DNA of 64,000 bases from Hyphomicrobium sp. CS1GBMeth3 (GTDB lineage Bacteria > Pseudomonadota > Alphaproteobacteria > Rhizobiales > Hyphomicrobiaceae). The stretch covers positions 1,178,001 through 1,242,000 of the forward strand of contig NZ_FPHO01000002.1 in assembly GCF_900117455.1 (NCBI RefSeq), written 5' to 3'. A program made the position numbers and the translations under genes. The notes below the pieces were generated by a model that had not been told where the DNA came from, searched no databases, and saw only the letters and a program-made list of their open reading frames with translations. This document shows, piece after piece, positions 1 to 64,000 of the stretch; within the stretch, counting starts at the first letter, position 1, and each line of letters starts with the position of its first letter.

Positions 1-1319
1 TCGAATACGGCGATTTCGAGGGCACCATTCCCGAAGGCGAATACGGCGGCGGGACGGTGATGATCTGGGACCGCGGGTTCTGGCTGCCCGACGGCGACAA
101 GCCCGCCAAGAAGGCGCTCGCCGATGGTGACCTCAAGATCCTGCTCGCCGGCACGAAGCTCAAGGGGAGCTGGGTACTGGTGCGCATGAAAAGCGACCGC
201 GTGGGCGGCAAGCGCACCAACTGGCTGCTGATCAAGCATCGCGACGAGTACGCCAAGCCGGGCGACAAGGATGCGCTCCTGAAAGACGACCGCTCGGTCG
301 CCTCCGAGCGCACGATGGCCGAGATCGCTGCTGGCAAAGGCCGGAGACCGAAGCCGTTCATGCTCGGCAAGGCCAATGCCTTCAAGCCGGATGCGGTGTG
401 GCACTCGGACGGCGCGGATCCGGTGCTCGGCGTCACGATCAGCAAGCCGGACAAGGTGCTGTGGCCCGCCACCAAGGAAGAGCCTGCCGCAACGAAGCGC
501 GACCTCGCGCTCTATCTCGAGGCGGTAGGCGACTGGATGCTGCCGCACATCGCGGGCCGGCCCTGTTCCGTCGTTCGCGCGCCGGACGGCATCGAGGGCG
601 AGACCTTCTTCCAGCGCCATGCCATGCGCGGCACGTCCGAGCACGTGACGCTCGTGCGCATTGCCGGCGACCGGGAGCCTTATCTGCAGATCGACAGCGT
701 GGAGGGGCTGATCGCGATGGCGCAATCGGCGGCGCTCGAATTTCATCCTTGGAACTGTGCGCCGGACGAGCCGACAGTGCCGGGGCGCCTCGTGTTCGAC
801 CTCGATCCCGGCCCTGGCGTTGCCTACGACGGCGTGGTCGCGGCGGCCAACGAGTTGCGCGGGCGGCTCGAAGCGCTCGGCCTCGTGCCGTTCTGCAAGA
901 GCACGGGGGGCAAAGGGTTGCATGTGGTCGTGCCGCTCAAGACAGGCCGCAGCGACACCCTCGGGTGGGACGAGGCAAAGACGTTCGCGCACGCCGTCTG
1001 TGAGGCGATGGCCCACGACAGCCCCAACCGCTATCTGACGACGATGACTAAGAAGCTCAGGCGCGGGAAGATCTTCCTCGACTATCTGCGCAATGACCGC
1101 ATGGCGACCGCGGTGGCACCCCTCTCGCCCCGCGCGCGGCCCGGTGCGCCGGTCGCGATGCCGTTGACCTGGGGACAGGTGCGCCGCGGCCTCGACCCGA
1201 TGCGCTTCACGCTGCGCACCGTGCCGGACCTGCTCGGATCGACCAAGGCCTGGTCCGATTACGACAAGGCGGCGCGGCCGCTCAAGAGCGCGATCCGCAA
1301 ACTCGTCGACGAGCGATGA
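1..1319 (+). CDS. ligD: LigD-type protein: 3'-phosphoesterase + primase-polymerase (5' partial)
   Basis: Non-homologous end-joining protein, open at the left edge; the frame is already coding from base 3. The first visible residues ([16 protein letters not shown]) are the end of the LigD 3'-phosphoesterase domain, which trims DNA 3' ends. From about residue 120 of the visible part follows an archaeo-eukaryotic primase-type polymerase domain: start of domain [13 protein letters not shown], metal-binding FDLDPG, nucleotide-binding STGGKGLH and the third acidic site in [10 protein letters not shown]. No ligase domain follows, because the frame stops at TGA 1317. The ligase function is encoded separately at 1651-2724. 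Ku is not in the window. PE plus POL without LIG is a less usual arrangement of LigD. Confidence 0.9.
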
Positions 1320-1322
1320 TAA

Positions 1323-1601
1323 TCAGCGGCCGCGCCAGAGGAAGATCGTCAGAACGGCGCCGAGAACGGCCGCTACATACAAAAGGACCGACGGAAGAAG
1401 TCCAAGGATCACGCCGATATGAAAGCCCATGAACGAGCCTGCGATGCCGACAAGGCTGTACGTGACATCGCCGGCACCCGTTGCGTCAGCGACCTGGCGG
1501 CCGATCCAGCCTCGTCCTCTGCGGTTGAACAGTAGGCCGACGATGATGCCGATCGCGACAAGGATAACAAAGGTCATGATGGCCGTGGTGACGATGGGCA
1601 T
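1323..1601 (-). CDS. GlsB/YeaQ/YmgE-family small membrane protein
   Basis: A 92-residue hydrophobic protein with three predicted membrane segments. The pattern GxxVGLLFNRRGRGWIGRQV, then VTYSLVGIAGSFMGFHIG and a C-terminal LLYVAAVLGAVLTIFLW, resembles the transglycosylase-associated (GlsB/YeaQ/YmgE) family of small stress-related inner-membrane proteins of unknown mechanism. The frame could open upstream at 1676, but the ATG at 1601 begins at the first hydrophobic helix and avoids overlap with the divergent ligase gene. It lies in opposite orientation between the two halves of the split LigD system. Confidence 0.7.
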   Translation of the reverse strand: MPIVTTAIMTFVILVAIGIIVGLLFNRRGRGWIGRQVADATGAGDVTYSLVGIAGSFMGFHIGVILGLLPSVLLYVAAVLGAVLTIFLWRGR

Positions 1602-1650
1602 GGCTTGCCTTTTCCCGCATGCGCAGAACCGCGCTTTGGACGAATGCTGA

Positions 1651-2724
1651 ATGACCCGCGTAAGTTCCGCCGACAAGCAAATTCAACGGAAGCCAAAAGC
1701 GGCCAAGCACGACGGCTCCCGGCTGCTCGCGAACCGTCCGCGAGATGCGATGCCGGCGTTCGTGCCGCCCTGTCTCACGACGCTCACGAGCACGCCTCCA
1801 GACGGCGATAACTGGGTGCACGAGATCAAGCTCGACGGCTATCGGCTTCAGGCCCGCGTGCGCGACGGCACAGTGCAGCTTCTGACGCGCGGCGGGCTCG
1901 ACTGGACGGCACGTTTTCCCTCGATCGCCAAAGCGCTTGCGGCGCTCAAGGTCAAGAGCGCGATCATCGATGGCGAAGCGGTGGTCGAGACGAGCGAGGG
2001 CGTAACAAGCTTCATCAAGCTCGTTGAAGCGCTGGAGGCTGGGCGCTCCGAGGACATGGTATTCGTCGTGTTCGACCTCCTCTATCTCGACGGTGTCGAC
2101 ATCCGCGATGCGCCGCTAAAAGATCGCAAGGAGCTGCTGCACGCTCTCATGGCTCGCGGGCGGCGCTCGCCGCGTCTGCGCTACAGCGAGCACCTCACAA
2201 CCGACGGGCAGACGGTGCTCAACGAGGCCTGCGTGCTCGGGCTCGAGGGTATCGTCTCCAAGCGGCTCGATCTTCCCTACCGGTCGGGCCGCAACGGCGA
2301 CTGGCTCAAATCCAAATGCATCCTCACCGACGAGTTCGTCATCGGCGGCTATCTCGTGTCTACGGTCGATGCCAAGGCCGTGGGAGCGCTGGCGCTTGGC
2401 ACCTTCGAAGGCGGCAAGTTCGTTTACGCGGGCCGCGTCGGAACCGGATTCACGCACGCCAGCGCACGTTCGCTGTGGAAAACGCTGCAGCCGCTTAAAA
2501 CCTCAACGCCAGCGTTTGCAGGCTCTCTGACGAGTGCACAACGGCGCGGCGTGGTCTGGGTGCGACCGGAGCGCGTTGCGCAAATCGAGTACCGCAGCCG
2601 CACGGGTGATGGGCTTCTGCGGCACGCCTCGTTCAAGGGACTGCGCGAGGACAAACCCGCTCGCGACGTGCATCGTCCCAAGGTCAAACACGCGCCCTCT
2701 TCCTCCTCTCGCAAGCAAACATGA
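1651..2724 (+). CDS. ATP-dependent DNA ligase (LigD ligase part, stand-alone)
   Basis: A 357-residue ATP-dependent DNA ligase that seals nicks and breaks through a lysine-AMP intermediate. Visible motifs: nucleotidyl lysine in KLDGYR (about residue 60), DGEAVV (motif III), FDLLYLDG, GLEGIVSKR (motif IV), WLKSKC (motif V), and an OB-fold end with LRHASFKGLREDK (motif VI). It matches the LIG domain of bacterial LigD and has neither PE nor POL domain; those are in the gene ending at 1319. The two would together reconstitute a LigD. The basic tail after residue 340 is not part of the catalytic core. Confidence 0.9.
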   Translation: MTRVSSADKQIQRKPKAAKHDGSRLLANRPRDAMPAFVPPCLTTLTSTPPDGDNWVHEIKLDGYRLQARVRDGTVQLLTRGGLDWTARFPSIAKALAALKVKSAIIDGEAVVETSEGVTSFIKLVEALEAGRSEDMVFVVFDLLYLDGVDIRDAPLKDRKELLHALMARGRRSPRLRYSEHLTTDGQTVLNEACVLGLEGIVSKRLDLPYRSGRNGDWLKSKCILTDEFVIGGYLVSTVDAKAVGALALGTFEGGKFVYAGRVGTGFTHASARSLWKTLQPLKTSTPAFAGSLTSAQRRGVVWVRPERVAQIEYRSRTGDGLLRHASFKGLREDKPARDVHRPKVKHAPSSSSRKQT

Positions 2725-2864
2725 TGCATTGATCGGCAATCGGTGCCGTTGCGGAAACGGAGCGTTTGCCGCAACCTCTTGTTCAGGTGGACAGCCGTCC
2801 CCATCTCGCGCGCTTACGCGAGGCCGAGCCGCTGCCTGCGGCCGGCCGGAAAGGAGACAGCCTG

Positions 2865-3731
2865 ATGAGAAAGATCCTCGGAGTAACCGACAGCCCGAAG
2901 GCCCACTGGGTCGGCGACGGATTTCCCGTGCGCTCGATGCTCTCGCCCGAGAGCGGCCTTTCCCCTTTTCTTCTGCTCGACTACGCGGGACCTGCCGAGT
3001 TCACGCCGACGGATCGTCAGCGCGGCGTCGGACAGCATCCGCATCGCGGCTTCGAGACCGTGACCATCGTCTATCAGGGCGAGCTCGCGCATCGCGACTC
3101 GACCGGCGGCGGTGGCACGATCGGTCCCGGCGACGTGCAGTGGATGACGGCGGCCTCAGGCATCCTTCACGAGGAGTTCCACTCGAAGGCATTCAGCCGC
3201 TCGGGCGGGACGCTCGAGATGGTGCAGCTCTGGATCAACCTGCCGGCCAAGGACAAGAAAGCCCCTCCCGGCTACCAGACCTTGCTCAGGGGCGACATCC
3301 CGTCCGTCGATCTCGCGGATGGGGCGGGACGTGTGCGTATCATCGCGGGCGAGTACGAGGGCCAGAAGGGACCGGCGCAGACGTTCACGCCGATCAACAT
3401 CTGGGATCTCAAGCTCGGTCGCGACAAGACCACGACGCTCAACCTGCCCGAAGGCCACACGGTGGCGCTCGCAGTGCTGGGCGGGACCGTGCTCGTCAAC
3501 GACGAAGCGGTCGTACGCGGCGCACAGCTCGTGCACCTCGCGCGGACGGGCGGAGGCATCACGCTCGAGTCCAACAACGAGGCCACGGTGTTGGTGCTCT
3601 CCGGCGCGCCGATCAAGGAGCAGATGGTGGCGCATGGGCCGTTCGTCATGAACACGGTCGGCGAGATCAAGCAGGCGATGCTCGATTTCGCCGAGGGGCG
3701 CATCGGCACCCGTACCGAAACGCTGCACTAG
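2865..3731 (+). CDS. Pirin family protein
   Basis: A 288-residue bicupin of the pirin family, iron-binding proteins with proposed quercetinase or redox-sensing roles. The N-terminal cupin has GQHPHRGFETVT with the metal-ligand histidines, followed by GDVQWMTAASGILHEE, another conserved pirin block containing the remaining ligands. The C-terminal cupin is less conserved, as usual. An upstream in-frame start exists at 2766, but the ATG at 2865 follows an AAAGGAG ribosome-binding site at 2850-2855 and begins where family members begin. A strong terminator follows directly, so the gene is probably a single transcription unit. The physiological substrate cannot be told. Confidence 0.9.
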   Translation: MRKILGVTDSPKAHWVGDGFPVRSMLSPESGLSPFLLLDYAGPAEFTPTDRQRGVGQHPHRGFETVTIVYQGELAHRDSTGGGGTIGPGDVQWMTAASGILHEEFHSKAFSRSGGTLEMVQLWINLPAKDKKAPPGYQTLLRGDIPSVDLADGAGRVRIIAGEYEGQKGPAQTFTPINIWDLKLGRDKTTTLNLPEGHTVALAVLGGTVLVNDEAVVRGAQLVHLARTGGGITLESNNEATVLVLSGAPIKEQMVAHGPFVMNTVGEIKQAMLDFAEGRIGTRTETLH

Positions 3732-3748
3732 CAGCGGCCCACAACCTG

Positions 3749-3786
3749 AAGCGGCCTCGGTCGAGATCGACCGGGGCCGCTTTTTA
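3749..3786 (+). terminator. Rho-independent terminator after pirin gene
   Basis: An almost perfect stem, AAGCGGCC-T-CGGTCGA, pairs with TCGACCG-G-GGCCGCTT across a GA loop and is followed by TTTTT. It lies 17 bases past the pirin stop codon, between that gene and the convergent ABC transporter gene. The U-tract makes it a plus-strand terminator. Confidence 0.9.
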
Positions 3787-3791
3787 TTGCC

Positions 3792-5591
3792 CTACTCCGC
3801 CGCGCGGAGGTCTCCCGACTGGCGCTCGAACAGATGCCGGTAGCGTCCATTCGGGCGACGGATCAGCTCGCCGTGCGGTCCGTCCTCGACGATGCGACCC
3901 TTGTCGAACACCAGGATCCGGTCCAGCGCGCGCACCGTGGACAGGCGGTGCGCGATGACGATCGCCGTGCGCCCTTTCAAGAGACGCTCGATCGCCGCCT
4001 GGATCAGCTGCTCCGACTCCGAGTCGAGACTCGACGTGGCCTCGTCCAGGATCAGGATCGGCGCGTCGACCAGGAACGCGCGCGCGAGCGCGATGCGCTG
4101 GCGCTCGCCGCCCGACAACTTCACGCCGCGCTCGCCGACAAGCGTCTGATAGCCCTTCGGCAGGCGCGTGATAAAGTCGTGCGCATTGGCGAGGCGCGCT
4201 GCGTGCTCGTTCTCGGCCTGCGACGCGCCCGGACGGCCGTAGCCGATGTTCTCCGCCAGCGTGCGGTGGAATAGGATCGGCTCCTGCGGGACGATGGCGA
4301 TCTGCGCTCGCAGCGATTGCTGCGTCGTCGCCGCCACGTCCCGCCCGTCGATCACGATGCGGCCGCCGGTGACGTCATATAGCCTCTGGATCAGCTTCAC
4401 GAACGTCGTCTTCCCCGAGCCCGAGCGACCGACGAGGCCGACGCGCTCGCCGCCACGGATGGTCACCGACAAGCCCTCGTAGAGCGGCGTCGCGTGGGCA
4501 CCGTAATGGAACACCACGTCCTCGAAGCGAATCTCGCCGCGCTCGATGCGCATCGGCTTGGCGCCCTCGCGGTCGACGATGCCGATCGGCGTGGCGTGCA
4601 GCTCGACCAGCTCATCCATCTCGTTGATGGAGCGCTGCAGGTTGTGGACGTGCATGCCGACGTCCCGAAGGTAGCCGTGCACGACGAAGTAGGTCGTCAG
4701 CAAGTATGTCACGTCGCCCGGCGTTGCCTTGCCGGCCCACCAGAGCCAAAGGCCTGCACCGGCCAGGGTCGAGCGGACGAACAGCAACACGACGTGCTGG
4801 CCCGTTCCCGCAAGCGTGTGGCGGAACCACGTGCGCGCACTGCGCCGCCGCCATCTCGCCACGACCGCCGCAAGGCGCACGTCCTCGCGATCCTCGGCAC
4901 CGTAGGCCTTGACGACGGGGTTGTTGCCGAGCGCGTCTGCGAGCGTGCCGCCGATGCGCGTATCCCAGGCGTTCGAGAGCCTGGACGCGGGCGCGATGTA
5001 GTAGACCGCCAGCGAGACCGTCATCGTAACGTAGGCAAGTGCGCCCATCGCGACGATCAGGCCCATCAGCGGCCACTGCACTGCGAGCAGCACCGTGGTG
5101 GCGACGAGCACGAACGCCGACGGCAAGAGCGCCAGCAGAAGCGTATCGTTCAACTGATCGACCGCCCACATGCCGCGCGTGACCTTGCGCATCACGGAAC
5201 CGGAGAAGCTGTTGGCGTGCCAGTCGGTGGAGAACCGCTGCACGCGCGCAAACGTTTCCTGCGCGATGTCCGACATCATGCCGAGCGACAGCGGAATGAC
5301 GCCCATCCAGCCGAAGTGACGCAGCGCCACCATACCTGCACCCAGCGCGACCATGATGCCAAAGGCCTCGAGCGCGCGCGTGAGGGCGACGTCGCGCGCC
5401 TCGCCGGCGAGCAACAACGCGTCGACGAGGCGTCCCGAGAAGAACGGGATGAACACGTCTGCCAGCGTGGCGAGCAAAATCGCGCCCGCAACGCGGGCGA
5501 CGAGGAGCTTGCGCCGGCGCCAATGGCCGGCGGTGTAGGCCAGTACAGCGTTGATCGCCGTGCGGCCGCCAGTGCGGTTCTCGCTTGTCAT
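3792..5591 (-). CDS. ABC transporter, fused permease and ATPase (exporter type)
   Basis: A 599-residue half-transporter of the ABC exporter class. Residues about 25-330 form a six-helix transmembrane domain; the last 240 residues are the ATPase with Walker A GRSGSGKTT, signature LSGGERQR, Walker B ILILDEATSSLD and the H-loop IVIAHRLSTV. It should work as a dimer in the inner membrane, exporting an unidentified lipid, peptide or drug. The frame extends to 5672 but the ATG at 5591 is where homologues begin; the ribosome-binding site is weak. It is monocistronic. The substrate cannot be inferred from neighbours. Confidence 0.88.
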   Translation of the reverse strand: MTSENRTGGRTAINAVLAYTAGHWRRRKLLVARVAGAILLATLADVFIPFFSGRLVDALLLAGEARDVALTRALEAFGIMVALGAGMVALRHFGWMGVIPLSLGMMSDIAQETFARVQRFSTDWHANSFSGSVMRKVTRGMWAVDQLNDTLLLALLPSAFVLVATTVLLAVQWPLMGLIVAMGALAYVTMTVSLAVYYIAPASRLSNAWDTRIGGTLADALGNNPVVKAYGAEDREDVRLAAVVARWRRRSARTWFRHTLAGTGQHVVLLFVRSTLAGAGLWLWWAGKATPGDVTYLLTTYFVVHGYLRDVGMHVHNLQRSINEMDELVELHATPIGIVDREGAKPMRIERGEIRFEDVVFHYGAHATPLYEGLSVTIRGGERVGLVGRSGSGKTTFVKLIQRLYDVTGGRIVIDGRDVAATTQQSLRAQIAIVPQEPILFHRTLAENIGYGRPGASQAENEHAARLANAHDFITRLPKGYQTLVGERGVKLSGGERQRIALARAFLVDAPILILDEATSSLDSESEQLIQAAIERLLKGRTAIVIAHRLSTVRALDRILVFDKGRIVEDGPHGELIRRPNGRYRHLFERQSGDLRAAE

Positions 5592-5993
5592 TTTCGTGCC
5601 GGCGCAGAAGCGCCGTCTCCAACGGAAGTGGGACACTTCGGACGCACGAGCAGCCGGGCGTCCGCGGTCCAAATCAGATTTTTATTGAGGTTTGCCCTGT
5701 GGGCTCGAAGGTCGCGCTGCGACCCGGGACGGCTGAGCTAAGAGAGCCGAGCGGTCCAAACCGGGTGAAGGCGCAGGCGTGTGACGATCATGCTGTCCTC
5801 CCCGGTTGCGTTGAAGATATGCGGCTCATACCAGCGCGTCGCATCGTTGGCAAGGCCACGCGAGCCAAGTGCCGTCGTCGCGATCGACGTCTCGCAGCCT
5901 TATTCGGCGATTTGATGGCCGTCGTGCAAATTCCGGGATCGCTCGTTCCCGACGCGGTTTTCGCGTCGGGAACGATTGAAACTCTCACAAGCG
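5592..5993. other. Gene-free interval between ABC exporter and SDR genes
   Basis: About 400 bases with no convincing gene in any frame. The left part contains the upstream region of the ABC exporter (T-rich segment near 5690). The right part holds the strong hairpin listed separately, just downstream of the SDR stop. Confidence 0.6.
5944..5974 (-). repeat. Perfect 13-bp inverted repeat downstream of SDR gene
   Basis: CGTTCCCGACGCG (5944-5956) and its exact reverse complement (5962-5974) are separated by five bases. It lies 20 bases beyond the SDR stop codon on the minus strand. No U-tract follows on either strand, so it could be an mRNA 3'-end stabiliser or an atypical terminator rather than a classical intrinsic terminator. 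Confidence 0.8.
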
Positions 5994-6782
5994 TTAGACA
6001 ACGCTGCGAACGAGGCCGCCTTCGGCGCGGATGGCGGCGCCGTTGATGGCCGCAGCGTTGTCCGACACCACAAAGGCCACAACGTCGCCGATTTCCTTGG
6101 GGTCGATCAGGCGGCCGATCAGTGACGACGGGCGGTTCTCCGCGATGAACTTGCGCTCGGCCTCGGCGAGGCTCAGGCCACCGTAGATGCTCGTAATGAA
6201 TTCCTCGACGCCGGGCGTGCGCGTCGGCCCCGGCAGCACCGAGTTCACCGTCACGTTCGTGTTCTTGGTCAGCTCCGCAAGGGAGCGCGCGATCGACAGC
6301 TGCATGGTTTTCGTCGCGCTGTAGTGGGCCATCTCGGGCGCCGGGCTGACGCCGGATTCGCTCGAGATGAACACGACACGACCGTGGCCGCGGTCGAGCA
6401 TGCCGCGCAGGTAATGGCGCGAGAGACGCACGCCGCTCATGATGTTGACGTCGAACAGGCGCTGCCACGCCTCGTCCGTCTCGTCGAAGAAGCCGACCGC
6501 TTCGTAGATGCCGAGGTTGTTGACGAGGATGTCGGCCGACGGCACGGCGGCGATCGTCGCTGCGCAGCCTTCAGCGGTGCCGTTGTCGGTTGCAAGAGGA
6601 ACGAGATCCGCATTCGGAAGCCCGGCACGCACGTCGGCGATCGCCTTGTCGACGCTCGCTTGCGTTCGTCCGTTGATGACGACGCGGGCGCCTTCTGCGG
6701 CGAGAGCGCGGGCGATCTCGAGGCCGATGCCGCCGGACGACGCGGTCACGAGGGCCGTCTTGTTCGCGAGATTCAAATTCAT
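5994..6782 (-). CDS. SDR family NAD(P)-dependent oxidoreductase
   Basis: A 262-residue short-chain dehydrogenase/reductase. The N-terminal nucleotide site reads [15 protein letters not shown] (an Ala where most members have Gly); NNLGIY stands for the usual NNAG; the catalytic pair is in FISSESG (Ser) and HYSATK (Tyr, Lys). The C-terminus [14 protein letters not shown] is typical. The substrate is unknown. It lies 65 bases downstream of a LysR-family gene on the same strand, which may regulate it. The ATG at 6782 is preceded by a modest GAGGT ribosome-binding site. Confidence 0.88.
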
Positions 6783-6847
6783 TCGTAGACCTCGTTGCTC
6801 GGGTTGGATCAGCTTCCGTCGTCCTACGCACCGAATGCCAGCGCGGA

Positions 6848-7762
6848 TCAGGTCGCCGCGGACGAAATCGCTTTTTTACCGGTACGCGCCGACCGGCGGC
6901 CGCGATTTACCGATGCAAATTCCTCACGCAGCACGGAAGCAAGCTCGGTTGCCATGTCGTTCTGCGTGTTGCGCGGCAGGTAGAGGTTCACGTGGCACGT
7001 CGGCAACTTAGGAAGGCCGGCAGCCTCGCTTAAGAGAGCGAGACTTGCGGGCGCGGCACACGACAGCATCGGTGCCACAGCGAGATCTGCCTCGAGGGTC
7101 GCGATCATCGGCTCTAGACTGTTAGACTCGCTCACGGGCCGCCACTGGCGATGCCATTTCGCCAGCGCCGCCAGTGCATACGGACGGAAGGCGCAGGTCT
7201 CCGCGCCGAGAGAAACCGGGAGCGGATCTCGCCGATAGGCATCGCCTCCTGCCGCGCCGACCCAGACGAGCTGGTCCACGAGCAGACTTTCGGCGCGCGC
7301 GGGGCGGGCGGCCTCCGTCGTCAGCGTGAGATCGAGCTCGCCGCGGCCTAAGGCGTCGAGCAGCAGGCGCGAGGTGCTCGTCACCAGAGAAACACGCACA
7401 TTCGGGAAGCGCTTGTCGAAGCGGCGCAGCACCTCGGGCAGGAAGCGGGCGACGAGGTCATAAGGCACGCCGAGACGCACCTCGCCTGCAAAGGCCGGCG
7501 CGGCCATGGCGCGCCAGGTTTCGTCGTTGAGCCCGATGAGCCGCTGAGCGTACGGCAACAGGCGCCCGCCGTCGGGGCTCAACACAAGCCGGCGTTGTTT
7601 GCGCACGAACATCGGCTTGCCGAACAGCTCCTCAAGGCGGCGGATCTGCTGGCTGACCGCCGCTTGCGTCAGACTCAACATCCCGGCGGCTTCGGTCACA
7701 GAGCCGGTCTCAACGACCGCGTTGAAGGCTCTCAGGAGCCCGATGTCGATGTTGCGCGCCAT
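6848..7762 (-). CDS. LysR family transcriptional regulator
   Basis: A 304-residue LysR-type regulator. The N-terminal winged helix-turn-helix is clear: [44 protein letters not shown], followed by a substrate-binding domain from about residue 90 of the periplasmic-binding type. It probably controls the SDR gene immediately downstream and perhaps the divergent DUF1127 gene; the 104-base AT-rich divergent region 7763-7866 would hold its operator. The effector is unknown. Confidence 0.92.
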
Positions 7763-7866
7763 GAAAGTATCATAACGATCTATTATGCGACTGATGCATT
7801 ACATTTGCTTCACTAATATGAACATGTGCCTTAAGAGACGGCTCCGCGCAATCCCGGAGCATCATC

Positions 7867-8085
7867 ATGGACCGCGCACTGCATCCCTCGGACACAATCG
7901 CGACGCGGCCGGCGCGCCGGCTCCTGCGCACCCTCGTCTGGGCAGAAGCCGTGTTCCGTACGGTCCGCGAGCGCCGTCAACTCATGTCGCTTGACGAACA
8001 CGGCCTCAAGGACATCGGCATGAGCCGCGCCGACGCCTACTGCGAATGGAGCCGCCCGTTCTGGGACGTCCCTCGCGACCGATGA
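7867..8085 (+). CDS. DUF1127 domain protein
   Basis: A 72-residue basic protein ending in the DUF1127 signature: RRQLMSLDEHGLKDIGMSRADAYCEWSRPFW. These short proteins are abundant in alphaproteobacteria; some members affect RNA turnover and phosphate or carbon metabolism, but the role of this one is unknown. The ATG at 7867 follows GGAG at a 7-base spacing. It is divergent from the LysR gene. Confidence 0.8.
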   Translation: MDRALHPSDTIATRPARRLLRTLVWAEAVFRTVRERRQLMSLDEHGLKDIGMSRADAYCEWSRPFWDVPRDR

Positions 8086-8143
8086 AAAGCCTGCGGGCCA
8101 TCGTCTATCCTGGCCCGAACCTTATCCTCAAGCTGTGGTCCTG

Positions 8144-8779
8144 ATGCCGCCCGAACTTTCGCTTTCGCTCGTCGGATACGCAATCGCCGCCTCCATTACG
8201 CCCGGTCCCAACAACCTGCTCGTTCTCACGTCCGGGCTCAACCATGGCGTGTCCCGCTCGCTGCCTCTGGTGACGGGCATCAGCCTCGGGTTTGCTTTGA
8301 TGTTGATTGTAGTCGGCATCGGACTAGGCTCGATCATCCGTTCGAGTCCTGGTTTTCATACTGCCGCGAAGGTGCTTGGCCTCTCGTACATGCTGTGGCT
8401 GGCCTGGAAGGTCGCGTGTAGCGCGCCAAGCTTCGGGGCTGCGGACTCGCGTGCCGCCGAGCCGCTTTCGGCTGTGACGGGCGCGCTGTTTCAGTGGGTC
8501 AACCCCAAGGCGTGGGCTATCGCGCTATCGGCAACGGCCGTCTTCTCGGTGCCCGATGCGCCAACCGCGAGCTTGGCGTGGGTTGCGTGCGTTTTCCTCG
8601 TTGTCGCGCTGGCCTCGCTCAGTGCGTGGGCCGCGTTCGGCAACCTGATGCGCCGGCTCATCGACAGCCCCGCCCACATTCGTGCTTTCAACATCGCCAT
8701 GGCGCTGCTGCTCATCGCGAGCGTGTTGCCGATCGGCTACGATCTCGTGGCCCAGCTGCAAGGAGGTCCATTGCCGTGA
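8144..8779 (+). CDS. LysE family translocator
   Basis: A 211-residue integral membrane protein of the LysE/RhtB amino-acid exporter superfamily. The family hallmark ASITPGPNNLLVLTSGLNHG is at the N-terminus, and QWVNPKAWAIAL is the conserved central motif. About six membrane helices are predicted. A GTG three codons upstream (8135) is an alternative start; neither has a good ribosome-binding site. Its stop codon overlaps the start of the next gene (GTGA), so the two are translationally coupled. Confidence 0.87.
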   Translation: MPPELSLSLVGYAIAASITPGPNNLLVLTSGLNHGVSRSLPLVTGISLGFALMLIVVGIGLGSIIRSSPGFHTAAKVLGLSYMLWLAWKVACSAPSFGAADSRAAEPLSAVTGALFQWVNPKAWAIALSATAVFSVPDAPTASLAWVACVFLVVALASLSAWAAFGNLMRRLIDSPAHIRAFNIAMALLLIASVLPIGYDLVAQLQGGPLP

Positions 8780-9405
8780 GCGCGTCGCACCTCGATTTCT
8801 GGTTCGATTTCGGGTCGACTTATTCGTATCCCGCCGCCGAGCGCATTCGGCCGCTCGCGGACGCGGCCGGTGTCGCCGTCCGCTTTCGCCCCTTCATGCT
8901 GGGCGCCATCTTCAAGGCCCAGGGCTGGAACACGTCTCCGTTCAACATCTATCCGAGCAAGGGGCGCTACATGTGGCGCGATCTTGCGCGCATCTGCGCC
9001 GATCTCGACCTGCCACTCGTGCAGCCGGATCCCTTCCCGCAAAGCAGCCTCCTCGCTGCCCGCGTTGCAGTTGCCGCCGCGGATCAAGACTGGATTGGCG
9101 ACTATTGCGTCGAGGTGTTTCGTGAGGCATTCACCCGCGGCCACCCCATCGCGGAGACTTCCGTGATCGAGGGCGTCGTCGCGCGCTGCGGCGGCGACGG
9201 ACGTCTCTATATCGAGGAGGCCCAGCGCACAGAGGTAAAGGACAGACTGCGCGCGGAGACGGACTACGCGGCGAACCTCGGCATTTTCGGTGCGCCGACG
9301 TTCATTGCTCCCGACGGCGAGCTGTTTTGGGGAAACGATCGCCTCGAGCGCGCAATCGCGTGGTCGATAGGCTCTGTCTCCCCTGCTCGTGCTTCGACTA
9401 CCTAA
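8776..9405 (+). CDS. DsbA-family 2-hydroxychromene-2-carboxylate isomerase-like protein
   Basis: A 209-residue thioredoxin-fold protein of the kappa-GST / HCCA isomerase group. Features: N-terminal LDFWFDFGSTYSYPAAERI (the usual Ser-Pro is Ser-Thr here), insertion with GRYMWRDLARICADL, and C-terminal GIFGAPTFI with the cis-proline and WGNDRLE. Such enzymes act on aromatic degradation intermediates with glutathione, or are glutathione-dependent oxidoreductases; the substrate is not deducible. The GTG start at 8776 overlaps the LysE stop by 4 bp and sits 8 bases after a strong AAGGAGGT at 8760-8767. Confidence 0.88.
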   Translation: MSASHLDFWFDFGSTYSYPAAERIRPLADAAGVAVRFRPFMLGAIFKAQGWNTSPFNIYPSKGRYMWRDLARICADLDLPLVQPDPFPQSSLLAARVAVAAADQDWIGDYCVEVFREAFTRGHPIAETSVIEGVVARCGGDGRLYIEEAQRTEVKDRLRAETDYAANLGIFGAPTFIAPDGELFWGNDRLERAIAWSIGSVSPARASTT

Positions 9406-9726
9406 GAGAATATTTCCCTCTTAGGCTGCGGATCGCCCGCGCATGGAGTTTTCTTCCGACGTAACCGCGAATCACTTAGTCTGCCGACATTTACAATGTC
9501 CGCGTGTGCCGGCGTTGATTTAGAGCCTACCTGAAGAAACGTCTGTTGGCTGCGCGATCAGCGACACCAATTTCGTCACTGTCTGAGTTTTAAATTGTCA
9601 GGCTGTCGTCTGACGATTTTCGTCTTACGACTTATGGTCTATTTTATCACATGTCAGAATGGACCAATAAGACATAGTTTTTAGCTATCTCTGTTGCCCT
9701 TGCAGGGTGTCGCTCAAAGTGCCCTC
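9406..9726. other. AT-rich gene-free interval upstream of diguanylate cyclase
   Basis: About 320 bases, markedly AT-richer than the surroundings, with no plausible gene. A short imperfect inverted repeat (GTCGT ... ACGAC) lies near 9605-9632. This probably holds the promoter and control sites of the diguanylate cyclase gene starting at 9727. Confidence 0.55.
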
Positions 9727-10815
9727 ATGATCTCTATTCGAGACCTGACCCTTGTCCAGCGCACCATTTTCGGGGTCGGCGCAGCCGTTGTCGCGGCGGC
9801 GCTAGTGGTGCTTGCCATAGCATCCGATCTCAACCTCGCCCCGCTTCGGACGTTGACTTCAACGCACACGGATGGTTCGGGGACGGTGATCGCGACGCAC
9901 TATAACGCGGTTGCTTTTCTCGGCCTGGGGCTGATTGCCTTCGCGGCGATCGGAATTCTTGCGCTCGGCGTGACTGGAATGGCGCGTCTCATTCCCGACC
10001 TCGCAGCCACCGGCCCCTCAGCTGCAATCGTACGGGCGGGGCGCAATCTTGAGCAGGAACTGGCGCGGGTTCTGGGCCTCATTCGCGCGCACATTGCAAC
10101 GAACGATAGCTACGCGAAATCGCTCGCGAACGCGCAGGCCCGGCTTTCCGGGCTCTCTGAGGCCGAGCAGGTGCGTGTTATCGTGAGCCTGCTGGTGGCC
10201 GAAAACGAACGCATGCGGCGCGATTCCGAACAGCTCAAGTTGAGTCTCGAGGACTCGCATAGCCAAATTTTGACACTGCGCTCGAGCCTCAACCATGTGC
10301 AGCAGGTGGTGCTCAAGGATCCGCTCACCGGCACCGGCAATCGCCGCCAGTTCGACGCCACGATGGGAAGGGCCATCCAGGAGAGCGACGAGCGCTCCCA
10401 GCCGCTTTCTCTCATCATGTGCGACATCGACCACTTCAAGCGCGTCAACGACGCTTTCGGGCACCAGATCGGCGACGAGCTGATCAAGATGTTTGCGCGC
10501 GTCATCGAACAGAACCTCCGCGAGGCGGACACCGTGATCCGCTATGGCGGTGAGGAGTTCGCCATCATTCTTCCGATGACCGATCAGACCGTCGCCATCT
10601 CGATTGCAGAGCGCATCCGGCTCCAATTCGAAAGCAAGCGGCTCACGATCCGCGAGACGAGCCAGAAGATCGGACAGCTCACGGCTTCGTTTGGCGTCGC
10701 CGAATACCGCTCCGGAGACACGGGCGAGGATCTCGTGCAACGGGCGGATGCGAAGCTTTATGACGCCAAGTCGAGGGGAAGAAACCGCGTCGCCTCGTTC
10801 GGGGACGGGGATTGA
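9727..10815 (+). CDS. Diguanylate cyclase with two N-terminal membrane helices
   Basis: A 362-residue inner-membrane enzyme making cyclic di-GMP from two GTP. Two hydrophobic helices (about residues 13-36 and 60-85) flank a short periplasmic loop; a cytoplasmic linker leads to a complete GGDEF domain from about residue 200. It carries DPLTGTGNRRQFD, DIDHFKRVNDAFGH and an intact active site RYGGEEF. The RxxD product-inhibition site (READ) sits exactly five residues before it. An upstream TTG at 9694 is possible, but the ATG at 9727 starts just before the first helix. It is convergent with a GGDEF-EAL gene. Confidence 0.92.
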   Translation: MISIRDLTLVQRTIFGVGAAVVAAALVVLAIASDLNLAPLRTLTSTHTDGSGTVIATHYNAVAFLGLGLIAFAAIGILALGVTGMARLIPDLAATGPSAAIVRAGRNLEQELARVLGLIRAHIATNDSYAKSLANAQARLSGLSEAEQVRVIVSLLVAENERMRRDSEQLKLSLEDSHSQILTLRSSLNHVQQVVLKDPLTGTGNRRQFDATMGRAIQESDERSQPLSLIMCDIDHFKRVNDAFGHQIGDELIKMFARVIEQNLREADTVIRYGGEEFAIILPMTDQTVAISIAERIRLQFESKRLTIRETSQKIGQLTASFGVAEYRSGDTGEDLVQRADAKLYDAKSRGRNRVASFGDGD

Positions 10816-10839
10816 GGCTCGGCAACAGCGGGCCAGCTC

Positions 10840-12768
10840 TCACATTCCAAAGGCCGAGACCGAAGCCGTGCGTGGCTGCACGGGATACTCGGCTGTCGTG
10901 ACGTCCTTGTAGTACGCGATCGGCATCGGCTTGCCGATCAGGAAGCCCTGGATCTCGTTGCAGCCCTGCTCCTGAAGCTGCTTGAGTTGCGCTGCCGTCT
11001 CCACGCCCTCCGCCACGACGATGCGCCCCATGGCGCGGCCGAGCCCCATTATCGTGTTGACGATGGCCGCTGCGTCGTGGTTGCTCACCATGTCGACGAT
11101 AAAGCTCCGGTCGATCTTGATACGATCGAACGGAAACGACCGAAGCGTCGAGAGCGACGAATAGCCGGTTCCGAAGTCGTCCATCGCGACGGTCACGCCC
11201 TGCCCTTTGAGCTTCTCAAGCGTCTCAAGCGCCGCATCCGGGTCGCGAATGAACAGGCCTTCCGTGACCTCTATCTCGAGGCGCCAGGGTGCGACGCCCG
11301 TTTCGAGCAGCGCCTGCTCGACGAGCGCGGCAAAATCCGCGTGCACGATCTGCGCCGGCGAAACGTTGACGGCAACGCGCAGGTGCGAGGGCCAGCGCGC
11401 CGCCTCAGCCAGCGCGCGGCGCAACACATAGGCGCCGATCTCCTCTATGGCGCCGCAACTTTCGGCTGCCGGAATGAACTTGGATGGCGGCACGAAGCCG
11501 TGGATCGGATGCTGCCAGCGCAACAGCGCCTCGAAGCCCTTCACCTTGCATGTCGCGGCATCTGCCTGCGGCTGAAAGACAAGGGAGAGCTGGCCCGCAC
11601 CAACCGCAGCGGCCACATCGCGCTCGAATGCCTGTCGCGCACGCGTCTCGGCATCCAGGCGGGCCGTATAGAACGCGTAGCCAGGCCGGCCCGAGCTCTT
11701 CACCTCGCGCAGGGCCGCATCTGCCCGGCCCATCAGTGCGTCGAGATCGGTGCCGTCGAGAGGGAAACGCGCAATGCCGATGCCTACGCCGACGTGGAGC
11801 AAGGTGTCCGGACCCAGACGGTAAGGCTCGCGGACCGACCGGCTCAGAGCCTCAGCCGTGTGCTCGAAGTCACCTTCGGCAGCCCTGCCCGTCGTCACGA
11901 GGAAAAACTCATCGGCCCCGAGCCGCGCCACCAGATCGGCATCCGGAAAATTGCTGCGGATGCGATCGGCGACGGCAACGAGGATCTGGTCGCCGATCTT
12001 GTGACCGCGCTCAGCGTTCAGCCTCCGGAAACCGTCGAGGTCCGCATAGAAAGTCGCAACCTCGCTACCGAGCGCCTTTGCACGCTTGAGGATATCGGGA
12101 AACCGCTCGGCGAGCAGCGCCCGGTTGCCGAGGCCGGTCAGGGCATCGGTATAGGCGAGCTGACGGACACGGCCCTGGGCCTCCCAATGCTCGATGGCGA
12201 CGGCGCAAAGATGAACGCAGCGACTGACGATGAGCCGCTCGATGCGGCTCGCGCGTCGGGCGCGCCGCGAGTAAAAGGCGAACGTGCCAACCACCCGGCC
12301 ATCGTGCGATTTGATCGGGCTCGACCAACACGCCTTGAGGCCGAAGGCCTGTGCGAGCTGCTTGTAGGGCGCCCAGCGCGGATCGGTGTTGATGTTGACC
12401 ACCTCGACGTCGACGCCATGGTACGCCGCGCTGCCGCAGGAGCCCACCATAGGGCCAATCTCGATACCATCGATATTCTGGGAATAGGCGTCGGGCAGCG
12501 ACGGTGCAGCGAGCGGGCGCAGGCGCCTCGCGTTGTCGACCCGGAGAACAGAGCAAATGGCGTTCGGCGCGATCTCTTCCGCGCGCCGACACATCAAACT
12601 CATGACGTCAGCCAGATTCTCGCCAGATGCAACCCCGACAAGAATTTCGTGCTCGACGTCCTTGAGCCGGCTCTCAACGCTCCGGCCGCGTGTGCTCTTG
12701 CCGCTCACCGTGTCATCTCCCGATGGTGGCGTATGCGAGCTGCTCTTGACCGTCTGGGTCGGCGACAC
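10840..12768 (-). CDS. GAF-GGDEF-EAL signalling protein
   Basis: A 642-residue soluble c-di-GMP protein. Order: GAF sensor (about 40-200, with VGSCGSAAYHG), GGDEF (about 210-370) and EAL (about 385-630). The cyclase signature reads ARLGADEF, one glycine short of GGDEF, so cyclase activity is doubtful. The EAL part looks active: EALLRWQHP, DDFGTGYSSLS, KIDRSFI, AEGVET and QGFLIGKPMP. The likely net role is a phosphodiesterase controlled by the GAF domain and perhaps by GTP binding to the degenerate GGDEF. The start is a GTG at 12768 without a clear ribosome-binding site. It opposes the active cyclase next door. Confidence 0.9.
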   Translation of the reverse strand: MSPTQTVKSSSHTPPSGDDTVSGKSTRGRSVESRLKDVEHEILVGVASGENLADVMSLMCRRAEEIAPNAICSVLRVDNARRLRPLAAPSLPDAYSQNIDGIEIGPMVGSCGSAAYHGVDVEVVNINTDPRWAPYKQLAQAFGLKACWSSPIKSHDGRVVGTFAFYSRRARRASRIERLIVSRCVHLCAVAIEHWEAQGRVRQLAYTDALTGLGNRALLAERFPDILKRAKALGSEVATFYADLDGFRRLNAERGHKIGDQILVAVADRIRSNFPDADLVARLGADEFFLVTTGRAAEGDFEHTAEALSRSVREPYRLGPDTLLHVGVGIGIARFPLDGTDLDALMGRADAALREVKSSGRPGYAFYTARLDAETRARQAFERDVAAAVGAGQLSLVFQPQADAATCKVKGFEALLRWQHPIHGFVPPSKFIPAAESCGAIEEIGAYVLRRALAEAARWPSHLRVAVNVSPAQIVHADFAALVEQALLETGVAPWRLEIEVTEGLFIRDPDAALETLEKLKGQGVTVAMDDFGTGYSSLSTLRSFPFDRIKIDRSFIVDMVSNHDAAAIVNTIMGLGRAMGRIVVAEGVETAAQLKQLQEQGCNEIQGFLIGKPMPIAYYKDVTTAEYPVQPRTASVSAFGM

Positions 12769-12990
12769 CGGCCTGGGAAGGCTTCAGAGAGGCCGGCTGT
12801 TGTCCCACGTCAACGGTTTCCGAACTGATAATTGCTTGACACAATTGGTAGGCAACAGATTCCGGTTTTCTAAGGTCACCAAAGGCTTGTCGTTAACGGG
12901 ATGTTCACCTTGGCGCGACGCCGAACGCACCTCCGGCGAAGAAGCGTCCCCGATACGAGACAGCCCCATATCGGGGAGCGGCAGGACGCC

Positions 12991-13239
12991 TTAGAGGCAA
13001 CCGAGTCCCGGATAGCCGCAAACGTAGAGATCCAGGGCGCGGTTGACGCAACAGGCTTGGTTCGAGCCGCAGGTCCACGTTTTCAGCTTGCCGGCGTTGG
13101 TCTTGGCCTTGCAGGTTTTCTGGCCGGGTTTGGCGGCAACCGCAGCCTGCTGCTCGGGACCCTTCAGGGCATCGAACGCCAGTGTGCCAACGACAGCCAT
13201 GACAGCCGCCAGACCCAACGAGATGATTGCGCGTTTCAT
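12991..13239 (-). CDS. Small secreted cysteine-rich protein
   Basis: An 82-residue protein of unknown function. The N-terminus MKRAIISLGLAAVMAVVGTLAFDA is a signal peptide or anchor. The mature part has six cysteines in a patterned layout: TCKAKTNAGKLKTWTCGSNQACCVNRALDLYVCGYPGLGCL. A very good ribosome-binding site (GGGGAG, 7 bases before the ATG) supports expression. The cysteines suggest disulphide bonds in the periplasm or metal binding. It stands alone between the GGDEF-EAL gene and ilvC. Confidence 0.65.
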   Translation of the reverse strand: MKRAIISLGLAAVMAVVGTLAFDALKGPEQQAAVAAKPGQKTCKAKTNAGKLKTWTCGSNQACCVNRALDLYVCGYPGLGCL

Positions 13240-13326
13240 GGTTACACTCCCCGTATTAGTTGCTTGCGCAAGGTCAGCATGCCCCCAAACGGCCAGGCTT
13301 TCCAGAAGCCGATCCTCGAAACGCGA

Positions 13327-13372
13327 AAGCCCGCCCGGAGAGCGCGGACTTTGCGCAACAACGGGCGGGCTT
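13327..13372 (-). terminator. Probable ilvC terminator hairpin
   Basis: A perfect 11-bp stem (AAGCCCGCCCG and its complement) with a 24-base loop lies 43 bases past the ilvC stop on the minus strand and is followed by a T-containing but interrupted run. It is a plausible intrinsic terminator for the ilv genes. Confidence 0.5.
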
Positions 13373-13414
13373 GCGTGACGGGCAGGGAGGCCGCGAAACG
13401 TCCGCGGCTCTCGA

Positions 13415-15164
<1,750 letters not shown>

Positions 15165-15168
<4 letters not shown>

Positions 15169-15733
15169 CGGGGCTCGTTCTTTTCTTTCTCTTTCGCTTG
15201 CTTGTCCTGGACCGCCTTGACGGCTTCCGGGAAAACGAGGGCGAGGAACACGGGGAGCCCGTGCTCGTCGACGATGCGCTTCACGTTGTCGGCGTAGGCC
15301 TGAGATTTTTTGTACTGGCCGAACGCCATGGAGATGCGCTTGCCCATGCTCTCGGCCAGCATCTGCGGCGAGGGCACGCCGTGCTTTTCGAGCATCTCTG
15401 GCGGCATGCGGGAGTAGACCTGCACCAACGTGCGCGTCTCCAGGTAGTCTTGCGCGATGCAGGACTCGAAACCTTCGCCATACTTCGACGAGAGGCTATG
15501 GGTCTTGTAGCAGTTGTCGATCAGCTCGTAGGCCGCCTTGGCGCCCTTCGCGCGATGCAGGCGGCCAAGCCGCTCCGCCGCGCCGCGAATGCTCGCAACC
15601 TGATCCCAGCCGGCCGTCTCGGGCTGATCTATCGCCGGCGCCTCGCCCGCTGCCCACGCTGCCATGCTGCCGGCTGCACAGAAAGCAGCGGCGGAGAGCG
15701 AAACTGCGGATGAACGGAGGCGGCCGGTTTTCC

Positions 15734-15737
<4 letters not shown>
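15165..15737 (-). CDS. Unknown secreted protein coupled between ilvI and ilvN
   Basis: A 190-residue protein of unknown function. The N-terminus has a basic start, a hydrophobic stretch ([20 protein letters not shown]) and an Ala-x-Ala-like cleavage region, so export is likely. The mature part is helical and charged, with two cysteines (NCYKTHS, SCIAQDY), and ends in a Lys/Glu-rich tail. The GTG start at 15737 overlaps the ilvI stop by 4 bp (GTGA), and its own stop overlaps the ilvN start by 4 bp (ATGA). Longer frames reaching 15872 would run inside ilvI and are not favoured. Confidence 0.75.
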
Positions 15738-17500
<1,763 letters not shown>

Positions 17501-17614
17501 TGAAGTCTCCGCATGCCGCACAAATTGCGTTAGCCGCTCCCCGCGCATCACTGCCGGACGGCCGTTCCCTAGGGTGTCTGGAAGCCGGGAACCTAGGGGG
17601 CGGAAGATGCAGGG

Positions 17615-18547
17615 TCAAGCTTTAGATTTAATAAAATCTACTAAACTTGCGGCAAAACTTTCCGTTTCTTGCGTATCTATCCATTTCCACGTAATCATAT
17701 TTCTGCGCAACCAGGTGAGCTGCCGTTTTGCGTATTGGCGCGTCTCCGCCTTGGCGGCCTCGGCCGCCGCCTCCAAGTCCAGCCTCCCCACCAAAAGCTC
17801 GGCCAAGGGTTTCACGCCGAGGGCGCGCATGACGGGCAGCTCGGGACTCAATTTCTGGTCCAGGAGCGCGCGAACCTCATCGAGCGCGCCGGCGTCCATC
17901 ATGGCGTCGAAGCGTGCATCGCAGCGCCGGCGCAGTTCGTCTCGCTCGGGCGACACGACGATCGCGTGCCCCTCGCGCACGGCGACGACCGGCTCGCCCG
18001 GCTGCTCCTGCCACCGCGCGAGCGAGATGCCCGTCGCGTCAAGGACTTCGAGCGCGCGCACGATGCGCTGCGGATCGGTCGGCAGGAGGCGCGCCGCCAT
18101 CTCGGGGTCGCGGGCTTTCAGCATCTCGTGCAGCGCGGCGGCTCCCTCCTCGCTCGCACGGGCACGCCAGTGTGCGCGAATGGACTCCGGAATGGACGGG
18201 ACTGGCGAAAGCCCTTCAACCAAGGCCTTGAAGTAAAGGCCTGTGCCGCCAACCACGATCGGGATGCGGCCCGCCGCTTCGGCTTCGGCGATGGTCGCGC
18301 GCGCTTCAGTTGCATATCGCGCCGCAGAATAGGCCTCTCGCCCTGGCACGTGGCCGTAGAGGCGGTGCGGCGCACGGCGCTCATCGTCCTCGCTCGGCCG
18401 CGCGGTCAAGACGCGCAGCTCGCGATAAACCTGCATGGCATCGGCGTTAATCACAATACCACCGAGGCGCTCGGCAAGGCTCAGAGCGAGCGCAGACTTG
18501 CCCGAGGCCGTCGGCCCTGCAATCAGTATGGGGGCAGGATACGTCAT
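17615..18547 (-). CDS. miaA: tRNA dimethylallyltransferase
   Basis: A 310-residue enzyme (EC 2.5.1.75) that adds a dimethylallyl group to A37 of tRNAs reading codons that begin with U. Motifs: P-loop GPTASGKSALA (residues 10-20), NADAMQVYREL (substrate Asp), VGGTGLYFKALVEG and the C-terminal KRQLTWLRRN. It is transcribed towards ilvI and is divergent from serB with a 59-base gap. The miaA, ilvI, ilvN, ilvC order is familiar from Hyphomicrobiales genomes. Confidence 0.96.
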   Translation of the reverse strand: MTYPAPILIAGPTASGKSALALSLAERLGGIVINADAMQVYRELRVLTARPSEDDERRAPHRLYGHVPGREAYSAARYATEARATIAEAEAAGRIPIVVGGTGLYFKALVEGLSPVPSIPESIRAHWRARASEEGAAALHEMLKARDPEMAARLLPTDPQRIVRALEVLDATGISLARWQEQPGEPVVAVREGHAIVVSPERDELRRRCDARFDAMMDAGALDEVRALLDQKLSPELPVMRALGVKPLAELLVGRLDLEAAAEAAKAETRQYAKRQLTWLRRNMITWKWIDTQETESFAASLVDFIKSKA

Positions 18548-18606
18548 GCCCGCTTTCTAGCCGAGCCGGCTCCCTTCCGCATTATCTGCCGAGTACCCGA
18601 TTTTCG

Positions 18607-19539
18607 ATGCACGATCCCTACACGCTCGTTCTGACGGCCGCGCCGGCATCGGCTGCGATCACCGACGCCGTGACGGAGGCGGCCCTCAGCGTTCTCGGCG
18701 GTGTGCCGGCAGATGCGCGCTGGCTTTCGCCCGGCGAGGCGTGGGAAGCGCGCATCGATCTCGCCACCGATGACGTGACCAGCCGGCGCGAGGCGATCGA
18801 GGCCGCGATCGGCCCGGCGCCGATCGACGTCAACGTCGTCAGAGGCAACGCCGCGCTGCGGCGCAAGCGACTGCTCGTCGCCGACATGGAAAGCACGATC
18901 ATCGAGCAGGAGCTCGTCGACGAGATCGCGGATCTCACGGGACGGCGCGCGGAGGTCGCTGCCGTTACGGAAGCGGCCATGCGCGGAGAGCTCGATTTCG
19001 AAGGCTCGCTCGTGCAGCGCGTTTCTCTGTTTGCGGGGCTCGAGGCGCACCGGCTCGAGGAGATCCTGGAGCGCGTCACTCTTACGCCGGGCGCGGAGAC
19101 GCTGCTTGCGACCATGCGCGCGAACGGAGCCTGGACGGCGCTGGTCTCGGGCGGCTTCACGGTTTTCGCCGAGCGGATCGCGGCTTCGCTCGGCTTCCAT
19201 GCCGTGCACGCCAACGTGCTCGAAATCGAGGGCGGGCAGCTCATGGGCCTCGTGCGCGAGCCCATCCTCGGCCCACAAGGCAAGGCCGAGACCACGCAAC
19301 GGCTCATCGACGAGGGCGGCATCGATGCTTCGCAAGTGGTGGCCGTCGGCGACGGTGCCAACGACGTCGCGATGCTGGCGGCTGCCGGGCTCGGCGTTGC
19401 GTTCCATGCCAAGCCGGTTCTCGCCGCGCAGGCGCGTGCTTCCGCCAATGGCGCGGTGATCGCGCACGGCGATCTCACTGCACTACTCTACCTGCAGGGC
19501 TATGGCCGGCATGAGTTCGTGACACGCCTGCCTTCCTAG
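18607..19539 (+). CDS. serB: Phosphoserine phosphatase
   Basis: A 310-residue HAD-superfamily enzyme (EC 3.1.3.3), the last step of serine synthesis. The N-terminal 80 residues form an ACT-like region. The catalytic domain has ADMESTII (nucleophile Asp and general acid), the cap region, VSGGFTVFAERIA (motif II) and VGDGANDVAMLAAAGLGVAF (motif IV). The ATG at 18607 starts in the short divergent region shared with miaA. Confidence 0.95.
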   Translation: MHDPYTLVLTAAPASAAITDAVTEAALSVLGGVPADARWLSPGEAWEARIDLATDDVTSRREAIEAAIGPAPIDVNVVRGNAALRRKRLLVADMESTIIEQELVDEIADLTGRRAEVAAVTEAAMRGELDFEGSLVQRVSLFAGLEAHRLEEILERVTLTPGAETLLATMRANGAWTALVSGGFTVFAERIAASLGFHAVHANVLEIEGGQLMGLVREPILGPQGKAETTQRLIDEGGIDASQVVAVGDGANDVAMLAAAGLGVAFHAKPVLAAQARASANGAVIAHGDLTALLYLQGYGRHEFVTRLPS

Positions 19540-19573
19540 ACGCCCCAGAAGGCCCGCGGACCATGCGACCGCC

Positions 19574-20239
19574 TTACGCGCGCCCAATGGCGCGCGCAAG
19601 CGCGAGCCGGATGCGGCCAGCCGCCTGCTCGAGCCGCGGTTTCAGGCGCATCCATGCGCGCGCGATCTCGATGCGCACGCGTGTCTTGAGCATCCGGCCG
19701 TAACGCCAGACCCACGACGCGCGGATCCATTCGAACAGCGCTTCCTTCCACGGCATGATGATGTCATAGGCGGTCCTGAACCAGCCGATCTGCATCAACG
19801 CAGGACGCGTCAGCAGGAAGATGCGTGCGATGAGCGCGGTGGACGCGATCTTGGCGCCGATGAACAGAAGGCTCGCGGCCGCCACCTGACCGGTGGCGAG
19901 GAGATAGACCGCGACGAACTTCAGCGGAAACAGAAGCGAGGTCGGCAATGCGAGCGCGGCCAACGCGCCATAAGGCGGCAAGCCGGCAATGAACAGCTCG
20001 ATCCGCTGCCAGAGCTTAAAGCGCGTGAGATAGGCGAGCGCCTGGACCAGTGGCCGCCAGCCCCACTCCTCGAAGAGGAGGATAAGCGCGGCCACGACCT
20101 GAAGCGCAAAGCTCAACGGCGGGCGGATCAGATACCATAGCGCGCGCAGCGCCACGAGGCCGTGTACGACCACACGCCTGAGACGCGGCGCCATTGCCTG
20201 CCACGCGGCTCGGATCTGGTCGCGCAACCGCTCTGCCAT
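19574..20239 (-). CDS. Unknown membrane protein
   Basis: A 221-residue protein with about three hydrophobic segments between residues 20 and 145, and a long basic C-terminal tail rich in Arg and Trp (WIRASWVWRYGRMLKTRVRIEIARAW in part) probably on the cytoplasmic face. I do not recognise the family. ATG 20239 is preceded by GGGAAGG; the frame runs to 20299. It is convergent with serB. Confidence 0.7.
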   Translation of the reverse strand: MAERLRDQIRAAWQAMAPRLRRVVVHGLVALRALWYLIRPPLSFALQVVAALILLFEEWGWRPLVQALAYLTRFKLWQRIELFIAGLPPYGALAALALPTSLLFPLKFVAVYLLATGQVAAASLLFIGAKIASTALIARIFLLTRPALMQIGWFRTAYDIIMPWKEALFEWIRASWVWRYGRMLKTRVRIEIARAWMRLKPRLEQAAGRIRLALARAIGRA

Positions 20240-20356
20240 TGCCGCACCTTCCCGATACTGTCCTTGCAAAAGACTACACGGCAGGCCCCTACGCGTCATT
20301 CACCGTTGTCAGTGAGGCAGCCGCGCGCGGATCGTCACAGCGCGTCACAACAGCGT

Positions 20357-20383
20357 TTGACAGCGCACCGCTAATTCTATACT
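20357..20383 (+). promoter_or_regulatory. Possible sigma-70-like promoter of pseudoazurin gene
   Basis: TTGACA (20357-20362) and TATACT (20378-20383) are good matches to -35 and -10 boxes but are only 15 bases apart, shorter than ideal. They lie about 42 bases before the pseudoazurin ATG. Confidence 0.35.
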
Positions 20384-20424
20384 TCCATGATCAAGAATTT
20401 TTCAGAAACCTGTAAGGAGGAATC

Positions 20425-20874
20425 ATGACCTCACGTTTCGGCCGCGCCGCCGCTGCTCTTCTGCTTGCCGCCGTATTCGCGAGCCCCGCGTCCGCCGAGG
20501 AGCACGAAGTCAAGATGCTCAATACCAACGGCAAGGGCAAGTTCATGCTGTTCGAGCCGGGGTTCATCAAGGCGAAGGTCGGTGACACGGTGAAGTTCAT
20601 CCCGACAGCCAAGGGACATAATGCCGAGGCGATCCCGAAGCTTTGGCCGGAAGGCGCTGAAGAGTTCAAGGGCAAGCTCAACGAAGAGATCGTGCTCAAG
20701 ATCGAGAAGCCTGGCGTCTACGGCATCAAATGCATGCCACACTATCCGATGGGCATGATCGCGCTCATCGTGGCCGGCGACGAGCTGCCCAACAAGGATC
20801 AGCTCGAGAGCTACAAGCCGGCCGGCACGGCGCAGAAGCGCTACGAAGAGCTCAAGGCTCAGGTCGGGCAGTAA
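20425..20874 (+). CDS. Pseudoazurin (type I copper protein)
   Basis: A 149-residue periplasmic blue copper protein. Signal peptide residues 1-24 end in ASPASAEE. The copper ligands are all visible: His in KGHNAE, then Cys, His and Met in GIKCMPHYPMGMI. Pseudoazurins donate electrons to copper nitrite reductase or nitrous oxide reductase and to methylamine-type dehydrogenases, which suits a denitrifying methylotroph, although no such enzyme is in this window. A perfect AAGGAGG precedes the ATG. It is convergent with an SDR gene only 9 bases away. Confidence 0.95.
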   Translation: MTSRFGRAAAALLLAAVFASPASAEEHEVKMLNTNGKGKFMLFEPGFIKAKVGDTVKFIPTAKGHNAEAIPKLWPEGAEEFKGKLNEEIVLKIEKPGVYGIKCMPHYPMGMIALIVAGDELPNKDQLESYKPAGTAQKRYEELKAQVGQ

Positions 20875-20883
20875 GCTTTCGCC

Positions 20884-21633
20884 TCAGCACCAAGTCCGTG
20901 CAGCACCCGCAGCGTCGAGGATATAACCCGAGATGCTGCGGCCTTTGTTGCTTGCGAGCTCCAGCGCGACCGTTGCAAGATCCGCGTCGGAGGCCTGCGC
21001 GTCTCCGCCCATGGCGGCGATCGAGGACGGCGGCGCGACGGCGTTGACGCGAATGCCGTCGTTTGCCCACTGAGCTGCCAGTCCGCGTGTCAGCGCAGCA
21101 AGCTCGGCCCGCAGGATGTCAGCGAACATCATGGCGCGCCCGCCGGCGGCCTCCTCGACGCGCACCACGTTGAGGATCGAGCCCTCGACCCACACCAGTC
21201 GCATGCGGTTGGCGGCGACCTCGGTGAGACGCAGCGGCAAGCGCAGCGTGTCGGAGATCAGCGTCTCGACATCGCCCGACGTCTCGAGGCGCCCAACCGC
21301 TTCCGCGTGCACCAGCGCCAGATTGATGACGGCGTCGAAGCCGCCCACCTCCTGCGCCACGGACTGAACGAGACGCGTAGCCTGCTCCTCCGTCTCGAGC
21401 GGCGTGTTGTAGAGCCGGATCTCCGCAGGGCTCTCGGCGAGCACCGCCGCGAGCTCGGTCATCTCCGGGCTTTCCTCCGGCGACTGAAGGATGAGGTGCG
21501 CACCGCGGTCGGCAAAGGTGCGGGCGATGTCGAAGCCAAACGCAGACGTCAGACCGGTCATGAGAACGCGGGCGCCCGCAAGCTCGGGCAACGCAACAGA
21601 TTCGCACTGGCGCGCAATCACGCTCATCAACAT
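20884..21633 (-). CDS. SDR-fold protein with degenerate active site
   Basis: A 249-residue short-chain dehydrogenase fold. The Rossmann start VLMTGLTSAFGFDIARTFADRGAHLIL and the end IRVNAVAPP ... ISGYILDAAGA are recognisable. The NNAG motif is replaced (VINLALVHAE), and the YxxxK catalytic pair is missing: the aligned region reads MMFADILRAELAALTRGLA. It is probably not a classical oxidoreductase and may bind a cofactor or partner. The start at ATG 21633 follows AAGGAG; the frame continues to 22065 without support. Confidence 0.75.
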   Translation of the reverse strand: MLMSVIARQCESVALPELAGARVLMTGLTSAFGFDIARTFADRGAHLILQSPEESPEMTELAAVLAESPAEIRLYNTPLETEEQATRLVQSVAQEVGGFDAVINLALVHAEAVGRLETSGDVETLISDTLRLPLRLTEVAANRMRLVWVEGSILNVVRVEEAAGGRAMMFADILRAELAALTRGLAAQWANDGIRVNAVAPPSSIAAMGGDAQASDADLATVALELASNKGRSISGYILDAAGAARTWC

Positions 21634-21975
21634 CGGGCAAGTCTCCTTGGTACGCCGGACAGTGAGGCGGCCCGGACATGACGATAGCACGCCGATTCGC
21701 CTAACGACCTCTAAACGGCGCTCCGATTCGGGTGGGCTCGGGGCTCGCCAATGGCCGATTTGCGGCTCTCCCCTGTGATTATCGTGGCCATCGGGCGACC
21801 CTGTCCGATGCATCTCAGCCACGCTCCCGACTAAGCCTGCAGGCCGCCTCACGAAATGCTGGTGATAGCGCGGGCCGCTCACATTGCCTTGCGGGGGGAA
21901 CAAGCTGACTCTCAGCCTAGCGATTCGGAGTCGGTGTTGTGCGTCTCGCAGAAGTACTTGGGGGAATAGCGGAAG
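21634..21975. other. Divergent gene-free region
   Basis: About 340 bases between the divergent SDR-fold and EAL-domain genes with no credible gene. It presumably contains both promoters; I see no strong repeats in it. Confidence 0.5.
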
Positions 21976-23850
21976 ATGACGCGAAATCAGACAACCTCGC
22001 AAACCGTCGTGGTGGTGGCCATGGGCTTGGTCGCCGCCGCCAGCGCGGTTGCACTGCACCAGCATGCGGGGATGCCAGGGCCGGTGGCCGCAACGGCGGC
22101 GCTTTCAGCATACCTCTTGCTGCTGACGGTTCATACGTTCCTCTGGCGCCGCGAACGCAACGCTCTCAAGCCGGCGACGGCACGTGAGGCGCGGGCATCT
22201 GGCCCGGCTCTGGCCACGCGCACGCAGGACGTAAGGAAAGCGGCCTCCCCGATGCCTCCGCCGATTCCAGCCAAGGCACCCGCCGCAGGGGCTCCTCCGG
22301 CGCCACCGTTCGGGACGCGGCCGAACCCCGGCCTGCCGCCCATGCCACCTCATCCGCCGCAGGCCGGCCCGCGGCAGGGCGAACGCGCTCAGCCGCCGAC
22401 TGCTTCGCGTCAACCTGAACGTGCGGCTCCGCCGCATCATGAGCGTGCGGCCCCGCCGCCGCTTCCCTCCGGCGCGCCTCCGCGTGCAGCCAAGGCACCT
22501 CCGCCGCAGGAGGACCTGCAGGATCTCTGGTCGTTCCGCCCGGCGCCGAACGCCAATCCGCCCGCTGGCGCACCTCCTCCTGCCGTTGGCCAGAAGCTGC
22601 CTCCGTTCGTGGCCGGCCGGGCATCCACGCCGACGCCACCCATCGAGCCGGCGCTGCCCGGCCCGGGAGCGCCGCGTGGCGCCGCACCGGCGGCCCGTCC
22701 TCCGGCGCCACCCAAGTCTTCGGCTCCGCGCGAGGCCGACGTGGAAGTGATCCAGGATGCCATCAAGCGCCTCCTAGAAGAGGTCAACGCCGCCGAGCAG
22801 GGCCGCACGCAGGGCCAGAGCTCGCAGAATACGGGACCGGCGAAGGCTGGCGCCGTGCCGCCGCCGCTTCCCGAGCCCACCGGTGCTCCTGCGCACGAAG
22901 CCTCGATTGAGCGTTCAATCGACGCGCTGCGCATGACCGCCGGCAGCATGCGCGCGGCGTTCGGCGGCGCGACGGATGTCGCAGTGCCCACTCCGCAGGC
23001 CGCGCCCGAGCCGCCGCCGCTGCCGCCGTTCGTGCGCGGGGCCTCGCCTCAGCAGGCCCGCTCGGCTGCGGATGCGCGCGCGCGTCTCATGGCCGATGCC
23101 ATCTCCGCCGGTCGCATCGACGTGTCGCTCGAGCCGATCCTCGGCCTTGAGGACCAGCAGACACGCCATTATGAGGTCAGCGTCCGCCTGCGCGACGCCG
23201 ACGGCAACCCGCTCGAGGTCTCGGCCAACGGCCCGGATCTGCGCGGCACCGGCCTACTTCCGCTGTTCGACGGCGTGCGCGTGACGCGGACAGCAGCGGT
23301 TGCGCGGCGCCTCGAGGAGCGCGGCAAGGGCGGCTCGGTGTTCTCGGCCTTCAGCGGCGAGTCTGTGGCCGACGAGCACTTCCTCGGCGAGCTGGCCGAG
23401 ACGCTGCATCAGCGTGCACAGCTCGCCTCGCAGCTCGTGCTCTCGTTCACGCAGAGCGACGTGCGCGGCTTCTCGACGCCGGAGTGGGACTCGCTCGCCG
23501 ACATGCGCGCACTCGGTTTCCGTTTCGCCATCACGCACCTCACCGACCTCGACATGGATTTCGAGGCGCTGGCAGAGCAGGGCTTCGTGTTCGCGAAGCT
23601 CGACGCGGCCGTGTTCCTCGATGGGCTAAGGGCGCCGAGTGGCTTCCTGCCTTCGAGCGACGTGTGCCGCCACCTAGCCCGTCACGGGCTGACGCTGGTG
23701 GTCGAGCGCATCGACAACGACGAGCAACTGGCGCGCGTGTTTGGCTTCGGCGTGCTGCTCGGCCAGGGGCAGCTCTTCGGCGGCGCGCGCCCTGTCCGCG
23801 CCGACGTAGTGAACAGCCGAACCTCGCGCGGCACCACGGTCGCGGCTTAA
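21976..23850 (+). CDS. Membrane protein with proline-rich linker and degenerate EAL domain
   Basis: A 624-residue protein. Two hydrophobic helices (about 9-30 and 36-55) anchor it. Residues about 90-260 form a Pro/Ala-rich, probably disordered linker, followed by a short helical region. From about residue 370 comes an EAL-fold domain whose catalytic motifs are lost: EVSVRL for EALxR, THLTDLDMDF for DDFGTG, FAKLDAAVF for KID, VERIDN for EGVE, and GQGQLFGGARPV for the end motif. It should not hydrolyse c-di-GMP but may bind it. The layout recalls TipF, a polar flagellar organiser of Caulobacter, but that is only an analogy. Confidence 0.8.
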   Translation: MTRNQTTSQTVVVVAMGLVAAASAVALHQHAGMPGPVAATAALSAYLLLLTVHTFLWRRERNALKPATAREARASGPALATRTQDVRKAASPMPPPIPAKAPAAGAPPAPPFGTRPNPGLPPMPPHPPQAGPRQGERAQPPTASRQPERAAPPHHERAAPPPLPSGAPPRAAKAPPPQEDLQDLWSFRPAPNANPPAGAPPPAVGQKLPPFVAGRASTPTPPIEPALPGPGAPRGAAPAARPPAPPKSSAPREADVEVIQDAIKRLLEEVNAAEQGRTQGQSSQNTGPAKAGAVPPPLPEPTGAPAHEASIERSIDALRMTAGSMRAAFGGATDVAVPTPQAAPEPPPLPPFVRGASPQQARSAADARARLMADAISAGRIDVSLEPILGLEDQQTRHYEVSVRLRDADGNPLEVSANGPDLRGTGLLPLFDGVRVTRTAAVARRLEERGKGGSVFSAFSGESVADEHFLGELAETLHQRAQLASQLVLSFTQSDVRGFSTPEWDSLADMRALGFRFAITHLTDLDMDFEALAEQGFVFAKLDAAVFLDGLRAPSGFLPSSDVCRHLARHGLTLVVERIDNDEQLARVFGFGVLLGQGQLFGGARPVRADVVNSRTSRGTTVAA

Positions 23851-23919
23851 GGTATCGCTTCGGGCAAGCGCCGGCGCCGGCGCTTGCCCTCCCGCCGCCG
23901 AGCCAGTACGCATGGCGGC

Positions 23920-24792
23920 ATGACCTCGCCTCAAGCCTCTCCGCAGCCTATCCCCATCCTAAACTCGATTGCCGACCTCGCGCCGGGGCGTGAGGTGTGG
24001 CTGACCGACATCTGGGGCGTGATGCACAACGGCGTCGAGCCGTTCACGGAGGCTTGCGAAGCCTGCACGCGCTTTCGCCTGTCAGGCGGCACGGTGCTTC
24101 TGCTCTCCAACGCACCGCGTCCGGCGGCCAGCGTTGCCGCTCAGCTCGACCGCATCGGCGTGCCGCGTTTCGCGTGGGACGCGATCCTCACTTCCGGCGA
24201 TGCGGCACGCGCGCTCATTGGCGCCTATGCAGGACAGCGTGTCTTTCACCTTGGCCCGGAGCGCGACCTCCCCCTTTACGAGGGGCTCGACGTCACGCTT
24301 GTCGGGGCGGCGCGCGAGGCCGATGTTGCCTCGTGCACGGGCCTGTTCGACGATGAGATCGAGACGCCGGATGATTACGCGACGCTGCTCGCGGAGCTCG
24401 CGGACCGTCAGGTGCCGATGACGTGCGCCAATCCGGACATCACCGTCGAGCGCGGCGACAAAATCGTCTACTGCGCCGGCGCGCTCGCGGCCGAGTACGT
24501 GGAGCTCGGTGGCAGCGTTGCCTATGCGGGCAAGCCGTATCTTCCAGTCTACGACATGGCCTTCGAGATGCTGGAGACGCTGAGAGGCACGCCGGTCGCG
24601 CGCGAACGTGTGCTCTGCATCGGCGACGGCGTGCGAACCGACATAAAGGGAGCGGCGGCCGCGGGGCTCGACAGCGTATTCATCGCCAGCGGCGTACACG
24701 TCTCAGGCGAGCTTACGAGCGCGGCGCTCAAAGAGCTTTTTACCGACATTGCCGCGCCGCCGATCGCGGCCATGCGTCAGCTTTCTTGGTGA
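23920..24792 (+). CDS. TIGR01459-type HAD hydrolase
   Basis: A 290-residue HAD-superfamily phosphatase of the NagD/p-nitrophenyl-phosphatase (class IIA) type. The nucleophile motif is WLTDIWGVMHNGV (Asp-x-Trp variant), motif II is LLLSNAPRP, the cap has DIETPDDYATLL-like sequence, and the end has GKPYLPVYDMA and CIGDGVRTDIKGAAAAGLDSVF. The substrate is unknown. The frame opens at 23884, but ATG 23920 better matches the family. It follows the EAL-domain gene by 69 bases. Confidence 0.87.
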   Translation: MTSPQASPQPIPILNSIADLAPGREVWLTDIWGVMHNGVEPFTEACEACTRFRLSGGTVLLLSNAPRPAASVAAQLDRIGVPRFAWDAILTSGDAARALIGAYAGQRVFHLGPERDLPLYEGLDVTLVGAAREADVASCTGLFDDEIETPDDYATLLAELADRQVPMTCANPDITVERGDKIVYCAGALAAEYVELGGSVAYAGKPYLPVYDMAFEMLETLRGTPVARERVLCIGDGVRTDIKGAAAAGLDSVFIASGVHVSGELTSAALKELFTDIAAPPIAAMRQLSW

Positions 24793-24802
24793 GCGGCGCG
24801 TC

Positions 24803-26788
24803 CTAGAACGACTGCGGGGGCTCGCCGGGCGCGCTCGCTTGGCGCTCCTCTACGGCGAGCACGCCATCCTTCGGCTCGACGGGCGAGGCGCCGGAGCCTG
24901 CTTCGAGCGCGGCGGCCAGCTCCTCGCGGGCCTTCTCGGCTTGGCGCTGACGGCTCCAGAGGCTGGCGTAGAGCCCGCCCTTGGCGATCAGCTCGGCGTG
25001 CGTGCCCTGCTCCACGAGCCGGCCCTTGTCGAGCACGATGATGCTGTCGGCGTGCACGATAGTCGAGAGCCGATGTGCGATGACGAGGGTCGTGCGGTTG
25101 GCGGCAACGCCGTCAAGCGCGTCCTGGATCTCCTTCTCGGTGTGGCTGTCGAGAGCGCTCGTCGCCTCGTCGAGCATCAGGATCGGCGGCCCCTTGAGGA
25201 TCGTGCGTGCAATGGCGACGCGCTGCTTCTCGCCGCCCGAAAGCTTCAAGCCCCGCTCGCCAACCATCGTCCTATAGCCCTCGGGCAGTGCGGCGATGAA
25301 GCGGTCGATCTGCGCGAGACGCGCGGCCTCATGCACTTCGGCGTCAGTGGCATCGGGGCGGCCGTAGCGAATGTTGTAGAGGATCGTGTCGTTGAACAGC
25401 ACGGTGTCCTGCGGCACCACGCCGATGGCCTGGCGCAGCGAATGCTGCGTCACGTCGCGAATGTCCTGGCCGTCGATGGTCACGCGTCCAGCGTCGATGT
25501 CGTAGAAGCGGAACAGGATGCGCGAGATCGTGGACTTGCCGGCGCCCGACGGGCCGACGAGGGCCACCATCTTGCCCGCGGGCACCTCGAACGAGATGTC
25601 GTGCAGGATCGGGCGTGCAGCGTCATAGGAGAACGACACGTTCTCGAAGCGCACCGTACCTTCGCTGACGATGAGCGGCTTGGCGCCGAGCTTGTCCTCG
25701 ACCTCCGGCTTCTCGCCCAAAAGCGCGAACATGGTCTCGAGGTCGACAAGGCCCTGCTTGATCTCGCGATAGACCATGCCCATGAAATTCAGGGGCTGGT
25801 AGAGCTGGATCATCACAGCGTTGATCAGCACGAAGTCGCCGACTGTGTGCGTACCTTCCATGACGCCGCGCGCGGCAAGCCACATGACAAGCGTCATGCC
25901 GACGGTGAAGATCGCGGCCTGGCCGGAGTTCAAGACGCCGAGCGAGTAATAGGTCTTGACGGCGGCGCGCTCGTAGCGGGCCATGGACGCGTCGAAGCGA
26001 CGTGCTTCCGCCTCGTCGTTGCCGAAATATTTGACCGTTTCGTAGTTCAACAGGCTGTCGACGGCCTTGGTGTTGGCCTCGGTGTCGCTCTCGTTCATCT
26101 CGCGGCGGATGGCGATGCGCCGCTCGGAAGCCCAGAAAGTGAACCACATGTAGGCCGCGATGGTCGCAACGAGGATCAGGACGTAGAACCAATTGAAGTA
26201 GAAGATCAGCAGGGCGGCAACGAGCACCATCTCGACGATAGTTGGCGCGAGCTGCATGACGCCCATGCGTATGATCAGGTCGATGCCGCGCGTGCCGCGC
26301 TCGATGACGCGCGAGAGACCGCCGGTTCGCCGCTCGAGATGAAAGCGCAGCGACAGCTTATGCAGGTGGCGGAACGTGCGGTTGTTGAGTTCGCGGATGG
26401 CGTGCTGGCCGACGCGCGTGAACAGAACGTCTCGAATCTGGTTCAGCGCCATCATCAGCACGCGCCCGACGCCATAGGCGACGATCAACATGGCAATGCC
26501 GAGCGCCAGACCTTTGGCAGCAGCGATTTCGGGACGAGCAAGATCGGAGGCGAGCCAGTCGGTCGCCCACTTGAAGGCGATCGGGACAGCAACGGTGACG
26601 AGCTTGGCGACGATGAGCACGACGAACGCGCCCGCCACCTCGATACGCAGATCGCGGCGGCCCTCGGGCCAGATGAACGGCAGCAGGCTTTTCAGGACCG
26701 TCCAATGGCTGACGTCAGACGAAAGGCCGAGCAGATCCGGCCGCTCGCTGCGGCTCGCCGACGATGTCGCGATGTTGGTTTGCCTCAT
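24803..26788 (-). CDS. Atm1/ABCB7-type ABC exporter
   Basis: A 661-residue half-transporter. The six-helix domain contains the Atm1-family blocks LNQIRDVLFTRVGQHAIREL, LHKLSLRFHLERRTGGLSR and SLLNYETVKYFGNDEAEA; the ATPase has Walker A GPSGAGKST, signature LSGGEKQR and ILMLDEATSALD. Bacterial Atm1 homologues export glutathione conjugates and support heavy-metal tolerance and Fe-S homeostasis. The frame runs to 26830 but ATG 26788 has the better upstream context. It is convergent with the HAD gene. Confidence 0.9.
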   Translation of the reverse strand: MRQTNIATSSASRSERPDLLGLSSDVSHWTVLKSLLPFIWPEGRRDLRIEVAGAFVVLIVAKLVTVAVPIAFKWATDWLASDLARPEIAAAKGLALGIAMLIVAYGVGRVLMMALNQIRDVLFTRVGQHAIRELNNRTFRHLHKLSLRFHLERRTGGLSRVIERGTRGIDLIIRMGVMQLAPTIVEMVLVAALLIFYFNWFYVLILVATIAAYMWFTFWASERRIAIRREMNESDTEANTKAVDSLLNYETVKYFGNDEAEARRFDASMARYERAAVKTYYSLGVLNSGQAAIFTVGMTLVMWLAARGVMEGTHTVGDFVLINAVMIQLYQPLNFMGMVYREIKQGLVDLETMFALLGEKPEVEDKLGAKPLIVSEGTVRFENVSFSYDAARPILHDISFEVPAGKMVALVGPSGAGKSTISRILFRFYDIDAGRVTIDGQDIRDVTQHSLRQAIGVVPQDTVLFNDTILYNIRYGRPDATDAEVHEAARLAQIDRFIAALPEGYRTMVGERGLKLSGGEKQRVAIARTILKGPPILMLDEATSALDSHTEKEIQDALDGVAANRTTLVIAHRLSTIVHADSIIVLDKGRLVEQGTHAELIAKGGLYASLWSRQRQAEKAREELAAALEAGSGASPVEPKDGVLAVEERQASAPGEPPQSF

Positions 26789-26891
26789 ACCCTGTCCGGA
26801 AATCCCGTGCGCGTGCTCGACCTTGCGCATTCAATACGCAAGAATTGTCGCGTTGGAGCAGCGGGACCTTTAGCGCGCCTGAGCGGCAACC

Positions 26892-28559
26892 TCAACGGCG
26901 CTTCGGCAAGCGCACGACTTGTCCGGGATAGATGCGGTGCGGGTTGCGGATGGTCTTGCGGTTGATGCGGTAGATCTTCTTGTAATCCGCGCCCTTGCCG
27001 AGGTAGCGGCGCGAGATATCCCAGAGCGTATCGCCGCGCTTTACAACGTGCACCCGTGTGCCTCGGGCCCGCAGTTGGCGCTTCGGCCTGTCGCGGAGCT
27101 TCGCGGCGGCATAGCTGCGGCGCTTGTTGGCTTTGACCTTCTTCGCGTCCTTACGCTTGGCACCGAGGTGATTCTTGCGTGATGCAGAAGCGCGCGGCTT
27201 TGCCTCCGCGAGACGCTTTACGCGCGGCTTGATCTGAACCGCTGCGGCAGCATCTCGCGGCTGCGCGTTGTCCGGACGTGCTTCAGAGGGCTTGTCGGCC
27301 GTCTCGGCCTCGGCGGGCTGCGTTTTCTCCGCAGCTCTTGCATCTGTCTCGGGCGTCTCGGCGGCTTTCGGCTCAGGCTTTGATGCCGGCTCTGCTCCGG
27401 CCAGCTGCTTGTCCTGCTCGGCTTTCGCTTCGGCCAGACGTTTCTCCTCGACGGCCTTGGTCTCCTCGGCGGCCTTGGCGTCCGCCAGTCGCTTCTCGTC
27501 CGACGCCTTCCGCTCCGCTTCGGCCTTGCGTGCGGCTTCCACTTCCGCTGCCTTGCGCGCCTCTTCGGCCTTCGCCTCGGTTCTGCGCTTCTCCTCCGCG
27601 GCTTTGCGCTCTGCCTCGGCTTTTCGGGCTGCCTCCGCTTCCGCCGCCTTACGCGCCTCTTCCGCCCTTGCTTCTGCTATCCGCTTTTCTTCGGCGGCGC
27701 TTTGTTCGACCTCCCTCGCAGCCTTGCGCTCGGCCGCGAGACGGCGCGCCTGGTCCGCCATTGCTTTCACGGCTTCCTCGGCGCCGCGGGCAACGTCGGC
27801 CTGCAGCGCCTTGCGCGTCGTTTCGGTCTTGCGCGTCTTGTCGAGCTTCTCCAACTCCTCGAGCTTCTTCAGGCCCTCCTCAATGCGCCGGTCGAGATCC
27901 TCCTTGATTTTGCGTAGCTCCTCCTTGCGGGCCTCGGCCCGCTTGCGCTCGGCCTCCGCCGCGGCGTCCTCAGGAGTGCTTTTGCGTTTCTCGACCTCGC
28001 GCGCGGCTTCCGCTGCCGCCTCTTCCGCCCGCGCAGCCGCTTCGCGCCAGTCCGCCTCGGCCTTGCTGCGCGCCTCGACAAACGCTCTCGCTTCCGCAGC
28101 GGTCTTATCGGCGAGGACGGTGACGGAGGCCTGTGAATACCCCGGGAGTTGGAAGCCGACCGCCTCGTAGCTGCGCTCGATCCAGTAGACGACGTAGCCG
28201 GCCGTGGCGGTGCCGGCGGTGCGCAGCGCCTCGATGACGTGCGTTAGAGGATCGGTTGTTTTGCCCGCGTCGTCGCTGCGCGGCACGGACAGCTTGCTCG
28301 CGACGTCCGACTGGTAGGTGGAAGCGGCCTGCTCAAGCCAATCGGTGACCGCGGACGGCAATTGACCTGTCGGCGGCGGTGCAGTCGCGCTGTCGCCCGC
28401 CACGCGCTCGGATTTGTCTGGAGCAGACGTTTGTGCGTGGGCCCCCGCGACGCCCAGCATGAGAGGCACGATGAGCAGCGCGGATGCACATACCGCGGCG
28501 GCTGGGTTTCGCAGCCCGTTTCGAAACGACGACGCAACGCTCACTGTCTTACGCCCCAC
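26892..28559 (-). CDS. Long coiled-coil protein with C-terminal LysM domain
   Basis: A 555-residue envelope protein. Residues 20-42 are a signal peptide or anchor ending AGAHAQ. Residues about 150-380 are an Ala/Glu/Lys/Arg-rich TolA-like coiled coil including two 32-residue tandem units. Residues 385-500 are low-complexity, turning strongly basic. The C-terminal 50 residues are a LysM peptidoglycan-binding domain (HVVKRGDTLWDISRRYLGKG ending QVVRLPKR). It probably spans the periplasm and holds the cell wall. The start is GTG 28559. It is upstream of the Atm1 gene on the same strand. Confidence 0.82.
   Translation of the reverse strand: MGRKTVSVASSFRNGLRNPAAAVCASALLIVPLMLGVAGAHAQTSAPDKSERVAGDSATAPPPTGQLPSAVTDWLEQAASTYQSDVASKLSVPRSDDAGKTTDPLTHVIEALRTAGTATAGYVVYWIERSYEAVGFQLPGYSQASVTVLADKTAAEARAFVEARSKAEADWREAAARAEEAAAEAAREVEKRKSTPEDAAAEAERKRAEARKEELRKIKEDLDRRIEEGLKKLEELEKLDKTRKTETTRKALQADVARGAEEAVKAMADQARRLAAERKAAREVEQSAAEEKRIAEARAEEARKAAEAEAARKAEAERKAAEEKRRTEAKAEEARKAAEVEAARKAEAERKASDEKRLADAKAAEETKAVEEKRLAEAKAEQDKQLAGAEPASKPEPKAAETPETDARAAEKTQPAEAETADKPSEARPDNAQPRDAAAAVQIKPRVKRLAEAKPRASASRKNHLGAKRKDAKKVKANKRRSYAAAKLRDRPKRQLRARGTRVHVVKRGDTLWDISRRYLGKGADYKKIYRINRKTIRNPHRIYPGQVVRLPKRR
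27501..27692 (-). repeat. Two 96-bp coding repeats in coiled-coil gene
   Basis: Residues 290-353 of the LysM protein consist of two 32-residue units, each starting EEKR and containing EEARKAAE and AARKAEAERKA. A third unit, starting DEKRLADAKA, is degenerate. The DNA copies have diverged at many third positions, so the duplication is not recent. Confidence 0.8.
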
Positions 28560-28818
28560 CCCACCTGCCGTTTCCGGCGATCCCGATTACAGGTTAGAAT
28601 ATTTTCATGCGACGGAGCAAACGACTTCCCGATCTTTCTTAAGCAGGCCATATGGTTGCGCCGTACCGCTGAGGCCATTTCGAGAGCCGCCATTGGCAGA
28701 ATGGCTCCCCGGCCCCATCTAATGAAACATGAAACCTGTCATAGTTTCCCCTTCGAAGTCCGCTAAGGACTACTCATTGCAGCGCACACAATCCGATCCG
28801 TTACCTTCCGCCAAGTCC

Positions 28819-29487
28819 ATGAGCAAAAAAGGCCGTCCGCAGATTACCGCACCGCAGCATATGAACGGGGCGCCCACTCTCCATGCGCCCGCGCACGGCG
28901 TACGCAGCGTCTGTGTCTATTGTGGATCCGGCGCTGGCGAGGGCCCAGCCTACGCCGAAGCCGCCCGAACGCTCGGGCGTTCGCTCGGCGAGAACGGCGT
29001 ACGTCTCGTCTATGGAGGCGGCGGGCTCGGACTCATGGGCGAGGTTGCGCGTGCGGCGCTGGATGCGGGCGGCGAGGTCACCGGCATCATCCCGTCGTTT
29101 CTCGTCGAGCGCGAGCATATGCTGCGTGAGGTCACGGACCTTATGGTCACGACCGACATGCACGAGCGCAAGAAGCTGATGTTCGACCGCTCGGACGCCT
29201 TCGTCGCGCTACCTGGCGGCATCGGCACGCTGGAGGAGCTCGTCGAGCAGCTGACGTGGGCGCAGCTCGGCCAGCACACCAAGCCGATCGTCGTTGCCAA
29301 CATCGCGAACTTTTGGGACCCTTTCCTGGCGCTGCTTGAGCATATGCGCAACGAGGCCTTCATCCGGCGCGGGCTCGAGGTGCGGTTCGGTGTGGTTTCG
29401 GAGGCAGCGCAGATCCTGCCGCGCGTCACCGAGCTCTATGCCGAGCTTGGCGGCAAGGTCGCGCCGGGTGTGCTGGCCAAGTTCTAG
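28819..29487 (+). CDS. LOG family (TIGR00730) nucleoside-5'-phosphate phosphoribohydrolase
   Basis: A Rossmann-fold protein of the LOG family, which cleaves cytokinin riboside monophosphates or AMP to base and ribose 5-phosphate. Motifs: SVCVYCGSGAG near the start, YGGGGLGLMGEVA, and the active-site pair MHERKK and PGGIGTLEEL. The frame opens at 28729, but codons before 28819 are unlike coding sequence, so I start at ATG 28819; ATG 28861 is also possible. About 220 residues, normal for the family. It is divergent from the LysM gene. Confidence 0.88.
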   Translation: MSKKGRPQITAPQHMNGAPTLHAPAHGVRSVCVYCGSGAGEGPAYAEAARTLGRSLGENGVRLVYGGGGLGLMGEVARAALDAGGEVTGIIPSFLVEREHMLREVTDLMVTTDMHERKKLMFDRSDAFVALPGGIGTLEELVEQLTWAQLGQHTKPIVVANIANFWDPFLALLEHMRNEAFIRRGLEVRFGVVSEAAQILPRVTELYAELGGKVAPGVLAKF

Positions 29488-29624
29488 CTACGCATGGCGG
29501 CGTAACAACCAGCTGATTTCGCCAAGGATTTGCGGCGGATTTTCAAGATGTGCGCAACATACCTTCCCATGGCCCCATTCGGGTCTCATCATGAGATAAG
29601 TCTCGGGCCATTCAGGAGGTTGTC

Positions 29625-29933
29625 ATGCCTTTTCGTGCGTTAGTTGCCGCGCTGCTGCTGGCAGGCCCGTTCGCCGCAGGCGCGCTTGCCGATGACGGCA
29701 AGAATCCCACCGTCGACATGACTTCGTCAGCCAAAGTCGTTCCCATGTCCGATGACGAGCCGCAGGGCTATGGCGACGATGGGCAGAGCGATCAACGCGC
29801 CCAGCCCGACGATGATCGCAACTTCAACCTCTACGGTGATGGCGACGACGAGGACGGCGATTCCGCACGTCGGCCGGACGACGACGAGGACGGCTGGGAT
29901 ATCGAGGAATACGGGCGCACCGAGCGCGCATAA
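29625..29933 (+). CDS. Small Asp-rich secreted protein
   Basis: A 102-residue protein with a clear signal peptide (FRALVAALLLAGPFAAGALA) and a very acidic mature part with runs such as QPDDDRNFNLYGDGDDEDGD. The spacing of Asp and Gly suggests Ca2+ or other cation binding, but no exact EF-hand or RTX motif is present. A strong AGGAGG precedes the ATG by 5 bases. Function unknown. Confidence 0.7.
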   Translation: MPFRALVAALLLAGPFAAGALADDGKNPTVDMTSSAKVVPMSDDEPQGYGDDGQSDQRAQPDDDRNFNLYGDGDDEDGDSARRPDDDEDGWDIEEYGRTERA

Positions 29934-30008
29934 GCTTGCCGCATCCGACCGGCGCTGACACGTCGGTGGTGGGGAGCCGTATTCCGGCCCACCCGGCCAC
30001 CAGGTGGA

Positions 30009-30578
30009 TCAGTCCTTGGCGCGCTCGACGTAGGAGCCGTCAGCCGTCATGACGACGACGCGTGTGCCCGTACCGATGTGCGGCGGCACCATGATACGGG
30101 CGCCGTTTTCGAGCTTCGCGGGCTTATAGGACGACGACGCCGTCTGTCCCTTCACGACGGGATCCGCCTCGACGATCTCGAAGATCACGCGCGCGGGCAA
30201 CTCGATGGAGATCGGGTTACCCTCGAACAGGGACACCGAGCAGGTCATGCCTTCCTGCAACCAGACGGCCTGGTCGCCGACGACGTCCTTCGAGACCGTG
30301 ATCTGGTCGAAGGTCTCGGGCTGCATGAAGTTGAAGCCCATCTCGTCCTCGTAGAGGTAGTTGTAATCCTTCTCCTCGAGGTAGGCGCGCTCGACCTGAT
30401 CGGTCGTGCGATAGCGCTCGGTCACCTTCACGCCGTCAGAGATGCGGCGCATCTCGAGATGCGTCACCGGCGTGCCCTTGCCGGGATGGATGTTCTCTGC
30501 AGAGATGACGACGGCGAGCTTGCCGTCGAGATCGAGCACATTGCCCTTGCGGATCGAGCTAGCGATCACTTTGACCAC
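30009..30578 (-). CDS. efp: Elongation factor P
   Basis: A 189-residue translation factor that rescues ribosomes stalled on polyproline stretches. The KOW-like N-terminal domain carries the modified loop HPGKGTP; with the GTG start at 30578 the lysine is residue 34, as in E. coli, where it is beta-lysylated. Two OB domains follow, with the conserved C-terminus including [28 protein letters not shown] lies 7 bases before the GTG. EpmA and EpmB, the enzymes for beta-lysylation, are encoded 1-4 kb away. Confidence 0.96.
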
Positions 30579-30778
30579 GGTCTTCTCCCATAAATTCCAG
30601 CCGTGCCCGACAGCAACCGTTGAGGCCGCCTCGCGATACATCCGTCCGTCCGGGCAGGAAATATGGGCGCTCTCTTACTCTGGATCGCCCGCAAGGCCAA
30701 GGGCCGATGACGCGGGCGTGGCGAAACGGCCGCAGCGGCGGCCCCGACCCCGTCAAACGAAAAACGAAGGCGTGCAGG

Positions 30779-31516
30779 CTAACCGAAGATCCGGGCCACG
30801 CCTTGCCAAAGCCGCCGGACCCCGTAGCCCAGCAGGATGCCGATGCTCAGGATGACGACCTGCAGGCCGATCTGACGCACCGGGCCGATGGCGTTGAAGT
30901 GATCCTGGAGCGCCTGGGCCTGCCCAGCATCCCGCTGCAATAGGATGAAAAAGTCGAGCGCAAACAAGGCCGCGACGACGACGGCGAAGATTAACAGCGT
31001 GGTTAGAAGGCCGCCGTGCAGCATGCCTTTCCACATCCAGCCTGCGCTGGCGCCAAGCGCGATCATAACGGGCGCAATCAAGACCGTGCCGAAGACGCTG
31101 ACACCAATCGTCAGGCACTGGCCGAAGTCGGTGATCTGTCCCTGCTGACCGAAGAGCGCGCACACGCTTCCCATGCCAAAGCCGGTCAGCCAGCTCAAAA
31201 GCTCGATCAGGATGAACAGAACAAGGGCCGTGACGAAGGCCGTGCCGAGCAGGTTCGCGCCTCCTGTTTCCGGCGAGCTAGGCGCATCGGCGATCCGCAG
31301 CTTCCTGCGCGACAGCACGCGCCGCGAGAGGTCGAAGACCGGGACCGTCAGCACATAGGCGAGATTCTTCAATGCGTCCGCCGCGCCGCCGAGCGTGCCG
31401 CCTTCGGGCACCGAGCTCAGCGCGATACCGACGATCACTGCAAATCCCAAAGTGAAGACGGCAGCGGTTAGTGTCGGCGTATCCAGCGTCGCCGTGTCGG
31501 CCTCGGCAGCGGTCAT
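30779..31516 (-). CDS. Unknown polytopic membrane protein
   Basis: A 245-residue protein with about five hydrophobic segments (near residues 15-35, 90-112, 135-155, 165-188 and 218-238). A short basic stretch DLSRRVLSRRKLR lies between the first two. I do not recognise the family. GGGGGG lies 5 bases before the ATG. It sits between efp and epmA, on the efp strand and divergent from epmA; a role in EF-P biology is not indicated. Confidence 0.75.
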   Translation of the reverse strand: MTAAEADTATLDTPTLTAAVFTLGFAVIVGIALSSVPEGGTLGGAADALKNLAYVLTVPVFDLSRRVLSRRKLRIADAPSSPETGGANLLGTAFVTALVLFILIELLSWLTGFGMGSVCALFGQQGQITDFGQCLTIGVSVFGTVLIAPVMIALGASAGWMWKGMLHGGLLTTLLIFAVVVAALFALDFFILLQRDAGQAQALQDHFNAIGPVRQIGLQVVILSIGILLGYGVRRLWQGVARIFG

Positions 31517-31700
31517 GCTCGCCCCCCTTCGTCAGTCCACAAAAGGTTAATCCCGCGGCAGGTGCGTCCGCAAGAGCGGCTTCGCGCCTCTCCGCATGAT
31601 CCGTCTTGAGCCGCGGCTCGCTACCTCGTTAATGTGCAGCCGCAACGCCGCGATGACGCTCGGTGCCTGTTCCACTTCCGCCTACGAGGATTATTTATCT

Positions 31701-32750
31701 ATGCCTGCTCCCTCCCCCTGGTGGGACAAGGACCGCCATCGGGACCGCCGACCGGCGCTGCTGCTGCGCAACCGCATCAAGGCGGCGATCCGTGCGTGGT
31801 TCGAGGCGCAGGGCTTCGTCGAGATCGACGCCGGTGCGCTCGTCGTCTCGCCGGGGAACGAGACGCACCTGCACGCCTTCGCGACGGAGCGCATCGGGAC
31901 AGCGCTCGATCGGCGTCGCCTCTATCTCCACACCTCGCCCGAGTTCGCGATGAAGAAGCTCATCGCAGCGGGCGAGCAGAAGATCTTCTGTTTCGCACCC
32001 GTCTATCGCAACCGGGAGCGCGGGGCACTGCACGCTCCGGAATTCACGATGCTCGAATGGTATCGCGCCGGCGCGGACTACACCGTGCTGTGGGACGACT
32101 GCCTGGCGATGCTCGCGCTCGCGGCCGAGATCGGCGGGCGGACGCGCTGGACGTTCCGCGATCGTGCGGTTGCGATCGATGGCGTGGCTGAGCGGCTGAC
32201 GCTTGAAGAAGCGTTTCGCATTCATGCGGGTTTCTCACTGTTGGACACGTGCCCGGATGGTGTTGCAGATACGGACGCTCTACGTCAGCGTGCGAACGCG
32301 GCCGGCATCCGCACGGCGGATGACGACACCTGGTCGGACATCTTTTCGCGTGCGCTCGTGGAGCGGATCGAACCGAAGCTCGGGCACCCAAAGCCGACAA
32401 TCCTCTACGAATACCCCTCGCCCGAGGCAGCGCTGGCGCGGCGGGTTCCCGGCCGGCCCGAGGTGGCGGAGCGGTTCGAGCTTTATGCAGCGGGTGTGGA
32501 GCTCGCCAACGGCTTTGGCGAGCTTACCGATGCAGAGGAGCAGCGCCGCCGGCTCGCGCATGAGATGGATGAGAAAGCGCGCATCTATGGCGAGCGCTAT
32601 CCGCTGGATGAGGATTTCCTGGCCGCGCTGCGTCAGATGCCGCCTGCCTCTGGCTGCGCGCTCGGCTTCGACCGGCTGGTGATGCTGGCGTCGGGCGCGA
32701 GCAACGTCGACCAGGTGATCTGGACACCGCTCGCCGATGAGAGCAAGTAA
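31701..32750 (+). CDS. epmA: EF-P lysine aminoacylase EpmA
   Basis: A 349-residue class II lysyl-tRNA-synthetase paralogue without the anticodon-binding domain (also called GenX/PoxA/YjeA). It attaches (R)-beta-lysine to Lys34 of EF-P. Motif 2 is PVYRNRERGALHAPEFTMLEW and motif 3 GCALGFDRLVML; YEYPSPEAALAR and ELANGFGEL are typical. ATG 31701 follows GAGGA; the frame opens earlier at 31596 with non-conserved sequence. It heads an operon with the GFA gene and epmB. Confidence 0.95.
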   Translation: MPAPSPWWDKDRHRDRRPALLLRNRIKAAIRAWFEAQGFVEIDAGALVVSPGNETHLHAFATERIGTALDRRRLYLHTSPEFAMKKLIAAGEQKIFCFAPVYRNRERGALHAPEFTMLEWYRAGADYTVLWDDCLAMLALAAEIGGRTRWTFRDRAVAIDGVAERLTLEEAFRIHAGFSLLDTCPDGVADTDALRQRANAAGIRTADDDTWSDIFSRALVERIEPKLGHPKPTILYEYPSPEAALARRVPGRPEVAERFELYAAGVELANGFGELTDAEEQRRRLAHEMDEKARIYGERYPLDEDFLAALRQMPPASGCALGFDRLVMLASGASNVDQVIWTPLADESK

Positions 32751-32798
32751 GGCGCACTCCCTGCCCTCGCAGACATGGCTCGGGAGCTGGAGACGAGC

Positions 32799-33269
32799 AT
32801 GAGCGAAGTTCATACGGGCGGATGCCAATGCGGTGCGGTGCGCTTTAGAGTCGAGGGTCCGCTCGGAGACGCGTCCGTCTGCCATTGCCGCATGTGCCAG
32901 AAAGCATTCGGCGGCTTCTATGCGCCGCTCGTCTCGGTGCGCGACGCTAAGCTCGTGTGGACGCGCGGCGCGCCGAAGAGATTTCAATCCTCCAACGCGG
33001 CACAGCGCGGGTTCTGCGCGGACTGCGGCACGCCGCTCACGTACGAAGCGCCGGATGGCGTTGCGCTCGCGATCGGCGCATTCGACAAGCCGCAAGAGAT
33101 TGCGCCTAAGATCCAGTGGGGCGTGGAAGGCAAGCTTCCCTACGTCGATCACATCCACGAGCTGCCGCAGGAGCACACGCTCTCCGATCCGGAGGCGGCG
33201 CCGTTTCTGGTCGACCTCGTCTCCTACCAGCACCCTGACCACGACACGGAGCAGTGGCCGCCGGCATGA
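32799..33269 (+). CDS. GFA family zinc protein
   Basis: A 156-residue protein with the Mss4-like fold of the glutathione-dependent formaldehyde-activating family. Zinc ligands: GGCQCGAVRF, CHCRMCQK and FCADCGTPL. The actual activity of most members is unknown; formaldehyde chemistry would suit a methylotroph but is speculative. ATG 32799 follows GGAG by 6 bases. Its stop codon overlaps the epmB start (ATGA), placing it firmly in the epm operon. Confidence 0.88.
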   Translation: MSEVHTGGCQCGAVRFRVEGPLGDASVCHCRMCQKAFGGFYAPLVSVRDAKLVWTRGAPKRFQSSNAAQRGFCADCGTPLTYEAPDGVALAIGAFDKPQEIAPKIQWGVEGKLPYVDHIHELPQEHTLSDPEAAPFLVDLVSYQHPDHDTEQWPPA

Positions 33270-34312
33270 CCCATCTGCGCCAGACGCTGAAATCCGCGAC
33301 CGATCTCGTCGACGCCGGGCTCGTGCCTGCCGCGAAAGAGGCGGATGTGGCGGCTGTTGCCGAGCGCTATGCAGTTGCGGTCACGCCGGCGATGGCGGCG
33401 CTCATCGACACGAAGGATGCCAACGATCCGATCGCGCGGCAATTCGTGCCGGATGTGCGCGAGCTCGACCGGATGCCGGAGGAGCGCGGCGATCCGATCG
33501 GCGACATCGTAAAGAGCCCGGTCAAAGGCATCGTACACCGCTACCCGGATCGGGTGCTGCTCAAGATCGTCGGCGTGTGTCCGGTGTACTGCCGCTTCTG
33601 CTTCCGGCGCGAGATGATCGGGCCTGCGGCTGAGGCCAACCTGACGGCGGACGAGATAGACGCGGCGCTCGACTACATCCGCGCGCATGCCGAAATCTGG
33701 GAGGTGATCCTGACCGGCGGCGATCCTTTCATCCTGAGCCCGCGGCGCGTGCGCGAAATCACGGAAGCCCTCGACGCCATCCCGCATGTGAAGATCGTAC
33801 GTTGGCACACACGCGTGCCGGTGGTGGCGCCCGAGCGTGTGACGAACGAGTTCGCACAAGCGCTCAGCGCAACGGCCAAAACGGTCTATGTGGCGCTGCA
33901 CGCCAACCATCCGCGCGAGCTGACCGCGGCAGCGCGCATGGCCATTCGCCGGCTCGTCGACGCGGGCATTCCGCTTGTCAGCCAGACGGTGCTGCTGCGG
34001 GGCGTCAACGATGACGTCGAGACCTTGGACGCGCTGATGCGCGCTTTCGTCGAGGCGCGCGTCAAGCCGTACTACTTGCATCATGGTGATCTGGCACCCG
34101 GCACCGCGCACTTCCGCACGACGCTCGCCCAAGGTGAGGCGCTGATGCGCGCGCTGCGGCAACGCCTCTCCGGCCTCGCCATGCCGACGTACGTGCTCGA
34201 TATTCCGGGCGGGCATGGCAAGGTGCCCGTTGGGCCCGGCTACCTCGACGGCGAGGTCGTGTCAGATCCGCGCGGCGGCCTGCACCGCACGGATGGCGCC
34301 TGCGCGCCGTAG
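33266..34312 (+). CDS. epmB: EF-P lysine 2,3-aminomutase EpmB
   Basis: A 348-residue radical-SAM, PLP-dependent aminomutase (KamA/YjeK family) producing (R)-beta-lysine for EpmA. The Fe-S cluster motif is CPVYCRFCF, followed by REM; ILTGGDPF and the PLP lysine in DIPGGHGKVPVG are present. Length fits the short EpmB type rather than catabolic lysine 2,3-aminomutases. The ATG at 33266 overlaps the GFA stop by 4 bp; an upstream GTG at 33254 is less likely. Confidence 0.93.
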   Translation: MTHLRQTLKSATDLVDAGLVPAAKEADVAAVAERYAVAVTPAMAALIDTKDANDPIARQFVPDVRELDRMPEERGDPIGDIVKSPVKGIVHRYPDRVLLKIVGVCPVYCRFCFRREMIGPAAEANLTADEIDAALDYIRAHAEIWEVILTGGDPFILSPRRVREITEALDAIPHVKIVRWHTRVPVVAPERVTNEFAQALSATAKTVYVALHANHPRELTAAARMAIRRLVDAGIPLVSQTVLLRGVNDDVETLDALMRAFVEARVKPYYLHHGDLAPGTAHFRTTLAQGEALMRALRQRLSGLAMPTYVLDIPGGHGKVPVGPGYLDGEVVSDPRGGLHRTDGACAP

Positions 34313-34533
34313 CTGCGCTCAACGGCGAGGAAATAGCGCGGACGACATTGCTTTTTCGCCTCCAAGACGGTCCGGCCGTTTCCTCCGCCGCGAAAACCCT
34401 CAACAATATGGTTGATGATTTGCCCTCGCGGTGTCAGAGTGTCGCACAATAACAAGACAGAAGCCGGCGTGCCGCGGAAGAGGTGCGCCACCAAAGGCTC
34501 GCAAACGACACCACGCGATGGAGGAGCGCACCT

Positions 34534-36684
34534 ATGAACGAGCAGATCAAACCCGAAACCTTCCACGGCGCCTGCCCTCACGACTGCCCCGACACCTGCG
34601 CCATGGACTATCACGTACGCGACGGCAAGCTCGTCGAAGTGCGCGGCAAGAAGAACCATCCCTTCACGCGCGGCGGTCTCTGCGTGAAGCTCAAGGACTT
34701 CCACGACCATCACGCCAATCCGGACCGGCTGATGTATCCGCTGCGCCGGGTCGGCGCGAAAGGCACGGGGCCGAACGGCGGTAACACCTTCGAGCGCATT
34801 ACCTGGGACGAGGCGATCCGCACGATCGGCAACAAGTGGCGCGAAATCATTAGCGAGTACGGCGCGCAGGCGATCATGCCCTACAGCTACCTGGGCAACA
34901 TGGGCCTCGTGCAGGGGATCAACTCGGGCGACCCGTTCTTCAACAGGCTCGGCTCGACGGTGAACGAGAAGACGTTCTGCACGTCTGGCTCCTCGACGGC
35001 GTGGCTGATGACGCATGGGCCGACAGGCGGCGTCGATCCCGAAAGCTTCGTGCATTCGAAGTTTATCGTGATCTGGGCCTGCAATACGATCTCGACCAAC
35101 TTGCATCACTGGCCCTTCGTTCTCGAGGCGCAAAAGCGCGGCGCGAAGATCGTCGTGGTCGATCCCTATCGGTCTCGCACAGCGAAGGGCGCCGACTGGC
35201 ACATCATGCCGAAGCCCGGCACGGACGGCGCGCTCGCGCTCGGCATCATCAATTCGATGATCGAGCAGGGCGTGGTCGATCAGGATTATGTCGACAAGCA
35301 TGTTCACGGCTTTGCGGAATTGAAAGCGCGCGCGGCCGACTTCACGCCCGAGTACGTCGAGCGTGTCACGGGCGTCAAAGCGGACGACATCAAAACATTC
35401 GCTTACGAGTTCGCGACGTCGCAGCCGTCTGCGATCCGCATCGGCGTCGCCATCGAGCGCTCCGCGGGCGGCGCGCAAGCCTCCCGGGCGATCTATGCGC
35501 TGCCGGCTCTCGCGGGCTCATGGCGCCATGTCGGCGGCGGCATGCTGCAATTGCCGCTGTGGGATTTCCCGGTCGATTGGGCGAAGGCGGCGCGGCCGGA
35601 CTTCATCAAGCCGGGCACACGCGTGGTGAACAATCTCAGGCTCGGCCAGGCACTGACGGGCGAGATGCAGCTCGATCCGCCGATCAAGAGCCTGTTCGTG
35701 TTCTGCACCAATCCCGTCAGCCAGTCGCCGGAGACGAACAAGATCGTCCAGGGGCTGCAGCGGGAGGACCTGTTCACGGTCGTCGCCGAACACTTCATTA
35801 CTGACACGGCGAAATATGCCGACATCATCCTGCCGTCCGCGATGGCGGGCGAAGCCGAGGACATGATGTGGTCGTGGGGCACATTCTACCTCACGTACAA
35901 TCAGAAGGCCGTCGATCCGCCTGGCGAGTGCAAGCCGACGAGCGATCTGTGGCGCCTGCTCGCGGCCGAGATGGGCTTCGACGACCCCGTCTTCAAAATG
36001 ACCGACAGCGAGCTTTGTGCCGCTTACATCAATTGGGACGACCCCAAGATGGGTGGCATCGGCATGGACTACTTCAAGGAGCACGGCTTCTATAAGATCG
36101 ACGTCGGCTCCGCCGATACGCGCGCACCGCACGCGGAAGGCAACTTCCCGACGCCGTCCGGCAAGGTGGAAATTCTTCTGCCCGAGGACACGAAGAACTT
36201 CGTCGCAGGCCCGTTCCGCGCCATGTACGACGGTGAGCAGGATGGGTCGCCCGTCGATCCGCTGCCGGGGTACGTCGCGCCGCGCGAGACGGCGGAAGCG
36301 GACCCCGAACTTGCCAAGAAGTATCCTCTCAACATCATCACGCCCAAGAGCCACGGCTTCCTCAACTCGTGCTACGCGAACGAGCCGCACAAAATCAAAG
36401 GTCAGGGCGAACAGTTCGTGATGATCTCGCCGACGGATGCCGAGACGCGGAGCATCCGGCACGGAGATCCCGTACGGGTCGCAAATTCACGGGGAAGCTT
36501 CGAGGGTGTCGCGCGGGTGACAGACGACGTGCCCACCGGCGTTATTGTTGCCACATTGGGCTACTGGCGCTCGCTCAACAGGTCGGACGGGTCGGTGAAC
36601 TCGATCTCGTCGGATGCGTGGTCCGGGCTCGGCCGGGCGCCGACCTATTCGGACAACCTGGTCGAGGTTTCACGCGTCAACTGA
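34534..36684 (+). CDS. Molybdopterin-dependent oxidoreductase (DMSO reductase family)
   Basis: A 716-residue molybdenum enzyme. The N-terminal [4Fe-4S] motif is ACPHDCPDTCAM with the fourth Cys in GGLCVK. The molybdopterin domains follow: NTISTNLHH, VVVDPYRSRTAKGADWHIMPKPGTDGALALG, and a C-terminal dinucleotide-binding domain from about residue 600 (ITPKSHGFLNS, HGDPVRVANSRG). A Cys in TFCTSGSS could be the metal ligand, but this is uncertain. No twin-arginine signal is seen, so it is cytoplasmic. The substrate is unknown. A strong GGAGGAG precedes the ATG. An Fpr-type reductase follows and could supply electrons. Confidence 0.88.
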   Translation: MNEQIKPETFHGACPHDCPDTCAMDYHVRDGKLVEVRGKKNHPFTRGGLCVKLKDFHDHHANPDRLMYPLRRVGAKGTGPNGGNTFERITWDEAIRTIGNKWREIISEYGAQAIMPYSYLGNMGLVQGINSGDPFFNRLGSTVNEKTFCTSGSSTAWLMTHGPTGGVDPESFVHSKFIVIWACNTISTNLHHWPFVLEAQKRGAKIVVVDPYRSRTAKGADWHIMPKPGTDGALALGIINSMIEQGVVDQDYVDKHVHGFAELKARAADFTPEYVERVTGVKADDIKTFAYEFATSQPSAIRIGVAIERSAGGAQASRAIYALPALAGSWRHVGGGMLQLPLWDFPVDWAKAARPDFIKPGTRVVNNLRLGQALTGEMQLDPPIKSLFVFCTNPVSQSPETNKIVQGLQREDLFTVVAEHFITDTAKYADIILPSAMAGEAEDMMWSWGTFYLTYNQKAVDPPGECKPTSDLWRLLAAEMGFDDPVFKMTDSELCAAYINWDDPKMGGIGMDYFKEHGFYKIDVGSADTRAPHAEGNFPTPSGKVEILLPEDTKNFVAGPFRAMYDGEQDGSPVDPLPGYVAPRETAEADPELAKKYPLNIITPKSHGFLNSCYANEPHKIKGQGEQFVMISPTDAETRSIRHGDPVRVANSRGSFEGVARVTDDVPTGVIVATLGYWRSLNRSDGSVNSISSDAWSGLGRAPTYSDNLVEVSRVN

Positions 36685-36812
36685 CCGCAGAAGGCACCGC
36701 CTTGCTTCCCTCTAAGTAAGGGGGCTGGGCACCTGTCCCATCGGAAGGATCGAGCGGCCGCGGCGCTCAGGCGCTGCGGCCTAGGAAAGTTTGCGCAAAC
36801 GGACACGTCATC

Positions 36813-37586
36813 ATGACAGCCTTCACGACCGAATCCGTGCTCGCCGTCAGGCACTGGACCGATACCGTCTTCAGCTTCACCGCGACGCGCAGCCCCAGCC
36901 TGCGCTTCGATTCCGGCCAGTTCGTCATGATCGGGCTCGAGGTCGAAGGGCGGCCGCTGACACGCGCCTACAGCATCGCCAGCGCCTCTTACGATGATTA
37001 CCTCGAGTTCCTCAGCATCAAAGTGCAGGACGGACCGCTGACCTCGCGTCTGCAGCACATCCGCGAGGGCGACAAGATCCTCGTCGGGCGCAAGCCGACC
37101 GGCACACTGATCGTCGACAATCTCAAGCCCGGGCGCGTGCTGTATCTTCTTGGCACGGGTACGGGGCTGGCGCCGTTCATGAGCCTGATCCGAGACCCGG
37201 CGCTCTATGAACGTTTCGAGAAGGTCGTTCTTGTGCACGGTTGCCGGCTCGTCTCGGAGCTCGCCTATGGCGACCGCATCATGCACGAACTTCCGACCGA
37301 CGAATACATCGGCGAGGCGATCCGCGAGAAGCTAATCTACAGCCCGACGGTCACGCGCGAGCCGTTCAAGGTGACGGGCCGCATCACCGATCTCGTGGTG
37401 TCGGAGCCGTTCTACGCCGACCTCGGCCTGCCGCCGCTTGCTGCCGAGCACGACCGCGTCATGATCTGCGGCGGGCCGGATATGCTGCGTGATCTCAAGG
37501 CGTTCTATCTCGCGCAAGGGTTCAGCGAAGGCAGCCTCGGCGAGCCGGGCGAGTTCGTCATCGAGAAAGCATTCGTCGAGAAGTAG
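36813..37586 (+). CDS. fpr: Ferredoxin--NADP reductase
   Basis: A 257-residue FAD flavoprotein exchanging electrons between NADPH and ferredoxin or flavodoxin. FAD site: RPLTRAYSIASA; NADP site: LLGTGTGLAPFMSL and MICGGPDMLRDL; the protein ends in FVIEKAFVEK, the C-terminal extension of the subclass found in proteobacteria. It follows the molybdopterin oxidoreductase by 128 bases on the same strand. Confidence 0.93.
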   Translation: MTAFTTESVLAVRHWTDTVFSFTATRSPSLRFDSGQFVMIGLEVEGRPLTRAYSIASASYDDYLEFLSIKVQDGPLTSRLQHIREGDKILVGRKPTGTLIVDNLKPGRVLYLLGTGTGLAPFMSLIRDPALYERFEKVVLVHGCRLVSELAYGDRIMHELPTDEYIGEAIREKLIYSPTVTREPFKVTGRITDLVVSEPFYADLGLPPLAAEHDRVMICGGPDMLRDLKAFYLAQGFSEGSLGEPGEFVIEKAFVEK

Positions 37587-37715
37587 GGGCGGAGGGCTGG
37601 CGGCGGTGTCGTGGCCGGCGCAGCACACCGCTTCTATTTCATTTGCTGCCGATTGCTCCGTATCCGGCACGCTGCTTAATATCGCCACCGCGGTTTGGAG
37701 TTCAGCGGGGGTGTT

Positions 37716-38384
37716 ATGCGTGGTGCGCTGCGGTGCGCTTTTGCGCTTGGTTTTAGTTGCGTTGCTTCGCTCGGCGCACAAGCCGATCCCATCGCTGACA
37801 ATCTCAACGTCTATCGCATGAGCCCGCCGCTCGCCGCTTATACGCCGGGAACCAATGCGCGCGGCCACTTCGACAAGCGCACCTTCCAGCGGACGGGCGA
37901 GAAGCTGCTCAAGCTCAACGTGGTGCGGTGCCGCGCGCCGTTCGACAAGGACGGCATCGAGGAAAACCTCGACAACGCGGCGTTCGCTGTGCGTGATCAG
38001 AAGACGTTCGGTCTTTCCGCAGGATGGGCGACATTGCTCAACGCGAGCTTCAAGGGCACCTACGTCGAGGATGTCACGCTCACCTTTACGGGCACGATTT
38101 ACGAGTACACGGAAGACAAGCTCGCGGCGTTGCGCAGGCGGTGCCTTGGCTCGGCCAATCCGAAGGGCGACCAGGGCCGATTTCAGTTCCAGATCGTGCG
38201 TCAGGCCGTCGGGCGTTTCGAGTATCAGATCAAGTACACACAGGCAGCGAGCGCCAATCTCAAGGTCGACATCGTCAACAAGCTGGCCGCAGAGCTCGGC
38301 GGCTCCGGCGAAATCGACCGCGCGGGGAAGATCACCATTCCCCGCGGCGCCATGGCTTATCCGCTCTGGCGCGAGGACTGGTGA
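37716..38384 (+). CDS. Unknown secreted protein
   Basis: A 222-residue protein with a signal peptide (MRGALRCAFALGFSCVASLGAQADP). The mature part is mixed alpha/beta with two cysteines (VVRCRAPF, RRCLGSAN). I do not recognise a domain. The ATG at 37716 is chosen because the signal peptide starts there; a TTG at 37695 is in frame. A purine-rich GGGGG precedes it. Convergent with the DUF1428 gene. Confidence 0.7.
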   Translation: MRGALRCAFALGFSCVASLGAQADPIADNLNVYRMSPPLAAYTPGTNARGHFDKRTFQRTGEKLLKLNVVRCRAPFDKDGIEENLDNAAFAVRDQKTFGLSAGWATLLNASFKGTYVEDVTLTFTGTIYEYTEDKLAALRRRCLGSANPKGDQGRFQFQIVRQAVGRFEYQIKYTQAASANLKVDIVNKLAAELGGSGEIDRAGKITIPRGAMAYPLWREDW

Positions 38385-38397
38385 CCAGCATAATCTG

Positions 38398-38751
38398 CTA
38401 GAGTTCGAGCAGCGTTTTAAACCCACCGAAGATCATGCGCTTACTGTCGAACGGCATTTGCTCGAAGCTAGGTTTCAGCCGCTCATCGGACATCACTTTT
38501 TTCAGCACCGCGTCCCGATGCGCGCGGGATTTGTACGTAATCCAAGAGAACACGACTACCTCGCCTTCTTTGAGCTTCACGGCACGTGGAAAGGACGTCA
38601 GCTTGCCGACGGGCACATCATCGGCGACGCACTCGACGTAGGAGAGGGCGCCGTGCTCGCGCCATATCTTTCCCGCCTTGGTTGAGAGCTTCTTGTAGGC
38701 CGCCAGATTTTTCTCAGGAACGGCAAGTACGAAACCATCGACGTAGGGCAT
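38398..38751 (-). CDS. DUF1428 family protein
   Basis: A 117-residue protein matching the YbaA/DUF1428 family, ferredoxin-like dimeric alpha/beta barrel proteins of unknown function: MPYVDGFVLAVPEKNLAAYK at the start, YVECVADDVPVGKLTSFPRAVKL in the middle and RMIFGGFKTLLEL at the end. GAGGAAA lies before the ATG. Confidence 0.88.
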   Translation of the reverse strand: MPYVDGFVLAVPEKNLAAYKKLSTKAGKIWREHGALSYVECVADDVPVGKLTSFPRAVKLKEGEVVVFSWITYKSRAHRDAVLKKVMSDERLKPSFEQMPFDSKRMIFGGFKTLLEL

Positions 38752-38882
38752 TAGCGTTTCCTCGATTGCTGTCTCCGCATGTCCGCGTCTGCCATCTTAA
38801 TGCGTCAGCACGCGGGCACCGCCTTTGCATTCCGTTGGCGCTCGCGGCGTCGCTTGGGACGTGGCGAAAGCAACGGCAGGGC

Positions 38883-41360
38883 TTACGTCACAAGCTGTGG
38901 TTTTGCTGTTTGCCGCGATGCGGCGCGCTCAGGGAAATAATGGCGATAGAGCGCGATAGTTGCCGGCAGGATCACGAGTTGGCCAACGAGAGAAGCGAAC
39001 AGGCAGATAGCGGCCAGCTCGCCGAATTGACGCAGAGACGGCAGGTGCGACAGCATTGTAACGCCGAGGCCCAGTGCCAGAACGATCGTGGTCAGGATCA
39101 CGGCCGGGCCGACATGATGGGCCGTGCGCGCCAGCGCCTCGCGGGCCGGATCGTGAAGGGTCTCCGATTCATCGCCAATGGCCGCGCTCAAGCGATATTT
39201 TCCACTGTCGGCCTCGTCATCAAAGGCGGCCGCGACCTCGTCCCTGAGGCGTAGCTCCTCAAGCCGGTAGCGGTTCAGGAAGTGGATCGTCGAGTCGATG
39301 GCAAGCGAGAACGCTACCGTGATGGCGACGATGGAAGCGAACTGCAAACCCTGCCCCGTGTAGAACAGGATGGCGCCGGTGACGAAGATCGGGAACAGCG
39401 ACGGCAGAATGCTCGACACGCCGACCAGCAGAGAGCGCAGCGCGATACCTAGGAAAATGAAGACGAGGAAGATGTCGCCCACGAGGCCCCATGTCAGCTC
39501 GCTGATCAGCGTGGCCGAGTTGCGTGCGGCGATCGCCGGCAGCCCGGTGACCGAGATTTCGTAGCCTGGATATTTCGTGCGAACGGCATCAAGTGCGTGG
39601 TCGATGTTCTGCACCACGGGCAGGATCTCGCTCGCATCGATATCGGGCAGGCGCGCCGTCACAAGGACGGCCGTCTCATCGGCCGTGATGAAGCGGCGGA
39701 CGAGGTGCCCAGGCAGGATCCCGACATATTTGCGCACGGTGTCGATGGACGTGTCGCCAGTGGCGGCAAGCCATTTGCGCAGGCTATCGAGAGACCAGAC
39801 GTTGCCGAGCCCGGCCTGCCGCTCCAGGATCTCATGCGCTTCGGCGATCACGGCCAAGGTGCGGACGTCATATAGCCCGATCGGCGGAGGACCAGCGCCA
39901 TCCGATTTGACGGCAGCCGGCCATTCGATCATCACGTGCACGGGGTTGGCGCCGGTGAGTTTCGTGTCGAGGCTGCCGGTGGCTGCCAGCGCCTGCTCCT
40001 TGTCGGGCACCTGATCGGCGAGCCGGTACATGGGCTTCAGGCTGAAGAAGGCGTGCCCCGTCAGAAGCACCGCCAGAATGCCGGCGGCTACGAATGCCAG
40101 CGGTCGGTCAGCGACAAAGCCGACGACACGGTCGCTCAGGCGCTGCAGAAAGCCGACGCCGCCTTCCTCGCGCACGTGCGGGTCGACTGCAGATGCCGGC
40201 GCACGGCGCACCAGCAGCGCAGCGAGCGTCGGCACGACGACGGCGACGGCAGTGTAGGAAATGAACACGGCCATCAGCGCCGCCACGCCGAAGGTTCGGA
40301 TCAGCGCCGACTCGGCGAAGGCAAACGAGACCAGCGCGATGGCCTGATTCATGGCGGTCAGCAGGCAGGCGGGCGCCACATCGCGCACGGCATTACGCGC
40401 GGCCTCGATGCGGTCGACGCCCGCGAGGATGTCGCGGCGGATGGCCATCACGAGATGCATCGAATCCGAGAAGCCCGAGACGAGGATCAGAGGCGTGATG
40501 ACGTTGATGAACAGGTTCAGCCGGAAATCGAGACCGCCGAGCACGCCGAGCGTCCACAGGATGGCGATGGTGGGGCCGAGCACCGCAATGACCGTCAGCG
40601 ACAGGCGGCGGAAGAAGAGATACGCGATGGCAAATCCGACGGCGAAGCCGAGGCCGTTGTAGACGAGCCGGTCGCGCTCCACCGCGTTGCGGATCTCGAG
40701 TTGCATGACCGGCGCACCGGTCAGCTTGGCCGTCAGCCCCGATCCCGCAAGCTCGCGGTCCACGACCTCCTTGATGCCGCCGATAACGGCGCGCGCCGTG
40801 CGCTCCTCCACCATGACGCGGTCGAGCGCGATGACGATCAGCGCCAAGTCGCCATCCTCGGACAGGAACTTGCCTTTGACGATGTCATTGTGGCCCAGCG
40901 CGTGGATCATGTCCGCGTAGGCTGCGGGATCCTCCGGCAACTCGTCGGGCACGACGGGCGACGCGTAGCCGCTAGCATCGGGCGGGTTGCGCGCCGACAG
41001 CATCGAAACGAGCCCGCCAACGCCGTCAGTGAGCTGCAGCTCGATGACGGCGTTGCGGAACACCTCGAGACGCTCGCGTGCGAGAAGGGCGCGCCCCTCG
41101 ACCACGACCAGCACGTCATATTCGCTCGACGGGAAGCGGCGGTCGATCTCTTCGTATTTGCGGAATTCAGCGGTATCGGTGCGGAACAGCTCGGACAGAC
41201 TGTCATCGACCCGAAGCTTCGAGATGCCGAGCAGCGCCAGTGCCGTCAACAGAGCAATCAGCGCGGCCGTGACGTATGGAGCCCTGAGCGCTACGAGCCC
41301 AAGGCGATCCAATCCAAATGAAAACAGAAACGATCGGCGCGTCGTCCCGGTGTTGGTCAT
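38883..41360 (-). CDS. RND superfamily (MMPL-type) exporter
   Basis: An 825-residue inner-membrane transporter with the RND duplication: two halves, each with one helix, a large periplasmic loop and five further helices. The second helix group of the first half contains GFSDSMHLVMAIRRD and the second half contains SLAIDSTIHFLNRYR, both with the proton-relay type Asp. Such proteins export lipids, including hopanoids. ATG 41360 is preferred over the open frame to 41483. No partner adaptor is adjacent. Confidence 0.88.
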   Translation of the reverse strand: MTNTGTTRRSFLFSFGLDRLGLVALRAPYVTAALIALLTALALLGISKLRVDDSLSELFRTDTAEFRKYEEIDRRFPSSEYDVLVVVEGRALLARERLEVFRNAVIELQLTDGVGGLVSMLSARNPPDASGYASPVVPDELPEDPAAYADMIHALGHNDIVKGKFLSEDGDLALIVIALDRVMVEERTARAVIGGIKEVVDRELAGSGLTAKLTGAPVMQLEIRNAVERDRLVYNGLGFAVGFAIAYLFFRRLSLTVIAVLGPTIAILWTLGVLGGLDFRLNLFINVITPLILVSGFSDSMHLVMAIRRDILAGVDRIEAARNAVRDVAPACLLTAMNQAIALVSFAFAESALIRTFGVAALMAVFISYTAVAVVVPTLAALLVRRAPASAVDPHVREEGGVGFLQRLSDRVVGFVADRPLAFVAAGILAVLLTGHAFFSLKPMYRLADQVPDKEQALAATGSLDTKLTGANPVHVMIEWPAAVKSDGAGPPPIGLYDVRTLAVIAEAHEILERQAGLGNVWSLDSLRKWLAATGDTSIDTVRKYVGILPGHLVRRFITADETAVLVTARLPDIDASEILPVVQNIDHALDAVRTKYPGYEISVTGLPAIAARNSATLISELTWGLVGDIFLVFIFLGIALRSLLVGVSSILPSLFPIFVTGAILFYTGQGLQFASIVAITVAFSLAIDSTIHFLNRYRLEELRLRDEVAAAFDDEADSGKYRLSAAIGDESETLHDPAREALARTAHHVGPAVILTTIVLALGLGVTMLSHLPSLRQFGELAAICLFASLVGQLVILPATIALYRHYFPERAASRQTAKPQLVT

Positions 41361-41557
41361 GCGTCGTCCCGGCTCGTGGCCGGCATTCTCCGTTCCCTGA
41401 TCCGGTCCGGAATCGCTTTTGCTCGCAACGGTGGCATCGGCCAGTTTGCCGCGCAAGGGCTCCCCCTGCCCCGGGCCGCGCAATTCGACCAGCCGTTGCC
41501 GGACGGTATCGAAGGCCGTAATCTCCGGGCTTCCCGCATACAGGAGAAAGCTACACC

Positions 41558-41806
41558 ATGGCCGCTGGGCTGCCGGTCACATTGCTCGATGTCGTCGACC
41601 TCAAGTGTCCGCTGCCGGTGCTCAAGGCGCGGAAAGCCCTTGCCGGATTGGCGCCTGGCGCGGTGTTGGAGGTTCTCGCAAGCGACCCCGGCGCGGTCCA
41701 GGACTTCGAGGCGTTCTGCCGGGCGACCGGGCATCGTCTCGTGGGGCAGAGCATGGCCTCGGGCGTGCACCGGTTCCTGATCGAGAAGGCGTCGGCGCGC
41801 GACTAA
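41558..41806 (+). CDS. TusA family sulfurtransferase-like protein
   Basis: An 82-residue SirA/TusA-fold protein with the active-site motif LKCPLPVLKARKAL; the Cys carries persulphide sulphur in tRNA thiolation or sulphur relay. The short form is typical. AGGAGA precedes the ATG. It is divergent from the RND exporter and ends 144 bases before the tRNA-Val gene. Confidence 0.9.
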   Translation: MAAGLPVTLLDVVDLKCPLPVLKARKALAGLAPGAVLEVLASDPGAVQDFEAFCRATGHRLVGQSMASGVHRFLIEKASARD

Positions 41807-41950
41807 GGGATGCGACGAGAGCGCCGGCCGGAGCCGGTTGTCGCGGCTTGACATGACGGGGGAGCCGCCCCCATAAGGGCTGCCTGCGCGGGCATCCGGT
41901 GCCGGCGTCGCACCCATCGACGGTGGCCGGTACGGTCTTCCGAGGGTCTC

Positions 41951-42025
41951 GGGCGGTTAGCTCAGCGGTAGAGCACACGCTTCACACGCGTGGGGTCACT
42001 GGTTCAATCCCAGTACCGCCCACCA
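41951..42025 (+). tRNA. tRNA-Val (CAC)
   Basis: A 75-base cloverleaf with encoded CCA. The acceptor stem GGGCGGT pairs with ACCGCCC; the D arm contains AGCTCAGCGGTAGAGC; the anticodon stem CACGC/GCGTG encloses loop TTCACAC, anticodon CAC at 41983-41985; the T arm has GGTTCAATC. It reads GUG. Its 3' end is the left repeat of the genomic island. Confidence 0.96.
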
Positions 42026-42028
42026 TGA
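42012..42028 (+). repeat. Left attachment repeat (tRNA-Val 3' end)
   Basis: AGTACCGCCCACCATGA, overlapping the last 14 bases of the tRNA gene and 3 bases beyond. It is identical to 62075-62091. Confidence 0.75.
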
Positions 42029-42081
42029 CCTTCGTTCATTTATAAATAGTTGCGCAACTCCATAGGTTAGATGCGATTTTG

Positions 42082-42104
42082 GGACTAACATTTGGCCTAA
42101 CATT
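42082..42104 (+). repeat. Left internal CTAACATT repeat pair
   Basis: Two CTAACATT octamers (42085-42092 and 42097-42104) 12 bp apart, inside the island end, 53 bases from the core repeat. The 23-bp segment differs at one base from that at 61980-62002. It may be an integrase arm-type binding site. Confidence 0.65.
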
Positions 42105-42159
42105 TTTAATTCGTTTACGGAATATATTGGTTCCCTATCTTTCAAGCCCTTAGCGAGCG

Positions 42160-42380
42160 AAGCTAAATCATTTTGTTTCGAGACTTGTCTCGCTGGCCTC
42201 CGTCGGGACATCAACGAACGGCTCGACGGCGTCAGCGCAAGACCAAGGTCAACAGCAGATGCCAAAGATGAGACCCGGAGCGATGGGTCAGGGAATGATG
42301 GACATTGGGGTAGGCCCGGCATGATGACGGGTTACGGCCCTGTGATCGAGGGACGGCTTGTGGCCCAGAGGGCTTGCTGA
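42160..42380 (+). pseudogene. Degraded Met/Gln-rich periplasmic protein (Spy/CpxP/ZraP-like)
   Basis: The frame from about 42160 reads KLNHFVSRLVSLASVG, then a signal-peptide-like ASAQ, then QQQMPKMRPGAMGQGMMDIGVGP. After a one-base frameshift near 42318 it continues GMMTGYGPVIEGRLVAQRAC and stops at 42380. Met-rich repeats followed by IEGRL are typical of Spy/CpxP-type metal-stress proteins. The start codon is lost (AAG in its place) and the C-terminal half is gone. The reading is inferential because homology was judged by eye. Confidence 0.5.
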
Positions 42381-42403
42381 TTCCTCTGATTACATAAGGT
42401 GGC

Positions 42404-43756
42404 CTAACGGGCCGCAGGCAAGTGGATCGATGCCTTAAGCCCGCCAAGAGAAGACTGAGCGAGGTTGATCGTTCCGCCATAAAGCGTAACCAGATCGCGG
42501 GCGATGCTAAGCCCAAGCCCCGATCCAGCGCTCTGAGTGTCCCAGCGTTCTCCGACGTTGAACACGACCTCGTGAGCCTCGGGCGGCAGTCCCGGACCGT
42601 CGTCTGAGATGGAAATGTCGATCAAACTACCCGCCACTGCACCTGCGGCGACGCGCACGCGCGACTTCGCGTGCTTGCCGGCGTTGTCGATCAGATTTCC
42701 TAGAATTTCCTGGAGATCTTGCACCTCGCAAGCAACGTGGAGCGAATCCGACACGTCCACCTCGAACTGCAGTCCCCTATGTGCGTAGATGCGTGACAGG
42801 GCCGCCACGACATCGGAGGCGACACGGCCGACATCGGCGGCCGCGCCGGGCGATAGGCGGCTTGCGACCACACGCGCACGCGTCGTCTGGTAGTCGATTT
42901 GCGTCTGCATCTTTCGGCACTGATCCAGGATCGTGCAAGCGCTTGTGTCAAGTCCCTGCTGCTGCAAGCGGTAGGCCTCGTCGGTGAGAATGGCGAGCGG
43001 GGTCTTTAGGCCGTGCGCAATATTCCCCGCCTGCGTCCGTGCCCTCTGGATGAGTTCGGTCACCGAGGAAAGCATCGCGTTGAGGTTGTCGACAAGAGGC
43101 TGCACTTCGGATGGGAAGCTTCCGGGCATGCGCTTTAATTTTCCGGAGCGCACGTCATAGAGAGAGGTATTGAGCTGACCGAGCGGTCTCATCGCGTAAA
43201 GGATCAACAAGGCAGCGGCGACCACCATGGACAGTCCGAGGCCCGTCAGCGACCAGGACAGCGCATTATTGAAACTAGCCACTACGTCATCGAGGTGACG
43301 CTTGTCTGTCCCGATTATGAACTGGACGGGTGGTTTGCCCGGGTCCTTCCATTCGAGGCTCTCAGCTACGAGCAGTTCCCCAGTCGGACCTGCGATACGA
43401 TGGGTGTGGATACCGACGTCCGAGCGCTCATCGGGAGGGGTCTTGAGGGGGGCTGCCTTCATGGAGGGGGAACGCGCGAGCACGTTGCCCTGCTGCTGGA
43501 TCTCCCAGTAGAAACCTGAGTTCTCGACATCGTAGCGCGGATCGCTCAGGTCGGCGCTCAACACGGCACGGCCGTTTTCGACATGCGCCAGCCGCTGCAG
43601 CTCGGCGATATGAACAAACAGCTCGTCGTAGAACTGCTGCGTCACATGTACTCGGAAGACATTGGAGAGGATCAGCCACGCGAGAACCATGCCAAACGCG
43701 ATCCACGCGGTGGCGGCAACGATGAGCCGGTTTCGGAGGCTGGCAGGTTCTTTCAT
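42404..43756 (-). CDS. Sensor histidine kinase
   Basis: A 450-residue membrane sensor kinase. Helices at about 12-32 and 168-190 enclose a periplasmic sensor domain; a HAMP-like linker follows. The phosphoacceptor is in AGNIAHGLKTPLAIL, and the ATPase has NLIDNAGKHAK, DDGPGLP and GSGLGLSIARDL. The general layout resembles PhoQ-type kinases. It starts 3 bases after the response regulator stop, so the two form an operon, and it is divergent from the efflux genes it probably controls. A truncated homologue lies at 56224-56608. Confidence 0.92.
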   Translation of the reverse strand: MKEPASLRNRLIVAATAWIAFGMVLAWLILSNVFRVHVTQQFYDELFVHIAELQRLAHVENGRAVLSADLSDPRYDVENSGFYWEIQQQGNVLARSPSMKAAPLKTPPDERSDVGIHTHRIAGPTGELLVAESLEWKDPGKPPVQFIIGTDKRHLDDVVASFNNALSWSLTGLGLSMVVAAALLILYAMRPLGQLNTSLYDVRSGKLKRMPGSFPSEVQPLVDNLNAMLSSVTELIQRARTQAGNIAHGLKTPLAILTDEAYRLQQQGLDTSACTILDQCRKMQTQIDYQTTRARVVASRLSPGAAADVGRVASDVVAALSRIYAHRGLQFEVDVSDSLHVACEVQDLQEILGNLIDNAGKHAKSRVRVAAGAVAGSLIDISISDDGPGLPPEAHEVVFNVGERWDTQSAGSGLGLSIARDLVTLYGGTINLAQSSLGGLKASIHLPAAR

Positions 43757-43759
43757 TGC

Positions 43760-44413
43760 CTAGTCCATCCGATAGCCCAGACCACGGATCGTCTTGATGA
43801 CGTCGGCGCCGAATTTTCGGCGGAGACGGCTGACGTAGACTTCGATGGTGTTCGACTCTCGGGTACCTTCCAGGCTGTAGAGATGCTCGGTGAGCTCGGC
43901 CTGAGAGACGATCCGGCCGATGCGATGCATGAAGTAGTTCAGCATGCGCAGCTCCTTGGCCGTGAGTTCAATCGGCTGGCCGTCGAGCATGGCTTTGCCG
44001 GCGGTCGCATCGAGCGTAATCCCTTTGTGAGTAAGCGTAGGGCTTGCGAGGCCGGCGGAGCGCCGTATGAGCGCGTTGAGTCGCGCAACCACCTCGGGGA
44101 TGTGGAAGGGCTTGGTGATGTAGTCGTCGGCACCTGCATTGAGCCCGTCGACCTTCTCTGCCCAGGAACCGCGCGCCGTCAGGATGAGGACCGGCATTTT
44201 GAAGCTCCCGGCGCGCCATTTGCGCAGCGCGTCAAGCCCGCTCATTTGCGGCAATCCGAGATCGAGCACAACGGCGTCGTACTGTTCCTCAGTTCCCATG
44301 ACGTAGCCATCGGCGCCGTTGTCGGCCCGCTCGACAGTAAAGCCCGCAGCGTCAAGTCCTTCGGATAGGCGATTGGCGATTTCGGGGTCATCTTCGATGA
44401 GCAGAACGCGAAT
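43760..44413 (-). CDS. OmpR/PhoB-family response regulator with apparent AUU start
   Basis: A 217-residue regulator: receiver domain (RVLLIEDDPEIANRL, phospho-Asp in VVLDLGLPQMSG, Thr in LILTARG, Lys in YITKPFH) and a winged-helix DNA-binding domain (ELTAKELRMLNYF ... SNTIEVYVSRLRRKFG). The first ATG (44299) would delete the first third of the receiver, including the acidic pocket. No ATG, GTG or TTG lies between it and the in-frame TAA at 44428-44426. ATT at 44413 is 7 bases after AAAGGAG and gives a full receiver, so AUU initiation is inferred. Confidence 0.85.
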   Translation of the reverse strand: MRVLLIEDDPEIANRLSEGLDAAGFTVERADNGADGYVMGTEEQYDAVVLDLGLPQMSGLDALRKWRAGSFKMPVLILTARGSWAEKVDGLNAGADDYITKPFHIPEVVARLNALIRRSAGLASPTLTHKGITLDATAGKAMLDGQPIELTAKELRMLNYFMHRIGRIVSQAELTEHLYSLEGTRESNTIEVYVSRLRRKFGADVIKTIRGLGYRMD

Positions 44414-44474
44414 TGGCGAGCTCCTTTAGCGATCCTTCCTGCGAGAGTTGATATCACACGCTCCTGAAACGGCG

Positions 44475-44495
44475 CTTAAAAGATCAACGTTTAAG
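44475..44495. promoter_or_regulatory. Inverted repeat CTTAAA-N9-TTTAAG
   Basis: A perfect 6-bp inverted repeat in the divergent region between the response regulator and the efflux operon. It may be an operator or part of a promoter; CTTAAA half-sites resemble those of PmrA-type regulators, but the half-site orientation differs. Confidence 0.35.
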
Positions 44496-44512
44496 GAAGA
44501 TCGCAGCTCCGG

Positions 44513-44528
44513 TTCAGATCCAATTCAG
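44513..44528 (+). promoter_or_regulatory. TTCAG direct repeat, 11-bp period (candidate regulator box)
   Basis: TTCAG at 44513-44517 and 44524-44528, one helical turn apart, 54 bases before the adaptor gene. OmpR/PhoB-family regulators bind such direct repeats. The same arrangement recurs at 56735 and 58829. Confidence 0.45.
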
Positions 44529-44581
44529 CTTTGAGTCGCACATCCCCGGTCTGAAGTTGTCGGTCGGATCGGGAGTTTTGA

Positions 44582-45640
44582 ATGCGCAGAGCATGGATCT
44601 TGGCAGCGGCAGTCTCGCTCCCTGCCGCGGTGGGCGCCACCTCGCACGTGTGGGCGCGCGATCTTGCGCTCTCGCCAACCCAAATCGAGCGCATGGCAAT
44701 CAAGATCGAGCCCGCGGTTCCGACGGCAGAGCAGATCATCGCGCTCATGCCTGGAACGGTCGTACCGGCGCTCAACGCCCGGATTGTCGCCGCCGCTCCG
44801 TTCGGGGGGACGGTCACCCAGATACACGTCCTTCCTGGACAACGCATAGCCAAGGGGCAGGCCCTCGCGACAATCTCGAGCCGTGAACTGCTGGAGGCGG
44901 CGTCAAACCTGGCTCAGGCAGAAGCCGAGCTTCAGGCTGCCGAAGCCGTCGCTCGCCGTCGGCGGGACCTTGCCAAGAAGAACATCCAGAGCCCCACAAT
45001 GGCCGAAGAGGCCGAGGCGCAGGTTGGCAAGATCCAGGCCGTCATCGAGCAGCATCGACGCACGCTGGTTCTCGGCGGGATCAGCAGCACAGATGTGGGC
45101 AACTATACGATCAACGCACCCGAGGCAGGACGCGTCGTCGAGGCGAGCGTTTTGCCCGGCGACAAGATCGAGACCATGGCCCCCGCCGTAACTATCGATA
45201 CGAACGATGAACTCTGGATCGAGGCGCAACTCCCGGCGCACTTGGTCAGCCGGATTACGCCGGGCGATCGCATCAAGGTGACGGACGGCCCCGAGGGCAA
45301 AGTCGTGTCGGTGGGCGGCTCTCTCGACAAGCTAACGCGCTCCGCCAAGCTGATCGTCAGCGTCCCCCTCGATAGCGGGCTTTTGCCGGGCCAGATGGTG
45401 ACGCTCAGTATCATCCAGAAGGCCGTGACAGGCGCGCGCTCGGTGCCCGCGAGTGCGGTTTCTCGTATCAACGCGGTCGAAGGCGTGTTCGTGCGCAACG
45501 AGACCGGCTTCACGCTCGTTCCGGTCGAGGTCGCAGGGCGCTCGCCCGCGGCGGCCACGGTAGTCGGCCACTTTCCCGAGGGCGCTTTGGTCGCAGCGAG
45601 CGGACTGCCGCAGCTAGAGCAGATGCTGGGGGCGGAATAG
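44582..45640 (+). CDS. Efflux RND periplasmic adaptor subunit (CusB/CzcB-like)
   Basis: A 352-residue membrane-fusion protein linking an RND pump to the outer membrane. Signal peptide residues 1-25 (ending HVWARD); lipoyl-like half GGTVTQIHVLPGQRIAKGQALATISS; helical hairpin rich in Ala/Glu (about 105-155); second lipoyl half NYTINAPEAGRVVEASVLPGDKI; beta-barrel to the end. GGGAG precedes the ATG by 7 bases. It is 3 bases from the pump gene. No CusF- or heavy-metal-binding extension is present. Confidence 0.92.
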   Translation: MRRAWILAAAVSLPAAVGATSHVWARDLALSPTQIERMAIKIEPAVPTAEQIIALMPGTVVPALNARIVAAAPFGGTVTQIHVLPGQRIAKGQALATISSRELLEAASNLAQAEAELQAAEAVARRRRDLAKKNIQSPTMAEEAEAQVGKIQAVIEQHRRTLVLGGISSTDVGNYTINAPEAGRVVEASVLPGDKIETMAPAVTIDTNDELWIEAQLPAHLVSRITPGDRIKVTDGPEGKVVSVGGSLDKLTRSAKLIVSVPLDSGLLPGQMVTLSIIQKAVTGARSVPASAVSRINAVEGVFVRNETGFTLVPVEVAGRSPAAATVVGHFPEGALVAASGLPQLEQMLGAE

Positions 45641-45643
45641 CCC

Positions 45644-48600
45644 ATGCTTGACCGCATCATCAGTTTTTCGCTGACGCAACGCGTCTTCACGCTGCTGCTA
45701 GCCGGGGCCGCTGCTGCGGCCGGCGCGTGGGCCTTTCGCTCCATTCCGATCGACGCCTTTCCCAACATCTCACCGGTTCAGGTGAAGATGATCCTGAAGG
45801 CGCCCGGCATGACGCCGGAGGAGGTCGAGACACGCGTCATAACCCCCATCGAAATGGAGTTGCTTGGCATACCAAACCAAACAATCCTGCGTTCGGCCGC
45901 CAAGTACGCCATCGCCGACATCACACTCGACTTCGAGGATGGCACCGACATCTATTGGGCGCGCCAGCAGGTCGCCGAGCGCCTCAATGGGGTGCGGGAC
46001 CAGTTGCCAGCCAACATTTCGGGTGGCCTCGCACCGGTGTCGACGCCGCTCTCCGATGTCTTCATGTTCACCATCGACGGGGGCGATCTTTCTCTGGAGG
46101 AGCGGCGCAGTCTGCTCGACTGGACCATCCGCCCGGCGTTGCGCACCATCCCTGGCGTTGCTGACGTGAATGCGCTCGGCGGCGTGGTCCGCACGTTCGA
46201 GGTCATTCCGGACGCAAAGGCCCTCGCAGGTGCCCGCCTCGGCGTCGAAGACATCTTGAAGGCCATCGACGAGGCCAACCGCAATGACGGCGCGGGGCGG
46301 CTGAGCGAGGGAGAAAAGGCGCTCGTCGTGCGTACCGCCGGTGCCATCCAAAAGCCGCAGGATCTGGAACAGATCGTTCTCAAAACAGAGGGCGAGCAGG
46401 TCCTGCGTCTCGGCGACGTTGCGAGCGTCCGGATCGGAAGCCTCACCCGCTATGGCGCCGTCACCATGGACGGCCAAGGCGAGGCTGTACAGGGGCTGGT
46501 GCTTTCTTTACGGGGTGCCGATGCCAGCGCGATCGTGACCGCCGTGCGCGCACGCCTCGAGGGGCTCAAGTCGAGCTTGCCCGAGGGCGTCAGGATCAAC
46601 GCCTTCTACGACCGCTCGGACCTGATCGAAAAGGCCGTCGGCACGGTGAGCAAGGCGCTGATCGAGGCGACCGCGCTCGTTGTGGTTCTTCTGCTTCTCT
46701 TTCTCGGCAACCTGCGGGCTGCCTCCGTCGTCGCGCTGACGCTGCCGTTCGCTGCGCTCGTTACCTTCGTTATGATGAAGGTTTTCGGCATGTCGGCGAA
46801 CCTCATGTCGCTCGGGGGACTGGCCATCGCAATCGGGCTTATCGTGGATGCCGCGGTCGTGGTCGTCGAGAACACGGTCGAACGGCTCCAGCACCCGGGA
46901 ACCAACGACGTCCCCCTCTTACACAACGTCTATCGCGCGGCCAGCGAGGTGGCGGTGCCTGTGGCGTCGGGCATTCTGATCATCTGCCTCGTGTTCCTGC
47001 CGCTGCTGTCGCTCCAGGGCCTTGAGGGCAAGTTGTTCGCGCCGGTCGCTCTCACCATAATTTTCGCGCTCGGCGGCTCGCTCGTTCTTTCGCTCACGCT
47101 CATTCCCGTGTTGTCCTCATATCTCCTAGGCGGTGGCAGCCACGGGGAGCCGCTGCTGATGCGCCTTCTCACGCGCGGCTACAAGGCCCTCCTCAAGGCC
47201 TGCCTCGCCTTTCCGCCGGTGGCGTATCTGGTGGCCGCTGCCGGCCTCGTCGCGGTCGTCTTCGCCTATGGCGCCGTTGGCAAATCGTTCATGCCCACCA
47301 TGGACGAAGGCTCCGTGATCATGCAGATCACTAAGCTTCCCTCCATTAATCTCAAGGCCAGCATCGAGGGCGATCTTCGCATCCAACAGCTCTTGAAGGA
47401 GAAGGTGCCTGAGGTCGAGCGCATCGTCGCCCGGGTGGGATCGGACGAACTGGGCCTCGACCCTATGGGTCTAAACGAGACTGACACATTCCTCGTCTTG
47501 AAGCCCAAAGAGCAATGGCGCGTGCGGAGCAAAGAATGGCTGGTCGATGAGTTGCGCCAAGCCATGGCCGACATGCCTGGTGTCGAGTTCGCCTTCACCC
47601 AGCCGATAGAAATGCGGACGGCCGAGATGCTGACCGGCGCACGGGGCGATCTCGCCATCAAGATCTTCGGCCCCGATCTTCCGACACTATCCAACCTCGC
47701 CGGCAAAATCCAAAGCGCGCTTGAGACGGTGGCCGGCGCGTCCGAAGTCTCGACTGTCGCCAACGACAATGTCGAATACCTCCAGATCGATATCGATCGC
47801 CTTGCCGCGGGCCGAACGAGCCTCTCTGTCACGCGTGTCGAGGACGAGCTCCGGGCGATGCTCGAAGGGGCGCCTGCCGGTCTCGTCTCGGAGCCGGGCC
47901 GGCGCACGGAGATCGTCGTGCGCGGCGCGCAGGATGTTCGCGACGATCCGCAAGCGTTCACGGCGACCCAGATCGCGGCGGGCGACGGCGGCGTGGTGCG
48001 TGCGGGCGACATCGCAAAACTCGAGCGTGTAAGTGGACCGGTCAAGATCGAGCGCGAGAATGCCTCCCGCTTCGCCATCGTGCAGGCGTATGTGACGGGC
48101 CGGGACCTCGTGGGCTTCGTCGAGGACGCTCAGCGTGTCGTCGCTGAGAAAGTGGAGCTGCCCCCGGGCTATCGGCTCGTCTGGGGCGGGCAGTTCGAGA
48201 ATCAGCGCCGGGCCGCGACGCGGCTGTCGATCGTCGTTCCCGTCGCCCTCCTTCTGATCTTCGGCGTTCTGTTCGCGACGCTACGTTCGATCCGGCAATC
48301 TCTGCTCATTCTTGCCAACGTGCCTTTCGCGTTAGTGGGCGGCGTCCTCTCGCTCTGGATCTCTGGAGAATATCTGTCGGTTCCGGCCTCTGTCGGCTTC
48401 ATCGCGTTGCTCGGCATCGCGGTGCTGAACGGACTCGTTCTCGTCACCCACTTCAACCAGTTGGCCGCGAGCGGCATGCCCATCGGGCAAGTCGTGTTTG
48501 ATGGTGCCGTCCGGCGTCTGCGTCCGGTGATGATGACCGCGAGCATTGCCGCGTTCGGTCTTGTGCCGCTCCTGTTTGCAACAGGACCCGGATCGGAGAT

Positions 48601-48805
48601 CCAGCGCCCGCTTGCGATCGTCGTCATCGGCGGCCTCGTCACTTCGACCGCCCTCACCCTACTGCTCCTGCCCATCCTCTTCCGTCGCTTCGGTCTGAGT
48701 GCCGACAGGGACAGCAACGAAATCCGGAACCTCCAATGGACCAATCCCTTTGCAAGCTCACGCTCGTCTATCCAACAAGCGCTGCAGCCGACCTCATCGA
48801 GCTGA
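45644..48805 (+). CDS. Heavy-metal-efflux-type RND permease (CusA/CzcA family)
   Basis: A 1053-residue inner-membrane pump with twelve helices and two periplasmic porter regions. The helix-4 signature reads AIAIGLIVDAAVVVVEN, closest to the AxGxxxD form of Cu/Ag-type HME pumps rather than the DFGxxxDG form of Zn/Co/Cd pumps. Other blocks: PNISPVQVKM near the start and GDVASVRIGSLTRYGAV. Metal specificity remains open. It forms an operon with the adaptor and the DUF3240 gene, with which its 3' end overlaps by 70 bp. No outer-membrane factor is encoded in the island. Confidence 0.93.
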   Translation: MLDRIISFSLTQRVFTLLLAGAAAAAGAWAFRSIPIDAFPNISPVQVKMILKAPGMTPEEVETRVITPIEMELLGIPNQTILRSAAKYAIADITLDFEDGTDIYWARQQVAERLNGVRDQLPANISGGLAPVSTPLSDVFMFTIDGGDLSLEERRSLLDWTIRPALRTIPGVADVNALGGVVRTFEVIPDAKALAGARLGVEDILKAIDEANRNDGAGRLSEGEKALVVRTAGAIQKPQDLEQIVLKTEGEQVLRLGDVASVRIGSLTRYGAVTMDGQGEAVQGLVLSLRGADASAIVTAVRARLEGLKSSLPEGVRINAFYDRSDLIEKAVGTVSKALIEATALVVVLLLLFLGNLRAASVVALTLPFAALVTFVMMKVFGMSANLMSLGGLAIAIGLIVDAAVVVVENTVERLQHPGTNDVPLLHNVYRAASEVAVPVASGILIICLVFLPLLSLQGLEGKLFAPVALTIIFALGGSLVLSLTLIPVLSSYLLGGGSHGEPLLMRLLTRGYKALLKACLAFPPVAYLVAAAGLVAVVFAYGAVGKSFMPTMDEGSVIMQITKLPSINLKASIEGDLRIQQLLKEKVPEVERIVARVGSDELGLDPMGLNETDTFLVLKPKEQWRVRSKEWLVDELRQAMADMPGVEFAFTQPIEMRTAEMLTGARGDLAIKIFGPDLPTLSNLAGKIQSALETVAGASEVSTVANDNVEYLQIDIDRLAAGRTSLSVTRVEDELRAMLEGAPAGLVSEPGRRTEIVVRGAQDVRDDPQAFTATQIAAGDGGVVRAGDIAKLERVSGPVKIERENASRFAIVQAYVTGRDLVGFVEDAQRVVAEKVELPPGYRLVWGGQFENQRRAATRLSIVVPVALLLIFGVLFATLRSIRQSLLILANVPFALVGGVLSLWISGEYLSVPASVGFIALLGIAVLNGLVLVTHFNQLAASGMPIGQVVFDGAVRRLRPVMMTASIAAFGLVPLLFATGPGSEIQRPLAIVVIGGLVTSTALTLLLLPILFRRFGLSADRDSNEIRNLQWTNPFASSRSSIQQALQPTSSS

Positions 48806-49089
48806 TCATGTCGTCAAATCCGGCGATCGGCGGTTTCACGACCTTCAACGCGGAAGGCCACGGGTTTGATTTCTCGCATGCCAGCATCAGCGAGCGTGTT
48901 CGCGGTCGCGTCGAGCGAGGCGTGCTTGTAGCCGTGATGCCGCGAGGGCACGCCTCCCTCCTGCTCGAAACCATCCGCAAGGCTCTGCCGGTGCCTCACA
49001 TGGCCTACTGGCTCGAGCCTGTCCTAGAGGTTGGCCGCCTAGTCGAGAGCAGCGCCCAGCAGGCAGAACCGGCTGGAGCTGCGACGTGA
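48736..49089 (+). CDS. DUF3240 family protein
   Basis: A 117-residue PII/CutA-like small protein typically encoded next to HME-RND pumps: CKLTLVYPTSAAADLIELIM, GFTTFNAEGHG, RVRGRVERGVLVAVMPRG and AYWLEPVLEVGRL. Its role is unknown, possibly regulation of the pump by metal. The conserved family N-terminus requires the ATG at 48736, which lies inside the pump gene, giving an unusually long 70-bp overlap in a different frame. Its stop overlaps the next small gene (GTGA). Confidence 0.88.
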   Translation: MDQSLCKLTLVYPTSAAADLIELIMSSNPAIGGFTTFNAEGHGFDFSHASISERVRGRVERGVLVAVMPRGHASLLLETIRKALPVPHMAYWLEPVLEVGRLVESSAQQAEPAGAAT

Positions 49090-49325
49090 CCATCACAGGC
49101 AGCACTTTCCCCCTCACTGCGCTGATCCTGCCGCTGCTCACCTCTGGCGCCGCATGGGCGATCGCCGTTTGGGCGCTGAGGCAGGACGGCCCGCGGATCG
49201 AGTTCCTTCAGAGATTGAAGCAACCAACAGGTACGAACGGGCATGGGCCAGCTTCAGCGCCGCCCAACGACACATGCACGATCGACAACGAGAACGACAA
49301 CGAAGGAGATCGCAGTGCTCGCTGA
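49086..49325 (+). CDS. Small single-helix membrane protein
   Basis: A 79-residue product with one hydrophobic segment (LTALILPLLTSGAAWAIAVWAL) and a polar Asn/Asp-rich tail. Its GTG overlaps the DUF3240 stop by 4 bp, so translation would be coupled. I do not recognise it. Confidence 0.5.
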   Translation: MTITGSTFPLTALILPLLTSGAAWAIAVWALRQDGPRIEFLQRLKQPTGTNGHGPASAPPNDTCTIDNENDNEGDRSAR

Positions 49326-49572
49326 TCGCATCCGCAGCCCGGCCGCCCGTGTTGCGCTTATTTGCCCGTGCTGGCGTGCGTCAGCCTGAATTCACAGAGC
49401 TCTGATTTTCACCGTCGCAGTCGTTCGTGCAGATTGGTCCCACAACGCTGATACACGGTAGCTGCTCTAAGCCGAGGTGATTTGATCACACAGAAGGAAG
49501 TCCGCGCCCGTGTGGGCACTTTTTGAAAGACGGTCCGTCGCCCTCGGAAGGCAACCACATAGGAGATACTTC

Positions 49573-49827
49573 ATGCGTAGGATCATTGTCAGATCGATTG
49601 CTGCAGCAGCGTGTGCGGCAGCCCTGGTGACGACCGCAATTGCACAGGAAGGCTTGGTCGCCACTGCGTGCAAAGACGACATCTCGAAATTCTGCGCTGG
49701 CAAGGAGCATGGTCGAGGTGACGTTCGCGGCTGCCTCGAGTCCAACAAGGATAAGCTCTCGGCTGCGTGCAAGACTGCCCTCGATAATACCGGCCCTGGG
49801 CGGGGCATGGGCGCCGGCCGAAAGTAA
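49573..49827 (+). CDS. Small secreted Cys-rich-repeat protein
   Basis: An 84-residue protein with a signal peptide (RRIIVRSIAAAACAAALVTTAIAQ) and a mature part with the spacing ACKDDISKFCAG ... GCLESNKDKLSAACKTAL. This matches a cysteine-rich repeat of the GLG1 type (PF00839-like), common in small bacterial periplasmic proteins of unknown function. Disulphides or metal binding are likely. AGGAGA precedes the ATG at 49573; the frame opens at 49510. Confidence 0.8.
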   Translation: MRRIIVRSIAAAACAAALVTTAIAQEGLVATACKDDISKFCAGKEHGRGDVRGCLESNKDKLSAACKTALDNTGPGRGMGAGRK

Positions 49828-49894
49828 GCTTCGCACCTAGCTCGTGAAGCCGTCGCGGGCCTTCCTGCGGCGAGACAGGAGAAAGCTTTACCCT

Positions 49895-50839
49895 ATGCCC
49901 ATCAATACTTGGCTGACACGACGTGCACTTCTGGCCAAGGGTCTGGCGGCTGCTTCGGCGGCGGTGCTACCCTCCGGCTCGGCCGTCCCGGACGAGGCAT
50001 CGTTTTCTTTTCTTGTGGTCGGCGATTGGGGTCACGCCCATTCGGAGGGGCAACGCAAGGTCGCGCGCGCAATGGGGATGGCGGCGCGGCGAGATCAAGC
50101 TAGGTTCGTCGTCTCGACTGGAGACAACTTCTACCCCAGGGGTGTTACTGGAGTGACAGACCCCTTGTGGAGGAAAGCCTTCGAAAGTGTCTATGTCGAC
50201 AACGCCCTTCAAGGCCCGTGGTATCCAGTTCTCGGGAATCATGATCACAAGGGTAATGTTGCCGCGGAGAGGGACTATTCAGCAGCGAGTTCTCGTTGGT
50301 CGATGCCCGCAGACTATTATCGGCACACTGAGGTGCTAGGCAGTGGCAACGTTGTCGAACTCTTCTTTCTAGATACGCTTCCCCTCTCGAGGGCAGGCGA
50401 CGGCTTCATAACGCGACTTTTCGAGCCGAGCGCAGCTACGCAGCTATCGTGGCTGAGTGCTGCGCTCGCTGAAAGCAAAGCCACGTGGAAAATCGTGGTG
50501 GGCCATCATCCAGTATTCTCCACAGGACCTCACGGCAATACGCCGGCCCTCATCGCCTCCTTGAAACCCCTCTTCGACCGCTATCATGTCGCCGCGTATG
50601 TCAACGGACACGACCACAACTTGCAGCACATCATTGTCGACGGCGTTAGCTATTTAACATGCGGATCGGGAGCCGAAGCGCACCCCGCTGCACATTCGGC
50701 CGAGTCCACGTTCTCCGCAGCCGTCCCTGGCTTTATGGTTGTAAAGATGACGCCGTCCGCAATCCTGGTCACCTTCCTGGACTCCCAGGCTCGGGTGCTC
50801 TACCGCGCAACCATTCCTCCCCGGACCGCCGGCCACTGA
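49895..50839 (+). CDS. Purple-acid-phosphatase-like metallophosphoesterase
   Basis: A 314-residue exported enzyme. The N-terminus TRRALLAKGLAAASAAVLPSG is a twin-arginine-type signal. The dinuclear metal site is complete and of the mammalian type-5 (TRAP) pattern: GDWGHA, STGDNFYPRG, LGNHDHKG, VVGHHPVFS and NGHDHNLQ. It should hydrolyse phosphomonoesters in the periplasm using an Fe-M centre. The fit of an iron phosphatase to a metal island is suggestive only. ATG 49895 is downstream of AGGAG; the frame begins at 49844. Confidence 0.85.
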   Translation: MPINTWLTRRALLAKGLAAASAAVLPSGSAVPDEASFSFLVVGDWGHAHSEGQRKVARAMGMAARRDQARFVVSTGDNFYPRGVTGVTDPLWRKAFESVYVDNALQGPWYPVLGNHDHKGNVAAERDYSAASSRWSMPADYYRHTEVLGSGNVVELFFLDTLPLSRAGDGFITRLFEPSAATQLSWLSAALAESKATWKIVVGHHPVFSTGPHGNTPALIASLKPLFDRYHVAAYVNGHDHNLQHIIVDGVSYLTCGSGAEAHPAAHSAESTFSAAVPGFMVVKMTPSAILVTFLDSQARVLYRATIPPRTAGH

Positions 50840-51015
50840 AGACGGCGGGGAGCACAGCCCACCTACTCAACGGCCGGTAGCCCCTTTGCCCGGGACCAGC
50901 GATTGGCTCGCGGCGAAGCGAACCATTGACCGGCGTCAAGGCGATGCACTTGGGATTGTGCTGCAGGAAGAAAAGCACGCTGAAGGCTACGATGAGTCCC
51001 AAGGAGCGGAGTCTG

Positions 51016-51753
51016 ATGCCGGACTATAAGGAATACGTAGCGTGGGACGTGCCAACACGCTTGTTCCACTGGATCAACGCGATCGTTGTCATCGGCCTTC
51101 TCGTGACGGGGCTCGACATCCTCCTCGACAACCTGTTCCACCATTCCGCGTCTGGCAAGGTGACGCTCAAGGACGTCCACGTTTCCTTCGGCTATCTGAT
51201 GACCGTGAACCTGCTGTGGCGGTTTGTCTGGGCCTTTTTCGGAAACAAGTATGCGCGATGGCGGGCCATTGCACCCGGCGGCCCCGGCTACCTGACCGCC
51301 CTGCGCGCCTACACGGCCTCGTTCCTCGCGGGCGAGCCCCAACAGTACGTGGGCCACAATCCGATGGCGCGCATCGCCGTTTCCCTGCTCTTCCTGTTGC
51401 TTCTGATGCAGGGGATCACTGGGCTCGTCCTCGCTGGAACCGACCTCTACTGGCCTCCTTTCGGGCATTGGTTCGCGGCGTGGGTTGCCGCCCCCGGAGT
51501 TGATCCCGCCCTTGTCGCCCCAGGCGCCATCGACTTGATCGACAAGACCTCGTACGAGGCGATGCGCGCCTTTCGCAAACCATTTGTCATCGTGCACGAA
51601 TTCGGGTTTTACGCACTGGCAGTCATGATCGTTCTCCACATCATCGCCGTCGTGGTGACCGAGGTACGTGAAGGCGGCAGCATCACGTCAGCCCTGTTCA
51701 CCGGGCGCAAGATCCTCTCACATCGTCCGCCCGATGCATCCAATGACAGCTGA
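51016..51753 (+). CDS. Cytochrome b561 / Ni-Fe hydrogenase b-type cytochrome family protein
   Basis: A 245-residue four-helix dihaem-type cytochrome b. Helix 1 begins VPTRLFHWINAIVVIGLLVTG with a haem-ligand His; HVSFGYLMTVNLLWRF, LLLLMQGITGLVLAG and IVHEFGFYALAVMIVLHIIAVVV hold the others. It moves electrons between quinone and periplasmic partners. AAGGAG lies 9 bases before ATG 51016; upstream in-frame starts are less supported. Its TGA overlaps a small ATG (TGATG), followed by the P1B-5 ATPase gene. Confidence 0.88.
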   Translation: MPDYKEYVAWDVPTRLFHWINAIVVIGLLVTGLDILLDNLFHHSASGKVTLKDVHVSFGYLMTVNLLWRFVWAFFGNKYARWRAIAPGGPGYLTALRAYTASFLAGEPQQYVGHNPMARIAVSLLFLLLLMQGITGLVLAGTDLYWPPFGHWFAAWVAAPGVDPALVAPGAIDLIDKTSYEAMRAFRKPFVIVHEFGFYALAVMIVLHIIAVVVTEVREGGSITSALFTGRKILSHRPPDASNDS

Positions 51754-51932
51754 TGGCTAAGGCCGCGCGGGGATTGACCGGCCTACTCCGGCATGTCGCC
51801 GCGCTACGGGGGGCCAAGGTGAAAGAGGCACCGATGCCGGTCAGCCACGCCTCCCCAAAGCAGAATGCGCTACCCATTTGGATGACCAATGGATTTTGGG
51901 CCGAATTGCGGAAAGCTCTCCATGGTCGATGA
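51753..51932 (+). CDS. Candidate 59-residue small protein
   Basis: A short frame starting ATG in a TGATG overlap with the cytochrome b stop and ending in TGA 51930-51932, just after the P1B-5 ATPase start at 51922. It encodes a basic peptide (MAKAARGLTGLLRHVAALRG at the start). The coupled position is suggestive, but there is no recognisable family and codon use is only moderately gene-like. Confidence 0.3.
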   Translation: MAKAARGLTGLLRHVAALRGAKVKEAPMPVSHASPKQNALPIWMTNGFWAELRKALHGR

Positions 51933-54210
51933 GCGTTTCGTCAGGCGTTCCCTGCTGCTCGCTGTCCTGCTCGGCCTTTTGGCGGGGGCGATGGCATTTG
52001 CATTCGGTCATGACAGGCTGGCGGATTGGCTCTGGAGAGGGGCGACGGTCCCGGTCGTCATCGTTCTTGCCATCTCCATTATTCGCAGTCTCCTAGCGCG
52101 ACGCCTGGGCGTCGATGCGATCGCGCTCTTGGCGATGGCAGGAGCCATCGCTCTCAACCAGTCGCTTGCCGCAATTGTCATCGCCATCATGTACACCGGC
52201 GGCACAGTGCTCGAGGACTACGCGGTCGCTCGCGCCGAGCGCAATCTAAAGGCGCTTATAGACCGCGCTCCGACGATCGCGCTCCGCCGCCATGGCGGAG
52301 TAACCGAGCAGGTCCCGATCTCATCGATCGCCATCGGCAATACCATCGTGGTCCGCGCAGGGGAGATCGTGCCAGTTGACGGGCTCATTAGGTCGCCGAC
52401 TGCGGTCATCGATGAATCGGCCCTGACAGGCGAACCGATCCCCGTCACACGGGCCCTCGGCGAGAGCGCGCGCAGCGGTACCCTCAATGCCGGCGATACC
52501 TTTGAGATGACGGCCGTTGCCACGGCCGAGGACAGTACATATGCCGGCATCGTACGTCTCGTAACTGCCGCTCAAACCGCCAAGGCTCCCTTTATCCGCT
52601 TGGCTGATCGCTATGCCCTGCTGCTTCTGCCCGTCAGCCTTCTCGTTGCTGGGCTGGCCTGGGCCATATCTGGCGAGGCCGTCCGCGCGCTGGCAGTGCT
52701 GGTCGTCGCCACCCCTTGTCCGCTGATCCTGGCCGCGCCGGTCGCATTCATCGCCGGTGTATCGCAGGCGGCACATCGTGGGATCATCATCAAGGGTGGG
52801 GCTCCGCTGGATGCCTTGGCGCAGACGCACACCGTGCTTTTTGACAAGACCGGAACCCTGACAGTTGGGGGCGCGCGCCTCGTTGCGATCGAGACTGGGC
52901 CGGGAGAAAGTGCCGATGAAGTGCTTCGCCTCGCTGCCTCCCTGGAGCAGGCGTCCCAACACGTCGTTGCCGACGCGATTGTCGCTGCTGCTGTGGCCAA
53001 AGGGCTTGCCCTGCGGATGCCCTCGCAGGTTCACGAGGTTATGGGGTCAGGTCTGGAGGGTATCGTCGAAGGGAAATGCGTTCGCGCGGGCTCCCACCAG
53101 CTCATCTTCGGGACGCATCGGCCCGATGATTGGGCTCAACGTGCGTTGCGCCGGGCATCTTGGCGGTCCGCGCTCAGCGTCTTTGTTTCCATCGACGGCC
53201 GCATCGCCGGCGCGTTGCTCCTGGGCGACGAGCTACGCAAGGAGACCCCGCGCGCAGTCCAATCGCTTCGCGCCGCTGGCATCACACGCATCGTGATGGT
53301 GTCAGGTGACCGGGCGGATGCGGCCGAGACCATCGCCGCAGCGCTCGACATCGATGCGGTCCTCTCGGATCGGGATCCATCCGACAAGGTGGATGCTGTG
53401 GCGATGGAAAGTCGTCTCCATCCCACCCTCATGGTCGGTGACGGTATCAACGACGCTCCGGCGCTCGCCGCCGCCGACGTCGGAGTGGCATTGGGTGCCC
53501 GGGGTGCCGGTGCCTCGTCCGAGGCGGCCGACGTGGTCATTATCGTGGACCGCCTTGACCGCGTCTCGGAAGCGGTGTCGATCGCGCGGCGCTCCCGTCG
53601 AATTGCGGTTCAAAGCATTGTCGTCGGTATGGGGCTGTCCGGCATTGCCATGGCTGCTGCAGCCGTCGGATGGCTCGAGCCCGTCGCGGGCGCGCTTACG
53701 CAGGAAGCCATCGATGTCGCCGTCATTGTCAACGCGCTGCGCGCCCTTCGCCCCCAATGGCGGGCTGCAAAAGGTGCGGTTCTTGGGAAAATGGCAAGGG
53801 AGCTCGGCGAGCAACACCGCCTCCTGGAGGAGGATCTGGATAAGCTGCTTCAGATCTCCGATGATCTCGACGATGCGGAGGGTCAAAAGGCCGTTGATCT
53901 GATCCTCAGGGCCCACCGCCTTGTCGAGGACAGCGTCGTCACCCACGAGCGGGATGACGAGACGATCATCTACCCACGTCTCACCAAGTACCTGGCCGAC
54001 GGCCACGGACTGTCGGCGATGAGCCGCGCTCACCGGGAGATCTTGCATCAGGCAAGGCTTCTGGCCCGGATTGCCAGTGAATTGCGGGCAGAGGACGCCG
54101 ATAAATACCTGGTGCGCGACGCGCAGCGCGTGATCGGATCCATTGAAGCGCTCGTCCGCATCCACAATGCTCAGGAGGACGACATTTATGAACACGTTGT
54201 CCAGGCATAG
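51922..54210 (+). CDS. P1B-5-type metal P-type ATPase with C-terminal hemerythrin domain
   Basis: A 762-residue metal exporter. No N-terminal metal-binding domain; actuator loop TGEP (about 169-172); helix-4 metal site TPCPLILAAP (264 on), the P1B-5 signature; phosphorylation loop DKTGTLT (308 on); hinge GDGINDAPALAA (about 507 on). From about residue 629 there is a four-helix hemerythrin-like domain with EQHRLL, THERDDETIIYP, AHREI and IHNAQEDDIYEH ligands for a di-iron site. Characterised P1B-5 pumps (such as Nia of Sinorhizobium) handle Ni and Fe. ATG 51922 follows GGAAAG; ATG 51889 is an alternative. Confidence 0.93.
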   Translation: MVDERFVRRSLLLAVLLGLLAGAMAFAFGHDRLADWLWRGATVPVVIVLAISIIRSLLARRLGVDAIALLAMAGAIALNQSLAAIVIAIMYTGGTVLEDYAVARAERNLKALIDRAPTIALRRHGGVTEQVPISSIAIGNTIVVRAGEIVPVDGLIRSPTAVIDESALTGEPIPVTRALGESARSGTLNAGDTFEMTAVATAEDSTYAGIVRLVTAAQTAKAPFIRLADRYALLLLPVSLLVAGLAWAISGEAVRALAVLVVATPCPLILAAPVAFIAGVSQAAHRGIIIKGGAPLDALAQTHTVLFDKTGTLTVGGARLVAIETGPGESADEVLRLAASLEQASQHVVADAIVAAAVAKGLALRMPSQVHEVMGSGLEGIVEGKCVRAGSHQLIFGTHRPDDWAQRALRRASWRSALSVFVSIDGRIAGALLLGDELRKETPRAVQSLRAAGITRIVMVSGDRADAAETIAAALDIDAVLSDRDPSDKVDAVAMESRLHPTLMVGDGINDAPALAAADVGVALGARGAGASSEAADVVIIVDRLDRVSEAVSIARRSRRIAVQSIVVGMGLSGIAMAAAAVGWLEPVAGALTQEAIDVAVIVNALRALRPQWRAAKGAVLGKMARELGEQHRLLEEDLDKLLQISDDLDDAEGQKAVDLILRAHRLVEDSVVTHERDDETIIYPRLTKYLADGHGLSAMSRAHREILHQARLLARIASELRAEDADKYLVRDAQRVIGSIEALVRIHNAQEDDIYEHVVQA

Positions 54211-55672
54211 GGACCAAGACAAAGGATCGCGAGCGCATTCTGCGCGGCATTTGGGCCTGCCTGGCGCCGTCGTCGCGGTGCTCTTCGTTGTGGCAGCGCT
54301 TTTGCCACTTATCGCCGCGCTCGGCTCCGGTATAGAGCCCGCGAACACTTCCACCGAGCTGGCGACCGCGCTTGGGCTGACTGCTGCAGCTCTCCTATTC
54401 CTACAGTTCTGGAGCTCAGGCCGTTACGAGAGCATCTCCGGCCGCGTCGGCATCGACCGAACGATGGGATTTCACCGCCTTGCAGCGTGTGCGTTGCTCG
54501 CGTTTGCGCTGCTTCACCCCGTGACCTACCTTGCGAATAGCCTGTTCGCCGATCCTGTCGCGACCTGGAGCCGGCTCACGGCGATGATGGCAAGTCCGCG
54601 TCTGCGCAGCGGCTCGCTTGCGCTCGCGGGATTGATTATCATTGTTTCCGTGGCCGCGGTGCGCACGCGCCCCTTCGTCCGCTACGAAGTCTGGCGTATT
54701 GGCCATGGACCGCTAGCGGTCTTCGTGGCGGGTCTCGTCCTCCATCATGCCACGACCACCGGGACCTACAGTGCCGAGACGCCGTTGCGCCATATCTTGA
54801 TCATATTCGCTGGCGGCGCCCTTGCGGCAATCCTCTCGGTGTATGTGGTGAGACCCTGGCGTATGTGGCGCGAGGACTGGCACGTCGGGCAGGTGCGGCG
54901 GATTGGTACCCGCGCCATCGAGATGATTTTGCACGGCCCCGCGACGACGCGGCTCCGCTTTCGCGCGGGCCAGTTCATTTGGATGACGCTCGCGCCCCAT
55001 CGTCCGCCCTTCCACGATCATCCATTTTCGATCGCTTCGGCTCCGGCTGAACTTCCCCGCCTACGTCTTGTGATCAACGAAGTTGGCGATTGCACCCGAA
55101 CTTTTGAACGCATCGCCCCGGGCACCCGCGTCGCCATTGACGGCCCGCATGGAAGCTTCATGGTGCCGCCGGACAAAGCGCCGGTTATCTTGATCTCCGG
55201 CGGCGCGGGCATCGCTCCGCTTCTCGGTATGATTGAAGAAGCCGCAGCAATTGGAGATCGAAGGCCCTACCGCCTTCTCTTTGCGGCACGGGAGCAAGGC
55301 GGTTTGATTTACCTCGACCGACTGCGCGAGCTGCAGTTGAAGGTTGATCTCTCTATTCATTGCCTAGTCGATGCAGGTCAACGCGAAGACCAGATTGGGA
55401 AGGGGCCGCTACAGCCGAACCATGTCCGTGATTTTGTCGACGGCGTCGATCCGCAGGGAGCGGTTGCACTCGTTTGTGGCCCGCCGCGGATGATGGAGGT
55501 GGCAACCGACGCCCTCTTGGGAGCTGGCGTTCCAGAGAACTCGGTCCTCTACGAGAGGTTTGACTTCGGCGCTGGCAAGGGGCGGCTTGACAAGGCGCGC
55601 CGAAACCAGGAGTTGCTCGTATTTCTCGTTATCGTCGTGGCGATGACAGCCTTTAGTCTGCGCCAACTCTAG
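54188..55672 (+). CDS. Ferric-reductase-like flavocytochrome (NAD(P)H oxidoreductase)
   Basis: A 494-residue protein. The N-terminal half has about six helices of the ferric reductase-like domain with haem-ligand His pairs (GFHRLAACALLAFALLHP and IGHGPLAVFVAGLVLHH). The C-terminal half is a ferredoxin reductase module: FAD site HDHPFSIASAP, NAD site SGGAGIAPLLGM and CGPPRMMEVA. A final hydrophobic helix ends the protein. It would pass electrons from NAD(P)H across the membrane. Its start overlaps the P1B-5 ATPase by 23 bp, with AGGAGG before it, so the two are co-translated; iron chemistry is a likely common theme. Confidence 0.88.
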   Translation: MNTLSRHRDQDKGSRAHSARHLGLPGAVVAVLFVVAALLPLIAALGSGIEPANTSTELATALGLTAAALLFLQFWSSGRYESISGRVGIDRTMGFHRLAACALLAFALLHPVTYLANSLFADPVATWSRLTAMMASPRLRSGSLALAGLIIIVSVAAVRTRPFVRYEVWRIGHGPLAVFVAGLVLHHATTTGTYSAETPLRHILIIFAGGALAAILSVYVVRPWRMWREDWHVGQVRRIGTRAIEMILHGPATTRLRFRAGQFIWMTLAPHRPPFHDHPFSIASAPAELPRLRLVINEVGDCTRTFERIAPGTRVAIDGPHGSFMVPPDKAPVILISGGAGIAPLLGMIEEAAAIGDRRPYRLLFAAREQGGLIYLDRLRELQLKVDLSIHCLVDAGQREDQIGKGPLQPNHVRDFVDGVDPQGAVALVCGPPRMMEVATDALLGAGVPENSVLYERFDFGAGKGRLDKARRNQELLVFLVIVVAMTAFSLRQL

Positions 55673-55944
55673 GAAACCGTCTGCTCGACCAAGTACTTGA
55701 CGATTGTCGTGCGAGCAACGGGATCGTCGACATTATGGTCTTCCAGAAACTTCGAGAGAGCGGCTGCGCGCTCGTTGCTTGTATCTCCCTTGAGATTTCG
55801 TGCGAGCCTGCCCACGCATCCGTGGCACTTCGCGCAGTACATTTTGAAGGTCGCCTCGGTCGCGAATCCGACCGAAATGTCAACCGACGTGAGCGTCAGC
55901 GCGGCGAGGACAATCGGAAAGATATGCTCACATCGGATTTTCAT
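55669..55944 (-). CDS. Small periplasmic c-type cytochrome
   Basis: A 91-residue protein with a signal peptide (about residues 1-28) and one haem-binding motif CAKCHGC. The rest (RNLKGDTSNERAAALSKFLEDHNVDDPVARTTIVKYL) resembles small monohaem cytochromes. No methionine follows the haem motif, so the second axial ligand would be the single downstream His or none. Its stop overlaps the end of the convergent flavocytochrome gene by 4 bp. Confidence 0.78.
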   Translation of the reverse strand: MKIRCEHIFPIVLAALTLTSVDISVGFATEATFKMYCAKCHGCVGRLARNLKGDTSNERAAALSKFLEDHNVDDPVARTTIVKYLVEQTVS

Positions 55945-56235
55945 GCTTTTGCCGCATCTTGGTCGCGCAGCTGGCTCGCTGTCCGACCATCTGCGAACGG
56001 TTCACCGGCCACCGCCCATCGTTTCGAGGGCTGACTTGCGCGCCGCTGTCATCTTCTCCTCGTTCCGCAAGCCGGCCGAACCCCTCGACCGGCTCGACCC
56101 AATAGACAAGGTTCGACATCGATGTATTGATGCGGATCACTTCCAGCAGCGGTACCAGACGCGCGCGGGAGACAATCACCGAAAACACGCCGCGCATGAC
56201 GCGGCCACGCGCGCGTTCGCCGTTTGCATGTCGAC
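55928..56235 (-). pseudogene. 5'-truncated DUF3240 gene
   Basis: Reading leftward from about 56235, the frame gives GERARGRVMRGVFSVIVSR, then LVPLLEVIR and LVYWVEPVEGFGRLAE, clearly homologous to the C-terminal half of the intact DUF3240 protein at 48736 (RVRGRVERGVLVAV and AYWLEPVLEVGRL). The N-terminal 45 residues are missing. A short product could start at ATG 56197. Its 3' end overlaps the cytochrome c start by 17 bp. Confidence 0.7.
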
Positions 56236-56608
56236 CGCGGGCTGAAAATCGAGAACAGCGTCCCGCCGGACATTATGGTCGCGTGCCAACCTCGAGATCT
56301 CAACGAGATTCTGGCGTACCTTGTGGGCAACGCCTGCAAACACGCAAAATCGAAGGTGCTGCGGGTCGAGCAGGAGACAAGCCGCAACTTTATTACTATC
56401 GTTGTTGAGGACGACGGGCCAAGTTTGCCCTCAGAAGCTGGGAGTCGTGCTCAACATCGGTGAGCAACGTGGAACGCAAGCGCGCGGCTCCAGTCTTGGC
56501 CTGGCGATCGTACGCGATCTTATGCAACTCTATGGCGGATCGATCCGGATTGACCGATCCGATCTCGGCGGACTCAAAGTGATCCTCGAAGTTCCGGTCT
56601 TCTCATGA
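56224..56608 (+). pseudogene. Truncated, frameshifted histidine kinase remnant
   Basis: Only the ATPase end of a kinase remains: DRGLKIENSVPPDIMVACQ, EILAYLVGNACKHAKSKV and VEDDGPSLPSEAG in one frame, then after a frameshift near 56440 GVVLNIGEQRG, SSLGLAIVRDLMQLYGGSI and DLGGLKVILEVPV in another. It aligns throughout with the C-terminal third of the intact kinase at 42404-43756. The sensor, membrane and phosphoacceptor parts are absent. Confidence 0.8.
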
Positions 56609-56734
56609 CTGGTCGCCAGCGCAGCTTAGGCCGGGTCTCATCATAAGCGCGAGGGGGCTGACCCCGGTCAGACCTCGATAGCGCTAGCGGTCCTGCCTCG
56701 TTCAATTGGCTGTCTTGCCGCAATCTTGCCCGCA

Positions 56735-56750
56735 TTCAGGTTGTTGTCAG
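56735..56750 (+). promoter_or_regulatory. TTCAG/GTCAG direct repeat, 11-bp period
   Basis: TTCAG (56735-56739) and GTCAG (56746-56750) lie 48 bases before the response regulator ATG, compatible with autoregulation by an OmpR/PhoB-type regulator. Confidence 0.4.
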
Positions 56751-56797
56751 CTCCGGCAGATAGCGGCAGTCCTATGCATTTCCGGGCCGACACAGAC

Positions 56798-57451
56798 ATG
56801 AGGATCCTTCTGATCGAGGACGAACCGCTACTCGGGGAGGCAGTGGCCACTCACCTGAAAAAAATTCACGCTGTCGATTGGCTGCAGTCTTTGGACGAGG
56901 CGTCGGGGGCCGTGCAAACCGTGGCATATGATCTGCTTCTCTTGGACGTCAATCTTCCCGATGGTCACGGACTGGACCTGCTGCGCTCGATGCGCGGATC
57001 CGGACAATACGTTCCGGTGATCGTCATTACCGCGCGCGACCAGATCCGCGACCGCATCGAAGGTCTTAACGCCGGGGCCGATGACTATGTCCTGAAGCCG
57101 TTCGACCTCGATGAGCTGACTGCGCGCATCAACTCCGTGCAGCGCCGCGTGGCAGCCATACCAAGCCCACGGATGACCATCGGCGCCAGCGAGATCGATC
57201 AAACGGCGCGGAAGGTCTGGCGCGATGGTGAGGAAATTCATCTCACCGCGCGCGAATGGGCCCTGCTCGAATGCTTCGCCCGACGGCTGGGCACTATCGT
57301 GTCGAAGGCAAAGCTCGAGGAGGTCCTCTACAATTTCGGCTCCGAGATCGAGAGCAATGCGGTCGAGGTCTACATCAGCCGGCTGCGCAAGAAGCTGGGC
57401 AGCGAGACGATCCGCACCCTACGCGGTCTCGGCTACCGCATGGACCGTTAG
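56798..57451 (+). CDS. OmpR/PhoB-family response regulator
   Basis: A 217-residue regulator. Receiver: RILLIEDEPLLGEAV, phospho-Asp in LLLLDVNLPDGHG, ITARD, and Lys in YVLKPFD. The winged-helix domain has HLTAREWALLECFARR and SNAVEVYISRLRKKLG ending GLGYRMDR. PmrA/QseB-like in length and layout. ATG 56798 is the conserved start; the frame opens at 56726. It is 2 bases before its kinase gene and probably controls the lipid A modification genes downstream. Confidence 0.92.
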   Translation: MRILLIEDEPLLGEAVATHLKKIHAVDWLQSLDEASGAVQTVAYDLLLLDVNLPDGHGLDLLRSMRGSGQYVPVIVITARDQIRDRIEGLNAGADDYVLKPFDLDELTARINSVQRRVAAIPSPRMTIGASEIDQTARKVWRDGEEIHLTAREWALLECFARRLGTIVSKAKLEEVLYNFGSEIESNAVEVYISRLRKKLGSETIRTLRGLGYRMDR

Positions 57452-57453
57452 CG

Positions 57454-58806
57454 ATGGCGACCTGGACGATCAAGCAACGCCTCATCAGGTCATTGATTAC
57501 GCTGATCGGCTTATTCTGGATCTTCGGCGTCGCAGCTGCGGGTCTTGTGGTTAGACACGAGATCACCGAAGTTTTCGACAGCGCTCTGCGAGAAACGGCT
57601 GGAGAGATTCTTCCCGTCGCTCTTCAAGAGCTCCACCGCAAGATTGCGCATCAAAGCGGCTCTCCTCTCCTGACGACCCTAGCGAGTTCTTTGACGGCAA
57701 GTCGTGGCCACGTGCATTTCCTATTGAGGGACCGCAGCGGCGCTGTCCTGCTCGCGTCAAATGGCGGGCCCAAGGACCCGCAAGCGATCCCGCTCAGGAA
57801 GGGCTTCTACAGCCACGGCGAGTTCCGATATTACGCGCGCTTCCTACGCGACGAAAGCATATGGATCGCGGTCGCCCAGGATCTGCAAGAGCGGCAAGAG
57901 GCTGCCATCGGCGTGTGGCTTGGGCTTGCTTCTCCGCTGCTTGCGCTGTTGCCAATTGCCGCCTTGGCCGTGTGGCGGACGGTCGGCCGCGCGACCGAAT
58001 CCATCTCGCGCGTGGCGAACGAGCTTGAAGCACGCGGCCGCAATGATCTCGAGCCGATCGATGCCGCAGGCCTTCCGGCCGAGATTTCTCCCGTGATCAA
58101 AGCCGTCAATACGCTCATGATGCGCCTCAAGGCCGCGCTCGATTCCGAGCGTGCGTTCGCGGCCAACGCCGCGCACGAGCTGCGTAATCCGATTGCGGCT
58201 CTGCGAGTGCAGATCCAGCTGCTCGCTGGCAACCTCCGAGCCACGGGGGAGAGCTCGCGGGTCGAGAGCATCGAAGCGCAGCTCGGTCGCCTGAGCCGTC
58301 GCGTGGAGAAGTTGCTTCAGATGTCGCGCGCTGAAGCCGGTCTTGGCCACTCACGGGAGCGCACGGATCTTCTCGCTATCGCCGCGCTGATTGTCGATGA
58401 CTATCGCCAGCAGTCCGGTGTGGGTAGGCGGCTGAGGTTCCAGATAGAAGATGACGAGAGTTTCTGGGTCGGAATGGATCAGGACGCCCTCGCCATCGTG
58501 CTGCGCAATGTGATCGAGAACGCGATCCATCACGGAATCGATACAGAGCCGATCGAAGTCCGCGTCGGACGCGACCACACCCTCCGCGTCGTCAACGCCT
58601 GCGAAGCCGTCCCGCCACATATTTTGAGAGAGCTGACAAACCGATTCCGCCGCGCCGGCGCGCGACAGGGGGTTGGCAGCGGCCTTGGCCTTACGATCGT
58701 GGATATGATCATGCGCCAAGCTGGCGGATTGGTAGCGCTCGCTTCACCGGCCGAGGGACGGCCGGATGGCTTCCAGATTGTGCTTAAGTTTCCTAGTATG
58801 ATTTGA
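57454..58806 (+). CDS. Sensor histidine kinase (QseC/PmrB-like)
   Basis: A 450-residue membrane kinase. Two helices (about 12-34 and 152-172) flank a periplasmic domain; a HAMP segment follows. The phosphoacceptor His is in FAANAAHELRNPIAAL; ATP-binding boxes are NVIENAIHHG and GSGLGLTIVDMI; the D-box is poorly conserved (VVNACEAVPP). ATG 57454 follows the regulator stop directly; upstream frame lies inside the regulator gene. Confidence 0.92.
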   Translation: MATWTIKQRLIRSLITLIGLFWIFGVAAAGLVVRHEITEVFDSALRETAGEILPVALQELHRKIAHQSGSPLLTTLASSLTASRGHVHFLLRDRSGAVLLASNGGPKDPQAIPLRKGFYSHGEFRYYARFLRDESIWIAVAQDLQERQEAAIGVWLGLASPLLALLPIAALAVWRTVGRATESISRVANELEARGRNDLEPIDAAGLPAEISPVIKAVNTLMMRLKAALDSERAFAANAAHELRNPIAALRVQIQLLAGNLRATGESSRVESIEAQLGRLSRRVEKLLQMSRAEAGLGHSRERTDLLAIAALIVDDYRQQSGVGRRLRFQIEDDESFWVGMDQDALAIVLRNVIENAIHHGIDTEPIEVRVGRDHTLRVVNACEAVPPHILRELTNRFRRAGARQGVGSGLGLTIVDMIMRQAGGLVALASPAEGRPDGFQIVLKFPSMI

Positions 58807-58828
58807 GCCTTACGCGGCGCACGATCCC

Positions 58829-58846
58829 TTTCAGGCTGCTTTCAGG
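58829..58846 (+). promoter_or_regulatory. Perfect TTTCAGG direct repeat, 11-bp period
   Basis: TTTCAGG at 58829-58835 and again at 58840-58846, about 55 bases before the GT2 gene. The exact 11-bp period is the form bound by OmpR/PhoB-family dimers. It is the best candidate operator for the adjacent two-component system. Confidence 0.5.
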
Positions 58847-58900
58847 TTGAGGTTGGACATTCCCCGCCGAACGCACGTTCGATGCGATGGAGGGGGAGTC

Positions 58901-59626
58901 GTGTACGCGACCATCGTTCTTCCGGCCCATAATGAGGAGGACTGTATTGGTCCCCTCCTGCGGGAAATCATCTGTGCCAGCCGTGCCCTTCCGGTGCGGG
59001 AGATCATCGTGGTTGATGACGGCAGTATGGACCGGACGGCCGAACGCGCCATCGCCGCCTGTAGCGACAACGCGATGCTGCGCATCATTCGCCATGGTAG
59101 TCGCCACGGCCAAAGTCGTGCCCTGCTGACTGGCATCCGGGCCGCATCACACGACCTGATCGTCACACTCGATGCCGATGGGCAGAACGACCCTGCCGAT
59201 CTCGGCAAGCTCTTTGCTGCCTATGCGAGCCGGCAGGCGCAGACTACCCATCTGATCGTTGCCGGGCAGCGGCTCCGCAGGCGAGATTCTTTCGTACGGC
59301 GTGCCTCCTCTCGGATCGCAAACGGCATTCGCGCAGTCTTGCTGAACGACAACGTACGCGACACCGGATGCAGTTTGAAGCTGTTCCGGCGGCAGGATTT
59401 TCTTGAGCTTCCGTTCTTCGATCACGTCCATCGGTTCATTCCCGCGATGATGAAGGGCGCCGGAGTGGCGGTCGTTCTCGTAGACGTCAATCATCGGCCG
59501 CGTAAGGCCGGCCGATCCAAGTATGGAGTTTGGGACCGTCTATGGGTGGGCATTCACGATTTGATCGGCGTGCGCTGGCTTTTGAAGCGCCAGATCGGAA
59601 ATGTCAAACTGGAGGACGTGCTGTGA
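58901..59626 (+). CDS. Glycosyltransferase family 2 (polyprenyl-phosphate sugar synthase-like)
   Basis: A 241-residue inverting glycosyltransferase: IVLPAHNEEDCI, VVDDGSMDRT, the DxD motif in TLDADGQNDP and DTGCSLKLFRR. It resembles DPM1/ArnC-type enzymes that load a sugar on undecaprenyl phosphate. No C-terminal membrane helices are seen. GTG 58901 is preceded by GGAGGGGGA; the frame opens earlier at a TTG at 58847. Its stop overlaps the next gene (GTGA). Confidence 0.9.
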   Translation: MYATIVLPAHNEEDCIGPLLREIICASRALPVREIIVVDDGSMDRTAERAIAACSDNAMLRIIRHGSRHGQSRALLTGIRAASHDLIVTLDADGQNDPADLGKLFAAYASRQAQTTHLIVAGQRLRRRDSFVRRASSRIANGIRAVLLNDNVRDTGCSLKLFRRQDFLELPFFDHVHRFIPAMMKGAGVAVVLVDVNHRPRKAGRSKYGVWDRLWVGIHDLIGVRWLLKRQIGNVKLEDVL

Positions 59627-59928
59627 CCCATTCTGCAGCGGCTTCCGCCTCGGACATTCTATGGCTTGGTGTCGGATTCGTCGGACAGACGCTGTTCTTC
59701 ATGCGATTCTTTGTGCAATGGATGGCGTCCGAGAGGGCACGGCGATCCGTCATTCCGCAAGCATTCTGGTATTTCAGCTTGGCGGGCGGTCTCGTCTTAC
59801 TCGCCTACGCCATACGGCGCGCGGATCCAGTGTTTATTATTGGACAGGCGACCGGCCTCCTCATCTACGGTCGCAATCTCTATTTCATCGCCGGGCGGTC
59901 TCAATCCGATGGAAAGACCGCGGGGTGA
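59623..59928 (+). CDS. Lipid-A-disaccharide synthase N-terminal-like (LAB_N) membrane protein
   Basis: A 101-residue protein with about three helices and the LAB_N pattern: GFVGQTLFFMRFFVQWMASERARRSVIPQAFWYFSLAGG and DPVFIIGQATGLLIYGRNLYFI. Such small proteins accompany GT2 and GT83 genes in lipid A modification clusters; the exact role is unclear, possibly lipid carrier handling. GTG 59623 overlaps the GT2 stop by 4 bp, with GGAGG before it. Confidence 0.9.
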   Translation: MTHSAAASASDILWLGVGFVGQTLFFMRFFVQWMASERARRSVIPQAFWYFSLAGGLVLLAYAIRRADPVFIIGQATGLLIYGRNLYFIAGRSQSDGKTAG

Positions 59929-61525
59929 GGGCTTGAACTCAGATCGCCGGAATTTGGATCGATTGGGCCTCGCCGGGCTTGCGGTTCTGGGTACGCTCGT
60001 TGTGATCGCCATCATGTTCCTGCCCGCGTTTCCCATCGACGAGACGCGCTATCTTACCGTTGCGTGGGAGATGAGACAGGCAGGTAACTGGAGCCTGCCC
60101 ACCCTCAATTTCGAGCCCTATTCGCACAAGCCACCTCTCCTGTTCTGGCTGATCAATGCTAGCTGGTCGGTATTCGGCTTGGCGGTCTGGCCGGCGCGCC
60201 TTGTCGGCGCCGCGGCGACCGGACTTGTGATTTTTTTCACACATCGCCTTGATCGGCTGCTGGCACCTGCACCAGCGCCTGGCCCTGCAGCAAGTGCCCT
60301 CATGCTCTTGGGACTTCCGCTATTCCTTGCGCTCGGTCTCTCGATCATGTTCGACATGCTGCTTACCGCGACGGTCTCTGGCGCGATGCTCGCGCTTTGG
60401 TTCGCGGGACGATCGGGGGGATGGAAAGCATTCGTGGCATATGGCGTTGCTGTTGGTCTCGGGCTGCTCGCGAAGGGGCCGGTAGTGTTGCTGTTCACCG
60501 TACCAGCGGCGGTACTTGCGCGATTGTGGGTCGATCCGCAGCAGCGAGCCGGTTGGCCTTTACGCATTGCTGCATCACTTGGGATCGGTGTGCTGCTCGG
60601 CTTGGTATGGGCACTCCGCGCCGCTTCCATCGGTGGACCGGAATTTGCCGAGATGCTATTTTGGCAACAGTCGGCAGGGCGCATCGCATCGTCTTTTGCC
60701 CATGCCCGCCCGTTCTGGTTCTATGTGCCGGTCGTCCTGTTGTTCTTCCTTCCACTGCTTGTTTGGCGACCGGCGTGGTTAGGCCTTCGCATGAGCTTTA
60801 AGATAGGCGGGAGCGCCCGCAATTTCCTGCTGAGTTGGATTGTCCCGGCGCTTCTGGGACTAAGCTTGATCAGCGGCAAACAGATTCACTACCTGCTGCC
60901 TCTATTGCCCGCCATAGCCTTACTGGTGTCGCTTGGTCTGAGGCGCGTTGCGCCAACCAACGCGGACCGTTTCACATGGCTGGCTCTCGGGACTGCGCTT
61001 CTCATGCTCCTCGCTGCGCTCGCGATGGATTGCGGAAGGTTCTTGCCAGCGGATAGTGGCTTCGCAAGCATCGCTGCACAACTCGATTTGCCTTTGGTGT
61101 TCCTCACCGGTGTTCTGGCAATCGGGGCGATTGCGATCTCCCGTGGCTCGACACACCGCATGCTTCTCGGGCTGGCAGCCGCAAATGTCATCGTGCTGGC
61201 GAGTTTGACGATCCAATCCCGCGTCATCGTTGCCAAGTCGTTCGATTTGCAGCCGCTGGCGGACGTCGTGCTCACGCTGCGCGATCGGCCAATTGCTGTC
61301 GCTCAGAGAACGCGCGGCGAACTCGGCTTCCTTGCCCGTCTCGAGCGCTCTCTTGTGTATGTTCCTGAAGAGGACCTGCCCTCGTGGCTGTCACAGCATC
61401 CCGATGGCGTCGCCATCGTCCGGGAGCGAGCCGATCGAGCAAACGCGATGTTGACCAAAGGCACACTACTCTACCGCCAAGACTATCGCCTATCAGAAGT
61501 GATCCAGGTCATATCGGCTAGGTAG
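59909..61525 (+). CDS. ArnT-like glycosyltransferase (GT83)
   Basis: A 538-residue membrane transferase with about 12 helices. The first periplasmic loop has the ArnT/PMT motif FPIDETRYLTVAWEM and the block NFEPYSHKPPLLFWLI; GLLAKGPVVLL and SGKQIHYLLPLLPAIALL are typical of the family. It should move a sugar from undecaprenyl phosphate to lipid A on the periplasmic face. ATG 59909 overlaps the previous gene by 20 bp; TTG 59933 is an alternative. The protein ends in a short soluble C-terminal domain. Confidence 0.9.
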   Translation: MERPRGEGLNSDRRNLDRLGLAGLAVLGTLVVIAIMFLPAFPIDETRYLTVAWEMRQAGNWSLPTLNFEPYSHKPPLLFWLINASWSVFGLAVWPARLVGAAATGLVIFFTHRLDRLLAPAPAPGPAASALMLLGLPLFLALGLSIMFDMLLTATVSGAMLALWFAGRSGGWKAFVAYGVAVGLGLLAKGPVVLLFTVPAAVLARLWVDPQQRAGWPLRIAASLGIGVLLGLVWALRAASIGGPEFAEMLFWQQSAGRIASSFAHARPFWFYVPVVLLFFLPLLVWRPAWLGLRMSFKIGGSARNFLLSWIVPALLGLSLISGKQIHYLLPLLPAIALLVSLGLRRVAPTNADRFTWLALGTALLMLLAALAMDCGRFLPADSGFASIAAQLDLPLVFLTGVLAIGAIAISRGSTHRMLLGLAAANVIVLASLTIQSRVIVAKSFDLQPLADVVLTLRDRPIAVAQRTRGELGFLARLERSLVYVPEEDLPSWLSQHPDGVAIVRERADRANAMLTKGTLLYRQDYRLSEVIQVISAR

Positions 61526-62074
61526 ACGGACCACTTAGATCCTTTGGACGGTATCCGTCTCACACGAGACCGCAATTTGATTGGCACGCCTGTCGGTCGA
61601 CGTCCGCTCTCTAAGGCAGAAACGCCATGCCGTTGGTGTCAAACTCCGCCTTGCGATAGCGGTCCCGCTACTGCCGCCACGAGTTCGCGCCGTGCGCGGT
61701 AGTGTCCCCGGACGTGATGTAACTTTCTGAGAGCTGCGGATAGACGGCCTATTGGGCGCACACCAAGACCGACGAGCTTGACCCGCTCGTTCAAGGTCCG
61801 GCTTCGGTCTTCGAGACGATAGCTAACTTGTAAGTGAAACAACCCCGCTCACGGCCATCGCCGATTGTCGCCCTACCTGTACTTGTTTGGGCCGTAGATT
61901 TCCCCTCAGACGCCCACGTCCCGCCCACTCATTGGGCAGCGGTCCATACACACTAGCGGCGGTTTGACTAGCGGTCCGAGGACTAACATTTGGACTAACA
62001 TTGAGCCGTCATTGAACTTCGTTTCTGCTATAAACACTTGAAATGTAGCGTATATATTTCCTCCGCCGGGTGGG
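61526..62074. other. Gene-poor right end of the island
   Basis: About 550 bases without a convincing gene. A stretch near 61750-61830 can be read as a peptide (YWAHTKTDELDPLVQG) that may be a remnant of an unidentified gene. The segment also holds the right CTAACATT pair. Confidence 0.5.
61980..62002 (+). repeat. Right internal CTAACATT repeat pair
   Basis: CTAACATT at 61983-61990 and 61995-62002, 12 bp apart, same strand as the left pair at 42082-42104 and identical in 22 of 23 positions. It lies 72 bases inside the right core repeat. Confidence 0.65.
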
Positions 62075-62091
62075 AGTACCGCCCACCATGA
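62075..62091 (+). repeat. Right attachment repeat
   Basis: An exact 17-base copy of the tRNA-Val 3' end and adjoining bases (42012-42028). The upstream part of the tRNA is not repeated, as expected for the far end of an integrated element. Confidence 0.75.
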
Positions 62092-62126
62092 TTTTCCCGA
62101 CTGCAATTCTCGCGCCCCAGCGCGCC

Positions 62127-63101
62127 TCAGTACGTGACGGTCACGACGACGGTGTCGGTGTAGGTGCCGGGGCTCGGCGTCTGCTGAGCGGGCACGCGCC
62201 CGTAGACGGTAAAGCTCTGAGCGAGCCCCGTTCCGACACCCGCGGCGGTATTCGATCCGATCGTTTCTCCCCATGGCAACGTCCGTACGGTGTTGCGATA
62301 GAGTCCGTATGTTACGGTCTCGCCACCCTTCGACATTTTGCGCTGTGTCGGATCAACGGCGCCCGTGAGCCCTCCGTTCAGTGAAATCGAATAGGGTGTG
62401 GTTGCGGAGCAAGTCACGAAAAGTGTGTTGGTTGCGTCAACCGCCGTTTGCAGGACGCCGGTGGCGCCGAAATCAAGCATCGTAGCGGTCACGCCACAAT
62501 GGGGATCGATCGTGACACTGACCGTGAACGGCATGGTGAGGCTCGGGCTGGCGAGCGTGGCACAGCTTGGCGCAAGAAGCGGCAGCGACAGTAGATAGCC
62601 GGCGTAGGTGATCGCCGTCTCGGATCCCGCGAAGCTAGAGGTGTAGGTGCCCGGCGGCAGCGTCTGCTGACCGGCTGGGATTTGCGCGTAGATGGTGCGC
62701 GACGCACTGCCTTGGCCGAGGATGACCAGCGTGATGTCGGTGGCCGGCGCGGTGAGCGCCCACAGTCGAGAGCCCCAGACCGTGGTGTGGCTTGGGTCTG
62801 TGAACAGGTTGTACTGGAGCTGGTTGGCTCCGTTTGTCATGTAGCGCGGATCTCCGGTTGCGCTTCCTCCGCCCGTGCCGGCATTGATGTTCGGACAGGT
62901 TCTGACGGCGGAGGCGATTGCCGTGCATGTAATGGAATAGGTCCCTGTTGCCGGGAACGACGTGTTCGCCGTCACATCGATATTCCCGAAATCGATGTTG
63001 GTGATGCCCCCGTTGCAGGTCTGAGCCCAAGCCCCACCGGAGGTGAGGGCAAGAAACGCGATCGTGACGGCCGGAAGCGTCCTCAATCCACGGCGGCTCA
63101 T
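62127..63101 (-). CDS. Two-domain spore coat U (Csu-type pilin) protein
   Basis: A 324-residue exported protein. Signal peptide residues 1-26 (ending GGAWAQ). Two spore-coat-U domains in tandem: the first from CNGGITNIDFGNIDVTANT, ending about 165, and the second from HCGVTATMLDFGATGVLQTAVDATN to the C-terminal GTYTDTVVVTVTY. Such domains are subunits or tip proteins of archaic (sigma) chaperone-usher pili. ATG 63101 overlaps the usher stop by 4 bp; the frame extends to 63170. Confidence 0.88.
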   Translation of the reverse strand: MSRRGLRTLPAVTIAFLALTSGGAWAQTCNGGITNIDFGNIDVTANTSFPATGTYSITCTAIASAVRTCPNINAGTGGGSATGDPRYMTNGANQLQYNLFTDPSHTTVWGSRLWALTAPATDITLVILGQGSASRTIYAQIPAGQQTLPPGTYTSSFAGSETAITYAGYLLSLPLLAPSCATLASPSLTMPFTVSVTIDPHCGVTATMLDFGATGVLQTAVDATNTLFVTCSATTPYSISLNGGLTGAVDPTQRKMSKGGETVTYGLYRNTVRTLPWGETIGSNTAAGVGTGLAQSFTVYGRVPAQQTPSPGTYTDTVVVTVTY

Positions 63102-64000
63102 TGGCAGATCACCGGGTCGATGCGGACTTGCTTGCCCGTTTCCTCGACGTAGGCAAAGGTGGCCCGGCACGTGCCGCTCCCGCTCTCTATGACGACGGTG
63201 TTCGTATCCGAGAGATTGCTGACGAAGGCCTGTCCGTCATAGCCGACCACGAACTCGTCGCCTTTCCCCTCCAAGCGGCCAGCAGACCCTGCTGACAGGA
63301 ATTTTCCGTCGGGCGTTCTCAGCACCACAAGCGCGGCCCTTGCAGAGCCCTCGACATTGAAATCGACGGCAATTCCGTTGCGGTCGGCCGGCGTGACCTT
63401 GATCTCGGCTTCCGGTAGCTGCGCATCGACCGGCAGATTCAACGGATCGATCGAGATCTTGGTTGTCTCATACGACCTCAGGCCCGTCACCAAGGCACGT
63501 CCCGACGAGTCCGTTGTCGCGACGCGACGGTTTTCGTGAAATACATCGACGTTCGGTGCGCCAACATCGACCACGGCAAAGGCGTCATCGATGCGGTGCG
63601 TCATGAAGATGCCGCCGCCCGACGCCACGATCGCACCATCAACCTCGGCCGTACCGGTTACGCTCTCACCGTAGTGCAGCACCCGCCCCTGCACGTCGGC
63701 ATAGGTGCCGCGATAGGCCCCCGCCGCCAAGTGCTGGGGCGAGGCGCCTTCTATGACACGGGCTTGCCATCCGAAGCTGCCCGGCTCCAGGCCGCGCGGC
63801 TTCGAATATTCGACGCCGTATCCCATGCCGCCGCGATCGTGGGATACGCTCGACGTCAAGGATCCATTCTGGCCGAGTGGCATCGATATACCGATGTAGG
63901 CGCCGGCGTGGTCGGAGCTGGCGAGATCCTTGAACGCGGTTGCGAGCAGCGTCGTGTTGTTGATGAGGGCGCAGGAAAATGCCGCGGCCACGATGTATTG
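63098..64000 (-). CDS. Fimbrial outer-membrane usher, CsuD-like (C-terminal part)
   Basis: The 3' end of an usher gene; the frame is open to base 64000, so the start lies outside the window. Visible blocks: HDRGGMGYGVEYSKPRG, GGIFMTHRIDDAFAVVDVG, NVDVFHENRRVATTDSSGRALV and the C-terminal RATFAYVEETGKQVRIDPVICQ. Ushers assemble pilus subunits in the outer membrane. It is co-translated with the spore-coat-U gene through an ATGA overlap. Confidence 0.92.
   Translation of the reverse strand, partial: QYIVAAAFSCALINNTTLLATAFKDLASSDHAGAYIGISMPLGQNGSLTSSVSHDRGGMGYGVEYSKPRGLEPGSFGWQARVIEGASPQHLAAGAYRGTYADVQGRVLHYGESVTGTAEVDGAIVASGGGIFMTHRIDDAFAVVDVGAPNVDVFHENRRVATTDSSGRALVTGLRSYETTKISIDPLNLPVDAQLPEAEIKVTPADRNGIAVDFNVEGSARAALVVLRTPDGKFLSAGSAGRLEGKGDEFVVGYDGQAFVSNLSDTNTVVIESGSGTCRATFAYVEETGKQVRIDPVICQ

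Follow-up and report, generated by a model that had tools for sequence, protein, structure and literature searches.

An island with tRNA-derived repeats, paired terminal iterons and no recognised integrase at tRNA-Val(CAC) in Hyphomicrobium

The window, the whole 64,000-nucleotide stretch of Hyphomicrobium sp. CS1GBMeth3 DNA analysed here, contains a tRNA-Val(CAC) gene, placed by ARAGORN at 41951-42025 (+ strand), with a tusA-like gene (41558..41806, + strand; PF01206) as its conserved left neighbour. The tRNA gene, the putative integration target, is whole. Its 3' end overlaps the 17-mer AGTACCGCCCACCATGA at 42012-42028, in which TGA follows the last 14 nt of the tRNA (acceptor strand and CCA), and the same 17-mer recurs exactly and on the same strand at 62075-62091, forming a direct repeat at the far boundary; we refer to the two copies as the left and right att cores. 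Repeats of tRNA 3' ends are the usual footprint of tyrosine recombinases. The preliminary description of this DNA had reported the recurrence at 62075, and the repeat proved to be exact and, as a pair, unique in the genome. Its concern that the 17-mer might occur at many sites by chance was not borne out: no further exact copy exists in the 4.03-Mb genome, where allowing up to two mismatches adds one site, with two mismatches and on the opposite strand. With up to three mismatches, the window holds just these two sites (0.07 expected), and none of 100 shuffles of the window contained two.

The cargo between the cores deals mostly with metals: it encodes RND and P-type ATPase systems for metal efflux, along with cytochromes, two-component systems and an ArnT-like enzyme. 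A PhoQ-like sensor histidine kinase (42404..43756) and an OmpR-type response regulator (43760..44425), both on the - strand and recognised by Pfam scan, precede a + strand RND periplasmic adaptor of the CusB/CzcB type (44582..45640; TIGR01730 over cut-off) and a CusA/CzcA heavy-metal RND pump (45644..48805; TIGR00914 over cut-off). On the same strand follow a DUF3240 protein (48736..49089; PF11582), a small Cys-rich repeat protein (49573..49827; PF00839), a calcineurin-like phosphoesterase (49844..50839; PF00149), a cytochrome b561-type membrane protein (50926..51753; PF01292), a heavy-metal P-type ATPase with a C-terminal hemerythrin domain (51889..54210; PF00122, PF00702, PF01814; TIGR01525 over cut-off) and a ferric reductase-like flavoprotein (54143..55672; PF01794, PF08022, PF00175). 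The next gene, on the - strand, is a weak match to a small c-type cytochrome (55669..55944; PF13442 below cut-off). The rest of the cargo, again on the + strand, comprises an OmpR-type response regulator (56726..57451) and a QseC/PmrB-like sensor kinase whose true start may be later (57256..58806), both from the Pfam scan, a family-2 glycosyltransferase (58847..59626; PF00535) and an ArnT-like glycosyltransferase (PMT_2; 59666..61525; Pfam scan, with an NCBIfam match below its cut-off).

Gene remnants had been proposed at both edges, yet 8 of 12 edge frames (three of six on the left, five of six on the right) were scanned and yielded nothing in Pfam, even with the threshold relaxed to E = 5. 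By eye, the left edge suggested a Met-rich Spy-type gene, for which Pfam found nothing in the frames scanned, and we do not claim it. A real remnant lies inside the island rather than at its edges, a + strand piece of a histidine kinase at about 56221..56608 (68% at the nucleotide and 53% at the amino-acid level to an intact kinase of the genus-mate G007). The nearest plasmid relatives of the ATPase, from Methylocella and Methylocapsa, are 66-69% identical to it over 91-92% of its length. No record in the plasmid collection covered 80% of a 4.8-kb segment, and a recent plasmid source of the cargo is unsupported by that collection.

On the island side of each core lie two tandem 12-bp iterons (GGACTAACATTT), 53 bp from the left repeat and 71 bp from the right, in the same orientation at both ends. 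The left pair (GGACTAACATTT/GGCCTAACATTT, 42082..42105, + strand), which may represent arm-type sites, and the right pair (GGACTAACATTT/GGACTAACATTG, 61980..62003, + strand) differ once in 23 bp. The motif CTAACA occurs four times in the 20,080 bp, always within the iterons and twice per end. Because the pair is found in this genome at the two island ends only, the ends are tied to one recombination system, and the iterons support the island ends independently of the 17-bp repeat. The pair was absent from the other genomes sampled from the class (0/384), family (0/102) and phylum (0/397), samples that overlap; with reversed control patterns the match counts were 3, 2 and 5, respectively, so that a single iteron match at those settings would mean little. 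An exact scan of the genome_contigs collection returned one Rickettsia stretch, which on inspection by eye we took for a chance match with no relation to the island, and no viral contig record contained GACTAACATTTGGACTAACA. A looser double-GGACTAACA pattern returned 25 records, 16 of which, by our own count, are variants of one coding-looking sequence; with a PF00589 match in one and a tRNA in none of the 25 stretches, we did not treat them as related.

The preliminary description had stated that no integrase is present, and our searches agree: Pfam recognised none among 15 island ORFs scanned, a profile search of the island with the genome's own integrases gave no match, and phmmer with the same integrases gave a chance-like best E value of 0.0084. 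Directly after the left iterons is a 298-bp gap (42106..42403), the place where a control element, G034, begins its integrase; no integrase, of the PF13356 type or otherwise, was found in it. Relaxase and type IV secretion families were missing from the 15 ORFs and two small ones. As the scanned island ORFs include no conjugation gene, a phage-like or satellite ancestor is as possible as an ICE or IME. The genome-wide search for a matching integrase that had been proposed recognised none: of the 12 places with PF00589, none has a tRNA-Val in the 12 kb of surrounding sequence examined or carries the iteron pair.

The same genome offers integrase-bearing islands for comparison, at tRNA-Phe (C3:1795702-1814646; 18.9 kb, 18-bp repeat) and at tRNA-Leu (54.5 kb, 33-bp repeat). 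The tRNA-Phe island resembles the tRNA-Val island in size, in its tRNA 3'-end repeat and in having a short motif twice per end, but it carries an integrase and its motif is GTGGGAAA (one of the four copies inverted), versus GGACTAACA here. Its integrase matches PF00589 alone, so end motifs by themselves do not prove the PF13356 class. For the genome's tRNA-Tyr integrase, no att repeat was found in about 27 kb past its tRNA, and for its tRNA-Glu integrase just a 13-mer, outside the tRNA 3' end.

Across a wider sample, tandem iterons with a period of 11-13 lay upstream of PF13356 integrases at 11 of 30 loci, compared with 9 of 119 control windows (one-sided P = 0.0002); the loci were drawn from 135 places in 61 genomes, and three (L167, L169 and L175), for which the strand or place read was probably wrong, contributed no match. 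A strong upstream pair was absent at the other 19, including the tRNA-Tyr integrase of this genome. Six elements were chosen for a second-pair test, two of which had contigs too short. Among the four left, two whose layout we compared (G034 and G064) carry, far downstream, a second pair that keeps the orientation of the first, and the two copies of a 49-bp direct repeat enclose both pairs in G034; no second pair was seen within 60 kb in G080 and G073. Given these last two of the four elements and the 19 loci without a strong pair, the layout is common, not universal, in the PF13356 class. Taking the two positive elements as a yardstick of our own, the tRNA-Val island shows the same layout: arm-like iterons stand in tandem close to each end and point the same way.

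In all seven genus relatives compared, one genome per species, tusA and tRNA-Val matches are adjacent, with 72-75% match across the tusA-tRNA stretch in the four best. The preliminary description had allowed for the 20 kb being in conserved synteny in relatives; we observed the opposite, the island being at tRNA-Val in none of the six informative genus-mates (in the seventh, G004, the contig ends too soon). The site is a hotspot whose contents vary among relatives, and in G003 it is nearly empty, with 422 bp between the tRNA and the next conserved gene. A search of the tRNA strand with the 19-nt tRNA end of the relative concerned, allowing up to four mismatches, yielded only the tRNA itself in all nine fetched stretches; the query from G002, with 4 of 19 letters N, was weaker. 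The left junction 26-mer (up to three mismatches) was found in none of 396 other genomes of the order, a sample with only two of the seven genus-mates.

To the right of the island begin Csu-type pilus genes (SCPU pilin and usher; 62127..64000, - strand), which had been taken as the ancestral right neighbour. They are accessory too: the genes that relatives have kept, a 95-aa gene and tex, come beyond Csu, so Csu is not the ancestral neighbour. An SCPU pilin homologue is present in two of eight genus genomes, this one included; in the other, G001, it lies on a different contig from tRNA-Val, and no genus relative compared has Csu at this place. The joined chromosome would read tRNA core then TGATTTTCCC. 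Directly after the left core the DNA reads TGACCTTCGTTCA and is similar to the DNA following the tRNA in G005 and G006, a likeness that a simple single-integration story does not account for.

Taken together, we consider it probable, at roughly 82%, that 42012-62091 is an island put into the 3' end of tRNA-Val(CAC) by a tyrosine integrase, most likely of the P4 type, and is now non-autonomous and CIME-like. The preliminary proposal of an att-bounded, integrase-less island at this tRNA is supported, with the paired terminal iterons as independent evidence for its ends. Since iteron pairs precede many PF13356 integrases and occur at both ends in two of four such elements, we infer that the most likely enzyme is one of the P4/genomic-island type that has an arm-binding domain (PF13356) at its N terminus, and that the paired 12-bp iterons are most likely its arm-type sites. 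Crossover would have taken place within the core common to both ends, with the 7 bp AGTACCG as its probable position, leaving a core at both ends and the tRNA intact. The integrase gene, expected right after the left iterons, would since have been lost, or the element may always have used one in trans; what is left would be a non-autonomous island carrying genes for metal efflux and the envelope. It most likely belongs to a well-known kind of mobile island, as a stranded or hitch-hiking member.

That kind is already known, and the element fits best among the integrase-less, att-bounded (CIME-like) islands; to a specialist it is a tidy, expected case. CIMEs have lost or lack integration and transfer genes while keeping attL and attR, and are described as ICEs or IMEs that have decayed and are encountered in tandem arrangement beside another element (PMC5704250). 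The island likewise keeps attL and attR, with no integration or conjugation genes found among the ORFs scanned, but shows neither an ancestor nor a core-sharing tandem partner in the genome. Dehalococcoides ssrA islands that lack integration modules are similarly integrase-less and sit at an RNA-gene hotspot, and their authors regard them as possible cis-mobilizable elements; they differ in their tandem arrangement and in the serine recombinase system proposed for them (PMC3146451), whereas here the site is tRNA-Val and the ends are tyrosine-recombinase-like. The pandemic Aux3 element of Vibrio cholerae is also reduced, with retained att sites, has a P4-like integrase system and is reported to recombine at a low level without needing its own integrase; unlike the present island, it keeps a truncated integrase gene and lies between gcvT and thrS (PMC7721734). 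A limited search of the literature on alphaproteobacterial tRNA-Val islands recognised no description of this one, though such a paper may exist.

It is possible, though we think it unlikely, that the island is an undecayed, working satellite, its excision and insertion being carried out by an integrase that belongs to a different element with the same tRNA-Val site. Its ends keep core and iterons, the iteron pairs differing by that single change, its large cargo genes are open, and integrase-less islands beside module-bearing ones are on record (PMC5704250, PMC3146451). The 12 PF00589 places without a nearby tRNA-Val argue against such a partner, as do the absence of the iteron pair from the rest of the genome and the lack of any other element with these iterons in the collections searched, and the internal kinase remnant indicates some cargo decay. 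With a similarly low probability, the tandem iterons might be sites for an excisionase (recombination directionality factor) instead of integrase arm sites, such factors being described as binding direct repeats one helix turn apart (PMC7498355). Same-orientation pairs at both ends and directly before PF13356 integrases fit arm sites, while remaining compatible with an excisionase; on both readings the iterons belong to one recombination system. A bolder version of the satellite, which we regard as improbable, is that the element never had its own integrase and is pure cargo, its att and arm sites under selection and moved by P4-type integrases recognising GGACTAACATTT iterons; metal-resistance genes would then spread as parasites of island integrases.

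We also doubt, rather strongly, that the repeats stem from separate events, with successive islands at one tRNA and 20 kb that never moved as a unit. The hotspot with differing contents in relatives, the modular-looking cargo and the Csu operon as a further insertion would suit such a composite, but no third core copy (up to two mismatches) exists on the same strand, and the iteron pair common to the two ends turned up nowhere else in the genome or in the class, family and phylum samples. Old islands can scatter tRNA-derived fragments, but that the 62075 copy is such a chance or unrelated fragment in ordinary chromosome can be dismissed, given two independent repeat pairs confined to the same two places and a block present here in none of the six informative genus-mates.

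Paired iterons just inside the repeats, as in the tRNA-Val island, offer a way to recognise integrase-less islands and to suggest the class of integrase behind them, bounding islands that integrase-based tools would miss. Homologues of the cargo occur elsewhere in G007, in parts at two places, and metal-efflux modules are found at different places within one genus. Among 29 tRNA-Val(CAC) loci in relatives (up to 3.4 kb), one, in G031, has a PF13356-type integrase nearby, which we did not count as a match because it lies 5' of its tRNA; it does not match the island's site. By eye, G031 has 12-bp tandem iterons of its own, GGGGCACATTTT.

The roughly 20-kb block at tRNA-Val(CAC) (the Val island, 42012–62091; tRNA gene 41951–42025, plus strand) is bounded by a 17-bp direct repeat. 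The preliminary description had claimed that this sequence lies at the tRNA 3′ end and recurs at 62075, and we indeed found exact copies at 42012–42028 and 62075–62091, both on the plus strand. The left copy comprises the final 14 nt of the tRNA gene plus TGA. With up to two mismatches allowed, the only further match in the whole 4.03-Mb genome is one weaker site on the opposite strand. The core context reads AATCCC-AGTACCG-CCCACC on the left and GGGTGGG-AGTACCG-CCCACC on the right; AGTACCG would be a 7-bp exchange region with inverted core sites, which would explain why identity begins exactly there.

Inside each core lie two tandem 12-bp units, putative arm-type sites, in the same orientation at both ends: GGACTAACATTT GGCCTAACATTT at 42082–42105, 53 bp inward from the left core, and GGACTAACATTT GGACTAACATTG at 61980–62003, 71 bp inward from the right core. 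An exact scan of genome_contigs for these iterons returned a single record, a Rickettsia stretch that we judged unrelated. In the island's own genome, the pair is restricted to the two island ends, and all four copies of the hexamer CTAACA in the island's 20,080 bp, counted on either strand, sit at the ends, two at each and none internally. The pair was absent from 384 other genomes of the class (23-mer, ≤3 mismatches), 102 of the family (21-mer, ≤3 mismatches) and 397 of the phylum (21-mer, ≤2 mismatches), samples that overlap; a reversed control pattern gave three, two and five matches, respectively, in the same searches. Because the pair is confined to both ends and was not found in the other genomes sampled, the two ends are most likely products of one recombination system.

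In line with what had been noted from the sequence, no integrase was found in the island: Pfam analysis of 15 island open reading frames revealed none, and eight of the 12 frames at the edges were scanned and matched no family. Searches with the same genome's integrases, individually and combined into a profile, gave no match in the island better than a chance-like E value of 0.0084. The 298 bp between the left iteron pair and the first island gene hold no recognisable gene, and the integrase slot is therefore empty.

PF13356, which we take to be the present name of DUF4102, presumably marks the 'P4-type' integrases. Most tyrosine recombinases of mobile elements are described as having an arm-binding domain for arm sites close to the point of recombination; in genomic-island integrases this domain is named as DUF4102 (PMC8138268). 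Within the order, 61 genomes gave 135 places with PF13356 integrases; at 30 loci taken from these, we searched the 260 bp upstream of the integrase for tandem repeats with a period of 11–13 (pair matching at least 9 of 10). Such pairs were present at 11 of the 30 loci, compared with 9 of the 119 control windows that these loci supplied (P = 0.0002, one-sided Fisher test). For four PF13356 elements, 60 kb was fetched; in two of them (G034 and G064) the motif recurs far downstream as another tandem pair in the same orientation, and in the others (G080 and G073) no such pair was found within the 60 kb. In G034, the PF13356 match begins ~35 bp past the left pair, and both pairs lie in the span bounded by a 49-bp direct repeat, which by eye resembles part of a tRNA. 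Given this iteron layout near PF13356 integrases and the empty slot after the left pair, we infer, with a probability of about 75%, that a P4-type integrase made the Val island. Alternatively, the iterons may be bound by an excisionase; factors of this kind are reported to recognise direct repeats spaced by one turn of the helix (PMC7498355).

Integrase-bearing islands of the same genome served as controls. In the 12 kb fetched around each of its 12 PF00589 places, a tRNA was present in four cases, and two of these (tRNA-Phe and tRNA-Leu) have complete-looking islands; the Tyr and Glu places showed no comparable tRNA-end repeat in the DNA fetched. The tRNA-Phe(GAA) island (contig C3, 1795.7–1814.6 kb) has an integrase, an 18-bp tRNA-end repeat recurring 18.9 kb off, and four copies of GTGGGAAA, two at each end, one of the four inverted. 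The tRNA-Leu(GAG) island (contig C2, 22.9–77.4 kb), also with an integrase, has a 33-bp repeat recurring 54.5 kb off, with one copy of TTTTGTCC by the left end and one in complement by the right; an 18-bp piece of the upstream tRNA recurs just ahead of the far repeat copy. The Val island is alike in anatomy to both, except that it lacks the integrase.

By anatomy alone, the Val island fits the definition of a CIME, an element that has lost its integration and transfer genes and kept attL and attR (PMC5704250); neither descent from an ICE or IME nor movement is implied. Integrase-less islands at RNA-gene hotspots are on record (PMC3146451), and the reduced Vibrio cholerae element Aux3 is reported to recombine without needing its own integrase (PMC7721734). 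On these grounds, integrase-less att-bounded islands are already known as a kind, of which the Val island is a newly found example.

A tusA match adjoins the tRNA-Val(CAC) match in all seven genus relatives (G001–G007). Downstream, six could be read to a conserved 411–481-aa gene (the single copy analysed matched nothing in Pfam), the G004 contig ending too soon, and four of the six on to tex; the G005 stretch stops just beyond the conserved gene, and G002 has other genes after it. Between tRNA-Val and this gene lie 0.4 kb (G003), ~7 kb (G001), ~8 kb (G007), ~13 kb (G006), ~16 kb (G002, part of it a stretch of N) or ~17 kb (G005). The tRNA-Val(CAC) place is an integration hotspot. The Val-island block is absent there from all six readable relatives, and the only island-like proteins at the site are an ATPase (28–29%) and a response regulator (34%), both in G002. 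In each of nine stretches from relatives, the tRNA end was seen only in the tRNA itself. By eye, the 13 nt after tRNA-Val in G005 and in G006 each match those after the left core at 11 of 13. Should the island's left side be element DNA, termini of related elements may be present in these two genomes; should it be native (a shared trailer), the simple single-integration model requires an additional step.

Just beyond the right repeat begins a Csu-type chaperone-usher pilus operon (62127–64000, continuing past the window); beyond it come a conserved 95-aa gene, a PLP decarboxylase gene and tex. In G001 and G007, the 411–481-aa gene has a homologue of the 95-aa gene next to it; in G014, from another genus, a homologue of the decarboxylase lies near tRNA-Val. 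Given these homologues and tex in relatives, the right flank looks ancestral from the 95-aa gene onward, and the Csu operon looks like a further insertion at the site. The operon is probably a separate acquisition, since its SCPU pilin occurs in only two of eight genus genomes, this one included, and at a different location in the other.

From left to right, the cargo encodes a PhoQ-like kinase and regulator, a CusB/CzcB-type adaptor, a CusA/CzcA pump, DUF3240, a Cys-rich protein, a phosphoesterase, cytochrome b561, a P-type heavy-metal ATPase with a C-terminal hemerythrin domain (51889–54210), a ferric reductase-like flavoprotein, a cytochrome c (weak match), a histidine kinase remnant (56221–56608), a second regulator and kinase, a family-2 glycosyltransferase and an ArnT-like enzyme. 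These families suggest that the cargo likely serves metal efflux, together with redox and outer-membrane adjustment. The ATPase–hemerythrin fusion had matches reaching residue 768 or further in at least 20 of 397 genomes of the order searched, this one included (two candidates scored per genome). The remnant resembles an intact kinase adjoining cytochrome b561 in G007, and the island has, besides this broken copy, one whole kinase of that type. G007 has a compact homologous cargo set at 979.9–991.6 kb and a second ATPase–reductase segment (contig C1, 1054.4–1058.3 kb) that is 86% identical to the island's over 3.9 kb. This segment lies 5–9 kb from tRNA-Gln(CTG), within a region at 1054.4–1063.6 kb. 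An integrase fragment adjoins that tRNA, whose end was not found to be repeated. The cargo modules are evidently mobile, through more than tRNA-Val alone.
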